From the NCBI GenBank assembly GCA_009746045.1, contig RPFO01000188.1:961220-1025219 (forward strand): a DNA stretch of 64,000 nucleotides, written 5' to 3'. The notes under the pieces were generated by a model, which saw nothing but the letters and a program-made list of their open reading frames with translations, was not told where the DNA came from and ran no database searches. Source of the stretch: Mesostigma viride (taxonomy: Eukaryota > Streptophyta > Mesostigmatophyceae > Mesostigmatales > Mesostigmataceae). Made by a program: the position numbers and the translations under genes. Below, in pieces: positions 1-64,000 of this stretch; position 1 is the stretch's first letter; each line of letters starts with the position of its first letter.

Positions 1-298
1 ATAAGCTTCCCCAATTCTGGCGAACCTAACGGTTCTTCCGAAAATGGGCTCCGCCTGATTATCTAGCTTCTCTTTCACACTCAGCAGTAGTCATGAGCCG
101 TAGTCGTTGTCATGCCGCCGCATCTCCTCAAATGCAGGCCATGTGCTCAAATCACGTCGCATCTGCCCTCATGTTGAGCCTCTACGTGAACCTGATCGTG
201 ACGGCCAGCCGTCGTAGTCATAAGCCTCCTCGCAACCGACCACTGGTCACGAATCCGTTTGCGACGAATCCGTTACCTGTTTGGTCGCCTGGACGCAG

Positions 299-3200
299 GC
301 CGTTCTGAGCTTCTGCATGAAGGTGGTGGTGACAGCGTCCAGCTTCAGCAGCCCGGTCTTCGCCATGGTCATCCCCCGCATGTTCCTCTTTGTGATGGGC
401 ATGCTCACGCAGCTCAGCGGCATCGGCAAGGTGAGCAAATACAGCAAACCTGTAGGGGCGAGGTTTTCGGATGTGGCTCAGGGGCATCGGCAAGGTGAGC
501 ACCCGTGTCACTCTGCCGACGAGCAAGCATCAGCATGCATCGGCAAGCGCATCAGCATGCATCGGCAAGCTGAGTGCTCGTGTCGACTGGCAAGGCGGGT
601 ATTAATGTTGACCGGCATATGGAAGTGACTCGTGACGGTGACCGGCATCGGCACGGTGAGCAAATATAGCCCACTGGTAGGGGCGAGGCGATTGCATGTG
701 GCCTGGCGGCATGGGCAGGGTGACTAGCAACTAGCATTTGCCAAGCAGCACGGGCAAGGGATGCTTGTGGCCTAGTGGCATGGGCCAATCAGGGGAGAAA
801 GAGTGGACTGCAGTGGAAAGTAGAGTTCAGTGAACATGGAGCATTTCGTTGCGCCATCGGCAATGTGAATTGATGCTTAGGAGCTGCCGCCGCCGATCTG
901 ATCAGCCATCTAAGCACATGGCACTAGTGGACGCGAAAATCCATGGGCAAGGGCAAGTGGAGCGATACGTGCTTCTGGCGGAATGGCGTGAGCCTGCGTT
1001 GGCAAGTACGTGTACGGGGTAAATTTTGTCAAGACGGGAGTACAGCAAGGTGGCTCGCAACCAGCGTGTTATGAGCAGCATGGGCAACGTGGGTGTGCGT
1101 GCCCTACTGGCGTGAGCAAGATGGTTCCCTACGACAAGCAATAGATGGAGTGAGCAGCCGTGAGCGAGCGGCATTGGCAAGGCATCGGCATCGCCAGGCA
1201 TGTGGGTATGCGGCATTAGAATGTGTGGGAGAAGTGAGCATTCATGGAGCTATGATAAGGTGAGCTTTAGGGGCCTAGCGGCGTTCGCAAGATCAGCGTT
1301 GTGGAGCAAGTGGCATTTGTGGTAAGGGGCAATCCTGGCATCCCGGGAACACCCCTGGATCAGTATCACACCACCTTCTGAGTGGACCGCCATCGTTGGA
1401 CCATTGTAGTGGGGGGGTGGACCGCCATGGTTGGACCATCGTAGTGGGGGGGTGGACCGCCAACGTTGGACCATCGTAGTGGGGGGGTGGACCGCCATCG
1501 TTGGACCATCGTAGTGGGGGGTGGACCGCCATCGTTGGACCATCGTAGTGGGGGGTGGACCGCCATCATTGGACCATCGTAGTGGGGGGGTGGACCGCCA
1601 TCGTTGGACCATCGTAGTGGGGGGGTGGACCGCCATCGTTGGACCATCGTAGTGGGGGGTGGACCGCCATCATTGGACCATCGTAGTGGGGGGGTGGACC
1701 GCCATCGTTGGACCATCGTAGTGGGGGGGTGGACCGCCATCGTTGGACCATCGTAGTGGGGGGGTGGACCGCCATCATTGGACCATCGTAGTGGGGGGGT
1801 GGACCGCCATCGTTGGACCTTCTTAGTACCACACCAGTGTGCATGGGCCCATCATCCCCTGTTTCTGGTATGCTGGCACCAAGCACCGGATATCTTATCC
1901 CATGTTCTATTTCTACTATGTCACGAGGACTATGTTCTCCATGACTACGTGCTCCATGGCTCTGCGCTCCATGACTATCCCATGACAATACTTGTTTTGT
2001 TGGCACAGAGTAAGACTGTCCACCTAGATGCATGCCCTTCTGCCAATGTAACGAGCCTCCAGGAGCTATGTAATGAGCCGCGCACCGTGTCTTATCTGAG
2101 CAATTAACAAGACACTATCTAATGACCCCAATCCCGTACTGTGTCCATGCGCCTGCCCTCTTGCCTGCAAAGGATCTGTGCCATGCGCTGCACACAAGTG
2201 TCGGTAACTCTGTATCGAAGGCATCAATCATCCACGCATGTGCCTCTCTCCTGGGCCGTATGGCCTTCTACTCAGGAGCTGTGCAGTGCGATACTGGCGC
2301 AACAACACCTTGCGAAAAAAAAAATAAAATGGAAAGTTGTGTAGTAAATTCAGAATATATAAATTCTCTCTGCCCAAAGTCCCTCTCTTCCCCTGCCCTC
2401 TCGCCTATCACGCACAAGTTGTGCAACAAGCTGCACACAAGTATTAAGTGAACACAGCCCTACCTGATGAACCTAAAAATGAACCCTGTCTGTATGCCTG
2501 CCTGTTTTTGGGTGCCCCAGGAGCTGTGCAACGAGCTGCACGCGACGGTGGAGGAGCTGATCAGCGAGCGTGAGTTCACGCTGCACCGCTTCAAGGAGAA
2601 AGAGGACCGGCTGCTGCGGCGAATAGCGGCGCTGGAAAAGACCGAGGCGGTGTGTGCTCTATAACCATAGACGTCGTTGTGTCACATTATCGGCGCTATT
2701 GCGGCACATTATCGGCGCTATTGCGGCACATTATAGGGGCTATTGCGGCACATTATGGGGGCTATTGCGGCACATTATGGGGGCTATTGCGGCACATTAT
2801 GGGGGCTATTGCGGCACCTTATAGGGGCTATTGCGGCACCTTATAGGCGCTATTGCGGCACCTTATAGGGGCTGTTGCGGCACATTATAGGGGCTATTGC
2901 GGCACATTATAGGGGCTATTGCGGCACATTATAGGGGCTATTGCGGCACATTATGGGGGCTATTGCGGCACATTATAGGGGCTATTGCAGCACATTATAG
3001 GGGCTATTGCGGCACATTATAGGGGCTATTGCGGCACATTATAGGCGCTATTGCGGCACATTATAGGGGCTATTGCGGCACATTATAGGCGCTATTGCGG
3101 CACATTATAGGGGCTATTGCGGCACAGTATAGGGGCTATTGCGGCACGTGATAGACGCCTTGCGGCACATTATATTACAGCGCACCCGGCATTCGAGAGG

Positions 3201-6200
3201 ACCGAGGCGACGTGCCCTGGTCACTCACGCTTGCCATGTAACCACTGGATCCGTGCCAGCACCAGGGAAGTAGTGGGAACCGGCTGCTGCGGCGCATGGC
3301 AGCACTCGAGAAAGTTGAGGCCGTGCTTGGGATCTAACGATAGTCATTGCTGCGGCAACCATAGTCATTGCTGCGGCAACCATAGTCATTGCTGCGGCAA
3401 CCATAGTCATTGCTGCGGCAACCATAGTCATTGCTGCGGCAACCATAGTCATTGTTGCGGCAACCATAGTCATTGCTGCGGCAGCCATTGCCATTGTTGC
3501 GGCAGCCGTAATCATGGCGCGTGGCCGCATGAGGGAAGACCGAGGCGGTGCGTGCCTGGGCGCTTGCCAGTTGGTCACTTGATCTAGGCTAGTATGTAGT
3601 GAAGTAGTAGTAACCAGTTGTTTTGGCACGTGTTGCTGCGCAGGGGGATACCAAGGCGCGGCGTGCCTGGGCGCTGGTGATTGACGTGGTGGTGGGGATG
3701 TGCCAGGGATCCATCGCTACACTTTTTAGGCGAGCTTGCGGCATCATCAGCCCTCGGTGTAGACGACTTAAGACGATGTTGAATGGCCAACATGCAGCCT
3801 TGGCATGCTATGGTAGCATATGCCTCTGTGTACAGTGGCTGTGACTCCGTTGTTTTCGCGAATTCTATGCATGATTTCCCTCGCCATTCGCACCTTCCGG
3901 GCTTTCCCTCAGTCCCTCAAAAGAGATCTCCTTGTGCGCTTCGCCTCAACATATGGTGACCTGCTGGACCCAGTGGTTGTGACCAAACAGCCGTGCCATG
4001 ACAAAACGGTGTTTTCTGGGGGTTAAGAAAGATGCATCGGGAGTTTTTACCTGTTTCGTATAGTAGTATGTAGTGTGTAACTTTCGAGTTATACCTTGGA
4101 TATACCCTAAAAAGTTCTAGTCATAGTAGTACTATGGTTATAGTAAAGTTCTAGTTATAGTAGTACTATAGTTATAGTGGTATTATTCAAGCTGACGTAT
4201 ATGACAAGGCCTACAATCTACAGCATGGAACTCACGAGTTGCGGGATGTCCAGAACGGGTGGGGATGGATGGACGGTGTGTGGGGGGGGGAGGGAGTTGC
4301 TGGGGATGAGGGGAATGGGGCGTGGCGGATGTGTGTGATGTGAGCATGTTTGTGTGTGCGTACGACAGAATTTGGAGTCACTGCTGAAGAAGAACATGCA
4401 GGAGAGGAGGGCTGCATCGGAGGAGGCCGGCAAGGAGGCGAATCAGGAGATTGCGTACTTGGAAGGTGGGTTGGTTGCCTACTTGGAGACCCCCTACTGG
4501 GACGGTGGGTTGGTTGCCTATCTGGAGACCCCTACTGGGAAGGTGGGTCGGGTGCCTACTTGGAGGTCGTCTAGTTGCAAGATGGGACCTGCCAGGTGTC
4601 AGAGCGATCGGGAGCCATGGAGCAAGCGAGTGTCTGCAAGTATTAAATCATTAATGGCAGTACAGTGGTGAAGGTGTGACGTGCGATAGGGCTGCGCTGT
4701 GATGGCGAAGTAGTGGACGGTGGTGGCTGCGAATGTTTACATAGTAGTGCCACGAATCAGGGTTTCGTGGTACGAGTCATTCGAGGGAAGTTTGCCGCCT
4801 GAAATTATTTGTGACTGGCTCGTTTTTTTTCCTTTCTAATGCATGCACACAGCCGGTTGTGCGTGCCTTGTAGCTGGTAACCGACAGCTAACACCTTTAT
4901 CATTTGGCTCGCAAAGCTATGTTCAGTAGTTGGGTGTTAAGGTTTCTTTTGGTCAGTTTTTTCAGTTGGCTAATTGAAGGGTGATGGCGGGCTTCCCAAC
5001 TCACCGGATGCTTTTGCTGTTGGCATGAAACTGGCAGGGAAATTAGTGAAATGGTGATATTTTTAAGGCGGAGATGTTAAATTGAGAGTTCTTGTAGATT
5101 TCGGACAGGACCAGCCGCATTTCTTTGACGCTTTGGCCCTGCTTGTGGGCCCTGCTTTGACTCCAATATGTGGGGTGGTTGTCATGCAGACGAGATCGCC
5201 CGGCTAGCCCAGGAAAATGCGACACTAAAGATGGAGATGGCACACCTGGTGGGTTTGTTGTAGGGCTAGTGACCCCTGCCGCGTAATTGTACAGGCTAAC
5301 CACGCTTGTTCCTATGTATCGGCTTTAGTGGGATCTCCTCCTGCTTTCCGTTCACTTTTCTGTCATTACGTTGGCATATCTCGCAAGTGTTACAAAGAAA
5401 ATCTCACCTAGAACCGCCGCGTAAAGGTTGAAGGGAGCACCTTTCTAGCACAGCATTGAGGTTTCAATACACTCAATTTAACACATGCTATTTGACGAAC
5501 CAGGTCACGACATTGTGGTGGATTAGAGGAGGCAAAGAACTAGAGGAAAGGGACACTATGATGGATTAGAGGAGTCAAGGCACACTCACCAAGGACACAC
5601 CATTGAGACGGGCAAAGAATGCGACTAGAAACAACACTCCAGGTCTGTTGTTTTTTTTTTGCATTCTCGACTTTACCTCGCTCCTACCTCATGACTTAAA
5701 AGGGTTTCTAGCTTCTGGCTTCTCGGACAATACAGCGCCAGCCTCTGGCTTTTCTGCCGGATTTTGTTTGCCTTTTGCGAGAAATTGTGCGAACTAATCC
5801 TGGACGTAGCAGCTATCCCACTGGCTAGGGCGTAGGGCCCTTTCCTCCGTACGTCCTAGACCACTGCAACATACTTTATTCTAGCATACTTGATTCTATT
5901 TCTAATTACTTAACATACTTTATTCTAGCATACTTGATTCTATTTCTAATTACTTAACATACTTTATTCTAGCATACTTGATTCTATTTCTAGTTACTTA
6001 ACATACTTTATTCTAGCATACTTGATTCTATTTCTAATTACTTAACATACTTTATTCTAGCATACTTGATTCTATTTCTAATTACTTAACATACTTTATT
6101 CTAGCATACTTGATTCTATTTCTAATTACTTAACATACTTTATTCTAGCATACTTGATTCTATTTCTAATTACTTAGTTGTTCCACTACTGTTTGTGAAT

Positions 6201-9200
6201 GCCTTGCTTTTACCAATGTGCCCCAACTTCCCTGCAGATGGACACAGAAGCTGGCGCCGTCTATGAATCCATCAACACGGTGAGCTTGTGTGCGGCACGG
6301 CACCCTTTGCAAAATACTGCTGCCAGCGTAGTACTCGAAGGAATCATATGGCCATCGAAGTGCAGCTGATCCAAAGGTTAACAAATCTACGAAGGCTAAA
6401 GTCTGAACTAGATGCTTCTGGTCACCAAATAGGTTGGTCGACGAATTCCATGCTCCTGGTTGAAACTTTGGTAAGCTTTGTACAAAATAGCTTTTCTTTT
6501 TTTAGGGCGGGGGGGGGGGGGGAGGAGGATGGACTGAAGCTTCCATTCGCTGCCATTGAGTTCCCCTTCGCGTTTGTATGCTTGCAATCTTCCATGTGCC
6601 TTTTATTGCTGTTCAATCAATGGCAAAACGTGGTCTATCCCTACGGCTTTGCACGGCAACCCCTCTTGGAAGGTGTTCGGATCGTGAAAATGCTCTCGGG
6701 CATGGCCCCCCTTTGGCCGAGCACACTACTCGATGGACATGTCATGCATGGAACTTGGTACACGGGTTGTGTTTGCCCCGCCACAGGGTGTGGCCATGGA
6801 CGTGCTCATCAACGACATGGAGAAAGAGCACCAGGAGCGCGGCCAGCTGCTCACCCAGTACCAGCGGGTCAACAAGATTCTTGACCGCCCGCCCCACCGC
6901 CACGCCGCCGTGCAGGTGAGCGGTCTAGATACGTGTGCCGATTAGCCCTCTAATACATAAACCGTGCCGCCGGTGGAGGTGATCACGATAAACATTCCGA
7001 TCACGTCACCGAACAGGTGTCTGGGGGTCCAGCATGTACTACCCGCGCTGAATTTAGAACCCACGATGCTGTGCAGGTGAGCGTGCAGCTGTAATTCGGA
7101 ACTCATGCTGCTGGTACAGGTGTGCACGTTCAGTGTGGAACCAAGTCCATCAGCGTTGCAGCATGGAGCGGTGGCGATGTAGGGCAAGGTGGCTAGAGGA
7201 CAACGTGGCGATAGGGCAAGGTGGCTACAGGACAAGGTGGCGATAGGGCAAGGTGGCTACAGGACAAGGTGGCGATAGGGCAAGGTGGCTACAGGACAAG
7301 GCGATATTAGAGAATGTGGCTCAAATCGTTTTGTGAATTTGCAGTGTCACCTGCCCAGGTGAACCAGCTGTCCGGGCAAGCCATAGCTTGCATGTGGAAT
7401 CTGTGATATCCGGAGGTGGAGTAGTAGTGTGTGAATAATGTGACATCGGTGGCTTGTTCCAGAGGTGGAGTAGTAGTGTGTGAATTATGTGACATCGGTG
7501 GCTTGTGACGGAGGTGGAGTAGTAGTGTGTGAATAATGTGATATCGGTGGCTTGTGATATCCTAGAATGGATTGATAGCGTAACCCGCCTACCTTAGTCA
7601 GCTTTTGCCGATCCCAAAGTGGAGCTATGGCTTGGCAAGGCAACCGCTATGATATAAGCAACCCCTACAATAAGTGCCCCTGTATGTGGAACACGTGCTC
7701 GTTCGACATCCACTGTCCATCAGCTCACTGCTCACACACTGGCTGCCACCTGGCAGTGGCACATGGCAAAGTGGCCGAGCGAGCCCATAGAGTTTTTAAT
7801 TGCCAGAGCAGAGCCATTTGTGGTGGGACGGAGCGCCTGCATGTGTCAATAAGGAGACGCCTGCGCATGATTTTCGGAGACGATATTACCCATTAGGTGT
7901 TATATTAGGTGGAAAGCTACCAGGTAGTGTAGTAAGAAAAAGAATTACTACCCTTACAGAAATGACAGTCTGCGACGCAAAAGCACGCCCTTTGCCCTCT
8001 CTCCCCTGTTGTGACTGTCATACATATCATGCCTTCGCTTCTTTCCCCCCCCCGTCAGGTGTGCGAGGAATGCCTGTGTGGCATGTGCGGGGACCCCCGG
8101 CCGCAGGCGGGAAGGATCTCCGCGGTATGTGCCCAATAACCAAACCGTGGCGAAGGTGGAGACCTTTTGCATGTGAATCGACCCAACAAGGTTGGAAACC
8201 AAGTTAAACAGCCCGTTTTGCGTTCCGAAGCCACAGCATGATTCTTATCCCGGATTGCAGGCGGGCAAGTTTTCCGTGGTACATGCCCAGTAACCAGCCT
8301 CATTTCTTGGTGCCGCTTTGCATCTGTGGTATTTGAATCAAGCCGCTTCATGCCAGGGAAGTCATGCGTTGCTAGGCATCCCCCCCCATTTATATATCCA
8401 TGCCCTTGGGGTTTCCATCTCCGCCTTTATACTTCGGCGCTCTCCAGCTACGTATAATTGCGGATCAGCAGCTGGGATAAAGGAAACTAGGTGGCTGCGC
8501 GTGGTTGTGTCTGTGCATAGTAAGATCTGCCCCATGTCCGACACAGTGTCCGTCATGACATGTGGCCAATCGGTTTCTGTAGGCAGCCAAATGTCCACGT
8601 CAAACACCTTCAGAGGTAAGATCGGCTGACAACCCTCAGGGTCAGCAAGGAACCATCATGTCCTTCCAAGTTCTCCTCCTTGCCTCTTGGCTTTACCGGA
8701 GATATCGACACAGCTTAGCAGTGGCGCATCACGTCTTAGGGTGTCGTAGGGTGTTTGTTTGGTACTGTTAATACTGTTCAAATACTACTACATTACCAAT
8801 CGGAGGCGCCAAGTGTCTGCCCTGCGCAGCAGCTTAACTCCCGAGCTGAGGTATACAAGTAATAGTTTTAAGGGAATACAAACACGACTCAACTTCATAA
8901 CTAGTAGGTGGCGCCCTGTGAAGGTCGCCGCAGGAGCGCGTCTCCAATAGCTATCTATAGGCCTTAATTCGATCACTTATAGAAGACCCAAAATGACTGT
9001 CCTGCGCAGGAGCGCGTCTCCAAGGCCAAGAGAGCCGAGCTCAAGGAGGCGCTCAGCGCCAAGGAGGGGTCCCCCAGGGACCACCGCCTGCGCAAGTCGG
9101 GCTTCTGGGAGCTGTGCATGCCCAAGGTCATGCGGGCGTTCATCGATGACCATCTACAGGAGGTGGGTGTCCACGTGCGCAAGGCCGCCTGCCCTCTTTA

Positions 9201-12200
9201 GATGGCCTGTATTTTAATATAACACCTGTCTTTTTACATAACGCCTGCGTAGGGCAGGCTGCTGGCGTCAGAGGGAACCCCCACAGGGGAGCTCCCCCTG
9301 CTTTGTCCATGTGACCCCTAAATGAAAGACCCCGCGCTGTTGGCATGTAATGGCTTGAATGGAACGCAAGACCCCGAGCTTTTGGCGTGTAATCGCTTGA
9401 ATAAAAGTTGCCTTGGATTGGCACGTTGAGTAAGAATTGCCTTCTGTTACCATGGTGCTGCGTACACAAGCTCGCTTGCTTTCACTACTGCCTGCGTGCA
9501 TAAAGCCACCCGTCATGTGCATGTAACTAGATTTACAAGACGGTCTTTATCCTTGCAACGTTTCCACATCCTGCATGTACCAGGATGTTGTCTTCTAGCA
9601 TACGCCAATGCATACTCATGAAGCTGTTTTTTGAGCGCCCTTTCTCATAGCCGTCCCCTCTGGTGAAAGATCTGTTTCGCTTCCCATATCTTTGAGTCGT
9701 CATCCCCATGTACGGTGAATAGCACACCCATAACTCCACACCTTGCGCCCAAACACTGTACCCTAAGTTCAGCCCAGGGGGTTGCATTGCGAAGCCGTTG
9801 TTGCACTTTACACCTTACACCCTTAGAACTTTGAAAGCAAATCATACACCCTCACGCGGCCTTCTGCGGCCTATACCAAGCATCTTACACCTCACACCCT
9901 TGCACCCCACACAGTGCACGCTGTGCGCTCATCCCTAATTAACCTACTCCCACCCACGCTTAGCTCTCGATGCAGGACATGCTACACGCTCATACCTTAC
10001 CAAGCCACGCCCTGATCAAGCTGCACACTAATCAAGCCACTCCCCTCCACATGCATGGGCTCGCAGGACATGCGTGCGGACCAGCTGGGCGAGGCCATGC
10101 TGGCATCCCTGATGGACACCCTGGTGTCGGGCAAACACGAGGACGACGTGCGCCGCATGTGCCGCAACGAGCCCAGCGTGACATTTGCAGAATACGTGAT
10201 CAACTACTTTTGCAAGGTGGGGGTGCAGAGTACGTGGCCGACTACTTTTGCAAGCTGGGGGTGCAGAGTACGTGGTCAGCTACTTTTGCAAGGTGGGGGT
10301 GCAGAGTACGTGGCCGACTACTTTTGCAAGCTGGGGGTGCAGAGTACGTGGTCAGCTACTTTTGCAAGGTGGGGGTGCAGAGTACGTGGCCGACTACTTT
10401 TGCAAGCTGGGGGTGCAGAGTACGTGGCCGACTACTTTTGCAAGGTGGGGGTGCAGAGTACGTGGTTGACTACTTTTGCAAGCTGGGGGTGCAGAGTACG
10501 TGGCCGACTACTTTTGCAAGCTGGGGGTGCAGAGTACGTGGCCGACTACTTTTGCAAGGTGGGGGTGCAGAGTACGTGGCCGACTACTTTTGCAAGGTGG
10601 GGGTGCAGAGTACGTGGCCGACTACTTTTGCAAGCTGGGGTGCAGAGTACGTGGCCGACTACTTTTGCAATGTGGGGGTGCAGAGTACGTGGCCGACTAC
10701 TTTTGCAAGCTGGGGGTGCAGAGTACGTGGTCAGCTACTTTTGCAAGGTGGGGGTGCAGAGTACGTGGCCGACTACTTTTGCAAGCTGGGGGTGCAGAGT
10801 ACGTGGTCAGCTACTTTTGCAAGGTGGGGGTGCAGAGTACGTGGCCGACTACTTTTGCAAGCTGGGGGTGCAGAGTACGTGGCCGACTACTTTTGCAAGG
10901 TGGGGGTGCAGAGTACGTGGTTGACTACTTTTGCAAGCTGGGGGTGCAGAGTACGTGGCCGACTACTTTTGCAAGCTGGGGGTGCAGAGTACGTGGCCGA
11001 CTACTTTTGCAAGGTGGGGTGCAGAGTACGTGGCCGACTACTTTTGCAAGGTGGGGGTGCAGAGTACGTGGCCGACTACTTTTGCAAGCTGGGGGTGCAG
11101 AGTACGTGGCCGACTACTTTTGCAATGTGGGGGTGCAGAGTACGTGGCCGACTACTTTTGCAATGTGGGGGTGCAGAGTACGTGGCCGACTACTTTTGCA
11201 AGCTGGGGGTGCAGAGTACGTGGCCGACTACTTTTGCAAGGTGGGGGTGCAGAGTACGTGGCCGACTACTTTTGCAAGCTGGGGGTGCAGAGTACGTGGT
11301 TGACTACTTTTGCAAGGTGGGGGTGCAGAGTACGTGGCCGACTACTTTTGCAAGCTGGGGGTGCAGAGTACGTGGCCGACTACTTTTGCAAGGTGGGGGT
11401 GCAGAGTACGTGGCCGACTACTTTTGCAAGGTGGGGGTGCAGAGTACGTGGCCGACTACTTTTGCAAGGTGGGGGTGCAGAGTACGTGGCCGACTACTTT
11501 TGCAAGGTGGGGGTGCAGAGTACGTGGCCGACTACTTTTGCAAGGTGGGGGTGCAGAGTACGTGGCCGACTACTTTTGCAAGCTGGGGGTGCAGAGTACG
11601 TGGTTGACTACTTTTGCAAGCTGGGGGTGCAGAGTACGTGGTTGACTACTTGTCCAATGTGGGGGTGCAGAGTACGTGGCCGACTACTTTTGCAAGCTGG
11701 GGGTGCAGAGTACGTGGTTGACTACTTGTCCAATGTGGGGGTGCAGAGTACGTGGCCGACTACTTGTGCAAGCTGGGGGTGCAGAGTACGTGGTTGACTA
11801 CTTTTGCAAGCTGGGGGTGCAGAGTACGTGGTTGACTACTTGTCCAATGTGGGGGTGCAGAGTACGTGGCCGACTACTTTTGCAAGCTGGGGGTGCAGAG
11901 TACGTGGTTGACTACTTGTCCAATGTGGGGGTGCAGAGTACGTGGCCGACTACTTGTGCAAGCTGGGGGTGCAGAGTACGTGGTCAGCTACTTGTGCAAG
12001 GTTGGGGTGCAGAGTAGGTGGTCAACTACTTTTGCAAGGTGGTAGTGCAGAGTAGGTGGTCAACTACTTGTGCAAGGTGGGGGTGCACAGTACTCTAGCT
12101 CTTTTGGGTTTGTGTATAATGCCCACCACGGCAAGGTGGTCATGGCACGTGCAATGCCCGCACCCGCCACCAGGTCTCGGAAGGCAACCGACCGGAAGCC

Positions 12201-14567
12201 GCCCAAAAGCTTCTCTCCATGGTCAGCTCCCTCGCTGGCAAGTTTGAGGGCCGTCCAAAGATGGAGGTCTTCAGCGCGATGCTGGGGGCAGGGCGCCCTG
12301 AGATGGAGCCTGCGGGAGTCGGTGAGCTGGACTTAGAGAGGGAAATGTGTGAGCCTGGTTGGAAGCAGTTCAAGTTCAGGTTTAAGCGTTTTCCTTTCAC
12401 CCTTTTATTCCTTCCCCTAAGAACTGTGGAGGTACAGAAGCTGTTTTTTTGTGAAGAGGAACGAGGAGCATGATGCCAGGCAAGCAGGTACTCTAATTAA
12501 TGAGCATGAACTATTTGTTTTTTCTTTCCTTGCTTTGTTGCATTTGAAGGCGATTCCACTCTGTGTTGTGTAGCATTGTGAATAGGCTATGGCAGTTGGT
12601 AGTTTAGTTAGGAGCAGGACCTAATCAGCGCTAGGAAGCAGTCTGCGTCGGCTGAATCACGCGTATTGGGGGGAACTATACAAGGGCCTCTGTCATTGGA
12701 ACGGCTACCCGGATCCAACAGAAGGGCAAAGGAGAATCTTTTCACTCGCCGGTGGGTGTCATGCCACAGAATCCGGATCTGTGTCGGCATCATCCCAAAT
12801 CTGCGTTGCACTAGCATCAAGACACTCGTTCAGTCCTCTTTATAAAGCCCAGGTTATCGCGACAAGGCTTGTGTTCATCCCGCCTTTTTGTTTACGTGGT
12901 CGTGCGCTTATTAAGACGTGGTCGTGCGCTTATTAAGACGTGGTCGTGCGCTTATTAAGACGTGGTCGTGCACTTATTAAGACGTGGTCGTGCGCTTATT
13001 AAGAAGTGGTCGTGCGCTTATTAAGACGTGGTCGTGCGCTTATTAAGACGTGGTCGTGCGCTTATTAAGACGTGGTCGTGCGCTTATTAAGACGTGGTCG
13101 TGCGCTTATTAAGACGTTGCAGTAGTGCCACATCACAGCTCTGGCTCAGCGTTGTGCTTCTATCACTCGAAGAAACTGCGTACACTGCAGCAGCATCTTC
13201 CTTCTTACTTAGGGCTCGGGCACTCCCAACAACAATATACGAACTGCTTTGTAGTAAACAAATAACAACCAACAGCGTGGAGTAGCCTTGAGTTTTGCCT
13301 GGCTCCAACGTGAGGCTAATGGCACGACTTGCGCTTGCCTGTCTCGCGCAGACATCTGCGTTCGGCTCAAATCCTTCTTCAAGGAAAAGAAGGCGGAGGA
13401 AGGTGTCGTCTGGGGCGACGACGGCTCCTGCGCGATCGCCATGGCGAGCGCGGAGCGGCTGATGCAGGAGTTTGCCACGCGGGGGCTGGTGACGCGCGCG
13501 GCTTGTGAGGCGGTGCTTGCCAGCATGCCCGAGAAGCCGCCAGCAGTGCCGGTCACGATGGAGCGGCAGGTACATGTGGCGCGGCATGCATATGGGATGT
13601 AGGGTCAGAGGGTTCCTGTATTGGTACTCGCGTGACACAGTCTACGTGATCATTAATTAAGGGACAACGTTTGATGGGGTCAGAGGGCTCCTGTATTGGT
13701 ACCCACGTGACGCAGTCTTCGTGCTTTGATGAGTTATGCATGTGAGGTAGACGTGGCGTGGCATGTATGTGGCATAGACGGGGGGCGCCATGCATATGCT
13801 CCTCCAGGGTGGGTGGCTGTCCCAAGGCAAACTTATGTGCACAGGTGACAGTATTCTGAATCAGTTTCTTTGTTCCTATTTGCAGTATTGGGCGAAATGG
13901 AAGCATATGTTATGCAGTCACTAGTAGGAGAGCGGCTGCTAGCTAGTGCCTACTGGCTCATTCCACCTTGCAGTTTTTGCTTCCTGTCAGCTGTTACGTA
14001 CGTGACATCGATGCCCCTCGTGCATTGGAAACAAGCTTCTTTTGGGTTAACAAGCTGCTCACTGGCTAAGCATATATCCCTGCAGACACCAGCAAATTCT
14101 ACTTCAAAACTGCTGCCCTTGAAAGATTGTAACAATGGGCATACAATTTTGCATTCTCATGCCCGTGCTCACCCTGTCCTGTGGTCTATCAGGTTTCCCA
14201 CATATCCAGGGCAGCCAGCTTTGCTGAGCCGCCGCCGCTGCCGCCCCCCGCAACGATTTCCTTGGATGAGCTCATGCACGCGGTTGTTCACCCACGCATA
14301 ATGGCTAGTGAGGGGAACCCAGGCTTGCTAGTGCGGCCCACCAGCCGACGGCGCCGGAAGAGCAGTGCCACCAACCCAAATCGACCGGGCACAGGGGGAG
14401 CTCGCGTCCCCAGCGGGCGGAAGAGCCCATCGCAGGCCCGGCCAGGTACTTCTTCTCGCAAGAGTCCCGTGGGGCAGCCTTCGCAGGGCCGGCCAGGCAG
14501 TTCCGCACGGAAGAGTCCGGTGGGGCAGCCTTCATCTGCGGGGCAAGCTGCTAAGCCTTCTGGGTGA
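299..14567 (+). CDS. Coiled-coil protein of unknown function, 12 exons, 5' end outside window
   Basis: Exons joined by GT-AG introns with matching phases: 299-430, 2521-2649, 4369-4465, 5190-5248, 6238-6279, 6787-6915, 8059-8124, 9010-9162, 10067-10216, 12174-12321, 13352-13569, 14193-14567. They give 565 residues to a TGA stop; a start ATG is not visible, so the N-terminus is probably upstream of the window. Residues 1-44 are hydrophobic and methionine-rich. Residues 45-196 are mostly charged heptad-like coiled coil (for example KEKEDRLLRRIAALEK). Residues 197-208 hold a cysteine cluster (CEECLCGMC). Residues 219-441 look globular and helical; the stretch AEYVINYFCK...SMVSSLAGKF...MEVFSAMLG has the spacing of a helical segment that I associate with ciliary proteins, which is an inference. 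The C-terminal 124 residues are basic and low in complexity, with SRKSP/ARKSP repeats. Nearly every codon in the first exon ends in G or C, supporting the frame. I cannot name the family. Confidence 0.8.
431..1240 (+). repeat. Decayed copies of the exon-1 donor junction inside intron 1
   Basis: The exon end plus donor reads GGCATCGGCAAG/GTGAGC at 419-436. Close copies occur at 483-500 and 644-661, and weaker ones (GGCATGGGCAGG/GTGACT type) near 705-722, 850, 940, 1070 and 1170. The stretch 431-500 also aligns with 655-722 as a unit of about 70 bp. Copies get weaker with distance from the exon. Confidence 0.6.
1376..1820 (+). repeat. Minisatellite, about 35-bp unit, about 12 copies
   Basis: The unit contains GGACCGCCATCGTTGGACCA followed by TCGTAGT and a run of 6-7 G. 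It lies in the middle of intron 1 of the 12-exon gene. Open reading frames across it on the minus strand are repeat artefacts. Confidence 0.9.
2059..2520 (+). repeat. Decayed copies of the exon-2 acceptor junction
   Basis: The true acceptor and exon start read CCAG/GAGCTGTGCAACGAGC (2517-2536). Related stretches at 2059-2086, 2170-2200, 2273-2290 and 2413-2442 keep GAGCTRTG, CAACRAGCTGCAC or parts of them. They fill the 3' end of intron 1, mirroring the donor copies at its 5' end. Confidence 0.55.
2680..3165 (+). repeat. Minisatellite, 22-bp unit, about 22 copies
   Basis: The unit is GGCACATTATAGGGGCTATT plus GC, with substitutions. It starts about 30 bp after the exon-2 donor, inside intron 2. 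The GCGGC and GCTATTGC words resemble the exon end CGGCGAATAGCGGCG, so it may derive from it. Confidence 0.9.
3192..3668 (+). repeat. 21-bp array and degenerate copies of the exon-2 end
   Basis: At 3343-3500 is an array of about 7 units of 21 bp (CATAGTCATTGCTGCGGCAA plus C). Around it are copies of the exon-2 3' end: 3279-3330 still reads DRLLRRMAALEKVEAV when translated, against DRLLRRIAALEKTEA in the true exon. Weaker copies lie at 3192-3215, 3519-3556 and 3633-3668, each followed by a GTGC-type donor remnant. Confidence 0.7.
4453..4569 (+). repeat. Three-copy donor-junction duplication after exon 3
   Basis: The true junction is TACTTGGAAG/GTGGGT, with the donor at 4466. GTGGGT recurs at 4505 and 4543, each preceded by CTACTTGGAGACC or CTACTGGGA sequence, giving a unit of 38-39 bp. 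Confidence 0.7.
5868..6176 (+). repeat. AT-rich minisatellite, 44-bp unit, about 7 copies
   Basis: The unit begins AACATACTTTATTCTAGCAT and ends CTAATTACTT. Copies are nearly identical, implying recent expansion. The array lies in the intron upstream of the 14-codon exon at 6238-6279 and ends about 60 bp before its acceptor. Confidence 0.9.
7188..7560 (+). repeat. Two small minisatellites, 32-bp and 49-bp units
   Basis: At 7188-7310 about four units of 32 bp (GGTGGCTACAGGACAAGGTG then GCGATAGGGCAA). At 7413-7560 three units of 49 bp (GGTGGAGTAGTAGTGTGTGA then ATAATGTGACATCGGTGGCTTGT). Both are in the intron after exon 6; 7070-7085 upstream of them keeps a copy of that exon's junction GTGCAG/GTGAGCG. 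Confidence 0.85.
10217..12090 (+). repeat. 38-bp minisatellite, about 50 copies, derived from an exon end with its splice sites
   Basis: The unit is GTGGGGGTGCAG followed by AGTACGTGGCCGACTACTTT and TGCAAG. It starts exactly at the donor of exon 10067-10216, whose last bases are GCAGAATACGTGATCAACTA then CTTTTGCAAG. Each unit thus repeats the exon end (AAG), the donor (GTGGGG) and an acceptor-like TGCAG. Variants (GCTGGGGG, TGGTCAGC, TGGTTGAC, TTGTCCAATG) are interspersed, and some units are 37 bp. Because no unit holds a stop, long open frames cross it in all three forward frames; they are not evidence of coding. Confidence 0.95.
12893..13115 (+). repeat. Minisatellite, 22-bp unit, about 10 copies
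   Basis: The unit is GACGTGGTCGTGCGCTTATT plus AA, nearly perfect. It lies in the intron between exons 12174-12321 and 13352-13569. No similarity to the flanking exon ends was seen. Confidence 0.9.
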
Positions 14568-14648
14568 TTGCGTAGTCTACAGGCCCCTGAGGAAATGGCG
14601 GTTGGTTCTTCATGGCACTTTTTCTAGTATGAAAAGGGGCGGCTGGAA

Positions 14649-14653
14649 TGTAA
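14649..14653 (+). terminator. TGTAA poly(A) signal of the 12-exon gene
   Basis: TGTAA lies 82 nt after the TGA stop. TGTAA is the usual nuclear polyadenylation signal of chlamydomonadalean algae, so the transcript probably ends 10-20 nt further on. Confidence 0.55.
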
Positions 14654-14905
14654 AGTATGTGCGAAGCTTGCAAATCCCGCAAAGCCACCGTGTCATTGTG
14701 AATACCTCATATTCTCCACAGGTATCCATGTCGTAATGAAAAACTTTGCAATAAAAGTACTACTATATCATGAATTCATTTACACATAACTGCGTCACGT
14801 GAGCGCAAGTCCTCAGGAAATGAATATGGGTTGGGGTGGATGGATGTAGCTATGTCTAGCTAGTTCCTAGTTGCAGGGTTGCGGGCACCACGGCCCGAAT
14901 CGCTA

Positions 14906-16203
14906 TACATGCATGCCAAACTTAGTCACACGCGGAGGCTCCACTGACTGGGTGGCGGTGGCCTTCATTACTGTCCGCCACCTATCTTTACGCGTCATCT
15001 GCCTCCATATAACAGACAAACCAGGGGCCTCCCCGGGCATGAGCCCTCCCCGTCGAGGGTAGCACATCGCCATGCCTAGCCTATCACGGAAAGTCCACGG
15101 ATGGCGGCCCAGGCGGCGCGCGCGCAGCCTGGGGCATGCCACGTGAGGACAAAACGCCCGGGCTGTGCGGGCTTGGTGCCAGCTAGTCGGTCTGATGTAT
15201 CTACCTGATCTGTGCGGGCCAGGTGCCCGGCTAGGCCCAGGCGCCTGTGCCTTGAGAATGTGGGAAACATATGGTAAATCAGCGTACAAATCCCAGTTAC
15301 TAATGTGCAAACGAAAGGGGATAAATTAAGTGCCTTGCACAGCATCTTGGTGACGATGCCGTCGAGCCGTTCCTCCAGCTCCTGCGTCAGCGCGTCCACG
15401 TCTTGATCGGCCCCATAGGTCAGCGGGATCGTCAGAATGACGACCTTGAACAGGTCGCGCTTGACGTACATACAAGCCAGGGCAGGGTGGGGTTGCTCCA
15501 CCGGCGACGGTGCTCGTGGAGTTGCCCCTACGCCACGCGGATCCGGGTTGTCATGTCGTCCTCGCAGTGGGGAAGCAAACTGCCTAGCTAGCAGCTTGAA
15601 GCGGCCTGCATGAAGCAGGGAAGTTTTATTACCGTGGTGTACGTTGTCTAAGAGGTGGAGCTCAGGCGGGGGGCCGGCCGGGCCATGCCAAGGGCCATGG
15701 CCTCTGTTTTGGGGCAGATTTCTGGACCAACAGCACGTACGCGGGCCTCGAGCGCCAGGCAGTCCAGCCAAAGTTGGGCAGAATCCGCGGCTTCTCAATG
15801 AGCGTGATCGAGGTCGTCGGAATAAATGAGGTCAGTGAGTAAATTCTGCTGGTTTGTCGGCCCCCCCTCTCCAGGCTCATTCTTACTTAATCGCTAGCTA
15901 GGCCAGGTTTGCGGCCACGGTGACAGGATGCAACCTTGCCAGACGCGGCGGTCTGCAGTGGACGCGGCGGTCTGCAGTGGACATGGCGGGGTAATGCCGT
16001 GTTGATTGCGCACCGAGCTAGGTGGTCAACCCTCCATACAGCATGCGGATGACAGCAATCAGGGGGTACGTGGGTACGCGAGAGCCAGCGAGGCCAGCCC
16101 ATAGAGCTGCCCAGCGGACAGAATCAAAAGCCTTGATGAAGTCGATGAAGATCAGGATGGCAGGAAAGTATATCATTTCGTAGGCGAGCAGAACATTATT
16201 CAC
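14906..16203 (-). mobile_element. LINE ORF2 (reverse transcriptase) remnant
   Basis: Read on the minus strand, 16203-16018 encodes a reverse-transcriptase palm segment with motif A (FIDFIKAFDSVRW). The frame near 15825-15800 gives motif C (LIYSDDLDHA), followed by a CPKTEAMAL-type stretch typical of the region after YxDD in non-LTR retrotransposons. Further down, LARTDQVDTS (about 15240) and GLSVIWRQM (about 15020) match the C-terminal region seen again at 33146-34910. Several frameshifts and stops are present, and no endonuclease domain is visible, so this is a dead 5'-truncated copy. Motif identity is from knowledge of LINE families; the exact clade cannot be given. Confidence 0.75.
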
Positions 16204-16215
16204 TTCAATGACTTC

Positions 16216-16250
<35 letters not shown>

Positions 16251-17776
16251 CTCATCACACAAAATTGAACACTAATTGAATCTAGAACACGGGGGCAAAC
16301 AGGAAATAGAAAACTAAATGCTGCCGAATAGCTAGTATATAACTACCGCGGGAAAGTACCGCGAAAAATTCAGCATATAGCGCTCCGTAGCGTAGCTCTA
16401 GCGCTCATTTCAAACTAGGATCTCAGGCATATAAATTCCGCGGCCTTAGGCGGCTCCTATCTAATCCAAAGGCATCAGGACTATATACTTTATCAAAGCG
16501 AAAACCGGCGCAGGCCAGAAATCTGGAAGAAATTATCAAGGAGACGATCGACCACTGCGGAGGCCAGAATTCGGGATCCGAATCCGCACCATGGTGGTAG
16601 CTCGAGCCTGCCGTTAATATCTTGTCCGTGTTAACGAGTCGTTCAGGATGATGAACATGAATGGATATGGATATGTGCAGCCTTGTTCATTGAAATTATG
16701 GCTGGCTTACGTGAAGAGCGAGTAGATGACCTAGACGGTGTTGCCGAAAGCAGCTTGCTTGATTGAGGGTACCTGCGGTTGTAAATGACTCGGCGTGTGT
16801 GTTCTGGGTGTGGCCGGGCGAGTGGAGTTGGTAAGCGACAAATGTTTGCGCTGACATAAGCGCCGGAGGCGATGTAAAGTATGGTAATCCTTGCAGTGAT
16901 ATGGTTGTGGCGCTGGGTGATGCGACGACGCTTCAGCCATTCCTCTGAGGAGAAACGATAGGGGAGCTGCCTGGAAATAGCAGTGTACTTCCGGTAATCC
17001 ATGCCATTAGATTGCCGTATTCTGTGGAGGGTAATCTTGAGCGTGCCAGAAAGTAATAAGGTTTCTCATGTTGATTCCAATGCACTGAGAGCTAATACAT
17101 CAAACCTAGAACTGCAGAGCGGAGCATTATTATATTGAGGTCAGTCAATATTGACACTGCGTAACTTTGTTACGCAATACTAGCGGTGGCGATCCCTGCA
17201 TGTCTGTGATGTATCTCCCCGAGGCAGGATGTGGCTAACAACATTGTCAGCTGAAAGGACTTGGAACATGTTTATTCCCGGTGACTGCATGAGTCAGTGT
17301 GGGCGGGGGGCTGTCAAAATTATGGCATGATAATTGACACCACTTCCCTGTAACGAAAAGACTTCCCTTCTTCATGTTCCAGATGAGTCACTGTGCTCCT
17401 GCCTTTGTGTTTTTAATTTGGCTTTTGTGAAGCGATCGGGTAGGGTAGACAAAAGCAAAGGCTGATATTGCCGTGGGGGGGGCCTTACCATTGGTTAGAC
17501 TCTCACATGCCCACGTACAGAAAAACACGCGAGTAGCACACACAGAGGGCAGCCCAGCCAGCCTAGCTCCCTCAGTAAAAAAATAATAATAATAACCAGA
17601 ACAGCGAAATAAACAAGAACAAAAACAAACACAAACACGTAGTGCCAGGTGAGTGGAAGGTGAGCGGAATGATGGAGGAAGGTGAGAAGGGGTAATCGTA
17701 TTGAATGTGTAGGCATTAAGGCAGCTGAAGCGTCCCATCCCCGGGTACATTCGTGGCTTGCAAAAAAGCCACATGA
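16204..17776. other. Intergenic sequence with a dispersed repeat
   Basis: An (AAT)n tract lies at 16216-16251. The stretch 16555-16740 is similar to 55740-55930 in the same orientation (shared words include GGTAGCTCGAGC, CAGGATGATGAA, TATGGCTGGCTTACGTG, AGATGACCTAGACGGTG), so it is one copy of a dispersed repeat. No coding exon could be supported in the rest. Confidence 0.6.
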
Positions 17777-17996
17777 ATATGAATGAAATGGGTGAATGAA
17801 TGAATGAATGAATGAATGAATGAATGAATGAATGAATGAATGAATGAATGAATGAATGAATGAATGAATGAATGAATGAATGAATGAATGAATGAATGAA
17901 TGAATGAATGAATGAATGAATGAATGAATGAATGAATGAATGAATGAATGAATGAATGAATGAATGAATGAATGAATGAATGAATGAATGAATGAA
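17777..17996 (+). repeat. (GAAT)n microsatellite
   Basis: About 220 bp of almost pure GAAT repeat, ending directly at the 5' end of a 258-bp direct repeat. Confidence 0.97.
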
Positions 17997-19376
17997 TCGG
18001 TGTTCTCTGAACGTAGTTTCTTTATAACAGATGAGAATGAACGCCGCTATGTGAGTGGTACTACGGGACGGTGGGCCTTGGGCTGGACCGGTTCCATGAG
18101 TTAGAATTAGTTGGCCAGTTTTGTATGGCCATTTCTAGTTCGTTAAGTTAAGTAGCAATTAAGTTACTGTTGCTGACGGCTCATGAGGCGAGCCCGGGCT
18201 ACGCCGCCCTAAAGTGCCAATTGCACGATGTTCTAGGTCTCTTTTTCTTGTAATCGGATGTATGGGGTATGGGTATGGCGGATTACAAGAAATTTAATGC
18301 TGCCCTAATCGCGTCAGCCTTTTGGCTGGCGGTGGCCGATTAGAGATGGCGCGTGACTGACATAGCTTGAACAGTCACGTGACTGTGAAAAAGAAATTAA
18401 TTACCCTCGTCGGTTTTCTCCCCGCAGCTGGGTTCTTGGCCGACGAGAGACTATAAAATACTTCGCGTTTGCCTGCGCGTGGCACCTGTACGGAACTCTG
18501 AAACCATGAGTAAGATTTCCGTGCCACGCTGCAGTGCCTACCGCTTTGCTGCGGAATGTCGCAGCAGGGTTGCAGTTCCTGACTACTGACTGCCGAAGGA
18601 AGGGTGGTCGGGTTACTTTCAGTGGGCATTGTGATGGACGACAAGTCTGTCGGCCCTCGCGTAAGTAGAAAAATATTTACCAGCATCCGCTCTTATGGGT
18701 GCGTGAGGTCTCGGGAATGTGGTGGGGACGAATTCCGGAATTATGCAATATTTCGATTCAGACCGAGACTTAAGGGGCCAGTTTAACAGACGGACCTGGG
18801 CCGGGCAGGACCAAATATTTTGGCCGGCCCAGTTGCGCTTGCGCTTTATCGGCCGCTGGGGTGTGTGATGAGAGCCTGCTCATCAACTAAAACCTGAAAT
18901 ATGGAAAGTTACTCCCCCAGGTGACAACGTTGACAGTAATCGAGATATGGTGGCATCGGGTGACGTCCTACAAGTTGTCGTCACGTTAGGGCGGCACTGG
19001 CCTTTGAGGGAGGTCCGTGATCGTTAAACGAGGCGTCTTCTTCCTTGTCTTTGCGTGCACATTCAACACCCTCTTTTACTGGCCGAGGGTGGAAGGCTGG
19101 GGGGGCCCTGCGAAGGGTTATCGTGCATGAGGCTCGCTACAGCCGCCGGCGATTGTAATGGTCGTGACCGTTGCGGCAGGGCAGCCTCGAGAGCCACTGA
19201 GCGAAAGTGGTTGGCGGAGCTTTGGAGATAAAGCACCAGGAAAGGGGGGTTGGGTAACGAGAACTACAATCAATCATGAAATGGGTGCAGCGTGGCAGGC
19301 TCACTCATGGGTTCTGTAATTGCCCACTTATTGTTTTAATCAAATGTTGGTGGATTGGTAATAGTGGGAATAGAAT
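17994..19376 (+). mobile_element. Full-length copy of an unclassified element with (GAAT)n ends
   Basis: It begins GAATCGGTGTTCTCTGAACG and ends AATAGTGGGAATAGAAT. Its first 258 bp (17994-18251) and last 125 bp (19252-19376) recur at 19373-19630 and 19666-19790, identical as far as I can compare by eye. The central 1.0 kb (18252-19251) is present only here; it carries a perfect palindrome AGTCACGTGACT near 18372. No convincing protein is encoded. The position of GAAT arrays at element ends suggests a retroelement-like tail, but this is inferred. Confidence 0.6.
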
Positions 19377-19790
19377 CGGTGTTCTCTGAACGTAGTTTCT
19401 TTATAACAGATGAGAATGAACGCCGCTATGTGAGTGGTACTACGGGACGGTGGGCCTTGGGCTGGACCGGTTCCATGAGTTAGAATTAGTTGGCCAGTTT
19501 TGTATGGCCATTTCTAGTTCGTTAAGTTAAGTAGCAATTAAGTTACTGTTGCTGACGGCTCATGAGGCGAGCCCGGGCTACGCCGCCCTAAAGTGCCAAT
19601 TGCACGATGTTCTAGGTCTCTTTTTCTTGTCCCGCCCCCCCTCCCTCTTCTTGTGTTTGTTTCTAGGGTAACGAGAACTACAATCAATCATGAAATGGGT
19701 GCAGCGTGGCAGGCTCACTCATGGGTTCTGTAATTGCCCACTTATTGTTTTAATCAAATGTTGGTGGATTGGTAATAGTGGGAATAGAAT
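19373..19790 (+). mobile_element. Internally deleted second copy of the same element
   Basis: It keeps the 258-bp head and 125-bp tail of the neighbouring copy but has a 35-bp C/T-rich spacer instead of the 1.0-kb centre. It sits head to tail with the first copy, sharing GAAT at the junction. Confidence 0.65.
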
Positions 19791-19915
19791 GAATGAATGA
19801 ATGAATGAATGAATGAATGAATGAATGAATGAATGAATGAATGAATGAATGAATGAATGAATGAATGAATGAATGAATGAAGGAATGAAGGAATGAATGA
19901 ATGAAGGAAGGAATG
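19787..19915 (+). repeat. (GAAT)n microsatellite
   Basis: GAAT repeats, with GAAGGAAT variants near the end, follow directly on the deleted element copy, as the upstream array does on the other side. Confidence 0.95.
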
Positions 19916-19996
19916 AGTCAATTTAGCCCCCAAGGACCATGCATGCTGCCCACATCAGGGACGGGAGGTACATAACCATGCGACATGCGTCCGTAC

Positions 19997-20490
19997 CTGG
20001 GTCGATCTGGCACACGCTTTTATAGTCACCGCCATATGCAGTCCCTGGGTCCCATTTGCCATCGACGGATTTTCGGAAGTAAACGTTGTCGGCTTCGTCA
20101 CTGTTTCCGCCGAAGAAGTTGGTGTCTGTTGCCACGGTGCCGTCGTGCCACTTCCATACGCCCTCGGTTTCCGCGTCCGTGAGACTGATGTGGCAATAAA
20201 ATCCCACACAAATGGCCTTCACGGCATTGTTTACGTCGCTGCTGGTGATCTTTGCCAGGTGGCCAATGTTGCCCAGGGGGAACCGGAGGGATACCCGCGG
20301 CACATGTAGTAACCCGGGTGGGAAAGTCGCCTGCACCAGATCGGTATAACCTGTAGACTGACACCCGGCTTTGTCATTAGAGCCAGTCCATTCCCTCGGG
20401 CAGCCATTGATACAAGCACTGCACGGACACCCGCAGTATCGGAAGAAAACACATGCGCATGCACATGTTCGCAGCAGGGCACACGGTTGC
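19997..20490 (-). CDS. C-type lectin-like domain exon (partial gene)
   Basis: The minus-strand frame carries a C-type lectin fold signature: GHLAKITSSDVNNAVKAIC (the xxLAxIxSxxE-like helix), then VWKWHDGT (the WxWxDGT core), NFFGGNSDEADN, and YKSVCQID with the closing cysteine. It ends in a good donor, CCCAG/GTACGG, at 19997/19996. Upstream in the same open frame is a cysteine-rich stretch (CGCPCSACINGC, around 20430-20395) that may be part of the same protein; the exact exon start is uncertain. Such domains bind sugars or proteins and occur in secreted or membrane proteins of chlamydomonad algae. No start codon, signal peptide or further exon could be supported, and the downstream side runs into a GAAT array, so this may be a truncated gene. 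Confidence 0.6.
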
Positions 20491-20864
20491 TTGAATCAAC
20501 CCAAGGGAGGCTGCAGCGGCACTTTCCGGGCGACAACTGGTGCCGTTACCTATACTGGCACATGCACCTATGCCACCTTGGGGGAATGGAACAGGTCCCT
20601 ACTGGCACATGCACCGATGCCACCACGCGATCTGCAGCATAATAACAATTAATTGCCACAATTTAACGAACTGCCGCACAGCACAAACGCACCGGTGCAG
20701 ATGTTGCCGATGCATGCATGCCTCGTTGGAAGCACAGTCAGTCAACAGCTGAGTGCACGCTTCTGCTTGGTCGATCGGTTTATGCGACAAGGGCCGTCAG
20801 GTCACAAACACATACACACAGGCAGGCAGCACGAGCAATGCAACAAGAAGGGAGCAGGCAGCGA

Positions 20865-21110
20865 GAAGGGGGTCAGCGGTGGCGAGTACAACTGCACAAG
20901 AGCAAGGAGAAGAGAAGGGGGGCAGCGGGGGCGAGTACAAGTGCACAAGAGCAAGGAGACGATATCGAGAAGCGGGGCAGCGGGGGCGAGTACTAGCACT
21001 TGCACAAGAGCAAGCTAGGAGACGAGGAGGGGTCGGCGGTGGCGAGTATATATAACTGTACTGCAAGAGCAAGGAGACGAGGATCGAGGGGGTCGTCGTC
21101 GGCGAGTAAG
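20865..21110 (+). repeat. Degenerate minisatellite of about 55-65 bp units
   Basis: Four imperfect units share GGGGGCGAGTACAAGTGCAC, AAGAGCAAGGAGA and GATATCGAGA-type words. It lies upstream (in the minus sense) of the lectin-domain exon. Confidence 0.7.
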
Positions 21111-21119
21111 TCAGTAAGA

Positions 21120-24048
21120 CCTCATCCATGTCTGGATTGCCACACAACCACACATCCCTCAGTCACTTTCCAGTGAGGCAGTCCCCCTTTGACCGCTTGG
21201 TAATTAGAGCTAATCTAGAAGCGCAACTGCTTTAGTGTCATTTAGTACTTTAGTAGCACTTGAGTACCATTTATGCACTCCCATAGCAATCGTAAGCATC
21301 TTGGCAGCTTCAACTGGGGTCGAGCAGTTCATGTGGCAGTCATCCTAGTTACCCGGCCTACCACTGCTAGGTGATAGGAGCATAATCAACCATGATTGTC
21401 CTCTAAGATCCTTGTCTTCCATGCATTAATGAAGCCACATCAAGGATACGCACTTGGGATAGCTAGGATACCCGGCAGTCATAGGTGCGAAAGGAGAGGT
21501 GTGCACAACAATTAATTAATTGGAGTCACTTCCTGTTGATGGTAGACAACTATATATTTGGACAACACGCAGAACAGAAGACCGAACAACACTAAGAATT
21601 TATCGGAATTTTCTGAAAAGGGTTGCTGGATCACCACCACCCGGAAGGGAATCGCAAGAATGCCAAAACGTATGCTGTAGTAAGCCCGGGCTGCGCACGT
21701 CCATAGTTCTAGAAGCACGTCTTTTAACCCATGGTCCGCCAAGCCATTTTAGGCACTTTCAGACCCCTGAAAATAAAAAAAATCATAACTCATAGGCCAC
21801 AACTCCAAATACCCCCAACCAAGATGCTACGAGTATCTACACTTCAAGGGCTTTCAGAATATGCACTAATATCATGAGTCTAATGAGTATTTTGGATGAT
21901 AAATTAAGTCAAAGTGAGCCAAAAGACGATCATTTTGTGCCACAGAAAAAGTATATCCCCCCATTTTTTTCAGGGGAGGGTCAGAAACCTCAAACCCAAC
22001 ATTGGACAATTTAGTTGGATAGTCCAATGGTGCTTTCCTTTGGTCAAACCACCCGGATAGCCCATTTGACCCATACAATGCCCGCGTTTACATGTGTGGC
22101 TTACGCGCACACAAACAGCCTACTATGCCATATCATACAATGAGGCAATATAATTGACCACGATTGACTGCCAAATATGCTGGAATACAATTATGACGCC
22201 ACCTTGCACTCACTGAACGGTATCCCGCCAAGAAATGCCCCAAAATGTGCAATATAATGGCTAAAACACCTCCTTGAGCAGGCATGGAAAGCTGTTGCAA
22301 TTACCACTAATGTATCCACCATGAGACATGTATAAATGTACGAGTTTCCATTCAAACAACACGAAAACGAATTGCCGTACCTGCCTCGATCATGACCTGG
22401 CCGGGTTCCGCTGGCCGATATGCTCATACGTCACGGATTCTAATGCTAGTGGCAGAGGCGGCCACAGCTGCTGTATCCATGCATCCATCACCATTACCAT
22501 GTTGATCATCTATGCAAAGATGACGTCTAACGCGTCGACGTTCCCAGCAGATCCTGCAGCGGACTTCCGTAAAACAATGGAAGGCCCAGGCAGACGCAAG
22601 CTACCAAGAAACCAAAAAGAAGCCGGCGATACCAACTGGGACTTCTTGTCTGATGGTGACGACCAATACAGAGGTAATAACCACTGCGCATTTCCCCAGT
22701 TCCGTGAATATGATCATTCTTGACGTACCAAAATAATGCATCATCGTTCAGGGGTCATCATCTGACCCATTTCAAGCTGCGGAACCCAAAATTTTCACCA
22801 AAATGGCACGTTGACAGCCATATCTCGTATACGCGCGCTCAACGGTAAAAAATGTTAGCAAAAGTCACGTGACAGCTCTATGATGCACGTGGTATTTACT
22901 GGGCTATGGCGCAGTTACCTGCCCGACCTTGACATTTTCATTCATGTTGGGTCTGCCCTGGACCGTCGGACCAATTTACGTTACGTCACTTACGGCGGAG
23001 ATCACGGATTTACGCGGTATAGTTACGTGACGCGGGTTGCTATGCAAATGCATAGCATCGGCGGACCATGGGTTAATGGCTACAAGGGCGCCATGCCGCA
23101 GCTCACTCCCGGTAAAGATCGACTAGATAATAAACGGGTTGCAGAAACATGCTCGGGTTGCTAGCACTTTGCATCGCCCGGGCAATTTGATACTAAAGTC
23201 GACGTAATCACCTCCAGCAGCGTCTACCGAGGACTGACAACGACAAAATAACAGATACCACGCCGGTTGAGGGCAGCTAGAGCAAAACTGCTCAAGAAGT
23301 GCCTCATCGTCATGATCCAGAGCGAGATTTTCCAAGCTGGGGGAACACTAGGTCACGTGCTCTTGGATTGAAGCGACCGCGAGCGAGCGCGTAATGCAGA
23401 TTACCGACAGCCGCGTGTACGAGAAATTAAACCTTTAAAAATTAAATATCTATGTCAATTATTAGCTGGTCAGTTCTCTCTACTATCAGGCGTGAACCAA
23501 CTTGTGCAACACAACTAATTCACTGTGCAACACAATTTGTGCAACACTTGTTCGTCCCTCAACGAAGAATGGGGAAAAAGAAAACTCAACCGGCCGTGAA
23601 CTCACGCTGCAAAGTACGAGCCTGCAAGCACTCGGGGTTCGGGCATGAGCGTTGATCGCGCGCGATGGCGCTAATTACGTATACTATCCACACGCCGGTG
23701 AGCGGCGCTTGCGCGACCATGCAGACCGAGGCATTGAAATTGGCTTAAAACATTTTAAGGCATGGCACCGGTACTCACAGGTCAAAATCGAACGCAATTC
23801 GCTCAACATAAAGTTTATTTATTTTGTGGGCATCGCCCTTCAAATTCGATGCACCTTTTACTTACAGAGTTTGCATTGCAATACAGTGATAATTCAGTGC
23901 GTTTTGCGTTTAATAGAAATGTGCAGCTTTGTCAGACTCGGTGGGCTGTCAGGCGTCAGCCCACCGGTGGAGTGTCAGGTCTTTGCATACACAAATCACA
24001 GATAATCACTAATAATCAGACATTTCAGACTCGCGGTGACGGTCTTGG
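21120..24048. other. About 2.9 kb without a supportable gene
   Basis: Base composition is more AT-rich and codon-poor than in the gene regions. One weak candidate is an open stretch from ATG 22519 (MTSNASTFPADPAADF...) to about 22673, followed by GTAA, which could be a first exon on the plus strand. I found no family match and no partner exon. The rest shows no repeat or element I can define. Confidence 0.4.
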
Positions 24049-24238
24049 CATACACCGCCGCCAGCCTCACGTTTACGGTTCTCAGGTTTAAGATCATGAG
24101 CCCCTGGATTTGACCTCTACTAGTAGTATAAATGTAGTAGAATGTAGTAGAACTTAGTAGAATCGAATCACAGTAGTAAGGTTCATGAGCCCTGGATTGG
24201 CCGGACCCCAATCTTAAACGTGAGGCTGGCGGTGTATG
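24049..24238. mobile_element. Small inverted-repeat element (MITE-like), 190 bp
   Basis: The 5' end CATACACCGCCGCCAGCCTC ACGTTTA and the 3' end at 24215-24238 are inverted copies, about 24 bp with one 3-bp gap. Inside is a tract of GTAGTAGAA words and two direct copies of TCATGAGCCC-TGGATT. No target-site duplication is evident. Confidence 0.6.
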
Positions 24239-24495
24239 TACCTCATCATTACCGCGCGAAGTTGCGTTTTTAAAGGTTGCGTTACCGCGTTAAGTTGCGA
24301 CGCCGAAGTTTGTGCGGCGACCGCAACTTAAAGCATCGGTGCAAGGGCAAAGTAACGCGGTAAGGACTAGTCAATTTGTAGGTGTCAGCCAAGGGTTCAG
24401 GTTATTTTATCTGTGGGAGGAACATGGAATATTGGCACTTCTGGCAGGCTTCTGGCATTACATTTACCTGGTATTTAGGTAAAACAGGTTGTGGG

Positions 24496-25175
24496 TAAGG
24501 GCTAACTCACACGGGTCGCGATCCGCAGTTCGTGAGCACTCTTGTCATGCGTGGCAGGAATCTTCTCACGGCGTCGGCAGATAGTGCCGGAAAACGGGCA
24601 TGGTTCGCGACCCGACTTTGTGGTTCGCGGGAAATCGTATCGCGACCCATGTTCGCGAGAGAAAAGTCCACGTGTCCGTGAATCGAACCTGACAAGTGCG
24701 AAAAAGACCTGAAAGTACGGGAATTAATGGTACGAATTCAGTCGGCATAGAACCAGTACGGCAGGGTGCTGAAGAAAACTGGACAGCTTCGATCCAGCGA
24801 AGCCGGTCTCGCCAGGTAGAATTTAGTATCGTCCAGTAAAGACAAATAATCACTGGATACACCCGAATAATCAGAACACGATATCGTAGATATCCCGCTG
24901 TATGTGTAAATCCAAGGACAGGTGGCGACAACGAGGAGATTGAGGAGGAGTGCGGAAAAGAGCGGAAAGTGCGGAAACGCCAGAAAAAAAGGTACTGTGA
25001 ACCAATCTTTATCTATCTGAACAATCCGAACGCCCGCGACCCGCCGTGTGAGTGCGACCGGTTCGTCAACCAATTTCTGTTCCACGTGGCAGAAAGTTCG
25101 ATGCCACTCGGCAAAGCGGTTCGCGAACCATGACCGTACGAACCACGGATCGCGACCCGTGTGAGTTGGCCCTTA
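24496..25175. mobile_element. Inverted-repeat element, 680 bp, non-coding
   Basis: Terminal inverted repeats of 30 bp (TAAGGGCTAACTCACACGGG then TCGCGATCCG) lie at 24496-24525 and 25146-25175 with one mismatch. Subterminal GGTTCGCGA words are also inverted between the two ends. No transposase is encoded, so it would be a non-autonomous DNA transposon. A clear target-site duplication was not seen. Confidence 0.75.
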
Positions 25176-25415
25176 TAAGATTGGGCGACAGCTTACTCCA
25201 GTATGGCGGAATAGCTACATTCAATTTTAAAAAATGGCGCAAGGTCGTTAAGATTGCTGAGAGTAAGCGCGCTTTTACGTTTCTACCGGAGAGTCCAAGA
25301 TGCATGATAGGGAGGGGAGGAAAAATACTGGGTTGTGCTTAATCGGCAACTCTCGCTGTGGTTAACATCGCTAGAATGCCAAGGGTGGAATAATGTCACA
25401 GTGGTGACGCAGATA

Positions 25416-28400
25416 ATGCGCCGCCACTACACGCTCGGCGCGGATCAAATCGAAGTGTGCTTGGATGGAGGTGGCAGCCGGGCCCCCTTGCCATCTGCGC
25501 GCCTGCGCAATGCCAATGTTTCCTGGCACCCTGGGCTGGACGCACCCGCGCCTAGTCCTCCCTTCCTCTCCCCGCCTCCATGGGAGATTCTCTCGCTTGC
25601 ACGCGCGCCACTGACGGACCCCCTTCACAGCAGCAGCCATCCACAAGACAGGGACGGTGACTGCAGCAAGGACCAAGTATTGGACTGTTACCATCCCTCA
25701 TGGGCACGCAGCGTCCGCGCGCGTCAGCCCAAAGTCTCTGCTGCTTCCACTCTGGAGGGCGGTATAGCTTCTAGTGCTTCGCAAGGCAACCTCCGTCAAG
25801 GCGTCAGGTTCCAAGAATGTAGTCACGGGCACCCCCATCAAGCGTCTGTCCGTCAGGGTGGTGAACATGGGGCGGACGCCAGTAGTACACAAGGTGGCGA
25901 GCTTGGGACGGATGCCAGCGGAATACTCGTGCAAGCCGACGAGCTCACGCTCTCTGCCGACGGTTCCTGGAAGGCCACGCGCGTGCGGGTGTCGCCGACA
26001 CGCGCAGCCGCCACCAGGGCGCCCAATGTGACCCAGGGACCCTGCCTCCGGGCCGCCTTGGGGGAGTTCCACCCTGTGTCATCAAGCGCATCTTCAAGTG
26101 CGTTATCTCCAACTGGGGGCAACGCGGTGGAGGGGACGCTCCGGCTGTCCCGGTCCACGGTCGCATTGGGGTCCGTCCGGCTGCCCCTGCCAGGGTGCTC
26201 CGTGGACATCGGGGCGGATGGCAGCACGGTGAAGGTGGCGCCACCCTGGCTGGGCTACGACGGGGTGTGCCGGGGGGGTGTCTTCCTGCAGGTGCGCATC
26301 CGAGGGAGGGTTTTGAAGCCTAGTTGGGGTTTACCATCTCGCAAGGCAACCCCTAATAAATCATGTTGGGTGTTCATGCCTGCACCAGGTGTGGTGTGGG
26401 GGGCCAGGTCTGTGTGCGCTGTGGGCAGTTCACGCCTGCATGAGTGTGTTTGGGGGGGGCGCGTCTGTGTGCATTTTGTGTTACGGGAGCCGCAAGTCTT
26501 GTAGGTAGATTGAAGACAATTTATAATAGAATATAAGACAGATAAAATAGCAATTTATAATAGAACATATAATTGGTCATCTGCATCTGGGTGGCGGACT
26601 GCGGTCCGTGGTTTTGTTCAAGGCGACCGCGTTGTGCCGTGCAAGGGGTGGGCTGGTTTGGCGCACGCCACATGCTTGTCGCGTGTTGGTTCGCCATGTG
26701 TGCATGGGACTTGTGGGTCAATTCCTACTAAATAGACTAGGTGCAAAATCATGTAGCGTGACCTGTGCATGCAGCGCTGTAGCCTTGTGGGTCAATTCCT
26801 ACTAAATAGACTAGGTGCAAAGTCATGTAGCGTGACGTGTGCATGCAGCGCTGTAGCCTTGTGGGTGAATTCCTCATGAGCATGCAATAATAGTGTGACA
26901 TCAAGAGAAGAAACTCTCAATTTAGTTGGCCTTGCCTCATGAGCAGCTAGTTGTAGGTCATTGGTTGCTTATTCGTGTCCCAGTGGAGATCACAATGCAA
27001 TACAATGCTCCTTGGGTATGGGTATTGTGATGTGTGTTCGCTGTCACATCGAATGCAACGTGTGCCGCCCGTTCATGCTACCATGCGGTTGCAGCGCAGG
27101 TTACGTATTCCCTTCCCTTCATATATATATTCATTCATGTATATATATTTATCCGTGTGCATTGGTATGCAACCAAGCACGACCACCACAGATGCACCAA
27201 TGATGACCACCTAGTGACACAATAAACCCATGAACCCATGGATGCCACCAACCTCACCCACCCACATCCATGCCACCAACCACACCCACACACATCCATG
27301 CCACCAACCGCACCCTCCCACATCCACACCACCACCAACACCTCTGCGTGCGCAGGTACCCAAGTCCCTGTGCTCGCTGGACGGCGTGGCGCCAGGTGGC
27401 ACGTCCTGGGTGCTCGAGGCCCGGCCGCAGCTGCTGCTGCAGCACGGGATCCAAGCAAGCGTACCAACTGCGAGGAGGCCTGCAGCCAAGGCTTCGGCTT
27501 TGCAAGGCACCGCCCTCAAGGCTGCGAGGGGAGCGAGCGGTTTACCAGATACTGGTGACGACGGTGCCAGCCGCCAGCTGGACACTGGTGGCAATGCATC
27601 CTCGCCAGTGACTAGACTAGGCATGCAAGCTGAGGGTGGCACTCTGCGGCAACACTGCCGTCCCAGCGCATGTGATCGTGAGCGGGATCGAGCGGCATCC
27701 TCATCAGCAGCAGCATGCGCTGTATCACACTTCGTGAGCGCTGCGGGGGATGGGAGCCGCCTTCCCGGCTCCCCCCCGCCTGCCATCCGCAGCGGCTACC
27801 CCCCTGAGGGCATTAACCCTCCCCGTCCTGAGGACATTAACCCTCCCCGTCTTGAGGACATTAACCCTCCCCGTCCTGAGGGCATCAGTCCTACCCGTCC
27901 GGAGGAGGGTGGCCCGATACACCCGGGCCCTTGGGTCGTGCCTCTAACCGACGCGCTGCGCCAGCTGTGCTCCCTGCACAACCTGGCCCTGCGCGCCAGG
28001 TGTCACCTGCAGATGCCGCTGTCCCGCGCCGCCGCCTCCGATAGCCCCGCGGGTGCCATGTGGCACGACGAGGGAGGCAGTCGGACTTCGGCTGGTGCCT
28101 GTGGTGAATCAACGACATCCACAGGGGGTCCCAGGGAAGTGCCTGGCACTGTAGTTGCAGCAGGGCAGCGCGCGGACGCCCCGATGTGGGCAGGAGCAGG
28201 TCGATACGGTGGCGGGCCGCCTAGCCAGCGCCGGCCAGCACCGGCAAGGCTGGATGTGACGGCCTATTTGGACTTGCTGCCGCTGTCATCACTGCTGCAC
28301 AGGCCGTCGGGGTACTCACTGGGGAGGGAACCGCCTGCAGCCGTAGCAGCCGGTGTGGATGGCGGCGTGGGGAGCCACTTTGCGGCGGTGAACCGCCGCG

Positions 28401-30475
28401 AATGCTGCAATGGTGAGGACAGGGTCCCTGGGGGGAGGGGCCATGTGGCGCATGCCAGCGTGAGCGTGAGGGTGGGCGCCCAGGGTCAAGCCCAGTCGCG
28501 GCTCCCATCGTGGAGCCTCCGTCTGAACGCGTGTGAGGCAAGGCACTTCCTGGGTGGGTCACGGGGGCCAGAGACAGGGTGTTCCTGCAATCCTCTGACC
28601 AGTTGCTCCTGCGATCCTCTGGCCTGTCGTTCCTGTGGGGTCCTTGGGAGCGATGGGCGAGCAAGCGGTCCCTCCGATCGTCCTGGAGGGAGCACGTGTG
28701 GTGGCAGCACGTGCGGGCCGAGTAGCGGCCCATGCAGTGTTGACCCACCCGGGCCGAGTGGCGACCCGTGTGAACGGGGCCCCATGGGCCGTGAGGACCC
28801 GGGCGACCATGCGGCGCTTTCAGCCCACGCGCGTGCCGCCGGTGAGGAGGGACTGAATCCAAACGCCTCGTCAGACAGCGACCTGGGAAGGGCCATACCA
28901 GCACGCCCGGCCATGCCTGCACCGGCAGTCCCAATGGGTCATGGCCACGGGCTTCTAGCCTCATCGGACAGAAGCGGCCCAGATCATGATGGGATTGCAT
29001 ACCCATCGGGGTTGGTCACTGGCATTCCCCACCGGCGGGGCGAGCTGGTCGGCGAGCTGGCGTCCGGCGTACCCTGGGTCCCTGGCTGCCGGGTCCATGC
29101 GGCGGCAAGGGTCGCCACATCGTGCGTGGGCACAGGGGGCATTAGGTCTTGGCAGCCAGGCGCAGGGTCTCCCTCCCAGCGTGCGCAGGCTCCCATGCGT
29201 GCGCAGGCTCCCATGCGTGCGCAGGCTACTGCGGGCGAGTCGCTGGTATTAACGGCTGTGAGAGGAGGTTTGGTGGCCAGAGGCTCTGATGGCACGCGTA
29301 AAGGGGACAGCTTGGACGCTGCGAGCACGCGAGGGAGGGAAGCTGATGGTGGGACCGTCGGATCTCCCCTTGCCTGTGCTCCTGGCGTCGGACATGCCAG
29401 GGATCTCGCCAGCTTGGACTGTGTCGCCACCTCTGACGGCATGGGTGTCTCTGCGGCAAGCGTGATGGGGCAAGGCAGGTCGCACAATCAAGGCAGCTCG
29501 CCCCATCAAGGCAGCTCGCCTTATCCCCGTCCCGGTGTCACCGTTGCCAGCAGTGATCTCCCCGGGCGGGACCAGGGTCACGGCGCCATTGCCGCGAGAG
29601 CGGATGCCAGCGGGGCCTCCCCCCCAGGGGACACCCCGCATCCCGGCCGCCCTACCGTGGGCCTGTGGGCATCGGTGTGCCACTGGGGAACACTGTGGAA
29701 GGGCACGCGAGGGGACATCTGCAGCGTGGCGGCCGACGGCCCATGGCCGGGCTTGGCTCGCCGCAGACCCCCGCCCGGTGTGGACTTGGATGGGCCTGGC
29801 TCTTCGCTGCTGGCGGATGCCCCTCTGGGGCTGGTGAGCACGACAGGTATGCCCGGTGGCGGGCAAAATGGGGCGGTCGATGTGAAAGGTGGGGGGCACG
29901 GGCCCGCTGCCTCCCGGGTTCCCTTCGCTGCCGAGTCCTGGGAAGTCATCGTGCCCTATGTGCGTGGGGGGGCTGGGGTCGGGGCGGGGTGCGAGGTGGG
30001 CCCGCAGGGTGCCAGCCTGCTGGTGTCCACAGGGCTGGGTGTGGAGGGGCAGGTGGGCCGCCATCGTCGCAAAATGCTCAGCTATGCTGCGTGGAGCGTC
30101 AGGGCCTTACAGTTGAGCTCGTTGCCTGTCATGCCGGCTGGTGTTCTTCAGGGCCCGAGCGTCTCTGTCTGCACCAACGGTAGCAGGCCCCATGTAACTG
30201 TGAAGCCTAGGGGCAAACGAAGTTTGCCTGGGTGCCGGGTTTTACAGGGCTCACTGGTGCAACAGATCTGGGGGTCGTGGCTTGGAGGTGTGGGTTTCAT
30301 GCTCGTTTCGGGCACACCCCTCTCGGACAAGCCTACTGGCCGTGGTGCACGGGATGATGGGACTCGCTTGCGGCTGACAACAAAGTATTTTGTGGAGTGG
30401 CATGCCAGGTTGGTGCGAGTAGTGCTCCATCTCAGGCCAGCCCAAAGATCTGTAAATTTGGAAATACAGATCTAG
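25416..30475 (+). CDS. Large G/C-rich protein of unknown function, two exons
   Basis: Exon 1 runs from ATG 25416 to 26291 (CTGCAG/GTGCGC) and exon 2 from 27356 (CGCAG/GTACCC). The join is in phase 0, giving ...GGVFLQ/VPKSLCSLDG... The frame then stays open to a TAG ending at 30475, about 1330 residues in all. Codon bias is strong up to about 30052, where a possible donor (GGGGCAG/GTGGGC) occurs; beyond it the bias fades, so the true 3' end may differ. TGTAA occurs at about 30487-30491. Visible features: a Ser/Gly-rich N-terminal half with alternating hydrophobic residues (LRLSRSTVALGSVRLPLPG), an 8-residue repeat (DINPPRPE type) near 27805-27890, and RAQAPM repeats near 29185-29225. The open frame extends upstream of the ATG to a GTG, so the start is not certain. 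I do not recognise a family. Confidence 0.5.
26710..26875 (+). repeat. 74-bp tandem repeat in the intron of the large gene
   Basis: Two full units and a partial third share TGTGGGTCAATTCCTACTAA, GACTAGGTGCAAA, TCATGTAGCGTGAC and TGCATGCAGCGCTGTAGCC. Confidence 0.8.
27238..27335 (+). repeat. 32-bp tandem repeat just before the exon-2 acceptor
   Basis: Three units of CCACATCCATGCCACCAACC-type sequence end about 20 bp before the acceptor at 27355. They make a C/A-rich rather than pyrimidine-rich tract. Confidence 0.7.
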
Positions 30476-31269
30476 CTGGCTGCACCTGTAATCCCTTTGA
30501 CTTCGCCAGTTATATAAGTAAGACAACTATTACTATCTGTGCATGGTTTTGTCATGTTCCACACACATCTACCTACCGCCCTTCTTTCGTTCGCTAATTA
30601 CATAAAGAAAGAGGTCATTGCTGGAATATGGTGAGGCATAGGCAATGTTGGATTTTGGGTTACTTAGTCTGCTTAACTTGTGTGTAATTATTTTCCTAAT
30701 GAGATTAGCATAATACTCCGTGGCATGCCTACGTGCATGACACGCAAGTACTGTACTTACTTGGGTTTTGGGTCAGGAGTCCGATATTTCAGCGCCCATG
30801 GAACCCAACAGGGTCAATGCCTCGTGTCCAGCTCACTCAATTGGGAAAAAGTGCAACGCGAAAGGGTGTAGGCAGTGAAAAAAAAAAAAGCGTTCATCAC
30901 ACTCTCTCCTTCCATGCAGGTCTTTGTAAAGACAGCTACGCAGCCTCTGCGGTTAATTAATTAGACTTGTGATCCCATTGGGGAGTCACGGAGTATCAAT
31001 TGGCCCCGAAAGAGCTATTACGCAATGTTATGACGAGCAAACGCTCCTCCACGCAACGCAGCCTGGCGGCTGCGCTAAGCCCTGAAAATTCGTCTGCAGC
31101 CCCGGCTGTGCACAGCTTCGCCCTCAGGCCCGGAAGGCAGCGGTGCCACTAGCTAGCCGATCAAGCACTGGTGGTCGCCCAGCCCCCCCCGCGGGATTGC
31201 CTCGCCATCTGCATCGCCCGAGCCCAAACGCAGCCGCCCTGAGGAATCGCCCCAGGCTGCCGAGCCGAG
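30476..31269. other. Intergenic, retroelement 3' ends
   Basis: At 30685-30770 is a copy of the LINE 3' end seen at 34295-34375 (TAATGAGATTAGCATA, then ACACGCAAGTAC and TACTT). At 30950-30995 is TTAATTAATTA followed by a degraded copy of the GGGGAGTCACGGAG hairpin. A (A)12 tract lies near 30878. No gene is supported in the rest. Confidence 0.55.
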
Positions 31270-32955
31270 CTGGACTGAAGTCGACTTTGACGTGACCTCA
31301 GCCACATGGTGGACAAGCTGTCAAGCCGATCCGGCCAGCCTCTTTATGCACGCCCTGTTCCACGGGGCGCGCACCTCGCTTCTTGCCCTGTGCCAGCACC
31401 TTTTCGTCCATTATCGCCTCATTCCGCCTGGCCGCTTGGTCAGTGCTTACATGCAGGATCTGCCCAGCCTCCCTCGCCCCCGCCTTCAGCTCATCGCCCT
31501 CTGCTCCCTCCTCGGGCGCTATGTCGCCGAGATCTGTGCCCCCACTTCCATGTCTCCGAAATCCGCTCCATCATCAACAAGGCCCTCGTGCAGCACGTGA
31601 CATCCCTCGCCGCAGATGTGGCGGCCATGCATGGGCGGCACGCTGACTGCCGAGCTTCCCCTCCTCTCCTCCACCACCACCGCCACCTCCAAGCTCCTCG
31701 CCTCCGGCCACCGCCACCACCACCGACGCCCTAGCTCACTGCCCAGCTCCTTGCCATCAACAAGCGCGCGCCTCCAGGACAATGCCATCGCCATCGAATG
31801 CCTGCAAAACACCGCAGGCATCACAGTCTGCCCAGGCGCGGTGAAGGACATCACCGGCGCCCGCCCAGCCCCTGCTGGCCCTGCCGGGGATGCACCTCCC
31901 ACCCAGACCTGCATGGCAGCCATGCTGATGAACCACACCACCACCACCACCTCCGCCATCGCCGCCCAGCTCAAGCAGCAGATGCTCGACCTCCGCGACC
32001 TCGGAGGCCGAGCTCCACAAGCGCAGCCTTATGAACGTCATCGTCAAGTGACTTCGACCAGCTGCGGGACGAGACCTCCGAGACCCTTGCCATGGCGTTT
32101 GAGAACAAAATCCTTGTCCCTGGCATGGCTCTCACTGGTAAGGGCAAGCCGCAGGGGGTGACCCGCCTTCCCCGCTCGCGGGGTAAGGCTGGACCCTCCC
32201 CATTGCTCCTCGCCTTTGACACTCGTGGCGGATAAGATGGAGTTCCTCAAGCATCGCAAGCGGCTTGGGGGGACCTCCTACTGTCACGCTGGATCGATAA
32301 CGACTTGACCTTGACGCAGCAACAACGGCGACGGGAGCTATATGGCCGACCTAGACCTCCAGCTCCGGCAGACGGCAGGGAAGAAGCCGGTCTACTACTG
32401 CATGGGGGCGGGACATCGATCTACGTCGCCCACAAGCCCTGGCAGGCGACCCCTGCCGCCACACCCACCCCAGCCACCCCAGCCTAGGGGACTACATAGC
32501 AGTAGTGTAGACTAGAAAAGCTTAGCGACGTGGCCATGTATGCCTGCGTGATGGGCCCACACTCACCCATGCACTAGCTGTAGACATTTTGAGTCACGAG
32601 CTTTGCCCAATGATGCAGAGAGTTACTCTCTGCTGAGATGCCATGCACCAGCTTTAGTCCTAGCCATAATCATCTTCCACCGCATATGTCATGCAGGCCT
32701 TCTTTTTGGCCATCTCCCCATGTCGCACCGTGCGAGCATGATCGGGATCATGATCCATCATGGTGGTGCAGGTGCATATTGTGCACTTCGAGCAGGTGGC
32801 AGTTTACACATCCTCCCGTCCGGCCCCTGCACAGTCTGAGGTTGTAGCCCAGACGTACTGTATTAAAAACCGATATGCCCCTTCTCAGGCCATACGTGTT
32901 ACATATGCTCCCCACGGAGCTATGTTCTTAATTAGTGAATTAATTAATTGACCCG
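31270..32955 (+). mobile_element. LINE ORF1-type element, frameshifted, with TTAA tail
   Basis: In shifting frames the plus strand encodes an ORF1-like protein: a coiled-coil part (SEIRSIINKALVQHV, then SAIAAQLKQQMLDLRDL near 31955-32000) and a C-terminal nucleic-acid-chaperone-like part (PLLLAFD near 32205, DNDLTLTQQQRRREL near 32301-32340, IYVAHKPWQATP near 32420). Homologous parts are at 48607-49420 and 57930-58830. At least three frame breaks make it a pseudogene. After the stop come about 460 bp of 3' sequence (GATATGCCCCTTCTCAGGCC near 32872) and a TTAATTAATTAA tail. No reverse transcriptase follows. Confidence 0.7.
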
Positions 32956-33145
32956 GCCGAATCCCGATGGCCGGATCGATGGATGGATGGGTGCACACAA
33001 TCCCACCGGGCTGTTCCGTGTCTAGATGCATGTATAGCCATACCCTAGCGATCCTTCCTGGCATCCTTCCCATAGGTGCAAATAAGCTTCTTCCCCACAG
33101 CATGGGGGGTCATTGTCTTCTACTACCTGGGCCCACTAGTAGGTC

Positions 33146-33580
33146 TTAATTGTCCTGCATAGGGTTAATTCGATCCAAATCACGGAGCTCAGGCCTAGCC
33201 CCCCCAACTCCTCTACCAGTTGCTCTTTGAATGTGCAGCCGGGCCTTGCAGCGTCTAACACACGCGATCGCTGGGCCCCTCGCGCGGGCCACGTGAGGAT
33301 TGAGGTGCCTGCCCGGCTGAGCGGGCCACAGGCTGCCCTGCGAATGGGCCAGGAGAAGTGTCTCACCTGGTTGGTATGAGTTGAAGTGCGCTTCTAGTTG
33401 CCGCATCTGCGCTGCTTGATGGTGAGCTAGTGTCAATGAGTGGCATGCCCGCCAATACAAGTCCTCCTTGCGGATGTGGGTGGCATAGCCCACACGAAAT
33501 ATTGACCGCAGCATATTGGTAACACTGTCAGCTAGATGCACGTCGCGGGGCCCAACCGCAGGGCTGCGGCCCGCATGCAC
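33146..33580 (-). mobile_element. LINE ORF2 C-terminal fragment
   Basis: The minus strand encodes, in two frames, ILTWPARGAQRSRVLDAARP and TFKEQLVEELGGLGLSSVIW. The second matches TFKEQLVEDMGGLGLSVIWK encoded at 34767-34826 and GLSVIWRQM at about 15020. This region lies after the reverse transcriptase in the family at 14906-16203. Confidence 0.65.
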
Positions 33581-33639
33581 AGCCAGGTACTAGGCACCTC
33601 CTTACGTAGGGCGGGCCCACATGGCCAGCGATCTGACCC

Positions 33640-33800
33640 GCCGGGAGCCCTGCCCCCTCGTTCAAGGAGAAGCTAGAAGAGGGGCTCAGGCCGCTCCGTG
33701 ATATGGAAAAGGATGCAGAATAAGGCCATCTGGGCCCGGGTGGTAGAGGACAACGATCCCCCCCCAGTGGGGAAGGGGTGCGTCACCCGTCATGGGAAGA
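33640..33800 (+). mobile_element. Short LINE ORF2 C-terminal fragment
   Basis: The nucleotide sequence (GAGAAGCTAGAAGAGG, CGCTCCGTGATATGG, GTAGAGGACAACGA, CCCCCCCCAGTGGGGAAG) is a diverged copy of 34755-34890. Confidence 0.6.
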
Positions 33801-33929
33801 ATGCACCTACCGCTATCTGAGAGCTTGGCACTACTGCTACGTTGCATGTCCCTTGGTTTGTTGGTTTAGGCATTATATGATATATAGAATATTTAGATCT
33901 AGACCCGGTAGAATTGTTTGTCCATGCAT

Positions 33930-34380
33930 ATTCATCCATCCATCCATCCATTGGGGTTAATTTACTCCGTGACTCCCAAACGGAATTACCGGGGAGCACG
34001 TAGTAACCTGTATGGGAGCACATACATTTGTAACCGCACCATCTGCAGCTTTTCAGTTCTCGAGGTCGACTGTGAGGGTCCACGTCTCGGCGCTAAATGT
34101 GAGAACCGGGAGTACCAGGACCTTTTATAACAGGTCCTGCTTCTCGCTCTTGCTAAGGGGCTTGCACCAGAGGGCTCTACATTGGCATTTATACTGCCAT
34201 TACAGTAGAGGACAGCTCGGATGAGGATTACATCCCCATCTAGAGTGCTTAACGATTGGGGGATGATGCAGACGATATTTGTTTTAACTTTTGTGTAATT
34301 ATTTTTCTAATGAGATTAGCATAGTACTCCGGGGCATGCCTTTGCGCATGACACGCAAGTACTTACTTACTTACTTGCTA
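33930..34380 (+). mobile_element. LINE 3' ends, with hairpin and ACTT tail
   Basis: 33937-34000 holds (CATC)n, GGGGTTAA and a degraded CTCCGTGACTCCC hairpin. 34195-34375 is the 3' end of the ORF2 family: the last codons (VEDSSDEDYIPI, stop), then GATGATGCAGACGATATTTG, CTAATGAGATTAGCATAGTA, GCATGACACGCAAGTACTTA and a short (ACTT) tail. Confidence 0.65.
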
Positions 34381-34487
34381 CATTGGCGGGCTAGCGCGTG
34401 CCAGGCAATTGGGAGATGCGGTGGTCAATGTCGGCCTCACAGCTGGGGAGCAAACTGCCCAGCAGCCTAATGCTGGACCGGTATAAG

Positions 34488-34637
<150 letters not shown>

Positions 34638-34990
34638 GGCGCCTAGCTCGCACCAACCAGGTAGACACCTCACGTGCCCCCCCCGCACTGAGGACTGCGA
34701 CCAGCCCAGCCTGGCCGGCACCTCCTGACGTGCACTGGGCCCAGTGATGTTAGACGCCGCAAGGCCCGCACCTTCAAAGAACAGCTAGTAGAGGACATGG
34801 GGGGCCTAGGCCTCTCCGTGATTTGGAAGAAGATGATGGACAAGGCCAAGTGGGCCCAGGTCATAGAGGACAACGAGCCCCCCCCAGTGGGGAAGCGCCC
34901 GCGTGCCGGTGCGATCCCGCGGGAGGCACGCCAGATAGCTCCCCCTAGGGCAGCGTGCGGCTGCCTAGATAGATCGATGTTGTAGTTAGA
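34638..34990 (+). mobile_element. LINE ORF2 C-terminal fragment
   Basis: The plus strand encodes RLARTNQVDTS (34641-34675; compare LARTDQVDTS on the minus strand near 15240) and TFKEQLVEDMGGLGLSVIWK followed by MMDKAKWAQVIEDNEPPPVG (34767-34890). Frames are interrupted between the two, so it is a decayed copy. Confidence 0.7.
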
Positions 34991-35089
34991 ATGCTGTTAG
35001 ATAGATGTAGTATGTAGCCAAGGTAGATATATTAGACCGGTAGGAATGTTTGCACCCATCCATCCATTAATTAATTAATTAATTAATTA

Positions 35090-35240
35090 ATTAGAAACAT
35101 AACTCCGTTGGGAGTACATGTAGCACATATCCCTGAGAAGGGGCATATGGCTTTAAATACATTCTGGGCTACTTCCTGCAAGGGTGGGAATGTAAGCGAC
35201 CCTTGCTCTAGGTGCACCAGGGCACCTGCACCCTCATAAT
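35090..35240 (-). mobile_element. 3' end of the ORF1-type element
   Basis: It is the reverse complement of the 3' ends at 58680-58800 and 59090-59240, sharing GCCATATGCCCCTTCTCAGG and ACTCCCAACGGAGT. It is flanked at 35066-35092 by a TTAATTAATTAA tail. Confidence 0.7.
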
Positions 35241-35404
35241 CTTCACACTATGCCCAGCTAAGGGGGAGTATGTTATGTGGGGGAAGATCATCATAACTAT
35301 ACACGAGTGTCTGATCAGAATACACGAGCTATCCATCCATCAATCGGGGTTAATGCTCCGTGACTCCCCAACGGGAGCACGAGTCTAATTAATTAATTAA
35401 TTAA

Positions 35405-35641
<237 letters not shown>

Positions 35642-36660
35642 TGCGTGTCATGCGCATGGGCATGCCACGGAGTACTATGCTAATCTCATTAGAAAAAAAA
35701 ATACACGAAAGTAACAAATACAGTCTGCATCATCAATTAATTAGTTAATTAATTAAGAACATACCTGCTGGTTGTCTCCTTGATACCTCCGTGGGGAGGA
35801 TATGTAACACATTTCCCTGAGAAGACGCAGTCACGTGTCTATTAATTAATTAATTAATTTATTTATTTATCCCTGAGAAGGGGCATATGGGGCATAAGGG
35901 GACATTCTAGGCGACTCCCTGCAGGTCTGCATCGTGCCCCGACCATATAGACGCTAGAGGGGGATATAATCCTCATTTGAGCTGTCCTCTACTGTACATA
36001 ATGGCAGTACGTCCTCTGCTGTAATGGGCCGGTAAAACGTCTGGACCGGTAAGGGACGCGCCGGAGCCATCAACGAGAGAGGTCTGGCGGTATGTGGTTG
36101 AGCCCGACTGCGCCAGGGCCTCTGTCTTCTTGCTGACATTGAGCCCCACCGCGCGCTCGGGCCTCAATTGCCAGGCAGTCGATCGCGAGCCACATGTGTC
36201 TGTATACATGCATGCTCGATCCGTGCCCTCAAAGAGGGTGGTGTCCTGGCGCAGCGTGCATGAATCATTTGCGCTTTACTTATCTCCGCGTGGATCGTCA
36301 GCGCCCCACCGTGCCAGTACCGGTTGGCTACCTGCACCCCGGGGTCCCTACCCACGTACAATGCGAGCAAACCGAACTGCGCGCCTGACTCATTACGTAG
36401 TCAACCACAACAACTAATGGACAGGTATGGTGAGAGCACGCAGCCCTGCCTCTACGCCTTTCCTTTCGGACAACTGCTCTAGTCCTTACACAACGTTGGA
36501 ACGCCATGCGTCCATGAATAGTCGTTAATTGTTGTTGTTATTATTATTATCATTATTATTATTATTATTATTGGGGGCATCCGCGGGTTGGCTATGGTGA
36601 CAAACAGGCAATGCTTTTGTCTCGATCCTTCGACAAAAGGAATCCCGGCAATGCAATCCA
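35642..36660 (-). mobile_element. LINE ORF2 3' half with 3' UTR and tail
   Basis: On the minus strand, starting near 36475, the frames read RKGVEAGLRALTIP (a decayed RQGCxLSP motif), DTTLFEGTD (the residues after the lost YAD of YADD, near 36225) and GLNVSKKTEALAQ. The frame ends in VEDSSNEDYIPL with a stop at 35954. It is followed by the same 3' UTR as at 34262-34375 and an (ACTT)n tail at 35405-35641. A (TTA)n tract interrupts it at 36530-36572. Internal stops mark it as dead. Confidence 0.7.
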
Positions 36661-37012
36661 ACAGGCCTCAGCCAATTAGTACACATTAATTAATTAATTA
36701 ATTAATAGACACGTGACTGCGCGTGTTAGAACACATACCAACCGGTAAGGTTCTCTCTAGATATACTCCGCACCCCGAAGATCCTAACTGACATCAGTCA
36801 GATTACTTGTAATAGATTCCAAGGTAATGTCCCGTACCGTCCAGGGCCCAACCAAGGACCATTGAAAGGGTACACCGCACATACCTGTCCCAAAAGTCAA
36901 GTCAGGCCAGCAATCATTTCATTTTGGCCGTACAAAGGTTTCAGCCGTCAACACTTAAACCAGAATCCCGTCCACTTGGATGTACTAGTATCCACACTGT
37001 CAGAAAATACTG
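36661..37012. other. Spacer between LINE copy and CFAP43 3' end
   Basis: Contains TTAATTAATTAATTAA at 36687-36703 and otherwise no recognisable feature. Confidence 0.5.
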
Positions 37013-37017
37013 TTACA
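37013..37017 (-). terminator. TGTAA poly(A) signal of CFAP43
   Basis: TTACA on the plus strand (TGTAA on the minus) lies 107 nt after the CFAP43 stop codon at 37124-37126, a normal spacing for algal 3' UTRs. Confidence 0.55.
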
Positions 37018-37123
37018 CTGTGTACAGCCATCACAACGATCACTACACAAACTACCTTTCTCGTTGCGACCGGTAGATGCCCAGACAATAAAATTTTAAA
37101 ACATGAATGGGAGTAAATCGGCA

Positions 37124-40100
37124 TCAGACAATGCGCACATCTGGGCCAAGTATGCGCCGTTCCTGCTGCGGCTTTAGCACTGGGAACGTGCGGTCCTTGA
37201 GCCGCTTCAGCTCGCGCTGCAGCTCGGCCATCTCCTGCTTCTGGTTGGACACAATCTCCCGCAGCTTGTGGTTGGTGGTGATCGACCGGAACACGGCCGC
37301 GTGGCGCCGCGGCTCTTCCTGCAGCGACCGTTGGCGCATACGCAGGATCTTCTGCGGCTCCACCATTGCAGACTCGATGATCGTGGTCTTCTCCTGCCGA
37401 TACCAAGGGGCAAAGGATGGTATTAGCAGGATAGCAATAGGATTGTTTTAGTATTTTTGTTCATCAGTATATATAAAATGGGGGAGCAGTCCGGGGCAAA
37501 GGGACCGAGCGGGATGTAGGGATCGGGGAAGGGAGGAAGGCACAAGAGGCCAATCAGGACAGGTCGCCTCAAGAGGAAACCCGCATGTGCTTACCCACGA
37601 CCCCGTGATTGATTCAGGCCACTCTCACGCTTGGGCCCGGAACCAATTTTTTTTAGGGGTACCACCTATTTCCCGAAGTTCCTCTCATGCTTGGCCGAAA
37701 TTCACCCTGTTTCGGCTCCGTCCTCTCACGCTTGGCCGACATAGGTTCCTACTTCCAAAGTGGATCGGCGCGGCGCCCTGCTGTTTGGCTGGGAGTCACC
37801 AATTTCAGCTTGTCCCAGCTCCTGGCTTGGGACAAGGACGAAATTGGTTAATAGGACTGCTCTGAACGTGTACTGAACAAAAGTCGTGCGTCCTGCGGAA
37901 TGTACCGTACCTAGTACGTAGTTTTGAGTCCGATGTATTAAGTTTATGATCAGCTGCGCATGTCCTTCCCACACGTGCCATAGCTTAACGACGACAAGTT
38001 AAGGAATTGGACCCGAAAAAGGAATTCGGTCACCTGGATTTGGCTACGGAAAAGGTGCTTGTCCCGGGCATAAAAAAAAACTGGGACAAGGAGGGGACGA
38101 ATCCCAAAAACCAATACGTTCCGGGCGCTCAAGCGTGAGAGTGGCCTAAGAAATGGCGCACGATGACCCCTCATTACTAATCAATCGATGCAGAGTACAC
38201 GCGCGTGCATACTCATACAACAACCCCTCATTACTAATCAATCGATGCAGAGTACACGCGCGTGTACACTCGTACAACAACCCCTCATTACTAATCAATC
38301 GATGCAGAGTACACGCACGTGCACACTCGTACAACAACCCCTCATTACTAATCAATCGATGCAGAGTACACGCACGTGCACACTCGTACAACAACCCCTC
38401 ATTACTAATCAATCGATGCAGAGTACACGCGCGTGCACACTCGTACAACAACCCCTCATTACTAATCAATCGATGCAGAGTACACGCGCGTGCATACTCG
38501 TACAACAACCCCTCATTACTAATCAATCGATGCAGAGTACACGCGCGTGCACACTCGTACAACAACCCCTCATTACTAATCAATCAATGCAGAGTACACG
38601 CGCGTGCAAACTCGTACAACAACCCCTCATTACTAATCAATCGATGCAGAGTACACGCGCGTGCACACTCGTACAACAACCCCTCATTACTAATCAATCG
38701 ATGCAGAGTACACGCGTACTCGCGCATACACCCCCTGATTCCAACGCTCGACATTACTAATCCCTGTTGACACTTACAGGGTTGTACTTGTACCCCTATA
38801 CCCACATCAGTGTACGCACACCTAACGAGTTCACGATGTTATCTTCAAGTGCTCCAAGGTAATTATGTCGCTAAATAAACGGTGGCATTCGCTCGCCCAG
38901 AACCCAGCGGCACCCCCGCCCCGGCCCAACCCCCACCCCAACCCCAGCCCATTCCACCCCGGATGAAACTGAACCGACTTAACACACGAGTAGAGAAGCC
39001 AATGGACTGAGCGACTCACGTGGATGTCAGCGTTCTCCGCCGCCTTGTCCTGCGCCTTGTCCTCCACGGCGGCGGCCCGGCGCGCCATGCTGGACACGTT
39101 GTCAGCGTGGAACTTGGCCATCGCCTGCAGGCGCGCGCTGAGTGCTGCCTCCTCGATCGCGCTGGGTACTTTGCTCTCGTCCTTGAGCGCGGCCTGCAGG
39201 TCCTTGGTGACGCGCAGCAGCTGCAGCTCCTTGATCTTCGAGATGAGGTCATCGATGGTGAGATCCCTCTGCTGACACTCCCACTGGAGCGTGTAGATGT
39301 CACGCCGGCCGTCACGGAACTGACCCTGTTTGGGGCAAGAGAGGGGGGGAGGGCGAAGGGAAGGGGAAGGAAGAAAAGGGAAAGGGGGGAGAAGGGAAGG
39401 GGAAGGGCAAAAAGAAAAAGGAAAGGGGTAAAAGTTGAGGGGTGAGGGGTAAGGGTGAGGGTTGAGGGGTAACGGATAGGGGATAGGACGTAGGAGGGTC
39501 ACATAGAGGGCTTACTTGGCTGCTTAGGTTTCCTACTACTACCCTCGCCCTCTGTTGCTACACACTTGCTACTCTGGTTCGATAGATTAACATGATCGCT
39601 AGTAATAGCTGTATATCTACTGATAGCGCCTTCATTTATATGCTGGCGACTCTTGAAAGATTCCTAGTCAACCATTGATATGACTTCAACAGTAGTGGCG
39701 TCCCAGGGATTTCATACCAGTGTGTCCAGCTTGCCCTCCCCGTTTGGTATAGGATTTGCAGATAATAGTATATATACAGTAGCGACGCTATTTGAATATC
39801 ATACCAGTATGTCCAGCTTCTGCTTGCCGTGTGCCAGGATCGAAGCATTCAGCTTGTGGATCTCCCCCCGGTGCATGAGCACGGCCTCGCCATAATCCGT
39901 GACCACCGACGCCTGCGGGACCTCCACCTGGCCCTGCTTGAGCGTCAGCGAGACATCCATGTCCAACCCGAGCCGTGCCGCGTCCTTCTTTAACGCGTCT
40001 AGCGTCCGCAGCGACGCCTCGATCGTCGCCCGTGCGTGCTCATCCGCGTCCGCCAGCTCACCAAGCTCCCGCAAGTTCCCGCCCAGCACCGCCGCCAGCT

Positions 40101-43100
40101 CATAGATCTCCCGCTCCTTGGCCAGTTTCGCGTCGCGGAACTCCCCCAGCTTCTCCCACACCCAGCCTTCCAGCCCATCCGGCAAATTCTCTGTTGACAG
40201 CGCGGTCCGGCTCGCCGCGCCGTCGCGCTGGACATGGCGAATCAAGTCGGAGAGACGGTATGGATCCAACGACGCCTCGGCCGCGCGCAACTCCGCCAGC
40301 AAGGCGGCACTCTCTGCTGCCGTCATGCACAGTGTGCCCCCGGGGCCTGCACCCCCGCCACCCCCGCCGGCACTAGGGGACAAACCCACCGGAGGGGATA
40401 ACGACGCCCCCCCCGCTTGCGATGACCGCAAACCCTTTGGCCCCGGCCGGGCGGATCCTGGTTTGCTAGCATCTCCCAGTGAGGCCTCGGCCCCGCCCGG
40501 CTTGGTGGAATCGGTGGCGGCAGCATCGGCACGGGTGCCCACGGGGGCGGTACTCGCCCGTGAACCCCCCCCCCCAACGGCCGCGCCCATGCCGCCCTGC
40601 TCCGAGCCCCCCATGTGTTCATCCCAGTGCTTGAGAGCGAGATCGGGCCCCATGCAGGGTAGGGGCGCGCCGGGCGCCCTCGCGGCCCTTGCGGCGGCGG
40701 AGACGGCCTGCAGGCTCAACGGCCGGCTGCGGAAGAGCCTCAGCAGGTCCTCGACATACTCCTCATGCTCGCTGAAGTCCCGTCGGAACGCCTTGTCCAG
40801 CTGGCGGTCCTCAGTCACCAGCGCATCGTGCGCCGCCCGCTGCGCCTCCACCTCGCGGCGCAGCGACGCTAGTGCCGACTGCCGCGCCGCTTTCGTGAGC
40901 TTGAGCCCCTCAAGCTGCCCCCCCACGGCCGCCGACTGCCGGCCCATGTCGTCCAGCCCCTGCATGATCAGCGACAGCTGTACGATCTGCAGCTCGCGGA
41001 GCGCCACGTCCTCGTCCACTTGGAGCCGCGTCAGGAACAGCTTCTTCAACTTTGCATCAAAGTTTGTCGTGAGCGTGTCCACCTCGGCGCGCAGCTGCCT
41101 CAGCTCGGCCTCGAGGATCTTCCGGGCCTTCTCCTTCTCTTCCAGGTACGCGGCCAGCTTGGCCTGGTACTCGGCCAGCCGCTTGGTCTGCTCGTCGCTC
41201 AACGTCTCCGCGGGCTGGTCCATCCATGGCTCTCGCTCCGACTCCAGGTCCCGCTCGCGTTTCCCTGCCAGGGACCCGCCCATCATCATGCGGAGCGCGC
41301 GCGCACGGGCCTCGTCCATCGCGCTGAGTCGCTGACGCTCCTCCTCCGCCTTGTCGCGCTCCTCCTTGAGCTTGCGCTCGGCCTGGGGGGGGGGGCCCGG
41401 CGGGGAGGAGGCAGGGGCCAGAAGAAAACGCCGCAATCATAGTGAGACGCCGTGATAACGCCGCAATCATAGTGAGACGCTGTGCTGACATGCCGTGATC
41501 CCGTGCGGTGATCCAACGCGGTAACCAGACAGGTCGAGGAAGGGGGGAGGGGGGAGGGAGGGAGGGAGGGGGAGGGGGGGGGGAGGGGAGGGGGGAGGGG
41601 GAGGGGGGAGGGGGAGGGGGGAGGGGGAGGGGGGGGGGGAGGGGGGGAGGGGGAGGGGGAGGGGAGGGGGAGGGGGAGGGGGAGGGGGAGGGGGAGGGGG
41701 GGGGGGGAGGGGGGGGAGGGGGGAGGGGGGAGGGGAGGGGGAGGGGGAGGGGGAGGGGGAGGGGGAGGGGGGAGGGGGAGGGGGGAGGGGGAGGGGGGAG
41801 GGGGAAGGGGGGGAGGGAAGGACGAGCATGGCAACGGCCATGTCTGGTTCGTAGAAAGAGAGGGGAAGGGGCACAGAAAGCAAAGGGGCAAAAGGATACA
41901 CCGTCCGCATTGGTAGGTATACTAAATAATTATGAGGCTGGGCACGATAAATAAAACAAAAGAATTTTAATTATCTAATTCCCGAGTGTACTGAACTGTA
42001 GTTTTTGAAGCTACCAAACAAACAAAGAAAGTGTAAATAAATATTATTTTCCTGTCACGTGTGCAGCTTTCTCGCTAACAAACAAAGAAATATTAAATCT
42101 CTGGCTGAAAAATGTGCTTTTCCTAGCCGTCAGAGCAGTGCATCCGGCTGGGTTATACAGAACAAAGTCAACAAAAAAAGAATTATTGAACTTCGCAGCC
42201 AGTTCAATGGTTGTTCGGTAACCAAACAAACAAACTAATAATTAATTAATTGGGCGGGCACAGTAGCACTTTCAACCAATAAAACGCTATGGTCTAATTC
42301 CGAAGGGCCTTTCGGCTGAACCGAATTAAAACTACCAATGCGGACGGTGTACGGAAAGGATACGTCCAGGCCAGTTTTACCTGATTGGTAAACCAGGAGA
42401 ACAAAAGGAATTTTTTTGTCCTTCCTGTTACTTATCATCCTCACCTCAGCCAGGTACTTCTCCACCAACAGCCTCCTTGTCCTCCACCAACGGACCAGGG
42501 AGCACCTGCAACATCCTTAATACCCTTGTCCTTACGGCATCCTTTATAATTTCACTAACAGTTCAAATGAATATTATTTTAAGATGGATAATTTTATACT
42601 AACCCACTCACCGCGGTTAGGTACTTCTCCACCTTGATCTCCTTGTCATCCACCACAAGGAACGCGTCGGGCGTCTCACTCCCCGCCAGCTGCGGCGCGG
42701 GCAACTCCGGCGGCAACACCAGCTCCCTGCTGATCTCCGCCATCCGCTTCTGCTTGTCCTCCACCACCTCGATCACATCCCCTTTCTCCTTGAGCAGTGC
42801 CGCAGCGTCCTCGTTGAATGCGAGCCGCCGCCGCCGGATGTCTGCGTGGAGGAACAAGACCTGCAGCCGCCGCCGGTGGCTCGTGAACAGCTCCAACGCG
42901 TGGTACTGGGGGGACGCCGGGTCATAGGGGGGCAGCACAGGGAGTGCCGTGGGGGGGGCTTCCTGCATGGTCACCCGCCGACTGCTCGCCGGGGGTACCC
43001 CCCGTGGGTTCAGCGATGCCGCGAATCGCGCTGACCCGTAGGAAGGCTCCGACAAACCATCGGCATCTTCTGCGATCCCGGAGGCCTCGGGGGTGGGGGT

Positions 43101-46100
43101 CGCCCCGCGGGACACACCCGTGGGCCGGGCGCTGGGGGCCCGGGACCCTGGTCCGGCCGGCGCAGGGTCTGCCGCGACGCGGGGCAGCGAGGCGCTGCTC
43201 TCCTCCGGGAGCGCCCCCGTGTCGTTGTCGTGATGGTGCTGACTGGACTTGGGCCGTGCCGCATGGCGCAGGAAGAGCGCGGAGAGCATGGGGCCAAACT
43301 GGCCCTCGGCGGCGAGCGCCTCGGTCTCGGCGCGCGCCACCTGGCGCAGGTAGGTCGCGTGGCGCAGCGTGCCGAGCTCGGGGTCGGCGCGGCGGCGGAT
43401 CGGGTAGTTGGGGACCTCGACCTGGTCGCGGCCGGCGGTGGCGTGGCGCAGCACGCGCAGCGTGAGACCTTTGGCCTCCATGGGCGCTACGCACTGGTGG
43501 CGGAGGAGCTCGCGGAGCGCCTCACGGCGCCACATCTCCGCCATCATGCTGCAGCGAACCTGGGGAGGTGGAGGGAGAGTGGGGGGAGGAGAAGGGAGGA
43601 GGAAGGGAGCAGGACAACACGGGAGGGAAGCAAGGGAGGGTCGGAAAGAAGAGAAGACGGGGCGGGGAGGGGGAAAGGAGAGGATCATTGGGTGGGTGGG
43701 TGGGTGGGGGGGAGAAGAGGGGGGAATGAATGAGGAATGCGGGCAAGAGAGAAGAACAGGAGGTGAGGAGCGAGAGAAGAAAGATGAGGGGAAGGGGGTG
43801 ATGTGGCGTAAACAATTGGCAACATGAATCAGCAGCGGTGGTCAAGGTGGCAGGGGCACCGCCACCGCCGCCACTGCTGCTGCTGCTGAACGTATACTAA
43901 TGAATACCGCACCGGCATGCTGATGGATGAACATTGACACTGCATGCAGATCATCTGGACAATGCTTCCTATGCTACTGAAGTAAATGATCTATAGTACA
44001 TGAATCTAGCGAAGTTCCGCACCCCACCTGCTCCACACGCGTGTGACCTGCTTCTCCAGCATTCATACAGCCACATTTGTACCACATCTGTCTTATGCTC
44101 TCATTTTTCATGCATTTGTGCAATGCTGCGTGTCCTGCATAAGATACAAACCACCCCCAAACTGCTCCATGCGCTCCGCCTGCTTCTCAAGCAACGCCCC
44201 GTGCAGCTGCACGTCCACCACAAAACATATCATGTAATTAGCATGGCACACATCTACTGGTCTAGTAGTACTACTAGACAAACCACCCCCCACGTGCTCC
44301 ACGCGCTCCGCCTGCTTCTCCAGCAACGCCCCGTGCAGCTCCCCGTCCACCACACACAAAATATATAGTAGTACATATATGTATAATTCGATTGGCACAG
44401 ATCTACTAGTCTAGTAGTACTACTAGACAAACCACCCCCCACCTGCTCCACACGCTCCGCCTGCTTCTCCAGCAGCGCCCCGTGCAGCTCCGTGTCCACC
44501 ACAAAATCTGCCCCATGCAGCCGCTCTGCCTCCTCGGCACGGTCGTTCCTCGCCTTCAGGTCCAGCAGCCGCGCGCCCAGCTCCCTCACACGCCTGCGCA
44601 TGCCGTCCCGCAGCCGCTCGCGCTCCGCCTCCCGCCCTGCGTCCATCTCCGCCTCCAGCTTGGCCAGGTACCCTGGCAGGCCCTCGTACACGCCGCCGGG
44701 GCCTCTCCTCTCAGGCACTGATGAGTTGGGAGCCGCGCCCTCGAGGGCCATGATCGCAGCCAGCGCCGCGACGTCCAGGCTTTTGCTAGATCCCTTGTCG
44801 AGGCTACGGTTAGACCCCTTGTCCGCCGCCGTCGGGGCCGCTTTATCCCCAGGCTCGCCCGACCCCGTTACACGCCGACTCGGACCCCGGCTGTTGCGGC
44901 CCGGGCCCGATCCCGCCACGCCCGCGCTGTTTCCTGCGGTCGCGCCCCCTTTCCCACCCCCCTCAGCGCCTTCCCCCAACGCGCCGGCACCGCTGGCGTC
45001 CGCCCCCTCGTCACCACCAGGGAGGATCATCTCTTCCATCGCCACGGCGCATATGCTGGCCGCGTCGGGCGCCCCGTCCTCGCCCGCGACCACCGAATGC
45101 TGCATCGAGTGGCGTCCCCGCTCCCCGCTCTGTCTCCGATGGCCGGACTCGTGCAGGTTGACGGGCCGGGTCGACCCCGCCAGCGCTGCCAGCCGGTACG
45201 CGTCCTCGAATCTCACATTCTCCCAACCCCCGTGCGGGTGACCCGCGCTCCCACTCTTATGCTGACCGCTGGCACCTGGCGGGGTACTTCCAGGGCCCGA
45301 CTTGGCGGATCCCCCCGTGTGCTGCCCCCCTGGGAGGGAGAAGCGGATCAGGCGGACAACGCCGTCCCGCCCGGCGGTCGCGAGCCCCTCCGCCATCCAG
45401 GCCAACGCCGCGACGCCACCTGTCGCGTGCTCATGCAGCACCCACTTGGCGAGCTGCTGGAGGTCACCCGCGGTCCACAGGCACACCCACCCGTCGGCGC
45501 CGCCCGTGGCCACGACCGCGCGCGAGGGGGAGAGCGCCATGCAGGTGGCCGGCTTGTTGTGGCCCATCGACGCCAGTGTCTCGATTGTCGGGCTCAAGTA
45601 GATCGTGTCCATCTTGCCAGGCCCCATGGCCCGAATCGGTCCCATCCCGCCCGCCCCCGCGCTGATGCTGCCGCGCGCGCCGGCCGCCAAGTTGCTCACG
45701 CTGCTGCGCTCGCTCGCATCCGCGATCAGCCCGCGGAGCGCCGTAGGGAACTCCATCAGGTCCGGCGTGACAAGGAACTTGCGCAGCACATGGTCGCTCC
45801 CCAGCGCCAGCAGCTCATGTGACCCCTGGCCCACCGCCGCGCAGCCCGTGGGGAGGAACGCCTCATCCGGCTGCGGTGTGCAACCCTGGGGTGTATCCGC
45901 GCCGTACGCCTGGAGCACGAGGATCGCGTCCGCGGGCCAGTGCATGGAGACCACCACCCGGCAGAGCCATTCGTCAGGGACACGGAGGCCTGACGGGCGA
46001 GGCCCGGACGCGTTCGGGGCGGGGGGCATGAGGAACATGAGCTCCCCGTTGGACAGCGCGAGCACGAGCTGGGGCCGTTGGCGGCCGTCCAGGGACCAGG

Positions 46101-49100
46101 CCAGGGACGTGGGCCGCACGCCCGAGTAGCGCCCGAGGGGCAGGCCCGGGGAGCGCAGCGGCGCAACGTCGCAGTAGCCGAGCACGCACACCTTGGCGGG
46201 GTCTTTGACCTGGCGTACGTCACGCGAGCATTATCGGGGGTCGTTGATGAATTAAAAAGCATCGGGGGGTCGTGCGAGACGTTGTCAGGTCCCACGCGAG
46301 CAAAATATCACCATGTTGCATGACAGGGGCGGAATACATCCCACGGAGTACGAATGAGGCAACCAGCGCAGGCCACAAGTATGTATGCCCTCACCTCACC
46401 TGTTAAAGTAAAGATTTTAATGTAATATATCGACCTGCACCTTCGCCTACTGCAGTAGTAATATGACACCTCATGAATATATAATACATGAATATATAAT
46501 ATATGAATATATGTCATACCATTGCGTATGACATCCGCTGAACCTCCTACTACAGTCTAGAGCTCCCTGTGGCAGCATCCTCTCTGCGGCTCTCCCCTTG
46601 TGGACTCACGTACAGGAACACGTGGAAGACGGCGCGTTCCTTCTTTTTTGGGGGGGAACACATATTGGAAAACATTTAGGACTCACGTACAGGAACACGT
46701 GGAAGACGGCGCGTTCCTTCTTTTTGGGGGGGGGAACACATATTGGAAAACACTTAGGACTCACGCATCGGAGCACGCATAGGAACACGTAGAGGACTCA
46801 CGCATCGGAGCACGCATAGGGACACGTAGAGGACTCACGCATCGGAGCACGCATAGGGACACGTAGAGGACTCACGCATCGGAGCACGCATAGGGACACG
46901 TAGAGGACTCACGCATCGGAGCACGCATAGGAACACGTAGAGGACTCACGCATCGGAGCACGCATAGGGACACGTAGAGGACTCACGCATCGGAGCACGC
47001 ATAGGGACACGTAGAGGACTCACGCATCGGAGCACGCATAGGAACACGTAGAGGACTCACGCATCGGAGCACGCATAGGGACACGTAGAGGACTCACGCA
47101 TCGGAGCACGCATAGGGACACGTAGAGGACTCACGCATCGGAGCACGCATAGGGACACGTAGAGGACTCACGCATCGGAGCACGCATAGGAACACGTAGA
47201 GGACTCACGCATCGGAGCACGCATAGGGACACGTAGAGGACTCACGCATCGGAGCACGCATAGGGACACGTAGAGGACTCACGCATCGGAGCACGCATAG
47301 GAACACGTAGAGGACTCACGCATCGGAGCACGCATAGGGACACGTAGAGGACTCACGCATCGGAGCACGCATAGGAACACGTAGAGGACTCACGCATCGG
47401 AGCACGCATAGGGACACGTAGAGGACTCACGCATCGGAGCACGCATACGACTCACGCATAGGGACATGGCAGCACACCCCTTCCTGTGGACTCAAATATA
47501 AGAACACACCTACGTACATAGGACTCACGTACAGGAACATGTCTAAACCTCACAAATAGGGACATGGCGCGCCCCTCCCTTCTGTGGACTCTCTTATAGA
47601 TGGAACACTCTTATAGATGGAACACTCTTACATATAGAACATGCTTAGGACTCACGTACAGGGACACGTAGAGGACTCACATATAGGAACACGACGCGGC
47701 CGTCCGCTTGGTCCGCACACGAGGCGCAGATCGAGCCATCCATGGCGATGGCCAGCGCGTGCACCCGCGTCCAGTGCAGGCGTGCCCGAAACACGACAGC
47801 GCTCTCTGGTGTCACCCGCGCACCCGCCACGCCCGCGCCGTCGTCCCGCGCGCCAGTAGACAGCACAAGGATCTCGCCCGCGCTCGTCCCCGCGACCACC
47901 AGCGCCCCAGATGGGTGGGCCACCATGCAGCTGAACCCTGGCTTGGGGGGGCTGGGGGGGGGTGAGAGGGGTCCGGCCCGGTGGTCCTTGTGTAGGCGTA
48001 GTACAGACGAGGGGTGGACCTCGCCACTCGCCAGAAACCAGCTGGTGGGGTTGTGCACGGGTGAGTGGGTGAACGCATACGGGGCCATCAGCCAGAGACG
48101 ATGAGAAGAGGAGCCTCTCACCCCACTCGCTGCCCCCCAGTTACCAAAGGGTTACTGTATGGGGTGCGCGCATAGGGAACCCTGGGCCACATAGGACGAG
48201 AAGAGCGGGAGACAAAGGCAGAAGATAAACCTCTCACCCCACCTGCTCCCCCACATCCCGATAGAATTTACTATCAGTGGAGAGTGCTCGGTGGTCTCCC
48301 ATGGATGATCCACGAGCGCAGGTACTACCCTAATATACAATCCTTTAATTAGCTCATTAGGCAATGCCCTGGTTATGGATGCAATCCTTTCGTTAGCTCA
48401 TTAAGCTACCAGTCGAGAGTGCTTGGTGGTGATCCTCCATAGGGCCATCCACGTGAGCACGCACTACCTTATTGACCAATCCTTTATTTAGCTCATTAGG
48501 CAATCCCCTGGTTGCCCACCGTCACAGCTGCCAGCGTATGCTGTCGCTGTCACAGCTTATCATGTGGCGCCCTACAGACGCTTCCACCAGAGGAGCCTCA
48601 CGCACGCATTAATTAATTAATTAAACTCGTGCTCCCGTTGGGGAGTCACGGAGCACCGAAGTGCTTTTAATCCCTGTGTGTGCACTACAGGAGAAAGGGC
48701 AGAGACCCCCAGTCTCCTTCATGCCAAAGGCATGCCACAGCTGCAATCGGGCGCGGCTAGCTAAAAGGACAGGCTAACGATCCGGCAAACTGTGGGTGCA
48801 ATAAGACCCATGTGAGCATATCATAGCAAGGAGCGTGGGCAAGTAATCTGAACATAGCCAGGGCGTAGCATGGCTGTACTAGGACTAGGCTATGGCTGGT
48901 TGTGTACCGTGCGTTGGCGGCACGTGACTAGGTGTGTTGGCACAGCTAGGCAACATTCTAGGCATGGCTGCCTTAGCGGCAGTGACGCCAATGGTTACAA
49001 GCTAGGGCTATTGCTATTCTAGCCCGCTGGGGGCGTCCACATCTTGTGGTTGATCATCAGGTCCCCGCCCCTCCAGTACACCTTGGGCTTCTGGGGGTCC

Positions 49101-51725
49101 TGCTTATGGCGGAGGTATTCCGGCCACAGGTCGCGTCGCTGCTGTTGCTGAGCGGGGGTGAGGTCGTCATCCAGCGTCCAGGTGAGGTCGTGCAACCGCT
49201 TGCGACGAGAGAGGAACCGCTGCTTATCCTCAGGGGAGGAGAAGGTGAGTAGGACTGGTGGGGGAGCCGCCTTGTCCCGTGAGTGGGGAAGGCGGTGGCA
49301 CCCACGCAGTTCTACCTCACCTACCAGGCCCATGAGGGTAAGAAGCTGGTTCTTGAGCTCGTCAGCAAGAGAGGTTGACGTCTCACCTGGCTTCTGGGGG
49401 AAGCGCACGCATTGCTTGCCTGCTTGCCTGCCTGCCTGCCTGCCTGCTTTAGTGCATGAATGAATGAATGATGAATGAATTGATGGGTGGGTGGGTGGGT
49501 GGGTGGGTGGGTGGGTGGGTGGGTGGGTGGGTGGGTGGGTGGGTGGGTGGGTAGGTGGGTGGGTGGGTGGGTGGGTGGGTGGGTGGGTGGGTGGGTGGGT
49601 GGGTGGGCGGGTGGGTGGGTGGGTGGGTGGGTGGGTGGGTGGGTGGGTGGGTGGGTGGATGGATGGATGGATGAGCGAATGCACGATGATCAAACCATTG
49701 AACGTGGCTGCCCACCTGCGAAACGCCCCCCCGTCGCAGCCCGTGAACACGAGCGAGCGCCCAGGGTCCCCCTCGGCCCCAACAGCGACCACCGCAAGTG
49801 CCGCCAGGGGGGCATCGTGGTAACTAGCCAGTGCCGCCACCGCCACGCTTATACCGGCCTCTGCCTCGCGGTCCCCCGTCGCCGGCTCCTCCTCCCCCCC
49901 AGGGTGCGCCAGTGCGTGGGCCATGTGGATGGAGCCCCGCGCACCCTGGGAGGACCCCGAGCGCTTCCCCTTGGCGACAGACCCGGCGCGCCCCGCCGCG
50001 GGGGTGATGGCTGCGGAACGGGACTCGATGGTTGGGGGGGGGATCGTGACGGATGCCTGCAGGATGAAGCGGCCGTGGGCGGTCAGCGCGGCCAGTGACT
50101 GGAGCTCGGGGGAGATGGACACCCTGCCGGGGGGTGGTGAGATGGAGAGGGCGGGGGGTTGCAGGCGACGCGTGGGGACCGGAATGCGATGGAAATTAGT
50201 AAATAAGCTTGACTTTGGGGAGAGACTACCATTCGCAGAACACGGCTCTCAGAATTCTTCCACTAGTAAGCGCTCCGTGAATTCTTTCTCAGAAACTCAG
50301 GACATGCACAACAGCCTTGCAGCCTGTCTGTGGAAGCCTGGCGTCGGCTTCCGGATCAAAAGCCACCACAGATCAATCCTGGCAACAGATAAAGTCACCA
50401 GCGTTTCAACACACAGACAAGAACAGAGCACCACATTTGACCCCCCACGAAAAGATGCATTACCTGAGCAGGCTCGTCCCCAGATTCGTCCGGAACTTGA
50501 GCTCCATGCCCGCGACCGGTGACAGCGTGCCCTGCCTGGGCTCCCCCCCCAGCGAATAGAACAGCAGATCCCCCTCCTCGGTGGCCACCATGAGGAAGGA
50601 GCTGGAGACCATGATGCTGATGATTGCCGCGCCACCCACGGCGACCGCCTCTTCGCGCAGCGTGGCCGCCTGGGCGGGGTTGTGCCAGGGTACGGTCGCC
50701 AGCAACAGGTCCCCCCAGCTCGTGCCCAGCCACAGGCCGCCGCCCATCTTCCAACAATAGGCAGTGATGCGGCAGTCCACGGGGGGCCGCCGCCTTTTCT
50801 GCGCGACGTGGTGACCGCGATGGTGGTGGTGGTGGGGCGTGTGGTGGTGAGTGTGGTCCGGCGCATGCCCTTCGGAGGCACCGTTACGGCCATCAGAATG
50901 ATGGGAAGGGGTTGACGACGACGACCCCTGGTTGGAGGAGGAGGACCCGTCCGGATGATCGCCTGTGGCCGCCGAATGTGCGGACTCGGAGCCACTTGCC
51001 GGGGGGACAGGTGGCGCCGCCACGATGCTTGATGCATTGAGCGCGGCCACGAGGGGAGATTCATCCGGCGTCCAGGGGGGGAAGCTCAGCCACTGGGCAC
51101 CCTCGGCTTTGTCGGGCGTGGGCCCCTTGGGTTCCGCGGGGCCCACAGGAAGGACGCACGGGGTCAGCGTGTGCTGCCCCATGCTCTTCCCGATGTAGTA
51201 CTCCTTGGCGTGGTGCTGGCCGACAAGGGCCAGGGTGTCGCCCATGGACCCTGGGTAGAACTCGGCGTGGCAGAAGAGGGGGCGGCCGCCGCACACGTCC
51301 TTCCCCTCGGCGCGCACGAGCGCCTGCCCCGTCATCGTGTCCCATATCGTCAGCGTGCAGTCCGGCTCGTCGGCTAGGGACACGAGCCGGTGGCCCATGC
51401 GAGAGAACGCGAGCGCCACGTAACCTAATTCCGCGCCGCCACGCAGCTCAGAGATCACCTGGTCCGTCCGGTCCGCCTTGACCAAGTAGATGGCGTTCTC
51501 GACGCCGTGGTCTGCGTACGCCAGCATACCGTTCAGGGGGCACGCCGCGAAGGCGGACACGCTGCCGCTCCGGCTCCACACGTGCTGCTGCTGGCCCGTG
51601 TGCAGGTTGTGCAGCACGAGCCCGCTGCCCGCGGCATGGCAAATGACACCCTCTTTGCTCCATGCCAAGCCCGGAGGCTGGGCATAGTGGGAAAATCCCA
51701 GGGAGGTTACACCCCCTGCTGTCAT
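37124..51725 (-). CDS. CFAP43: Cilia- and flagella-associated protein 43 (FAP43/FAP244 type), 8 exons
   Basis: Exons (descending): 51725-50464, 50123-49716, 48116-47681, 46209-44443, 43559-42612, 41382-39805, 39325-39020, 37393-37124. All introns are GT-AG and all phases agree, giving 2324 residues from an ATG at 51725. The first ~1050 residues have WD40-type blades (for example DCTLTIWDTMTGQAL, ATGGADGWVCLW, LATAGRDGVVRLI). The rest, from about 1200, is long coiled coil. The stretch ARALRMMMGG followed by a Trp/Pro segment and LAEYQAKLAAYLEEKEKARK (about residues 1630-1700) has the layout I recall from CFAP43 (MMGGVLE...EEEKKQF...EKEKYRKSLEAE); CFAP44 is the alternative. CFAP43/44 belong to the tether and tether-head complex of inner-arm dynein f (I1) on axonemal doublets. 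Exon 4 and 5 also carry disordered Gly/Ser/Pro inserts, making it longer than the human protein (about 1665). Confidence 0.85.
37616..38147. mobile_element. Inverted-repeat element, 532 bp, in the last CFAP43 intron
   Basis: Terminal inverted repeats of about 29 bp (AGGCCACTCTCACGCTTGGG then CCCGGAACC; at the far end 38118-38147 with GAGCG for GG). The word TCTCACGCTTGGCC is repeated inside near the left end. It is non-coding; no target-site duplication is obvious. Confidence 0.75.
38160..38740 (+). repeat. 57-bp minisatellite, 10 copies
   Basis: The unit includes CCCTCATTACTAATCAATCG, ATGCAGAGTACACGCGCGTG and CACACTCGTACAACAAC. Because 57 is a multiple of 3 and the unit has no stop in some frames, open frames cross it on both strands. 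Inside CFAP43 intron 7. The ACACGCGCGTG core is alternating purine-pyrimidine. Confidence 0.95.
39330..39490 (+). repeat. Purine-rich tract (pyrimidine-rich in the CFAP43 sense) before exon 7
   Basis: About 150 bp of GGGGAAGG/GGGTAAAGG words. In the CFAP43 transcript this is an extended C/U tract ending at the acceptor CCCCAAACAG at 39326. Confidence 0.75.
39700..39740 (-). repeat. Copy of the CFAP43 exon-6 end and donor
   Basis: On the minus strand it reads CAAGCTGGACACACTG/GTATGAAAT, against CAAGCTGGACATACTG/GTATGATAT at the true exon end (39805). Confidence 0.75.
41530..41815 (+). repeat. (GGGGGA)n low-complexity tract in CFAP43 intron 5
   Basis: About 285 bp consisting only of G and A with runs of 4-9 G. 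In the CFAP43 sense it is a long C/U tract upstream of the exon-6 acceptor. The Pro/Ser- and Gly-rich open frames over it are artefacts. Confidence 0.95.
41897..42351. mobile_element. Inverted-repeat element, 455 bp, in CFAP43 intron 5
   Basis: A perfect 20-bp terminal inverted repeat, TACACCGTCCGCATTGGTAG, lies at 41897-41916 and 42332-42351. The interior is AT-rich and non-coding, with several AACAAACAAAGAAA words. Confidence 0.75.
42443..42500 (-). repeat. Copy of the CFAP43 exon-5 end and donor
   Basis: On the minus strand GTGGAGAAGTACCTGGCTGA G/GTGAGG mirrors the true end GTGGAGAAGTACCTAACCGC G/GTGAGT at 42612. GACAAGGAG, upstream of it, is also kept. Confidence 0.8.
43562..43800 (+). 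repeat. Purine-rich tract before CFAP43 exon 5
   Basis: GGGAGGAGAAGGGAGG-type sequence with a short (GGGT)n at 43690-43708. In the sense strand it is an extended polypyrimidine tract ending at the acceptor CTCCCCAG. Confidence 0.75.
44020..44440 (-). repeat. Three tandem copies of the CFAP43 exon-4 end and donor
   Basis: The exon ends ELHGALLEKQAERVEQ at 44443. Copies at 44281-44357 (ELHGALLEKQAERVEH), 44148-44226 (QLHGALLEKQAERMEQ) and 44020-44063 (partial) follow in the same orientation, each with a GTGGGGG-like donor. Units are 130-150 bp, and two carry the perfect palindrome GTCTAGTAGTACTACTAGAC. The copies lie in the intron but still read as protein. Confidence 0.85.
46598..47460 (-). 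repeat. 37-bp minisatellite (about 18 copies) and two longer copies of the CFAP43 exon-3 junction
   Basis: In the minus sense the unit contains CGTGTTCCTATGCGTG, CTCCGATGCGTGAGTCC and TCTA. The true exon-3 end and donor is CGTGTTCCTATAT/GTGAGTCC at 47681. At 46600-46690 and 46680-46760 are copies with CGCCGTCTTCCACGTGTTCC TGTACGTGAGTCC, closer to the exon (GGCCGCGTCGTGTTCC). Confidence 0.9.
48225..48260 (-). repeat. Copy of the CFAP43 exon-3 acceptor
   Basis: In the minus sense GAGCAGGTGGGGTGAGAGGT mirrors the region at the true acceptor, CAGCGAGTGGGGTGAGAGGC, near 48130-48110. Confidence 0.55.
48607..49420 (-). mobile_element. ORF1-type retroelement in CFAP43 intron 2
   Basis: The minus strand encodes the C-terminal part of a LINE ORF1-like protein: coiled coil (SLADELKNQLLTLMGLVGEV), RLPHSRDKAAPPPVLLTFSS, LDDDLTPAQQQQRRDLWPEY, then a stop at 49019. 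About 410 bp of 3' sequence follows, ending in the hairpin GTGCTCCGTGACTCCCCAAC GGGAGCAC and a TTAATTAATTAA tail (48607-48622). It shares the CFAP43 orientation. Copies of the 3' part lie at 57070-57505. Confidence 0.75.
49410..49680 (+). repeat. Compound microsatellite (CCTG)n-(GAAT)n-(GGGT)n-(GGAT)n
   Basis: Four adjoining tetranucleotide tracts; the (GGGT)n part (49484-49660) is about 175 bp and could form G-quadruplexes on the plus strand. It abuts the retroelement and ends about 40 bp from the CFAP43 exon-2 donor at 49716. Confidence 0.95.
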
Positions 51726-52943
51726 CTTAACGAATTGCGGGTGTCGACTGTTGAGTACTCCCGCCCCTCCGCGCGGCCGGGGGACGTCCGGCTTGGGGGG
51801 GCGGGCAGCTCAGGTGCGCATAAGCCAGCACGTTTGCCGTGCAATGGCAGCGGTTATTAAGCCTGCTGGAGGCGAGCGTGGATACGGCGGTCGTCGAGGA
51901 GTACGCCTAGTCCCTTATAATCAAGGACCGCGTGGCACCACACCGACACGCCCAGATAGAGGGCGTTATTGATTAGGCTCAGCAATAGTCCTTAAGGCAC
52001 AGAACGGCCAGGGTTGCTACCGACGACGAAACGTTGGGATTTGCCATCGTGGCCCAGCTCAACGAGTAACATCGCTAGGCACTTTGCGTTGAAGTGGTAA
52101 CCCAAATCTGTCCTCACTGCTATCAAAAGATTTCTCTGCATACACCATAATTACAACCAGCTGGAACCGTTCCGATCAGGACATATGTGGCATTTGAAGT
52201 GTTCAGTATCACATCATGTGGATGGATCAACATAGGCTCTCGTGTGCGATGCGCGCTACCGACCGGTAACGAATTTACGACACCATAGAAAGTCGTCAAT
52301 TTCTGCAATAACGGGCTGTCGCACAAAAATAGGAATGGCCGGTTCTGTCAGACCTTTTTCCGTCCGTCGTCTACAGTATGTGTGCGGTCTGATACCCTCG
52401 ACAGTCTTCAACTGCAGTAGAAAACTTACAGCGAATCAGCTGGTCATGCATCTCGCACCAACTTTAGCACTAGCGTCGATGCCACGTACACATGGTGACA
52501 CCTGCTGAGTGCTGACACGTACGAACTAGTGCACAGTTCGTACTTGGTGATACGATGCGTAGATAGTAGATACGAAGCCTGCATTGACTGATGACGATGC
52601 TCATCCCCAAATCATTCATGTCACGTATTTGCGACGGCATTTTTCCATGGTGAAGGCATGTCCGGTTGTGCTGTTGGAAGGGTGCTCGAAGAAAATTAGC
52701 CGCCACGTTGAAACTCAAGTTTTGCAAACGGATTACTTACTGGACCGCCTTCTTACGTCATGCGAGTTGACGCCGCCGCTTTCCTCCCGGTGGGCCAAGC
52801 GACAATGCCGTAGTGTATGACAATAAAGTGCATGACGTGATAAAATTGTGTTTTTTCCCGGGTGGCCATTTCAAAGGTCCGGAACACGAATTCTTGCCAT
52901 TTTTTTGAAGCTTTCTGCGGCAGTCAGGGCGGCTCACCGCAAG
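51726..52943. promoter_or_regulatory. Divergent intergenic region between CFAP43 and COQ4
   Basis: 1.2 kb separates the two start codons, which are transcribed outward. No clear TATA box or repeat was recognised. Any promoter assignment rests only on position. Confidence 0.4.
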
Positions 52944-53762
52944 ATGGTTCCTGGGTCTGGCTCGGGCATTTGCCGGTCATTGCGGGGCATGCCTTTGAAC
53001 TCGGTAGCCCCGGTGCTAGGATTCGTTCGCCATGTATCCTACACTGCGCCAGATATTGGCCACATGTATCCATCCCACGTGAGTTTGAGTCCATTGCAGC
53101 GAGCTGCAGTCGCTGTTGTATCTGGGATTGGGGCCCTTGTGCAGCCTCGTCGCGCGGATTTCGTTGCTGCTGTAGGCGAGACGACCGGTAGGCTTGCCTT
53201 TGCCAGAATCCAACAACGCATGTCGAGCGATCCTGAGGGCCGCATCATCCTAGCCGAGCGGCCCCGCATCACTATGGAGAGTTTGAGTTCAGCGGGTGTG
53301 TTTGACATGCCGGCCAACACGTTCGGCGGTGCATACGCCCGCTTTATGGGAAAGAGAGGGTTTTCGGCCGACGAGCGGCCGCCTGTCCGTTATATTGATG
53401 ACGTGGACTTGGCGTACGTCGCGGCGCGAGCGCGTGAGGTTCATGATTTGTGGCACGTCTTGTTTGGCCTTAGGACCGACATGATGGGCGAGGTGACCCT
53501 GAAATGGATCGAGCTGTGTCAGACCGGGTTGCCCATGTGTGCGCTGGCCGTCGTGGGCGGGCCGCTGAGGATGCCAAGCGAGCGGCGGAGAGTTTTGAGA
53601 GAAGTGTACCTCCCCTGGGCCACCCAAGCCGCGTTCTCATGTGCTGACCTAATGTGCCTGTACTATGAGAAACATTTCGAGGATGACATCGACGAGCTAA
53701 GGAAGCGGTGGCGAATTCCCAAGGCACCTCCTATGCCGCTGTCATCGCCTGGGACACGATGA
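52944..53762 (+). CDS. COQ4: COQ4, ubiquinone biosynthesis protein, mitochondrial
   Basis: 272 residues from ATG 52944 to TGA 53762 in a single exon. The metal-binding motif HDxxH(x)11E of the Coq4 family is intact (HDLWHVLFGLRTDMMGE), as are TFGGAYARFM, ERPPVRYIDD, LKWIELCQTGLPMCAL and YYEKHFEDDIDELRKRWRI, all typical. The first ~35 residues are basic and hydroxylated without acid residues, as expected for a mitochondrial presequence. The frame is open upstream as far as a GTG at 52848, but the first ATG is at 52944. COQ4 acts in the matrix-side CoQ synthome and has been implicated in C1 decarboxylation/hydroxylation of the quinone ring. Absence of introns and a weaker G/C bias at third positions contrast with its neighbours. 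No TGTAA was found in the first 300 nt downstream. Confidence 0.93.
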   Translation: MVPGSGSGICRSLRGMPLNSVAPVLGFVRHVSYTAPDIGHMYPSHVSLSPLQRAAVAVVSGIGALVQPRRADFVAAVGETTGRLAFARIQQRMSSDPEGRIILAERPRITMESLSSAGVFDMPANTFGGAYARFMGKRGFSADERPPVRYIDDVDLAYVAARAREVHDLWHVLFGLRTDMMGEVTLKWIELCQTGLPMCALAVVGGPLRMPSERRRVLREVYLPWATQAAFSCADLMCLYYEKHFEDDIDELRKRWRIPKAPPMPLSSPGTR

Positions 53763-54059
53763 CGACGGGAAGAGATGTGGGCAGGGTGGTCTTTATCATT
53801 TCCCCTAAATTGTACATAAACATAATTGTCCCCTTGATAGTTGCCTCACTTAATAAACATTTGCAAGCAAGTGCTCCTATTGGTTGGGTACATTGCCCGT
53901 GCTGTGTGTTATAATTTAATTGCCCGTGCTGTACCTGGAGCTTGTTTCCTTCAGCCTGAAGGTTTATTATCACGTTGATGGAAACCAGTTGCGACGGTCA
54001 AAATTGCAGCTATTATTCACCTTGGCTATTATTCACTATTTACTTTGTATCATCAAATT
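53763..54059. other. COQ4 3' flank
   Basis: AT-rich; holds the short direct repeat TTGCCCGTGCTGTG/TTGCCCGTGCTGTA at about 53895-53935. Nothing else seen. Confidence 0.4.
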
Positions 54060-54594
54060 TTAATTAATTTATTTATTAAGAACAGGGTGTGGGCGGGGGT
54101 AGTGGCGCTCGGGGGCCTAAAGACGTAGGCGCAAGGTTGCGGTGACCATGCGGTGAATGGTGATCCGATGCCACACTTGGGGTGGTCATCGTACGGGCAT
54201 CGATGACGGTTCAAGAACGCCAGCACTTGCGCAAAAGTATGTAGTTCAAGCAAACACGTGTACCGTCGGCGGGGGAGCACTGAGCCAGCCGCCCTGCGCG
54301 CGGGGCCCACAAAGGCCGGTCACTAGCGCATCAGGTGGCTTAGCAAATAGCGTATTGGCAGCTGTCAAGTCACCCTCAGTGAGTAGTCGCTCAAGGACTT
54401 AGGGGGCTGTTGGCATTGCTATCGGTTAGGCGCGGCGCGTACATGCAGCCCCCGCGGCCCTCGGGCAGGGTCACATTGGCATTGATCACCAAGATGGCAA
54501 CGATGTATTGACGTGGGATCTGTCGCTCAAGGTCGAGCAACTGGTTGAAAAACGCTGCACAATGGGACCTCAGAGCCCCACCAAAAACGACCAT
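54060..54594 (-). other. Two open, protein-like stretches, unrecognised
   Basis: On the minus strand, 54594-54420 reads GALRSHCAAFFNQLLDLERQ then IPRQYIVAILVINANVTLPE and GRGGCMYAPR. 54290-54100 reads LLELHTFAQVLAFLNRHRCP then YDDHPKCGIGSP. Codons end mostly in G/C and composition is protein-like, but no start, partner exon or family is evident. They could be two exons or a transposon-encoded fragment. Confidence 0.35.
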
Positions 54595-57069
54595 CTCATT
54601 CCGTCACCAAATTGGCGCGAGATCCCGAAAATCTGGTCTGCGGGATGGTGCCGACGAGGCCAAAAGTCACGCAGCACCCATGGCGGCCGTGAAAATCCAG
54701 CTAGTGACGGTTTTGAGAACACATTAAGGAAAGCGAATGCACTTTAAGCCGTCATAACTCATCTGCCTCACGTAGATATTTTTTTATCCTCAAGAAATCG
54801 GCCCATTTTTTCGGGGAAACAGGAAAACTTTCGCGGGCTCGGGTCAGGTCCGCTGCATTTTTCAGCGGACCCCTGAAAAACGTCTCACTGGAAACTTATC
54901 GAACATGGCGATCAATTAGCTCGAGGTAAGCCGCTCGCACAATTCTGTGACTAATTCAAAAATTTTTGACCGAAAAACTTTTTGTTAAAATGACCGCCAT
55001 TGTAAATGCTCGTTGCCGCAGCAGTTGGAACTGCCAGGAGGGTGCGTGCGGGGCTAGCTGATCATGGCCGGCAACACACGTAAAAATATGCCACTCCCTC
55101 GTTTCTTTCATTTTTATCATCCCATTTGCGCAACCTGGGTAGCTGCTCGCGGTGTGGGTGCCGGGGATCGAGGGCCTACTCCCTACCCCGCCGCATGGCC
55201 CTCGGCGAGTCGGCGTGGGGACCTCCCGCGAGGTAACCTGAGATATTGTCCATCATTGCCTTGTCTTTCCACCGCAGCCGCACCTTAAGGCTATACGAAG
55301 ATCTTCGTGCGGTCGATCAGCGAGGGCCTTCTTCGCGTCCTAGCTCCTGTGCCATCCATGCAGCCCGGCCCTTTGGGCGCTAAGCTGCTCCAGGGTCACT
55401 ATCGTCATATGTATTCATTGAGAATGATATCTAGATTACGGAGGTGAGATGGGCATGCAACATAAGAAAAACCCGAAAAGGAGAAGAACCCTGAAGAAAT
55501 TAATTGGAATCTAACACGGACATCCAAGGATCACGCCAGCTGCACAAGGTACAACTAACTATGTACATCACAAAACTACGACACGCAGCAACATCGCTGC
55601 CGGCCCACCACGCAGGCCTGGGAAGGATCTAGACTGCATGGGTCGCGACAATTAGTTGTCATATGTATTGAGGGCCCAACCCAAGCTCCGTGGTAGCTTC
55701 GTCCGGTGTTCCAGAGTATTTAGTGCTTGCCAACGGCAGCGCAGGCCAGACATGGATTGGGAGAATCCGGACCATGGTAGCTCGAGCCAGCCTGCCATTA
55801 TCTTGTCCGCGAGTCGTTTGCAGGATGATGAATATGAATGCAGATGGAAATGTGTAGCCTTGTGCGTTGAATTAATTATGATTTATGGCTGGCTTACGTG
55901 TAGAGCGACTAGATGACCTAGACGGTGCAGGGCCGGAAAAAGCTTGCTTGCACTGTCAGGGCGTGTGTTTCGAGCCTAATTACTACTGGCCGGGAGTGTC
56001 TAGTGGTGAGCACCATTGCTGTGATCGCCATCCCACCATTTATATCGAGGAAATACCCGATTGAAAACCACTAAAAGGTCTAGCTAGCCCACTTATTACG
56101 TTAGCCATGCCATTAATTAATATAAATTAGCCATGCCATGTTTCCTGAAACGTTCAAGAACTGCATGCACACGATGCAAAGGCAAAAATCCGAAGTCCTG
56201 ACGGCACTTTCAAGTTTCAAATGTGCAGCGGGAACCAAAAGCCCGCGTATGCCAGAAAACATCGTGTTGCTGCAGCGATGCGATGGCGTGGTGTGGACAA
56301 CGAATCCAGTGCCAAGCTCCGAACGGGCGCAAAGGAGATCTGGCATCACAGGGTTCAGATGTGCGTAATCTACCTACAAAAGCAATCCTACTCTGTGGAT
56401 GCGCATGCGCAGCAGCTCAAGAAGTGAGGCGTAGTAGTCCCCGTAGAAAATGCACTTCATAGCAGGCTGCGCGCGGGGCAATGTTGTACCATTCATAAGT
56501 GTCGACATATGGAAGGAGTAGGGCTTGAAACGCGGGTCGCGTGGAAAGGATCGTGAGCGACTGTGTTTGGGGTCAGGCGATGCCGATGGTGAGGCCCGCG
56601 CGCGGCCGGAGAAGCCGAGTGAACCACTAACGCTTGGCTACTGGGTCACCGCTGCCTGCGAGGCCGGGAGGCGAAACTGCAGCCGAACGGCTGCAGGCCG
56701 TACTGAACATATGTACTTGGCTCATCGCAGCCTCCAAACTGCGATTCGTCGAGTTGCGTTTGCTTGACATAATATTGCGTGATAGCTTCGGGAACATATA
56801 TCAGCGTATGCGTCTTAGATTTCAAGACCAAGGCACGAAGCGATTGTGATATTCACGGCCGAATTTGGGGCCCAAAAGTGAAAGTTATGAGCTCCCGGCG
56901 CCGTCAGTCATGGCTACCTCGTGGCTTGGAACAAATTTAGAGGCGCCGGTTGGGATCGATCGAGAGATCCATCCATCCATTTGGGTTAACTCGTGCTCTG
57001 TGAAGTTCCCCAGCGGGAGCACTCCCCACGGGCCCCGCGGCCCGTTGCTAGCCAGGGTAGAAGTCCGCA
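54595..57069. other. 2.5 kb without a supportable gene
   Basis: At about 54850-54885 is a hairpin GTCCGCTG-CATTTTT-CAGCGGAC. 55740-55930 is the second copy of the dispersed repeat at 16555-16740. 56970-57020 holds (CATC)n, GGGTTAA and a degraded CTCTGTGAAGTTCCCC hairpin, a retroelement 3' end. No exon could be supported. Confidence 0.45.
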
Positions 57070-57505
57070 GGTGGAGGTTAATTAATTAAACTCGTGCTCC
57101 CGTTGGGGAGTCACGGAGCACCGAAGTGCTTTTAATCCCTGTGTGTGCTCTACAGGAGAAAGGGCAGAGACCCCCAGTCTCCTTCATGCCAAAGGCATGC
57201 CCCAGCTGCATTCGGGCGCGCTAGCTAAACGGACACGCTAACGATCCGGCAGTCTGTGGGTGCAATAGGATCCATGCAGTGAGCATATCATAGCAAAGAG
57301 CGTGGGCAAGTAATCTGAACATAGCCAGGGCGCGTTTTTCCGCGTTTTCCGCGGCCCGGTACTGAACGCAAATGGTTTTCACCTTTGCGGAGTGCCTGAT
57401 CAAATAGCCAGGGCGTAGCATGGCTGTATACTAGGACTAGGCTAAGGCTATGGCTGGTTGTGTACCGTGCGTTGGCGGCACGTGACTAGGTGTGTTGGCA
57501 CAGGT
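57070..57505 (-). mobile_element. 3' part of the ORF1-type retroelement, with an internal insertion
   Basis: Matches 48607-48943 almost base for base (CTCGTGCTCCCGTTGGGGAG, AGAGACCCCCAGTCTCCTTC and on), including the TTAATTAATTAA tail, but has an extra 83 bp at 57321-57403. Confidence 0.8.
57333..57403. mobile_element. 71-bp insertion with 12-bp target-site duplication
   Basis: ATAGCCAGGGCG is present at 57321-57332 and again at 57404-57415, while the homologous site at about 48860 has it once. The insert begins CGTTTTTCCGCGTTTTCCGC and has no visible inverted ends. Confidence 0.7.
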
Positions 57506-57539
57506 GGAGGTTATTGGTCCTGAGGATAGCCGCTACACT

Positions 57540-57735
57540 ACCGCCTCGTCTGCCATTACAGTAGAGGACAGCTCGGATGAGGATTAAATCCCCATCTAGT
57601 GCTTAACGGTTGGGGGATGATGCAGACGATATTTGCTTAAACTTTTGTGTAATTATTTTTCTAATGAGATAAGCATAGTACTCCGGCCGTGGCATGCCTT
57701 TGCGCATGACACACAAGTACTTACTTACTTACAGC
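57540..57735 (+). mobile_element. LINE ORF2-family 3' end with ACTT tail
   Basis: Near copy of 34195-34375: ATTACAGTAGAGGACAGCTC, GATGATGCAGACGATATTTG, GCATGACACACAAGTACTTA and (CTTA)n. Next to it is a TTAATTATTAATTAA tract. Confidence 0.75.
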
Positions 57736-57929
57736 GGGAGCACGAGTCTAATTAATTATTAATTAATTATTAATTAATTCTAAATTAATTATAAACTAAT
57801 ACCACGATCGCGACATTCCCCCATTTAAAAATTAATTCCTTCACCCATAGACGCACTGCGTTTATCTTCGATGCACTGTGTTTATATAATGCTCCCATCA
57901 CGCAGTACGTCACGTGCTTGGTAAATTAC

Positions 57930-58830
57930 ACAGTCCTCATAACGGTGCCAATGAAGCTGCCCCACTTCCATGGGCGCATATATATGACCCCGCTGGCCCG
58001 GCTGGCGATGCTCCTCGCACCCAGCTAGACCGGCCTGGGCGGACATGCTCAAGCAACACACCACCTCCACCACCTCCGCCGTCGCAGCACAGCTCCAGCA
58101 GCAGACGCTTGACCTCCGCGAGGAGGCCGAGCTCTCGCCAAGCGCAGCCTTAACGTCGTCGTCAAGAACTTCGACCTGGTGGAAGGTGGGAATTCCGGGC
58201 TTGCACGGGCGTTTCAAGAGGGAAATCCTTGGTACGTCGCATGGGCCTCATTGGTGAGATCAAGCTGGACGCCCACCGCCTTCCCCGCTCGCGGCGTAAG
58301 GCAGGGGCGCCTCCGCTTCTGCTCATCTTTGAGAAACCGGCGGACAAGATTTCTTATCTCAGACGCCGCAAGCGGCTCGAGAAGACTCGCTACACCCTGG
58401 ACGACGACTTGACCCTGGCGCAGCAACAACGGCGACGGGAGCTATGGCCGACCTACCTCCAGCTCCGGCAGACCGCGGCGGGGAAGCTGGTTTACTGGAA
58501 GGGGGCGGCCATCTACGTCGGCCACAAGCCCTGGCAAGCGACCCCCGCGTCCCCAGCACCTCCAGACACCCCAGCTAAGGGGAATACAGCAGTACTTAGT
58601 AGTGTAGGCATGCTCCCCCCTTACCCGGGCATAGCGTGATAGACCATGAGGGTACAGGTGCCTTGGTGCACCTAGAGCAGGGGTAGCTTACATTCCCACC
58701 CTTGCATGAAGTAGCCTAGAATGTATTAAAAGCCATATGCCCCTTCTCAGGGCTATGTGCTACATCTACTCCCAACGGAGTGATGTTGATAATTAATTAA
58801 TTAATTAATTAGTAGTGTAGAATAGTCAGG
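57930..58830 (+). mobile_element. ORF1-type retroelement, frameshifted, with TTAA tail
   Basis: The plus strand encodes the coiled-coil start (SAVAAQLQQQTLDLREEAEL, about 58077-58136), a frame break, and then an open C-terminal part from 58229 (PRSRRKAGAPPLLLIFEKPA, LDDDLTLAQQQRRRELWPTY, IYVGHKPWQATP) to a TGA stop at 58637-58639. It is followed by 3' sequence with GCCATATGCCCCTTCTCAGG, the ACTCCCAACGGAGT hairpin and a TTAATTAATTAATT tail. No ORF2 follows. Confidence 0.75.
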
Positions 58831-58839
58831 CCTAGCCAC

Positions 58840-59245
58840 CGCGGCCTTGTACATTAATTAATTAGGCCTTGTACATGTACGCCTACTACAGGCCCCATAC
58901 CAGCTGATGCCTTAGCATTATTTAGCCATGTACATGTGTGCCGGTATGATGTGCACCAGATGATGCCGGCCTAGCTTTATTTAGTTATGCTGTGCCCATG
59001 CAGAGAGTTACTCTCTGCTGAGAAGCCATGCCCTAGCCTTTGTATAGCCATGATGATCTTCCCCCCTATGTCCGCGCCCTAGGTGCTGGAATACATAGTG
59101 GTGTGCAGGTGCACTTTGTGCATCCAGAGCAGGTGAAGTTTACACCCTATCCTTGCAGGAAGTAGCCCAGAATGTATTAAAAGCCATATGCCCCTTCTCA
59201 GGGATATGTGCTACATGTACTCCCAACGGAGTTATGTTACAATTC
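58840..59245 (+). mobile_element. Second 3' end of the ORF1-type element
   Basis: 59080-59240 repeats 58640-58800 (TGCACTTTGTGCAT-like, AAGCCATATGCCCCTTCTCA, ACTCCCAACGGAGT) and ends in (ATTCA)n. This is a nested or solo 3' copy. Confidence 0.65.
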
Positions 59246-59807
59246 AATTCAATTCAATGCTCCGGTGGAATGGCGCACAACTAAAGATTTAGTAACATAT
59301 ACAGAGTACGGCATGCCACAATCCGGCTCTGAAAAGAAGCTCTGGGACATCACCTCTTCAACTCTTGGTGCAGCAGTCGTCAGTTTCGAAGAAAAATCGC
59401 TAGCTAGCAAGCCAGTTGAGAATTTGGCGCCTAGCTTCATATAAATCAACCTAGGCACCCTCCTGCCTACAGTAGTTGTTGACGAACAAGGACAGTTTCC
59501 TGGCATTCCTCACATAAACGAGCCCTTCTCTCTTCTAGCCTCATCCCTTCAACGTAGCATGCAAAAGGTGGCTAGATGCGTGCGCCAAACAGCACTCTTA
59601 TATACACATGCAACCTTGCATTTTATCATTGCTACATGGCCTCCCACAAATTTGACAAGGTAAGCTTAATTGATAGCTTGGCGTGCCGCCGTGCCCCCCC
59701 GCTACCCCCCCCCCCCTTGCCAAGGAAGGGCAATCAGAGCGCAAAGCATTATTTCTCGCAAAATGACGACCCCAAACCCGGGCGGGGTCAACCTCAAAGA
59801 GCTGTAA

Positions 59808-62249
59808 CTAGGTAGTGACCTGCTGCGGTGGCGCGGCTGGCTGTCCCAGCGTCGACCGGTGGCTCTCTTGGGACATGCGTTCCCTGAGAGGCCTCGGTGT
59901 GGCCTCCTTGCCCGACCGTGGGGTCGCTTCCTTGCCCGAGCGCGGCGTCGCCTCTTTGCTGGCGACCGACCGGTGGGACCTCGGGGTGGCTTCGCGGTGC
60001 ACCTCCCCCTCCCAATAGGACACGGCGCCGAGGTGCTCCAGCTGCTTGACAAACTTGATAATGGCGGACGTCACGGTGCCGTTGTAGGTGGGCGTCTCGA
60101 GCTCAAAGTGGCCCACCCCCTTGATGACGTGCTGGAACTTTGGGGCCACGGCTTTCGCGAACACGGATGCGAATTGCTTCATGGAGGTGAAGCCGTCCTC
60201 GGAGCCGACGATGAACAGCTGGTGGTTTGGCAGGGGCGGCAACGGCGATGTTGATAGGGATGATGGGGATGGGGGTTAGTGGTGACAGCAATGGTGATAG
60301 GGATGATAGGGATGGAGGTTAGTGGTGACAGGGAAGGTCATAGGGTGAGAAAGGTATGATAGGGCGGTCAGAGAGTGAGATAGGAGCAGTGATAGGGACG
60401 AAGACACGAAATCAGGATAGAGATGGGGACAAGGATGGTGACATGGTTGGTTTTAAGGACAGCAGTAGGGATCATGATATGTAGAATACATGATGGTAGA
60501 TTCTGGTAATGAAGGTTAGATGCAAGCATTAATAGAAACAACTGGCGTGACTGGCCATAACAAGAAGACAAACATAACAACTAGGAAACCATCATCACAC
60601 ATGAGAGATTCCGGGAAGTTCGGTCTGACCTTGCCCTTCCCTTAGCTTAAGGGAAGGGTGAGAGCCCAAAATGGTAAGGATGACTCGTTCGAGCAGCCTT
60701 CCGAACACTTTTGACTTCCCGTAACTGACGGCAGGAAGAGTTGAATAAAGTGGCAGCAAAGGCACGCTCGGTTCAGATGTACGCACGAACGGTACGCACC
60801 CTCTTCTTTCAGCCTGTCTTGTGTGCACGCGCCCACGTACCCGCGCCTGCACGGGCAAACCTAAGGGTAATTCCCTTTGGCTTGGCCCTTTTAAGGACAA
60901 AGAAAGTAAGAAAAATCCTTCAGCGGCGGCACTTATCCCTTGTGGTCCATATGGACGGTACGGCTCGACCTTTAAAGGGAAGGGAAATTTCAGTTTGCCC
61001 TTCTCCGGAATCTCTCGACATAACAAGGAACCCGTAAAAGCATACCTTTTCTTGTGGTTGTACAGGCCCTCCCTCCCCCCTCCCCCCTGCCCCCTCCCCC
61101 TTCCCCCTCCCCCCTCCCCCTTCCCCCCACCCCCCTCCCCCCCTCCCCCCTCCCCCTCCCCCCCCTCCCCCCTCCCCCCCTCCCCCCTCCCCCCTCCCCC
61201 CTCCCCCCCCCTCCCCCCTCCCCCTCCCCCCTCCCCCCTCCCCTCCCCCCTCGCCCCCTCGCCCCTCCCCCTCCCCCTCCCCTCCCCCCCCTCCCCCCTC
61301 CCCCCTCCCCCCTCCCCCTCCCCCTCCCCTCCCCCCCTCCCCCCTCCCCCCTCCCCCTCCCCCCTCCCCCCCTCCCCCCCCCCCTCCCCCCTCCCCCCCT
61401 CCCCCTCCCCCCTCCCCCCCTCCCCCCTCCCCCCCTCCCCCCCCTCCCCTCCCCCCTCCCCCCTCCCCCCCTCCCCCCCTCCCCCTCCCCCCTCCCCCCC
61501 TCCCCCCTCCCCCCTCCCCCCCTCCCCCTCCCCCCCCCCCCTCCCCCCCTCCCCCCCCCCTCCCCTCCCCCTCCCCCCTCCCCCCTCCCCCCCTCCCCCT
61601 CGCCCCCTCCCCCCTCCCCCTTCCCCCTCCCCCTCCCCCTCCCCCTCCCCCTCCCCCCTCCCCCTCCCCCCCCCTCCCTCCCTCCCCCTCCCTCGCCCCC
61701 TCCCCCCCTCCCCCCTCGCCCCTCCCCCCCTCCCCCCCTCCCCCCTCCCCTCCCCCCCTCCCCTCCCCCCTCCCCCCCTCGCCCCCTCCCCCCCTCCCCC
61801 CCCTTCCCCACCCTCTCCCCGTTTCTCATCTACAACACCCCCCAACCCCACTCTTGTTCTTTGCCGCCCTCTTGTTTCTCTTTCTTCCTCAGACTTGGCG
61901 CTCGTCCCGAAACCCATCCCCAACCGCAGTACAGCCCCCTTTGTTATATCTTTATTCTTTCCCTTTGTTATATCTTTATTCTTTCCCTTTGTTATATCTT
62001 TATTCTTTCCCTTTGTTATATCCTTATTCTTTCCCTTTGTTATATCTTTATTCTTTCCCTTTGTTATATCTTTCTTTCCAATCTCTCCCCCCTCCTCATC
62101 CCCCCCCTCGTACTCGGCCCTGGCCCCTCACCTTTGGCTTGGTGGAGGTGGCACGTTTTCAAAGTGGCGCCGAAGAAGAGTGAGGCACTGTTGCCAAAGG
62201 GGTAACCGATGCCCACGTAGGCCGCCACGCCTTCCACACCTCCAGCGCG
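59808..62249 (-). CDS. Alpha/beta hydrolase, plant-type, 3' two exons
   Basis: Exon 62249-62132 encodes GGVEGVAAYVGIGYPFGNSA then SLFFGATLKTCHL and ends AAAG/GTGAGG. The last exon, 60218-59808, begins LFIVGSEDGFTSMKQFASVF, has GVGHFELETPTYN (the catalytic-histidine region) and stops with TAG. GYPFG..ASxxFG and LFxxGxxDGFTSxKQ match a family of plant alpha/beta hydrolases of unassigned substrate. The C-terminus adds KEATPRSG repeats. The two exons do not join in frame (phase 1 donor, phase 0 acceptor), so a small exon in the 1.9-kb intron is missing, or the gene is damaged. The nucleophile region and N-terminus lie upstream, beyond what I can recognise. A TGTAA (minus strand) lies at 59240-59236. 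Confidence 0.7.
60603..61016. mobile_element. Inverted-repeat element, 414 bp, in the hydrolase intron
   Basis: Ends GAGAGATTCCGG (60603-60614) and CCGGAATCTCTC (61005-61016) are perfect inverted copies. The strong palindrome CCCTTCCCTTA-GCT-TAAGGGAAGGG lies at 60634-60658. Non-coding. Confidence 0.55.
61060..61815 (+). repeat. (CCCCCT)n low-complexity tract, 750 bp
   Basis: Almost pure C and T with runs of 4-10 C. It is G-rich (G-quadruplex-prone) in the sense strand of the hydrolase transcript. Open frames over it are artefacts. Confidence 0.95.
61934..62077 (+). repeat. 24-bp minisatellite, 6 copies
   Basis: The unit is TTTGTTATATCTTTATTCTT plus TCCC, nearly perfect, in the same hydrolase intron. 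Confidence 0.9.
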
Positions 62250-62600
62250 CTGCCTGCATACGATGAATGCATAGAAGTAATAATAAGAGATCAATGAGAC
62301 ACCAGCGCGCTGCCTGCATAGTACATTTCTGGCTCATCATCACAGTTTCTGATTTCATCATTTGCACATACATTTCTGCCTTCTGGCAATGCGCTGGCTG
62401 TCTCATTGATATACATAGGAGCAGAATAACCGTTAACACCTTGAATACAAAGTAGATGAGACAACCGGCACGCTGCCTGCAACCCGCCACATGTTTGAAC
62501 AACTGTGGCTTGATAGTTAGTGCACAGTGGTGTCCCTACAGCATTCGTTGATGGTCATACGCGTGAGACAACCGGCACGCTGCCTGCACCCGGCAAGTGT
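62249..62600 (-). repeat. Copies of the hydrolase exon acceptor
   Basis: In the minus sense the true acceptor region is TGCAGGCAGCGCGCTGGAGG (about 62258-62238). TGCAGGCAGCGCGCTGGTGT recurs near 62315-62296, and TGCAGGCAGCGTGCCGGTTG near 62480-62461 and 62587-62568. All are upstream of the exon. Confidence 0.75.
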
Positions 62601-63082
62601 GGGTCACCGTCCTTTGAATAACGCAGACTGAGGATCCAGCCGCCCCCTGACTACCAGAAATGCGTGACCTGGCGTTTTGCCAGCCGTCGACATCCAGGGA
62701 GCCAGGCAGGTTAGGTTGAACAAGCTGGCTTGCAATCACGAGGTGCTAACAGGCGCAGGCTATTTAAGCCATCCTTCTGTCCATATAAACGAACATTAGC
62801 CACCTATCACTTGCAGGTAGGAGTTAAAAAAAAGACATGTGCAGTATGCACGACGACCTATACAAATGGCAGGTTGATCAAACTACATCACCAATTCATA
62901 TGCCACTTTCATATCCACCATCAAGAGTTTCAAAAGAACGTCACAGTTCGGGAATGCTTGAGTAATTCAACCACCATAATGCAACCCACCCCAAACAGCA
63001 ACCAAGCACTGTCCTCGTTTCCGGCGTCCATAAAACTTAAAACAAGAGGGACATGACAAGGCCTGACAGATCAACAATACAC
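62600..63082. other. Upstream part of the hydrolase intron or intergenic
   Basis: No exon was recognised; a weak plus-strand open frame at 62730-63056 has no codon bias or family match. Confidence 0.4.
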
Positions 63083-63126
63083 ACACACAGACAGAGAGAG
63101 AGAAAGAAGGGGGGGGGGGGGGAGAG

Positions 63127-63207
<81 letters not shown>

Positions 63208-64000
63208 GGAGGAGGGAGGGAGGGAGGGAGGAGGGAGGGAGGGAGGGAGGGAGGGAGGGAGGGAGGGAGGGGAGGGATGGAGGGAGGGAGGGAGGGAGGA
63301 GGGAGGGAGGGAGGGAGGGAGGGAGGGAGGGAGGGAGGGAGGGAGGGAGGAGGGAGGGAGGGAGGGAGGGAGGGAGGGAGGGAGGGAGGGAGGGAGGGAG
63401 GGAGGGAGGGAGGGAGGAGGGAGGGAGGGAGGGAGGGAGGGAGGGAGGGGGGAGGGAGGGGAAGGGAGGGAGGGAGGGAGGGAGGGAGGGAGGGAGGGAG
63501 GGAGGGAGGAGGGAGGGAGGGAGGGAGGGAGGGAGGGAGGGAGGGAGGGAGGGAGGGAGGGAGGGAGGGGAGGGAGGGAGGGGAGGGAGGAGGAGGGAGG
63601 GAGGGAGGGAGGGAGGGAGGGAGGGAGGGAAGGGAGGGAGGGAGGGAGGGAGGGAGGGAGGAGGGAGGGAGGGAGGGAGGGAGGGAGGGAGGGAGGGAGG
63701 GAGGGAGGGAAGGGAGGGAGGAGGGAGGGAGGGAGGAGGGAGGGAGGAGGGAGGAGGGAGGGAGGGAGGAGGGAGGGAGGGAGGAGGGAGGAGGGAGGGA
63801 GGGGAGGGAGGGAGGGAGGGAGGGAGGGAGGGAGGGAGGGAGGGAGGAGGGAGGGAGGGAGGGAGGGAGGGAGGGAGGGAGGGAGGGAGGGAGGAGGGAG
63901 GGAGGAGGGAGGGAGGGAGGGAGGGAGGGAGGGGGGAGGGAGGGAGGGAGGGAGGGAGGGAGGGAGGGAGGAGGGAGGGAGGAGGGAGGAGGAGGGAGGG
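63083..64000 (+). repeat. Purine-only tract: (GA)n then (GGGA)n, at least 900 bp
   Basis: From about 63088 to the window end the plus strand has practically only A and G: a (GA)n block (63130-63203), then GGGA/GGA repeats. It continues past the window. Confidence 0.97.

Follow-up and report, generated by a model that had tools for sequence, protein, structure and literature searches.

Copies of splice junctions within the window

Do the introns of the streptophyte alga Mesostigma viride grow from their own splice junctions? In a stretch of 64,000 nt (contig RPFO01000188.1, positions 961,220 to 1,025,219; hereafter the window), a preliminary description reported that intron sequence beside splice sites repeats the adjoining junction, and it proposed that each junction seeds the expansion of its own intron. 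We examined this in two genes of the window. The plus-strand gene (299..14567) has 12 coherent exons (299-430, 2521-2649, 4369-4465, 5190-5248, 6238-6279, 6787-6915, 8059-8124, 9010-9162, 10067-10216, 12174-12321, 13352-13569, and 14193-14567), encodes a protein of unknown family, and probably starts upstream of the window. Its frame stays open without a stop over all joins of the 12 exons, and every intron is bounded by GT and AG. There was no annotated homologue of its protein among the candidates scored, so its junctions rest on the reading frame and the GT/AG borders. CFAP43 lies on the minus strand (51725-37124; 8 exons) and is identical to an annotated M. viride protein over 97%, with all 7 introns in agreement and a Pfam CC_Cfap43 match in its product.

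For all 18 introns of these two genes, we compared the 30 exon bases at each junction with the adjoining intron, using 100 segments of other window introns as controls. At 8 of the 18 donors (430, 2649, 8124, and 10216 in the plus-strand gene; 47681, 44443, 42612, and 39805 in CFAP43), 0 of the 100 controls reached the score of the own intron. The donor at 4465 was matched by 4/100 controls in this exon-only test and by 0/300 with a junction-spanning probe, and the donor at 6915 was weak with both (19/100 and 13/298). Nine of the ten donors for which copies had been described thus carry them, 6915 being the exception. Of the 18 acceptors, two (2521 and 9010) beat all 100 controls. A third acceptor belongs to an exon of a hydrolase-like gene that we defined by our own reading; its relevant AG is that of 62253 or 62249, and 0/500 controls reached its score with the junction-spanning probe, with a weaker result for exon bases alone (6/500). 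The two other acceptors that had been described do not stand: 10067 showed no excess with the junction-spanning probe (41/300 controls), and 48116 is not a splice site, as the annotated protein places this CFAP43 exon start at 48041, where the own-junction test was negative (52/238 controls). Altogether, 12 of the 15 junctions hold and 3 fail. The copies in the window introns are real, and the original observation is partly confirmed. Eight donors that it had not included (A4, A5, A8, A10, A11, C1, C2, and C7) have no exon-bearing copy, with 14-88 of 100 controls reaching their scores. Donor A11 scored 17 with the junction-spanning probe, a score reached by 0/300 controls, presumably via the intron half of the probe.

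The copies range from single matches to long arrays. On the plus strand, donor 430 is followed by copies at 476..680 (476-501 and 619-680; scores 24 and 27) that extend from exon -19/-36 to intron +7/+25, with two weaker ones within or after this range. Copies of donor 2649 (3279..3555; 3279-3343 and 3516-3555) lie past a 22-nt minisatellite detected by TRF at 2683-3174, and donor 8124 has one copy (8249..8296; score 25). Donor 4465 lies in a TRF array of period 38 and 2.8 copies (4456..4565). The donor 10216 array (10186..12093) comprises about 50 TRF units of 38 nt, the first of which consists of the last 31 exon and first 7 intron bases; among its 49 pattern-matched intronic units, 27 carry GT and 22 carry CT. 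Acceptor 2521 is preceded by three copies (2055..2436; scores 18, 18, and 16; 0/179 controls) that end 418, 327, and 84 nt upstream of it, and acceptor 9010 by one (8929..8947; score 19; 0/300 controls). On the minus strand, an array of 37-nt TRF units related to donor 47681 occupies 46756..47447, and the tandem duplications at donor 44443 (44017..44506; TRF unit 149 nt, with copies at 44269-44338, 44146-44206, and 44017-44061) extend into the exon. Single copies accompany donors 42612 (42440..42489; score 29) and 39805 (39709..39746; score 22), and acceptor-side copies of the hydrolase-like exon lie at 62254..62640 on the minus strand (junction probe 19, exon-only 12). TRF arrays thus include or resemble the junction at donors 4465, 10216, 44443, and 47681; at donors 2649, 8124, 42612, and 39805 the copies are single or far apart, and TRF shows no tandem array of them. 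All 56 donor copies scoring at least 18 cross the junction. As had been suggested, copies weaken with distance: among the eight introns with at least two copies (2 to 8 per intron), the rank correlation between score and distance was negative in seven and 0 in the eighth.

Junctions and intron interiors outside the window

We extended the analysis to introns outside the window, using ab initio models from a simple gene finder made for this purpose. Dynein loci were anchored by Pfam PF12774 matches, and the phosphorylase and methyltransferase were named by eye; we omitted exons shorter than 60 nt from the dynein and methyltransferase sets, along with one doubtful exon containing a microsatellite. 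An extended sample added 8 introns. Three of them belong to the plus-strand gene upstream of the window, and two lie inside it, in the hydrolase-like gene and in a gene at 25416-30472; two of the eight were not counted, being too short, and one acceptor coordinate (27357) is off by one base. We rely on the unfiltered, paired figures that compare 40-mers at junctions with the interiors of the same introns, including the corrected set of 63 introns described below.

Junctions match their own introns far above the introns of others, as the preliminary description would have it: 16/62 donors had matches in their own intron, compared with 0-2/62 after introns were swapped. These copies occur in unlinked genes. 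All four dynein loci fetched with the donor AACATGAACACG followed by GT have junction-spanning copies (best scores 27-65), and the sequence between the copies differs. Exon-only copies were seen at 5/33 and 7/33 dynein donors in two runs that differed in cut-offs and random controls. No copies were found at the 11 phosphorylase donors or at the 11 donors of a second dynein set.

In the unfiltered comparison with intron interiors, the excess was confined to donors. Outside the window, 15/60 donor-centred 40-mers had a local copy, where 5.8 were expected from the interiors of the same introns (2.6-fold; reached in 0 of 10000 simulations), as opposed to 5/61 acceptor-centred 40-mers, where 4.9 were expected. 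An alternative unfiltered run gave 16/59 vs 7.2 for donors and 5/59 vs 6.8 for acceptors. Leaving out low-complexity interior positions enlarged the donor excess (15/58 vs 4.4) and is the only treatment under which acceptors outside the window exceeded their background (5/61 vs 1.6, P=0.014); the enrichment claimed for acceptors is therefore not borne out by the unfiltered data. With a matched 120-base probe, donors outside the window again exceeded expectation (9/61 vs 4.4, P=0.007; 9/61 vs 3.3, P=0.001, without low-complexity interior). Around the donor, copies were found for 2, 7, 15, and 8 of 60 probes at offsets -60, -40, -20, and 0 (introns below 300 nt left out). The first 40 intron bases gave no excess as a probe (7/63; 8/60 in a smaller set), and neither did pseudo-donors of equal strength within introns (7/69 sense, leaving out those related to the own donor; 4/64 antisense). 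On the latter result, motif-driven slippage is rejected.

The interiors themselves are rich in local copies: 200/768 interior 30-mers have one (per-intron mean 0.158), and 117/594 (mean 0.121) when junction-like positions are left out; this test found local copies at 14/62 donors and 7/62 acceptors. The donor peak is partly due to conservation of the exon, which leaves old copies recognisable. In a simple simulation made for this analysis, the conserved exon half increased visibility 1.26-fold for a junction window and 1.52-fold for pure exon. After paralogues were collapsed, donors stood at 14/63 vs 9.1 with the former factor (P=0.016) and vs 10.8 with the latter (P=0.08). A donor excess of 1.3-1.5-fold thus remains (P 0.08 to 0.016). 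For the claim that duplication at junctions exceeds that of the intron interior at both ends, this amounts to a possible mild excess at donors and, without filtering, none at acceptors. The effect is widespread yet donor-sided.

Origin of the copies

We consider it probable that the copies are no more than the exon-edge part of the ordinary small tandem duplications found throughout these introns, those straddling donors being tolerated. Small duplications would arise along the whole intron, by slippage or short-range repair, and continually enlarge M. viride introns; nearest copies mostly lie 30-170 nt apart, some duplications would grow into minisatellites, and all copies would decay. A duplication across the donor may be tolerated since splicing at the first copy would still yield the old mRNA, and the intronic copy would then decay as neutral sequence, while selection on the exon half of the original would keep it recognisable for longer than interior copies. 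A duplication across the acceptor is perhaps tolerated less often, as splicing tends to use the first AG downstream of the branch point, which may explain why copies at acceptors do not exceed the background. Consistent with general duplication, the nearest copy at donors lies at a median of 94 nt (23 introns, whole intron searched) and shows no frame preference (8, 10, and 5), a spacing like that of interior duplications (median 76 nt, quartiles 48-132, n=113; 500 nt searched). Since local duplications of similar spacing are many throughout the introns, junctions need not seed anything, and the growth of each intron does not require it. The earlier interpretation is partly supported: unlinked genes are affected; seeding by each junction is unnecessary, and acceptors show no excess without filtering.

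A less probable, though serious, possibility is that the used 5' splice site is a hotspot at which tandem duplication is some 1.5-2 times as frequent as in the intron background, with no such effect at 3' sites. Introns would then lengthen preferentially from their donor ends, and would do so time and again where paralogous genes have homologous donors. We are slightly more doubtful still of its causal version, in which transcription- or spliceosome-linked damage (an R-loop or nick) at the 5' splice site makes introns grow from their 5' ends. The peak at the junction in a sample not picked by the preliminary description, the lack of an acceptor peak, the motif look-alikes without excess, the copies in all four dynein paralogues of one common donor sequence, and the residual P of 0.016 all favour a true hotspot. 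However, a strong hotspot should show the same events in pure-intron probes adjoining the donor, which have no excess, exon conservation predicts part of the peak, and the phosphorylase and second dynein donors have no copies.

It is very unlikely that selection retains the copies as decoy donors, as had also been suggested, or as backups. In alignments forced across the junction, GT mismatches were scarce (0/42 in best copies vs 7.8 expected; 2/82 over all 41 copies vs 13.6), but this apparent retention is an ascertainment artefact of requiring alignments to cross the junction. With exon-only probes, GT was intact in the best copies of 11/16 introns vs 11.2 expected from an exon identity of 0.84, and in 18/27 of all copies outside the donor 10216 array (expected fraction 0.72). 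Nor are positions +3 to +5 conserved (11/59 mismatches vs 11.1), and the 22 CT units of the donor 10216 array lack GT. The GT of copies decays as fast as the remaining sequence, so we reject selection for decoys, a reading that is largely refuted.

Still less credible is that the introns were born when a piece of exon carrying AGGT was duplicated in tandem (the Rogers model), with the copies as remnants. Exon bases do adjoin GT inside introns, but donor-acceptor likeness within an intron equals that between introns (mean 8.35 vs 8.21), and 0/62 introns reach the 99th percentile of mismatched donor-acceptor pairs; the two junctions of one intron being unrelated, a TGD origin is rejected. Very old gains would have lost such likeness. 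Least plausible of all are dispersed repeats, introners, or an assembly artefact: repeats account for 30.1% of the intron space of this genome (PMC6947507), but matches are specific to the own intron, and for the initial 870 nt of intron 1, the one intron tested, a search of the 440-Mb genome that skips very common words found no match beyond that stretch itself. Copies also differ from one another, and the assembly is PacBio-based and Illumina-polished (PMC6947507).

Comparison with known systems

Intron lengthening is usually ascribed to transposons. Our findings add small tandem duplication to the sources of intron length in a streptophyte alga whose introns average 1.1 kb (PMC6947507). With the 24,431 genes and 4.81 exons per gene given there, we calculate that its genome has some 93,000 introns. 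Copies that straddle donors also offer a clock with one arm fixed by the exon. The residual donor excess, if real, would point to splicing- or transcription-linked damage or repair at 5' splice sites.

Introners recur across many loci as near-identical introns. The M. viride copies resemble them in being intron sequence of repeated origin; in contrast to introners, the tested part of intron 1 matches only itself in the genome. In their work on direct repeats near splice sites, Rogers and Bendich 2025 (PMC11782384) compare the 5' border of an intron with its 3' border. Those repeats share with our copies the short repeats at intron borders, whereas in M. viride copies of the donor lie within the intron that it opens, without 5'-3' likeness. 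In Drosophila, PMC2891723 describes a tandem duplication including splice-site sequence that creates a new intron; splice-site sequence is likewise taken in here, but existing introns are lengthened and their donor and acceptor junctions are unrelated. The closest likeness is to intronic minisatellites and local tandem duplications: copies at one locus lie head to tail at similar spacing, in units of some 20-150 nt that decay free of constraint and, in the one intron tested, are private to the locus. Unlike these, a large share of the M. viride copies straddle donors, and exon sequence is thereby carried into the intron.

Junction copies within and beyond the window

To look for copies of splice junctions in their own introns, we aligned 30 exon bases per junction to that intron and to 100 segments of the same length from other introns (exon-only test). 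The own-intron score exceeded all 100 controls for 8 of 18 donors and for 2 of 18 acceptors, and the donor at 4465 came ninth, at 4 of 100 controls. The donor-side copies claimed in the preliminary description are thus real, whereas its acceptor-side claim holds for those two acceptors and not for the others in this test. A junction-spanning probe backed the copies at donor 4465 and at the acceptor of the hydrolase-like gene near 62249 (minus strand), gave weak results for donor 6915 (13 of 298 controls) and left acceptor 10067 without support (41 of 300 controls). Position 48116, also taken for an acceptor, is no splice site, the annotated exon start being 48041. All 56 donor copies with a score of at least 18 crossed the junction. 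TRF reported arrays of 38-nt units at 4456 and from 10186 (about 50 copies, the first spanning donor 10216), of a 149-nt unit at 44244-44506 and of 37 nt at 46756-47447.

The CFAP43 model (51725-37124, minus strand) gave one match to the annotated protein jgi/Mesvir1, with 100% identity over 97% of the protein and agreement at all seven introns; the name assigns the window to Mesostigma viride, a streptophyte alga. The twelve exons of the gene at 299-14567 (plus strand) are stop-free when joined; none of the scored candidates proved homologous at E 0.001, and we found no annotated counterpart and no Pfam family above the cut-off. This gene may be absent from the annotation. The window also holds a COQ4 gene in a single open frame (52836-53759, plus strand; PF05019, E 1.5e-85), and a frame resembling C-type lectins lies at 19926-20495 (minus strand; PF00059, E 1.4e-5).

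Introns outside the window were chosen to escape the selection behind the preliminary description, and a junction was scored positive at no more than 2 of 200 controls (0 of 90-100 for glycogen phosphorylase). Some 54-89 kb past the window end, exon-only positives numbered 0 of 11 donors and 2 of 11 acceptors in glycogen phosphorylase, and 2 of 9 donors and 2 of 9 acceptors in a methyltransferase (both named by eye). Among 44 dynein heavy chain introns on other contigs, in genes located by PF12774, a first set gave 7 of 33 donors and 3 of 33 acceptors, and a further set 0 of 11 for each. Junction copies therefore reach beyond this window, with variation from gene to gene.

Fate of the copies

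Near-perfect conservation of GT in the copies proved to be a bias of alignments forced across the junction and is contradicted by exon-only probes, in which splice-site bases have no role in detection: among the best copies per intron, GT was intact in 11 of 16 against 11.2 expected, leaving out the 10216 array, where CT replaces GT in 22 of 49 pattern-matched units. Copy spacing showed no frame preference. The copies behave as neutral leftovers.

Junctions compared with intron interiors

We slid a 40-base probe across each donor and sought a copy in the next 500 intron bases (score at least 15). Among 60 outside introns, offsets of -60, -40, -20, 0, +20 and +40 gave 2, 7, 15, 8, 9 and 11 positives; the junction-centred probe thus gave 15 of 60, where positions +60 to +400 of these introns predict 5.8 (sd 1.8). 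At acceptors, the mirror-image test found 5 of 61, with 4.9 expected. Within the window, the counts were 10 of 16 donors against 4.5 and 2 of 16 acceptors against 3.0. Probes matched other introns in 0-2 of about 335 cases, except that the 40 bases just upstream of acceptors, rich in pyrimidines, did so in 23 of 332 with the cut-off unchanged. With a matched probe of 120 bases and the interior unfiltered, positives numbered 9 of 61 donors against 4.4 and 5 of 61 acceptors against 3.9, expectations that fell to 3.3 and 1.6 once low-complexity interior positions were dropped. The first 40 intron bases, as a pure-intron probe, stayed at background (7 of 63), and introns lacking a junction match gave 1, 2 and 5 of 45 at 0, +20 and +40, the first positions being if anything poor. 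Interior duplications are common: in a 30-mer test, the fraction of interior probes with a local copy had a per-intron mean of 0.16 (0.28 in window introns). Donor-copy spacing resembles theirs.

The simplest account is short-range tandem duplication, frequent along whole introns and probably arising from slippage or repair. Duplications straddling a donor would be tolerated because the first copy still works; those straddling an acceptor are perhaps tolerated less. Both copies of an interior duplication would decay, while at a junction selection would hold the exon half of one copy, and for this reason the donor peak would not need seeding by the junction itself, as the preliminary description had proposed. 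A small simulation put this gain in visibility at 1.26 when half of the probe window is exon and at 1.52 when all of it is. For the corrected set, we listed 8 extra introns of the region, 6 of them long enough to count (2 in the window), and counted only once the four dynein donors that have a sequence in common. Donors numbered 14 of 63 against 7.4 expected uncorrected (P 0.002), 9.1 at 1.26 (P 0.016) and 10.8 at 1.52 (P 0.08); acceptors numbered 5 of 64 against 5.8, 7.0 and 8.3.

That shared donor, ending in AACATGAACACG before the GT, has junction-spanning copies within the first 300 intron bases at all four dynein loci fetched (L022, L024, L035 and L038), and the sequence between copies differs. 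By eye, the copies of two loci have in common a short variant missing from both exons. Two of the four loci passed the exon-only test, in which paralogues served among the controls. Common descent, gene conversion or recurrence are possible origins. Because of these copies and the residual donor excess, a mild donor hotspot is kept alive beside general tandem duplication.

Other repeats and comparison with known systems

Among filtered probes, local duplications turned up in 24 of 175 from window introns and in 10 of 309 from intergenic stretches of the window, a several-fold higher frequency in introns; the intergenic DNA is mostly transposon-derived in appearance. Long polypyrimidine/polypurine tracts of (CCCTCC)n, (GGGGGA)n and (AGGG)n lie at 61067-61803 and 41542-41817, both intronic by the gene models, and at 63108-64000. 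By eye, (TAAG)n/(CTTA)n arrays at 34484-34636, 35386-35639 and near 57720 abut one common conserved stretch and recall the microsatellite tails of non-LTR retrotransposons, and two nearly identical direct copies, each about 250 bases long (about 18000-18250 and 19370-19640), adjoin tetranucleotide arrays.

The published NIES-296 assembly spans 442 Mb, with a mean intron of 1141.9 bp and 30.1% repeats in intron space, and the phrase "tandem repeat" is absent from the main text of that paper (PMC6947507). Among the papers listed by our literature search, whose coverage left out most subscription papers, none described duplications across donors as a property of a whole genome. Related processes are described: tandem duplication as a route of intron gain (PMC4974935, PMC2891723), direct repeats shared by the two borders of introns (PMC11782384) and human gene structure altered by minisatellites (PMC2812944).
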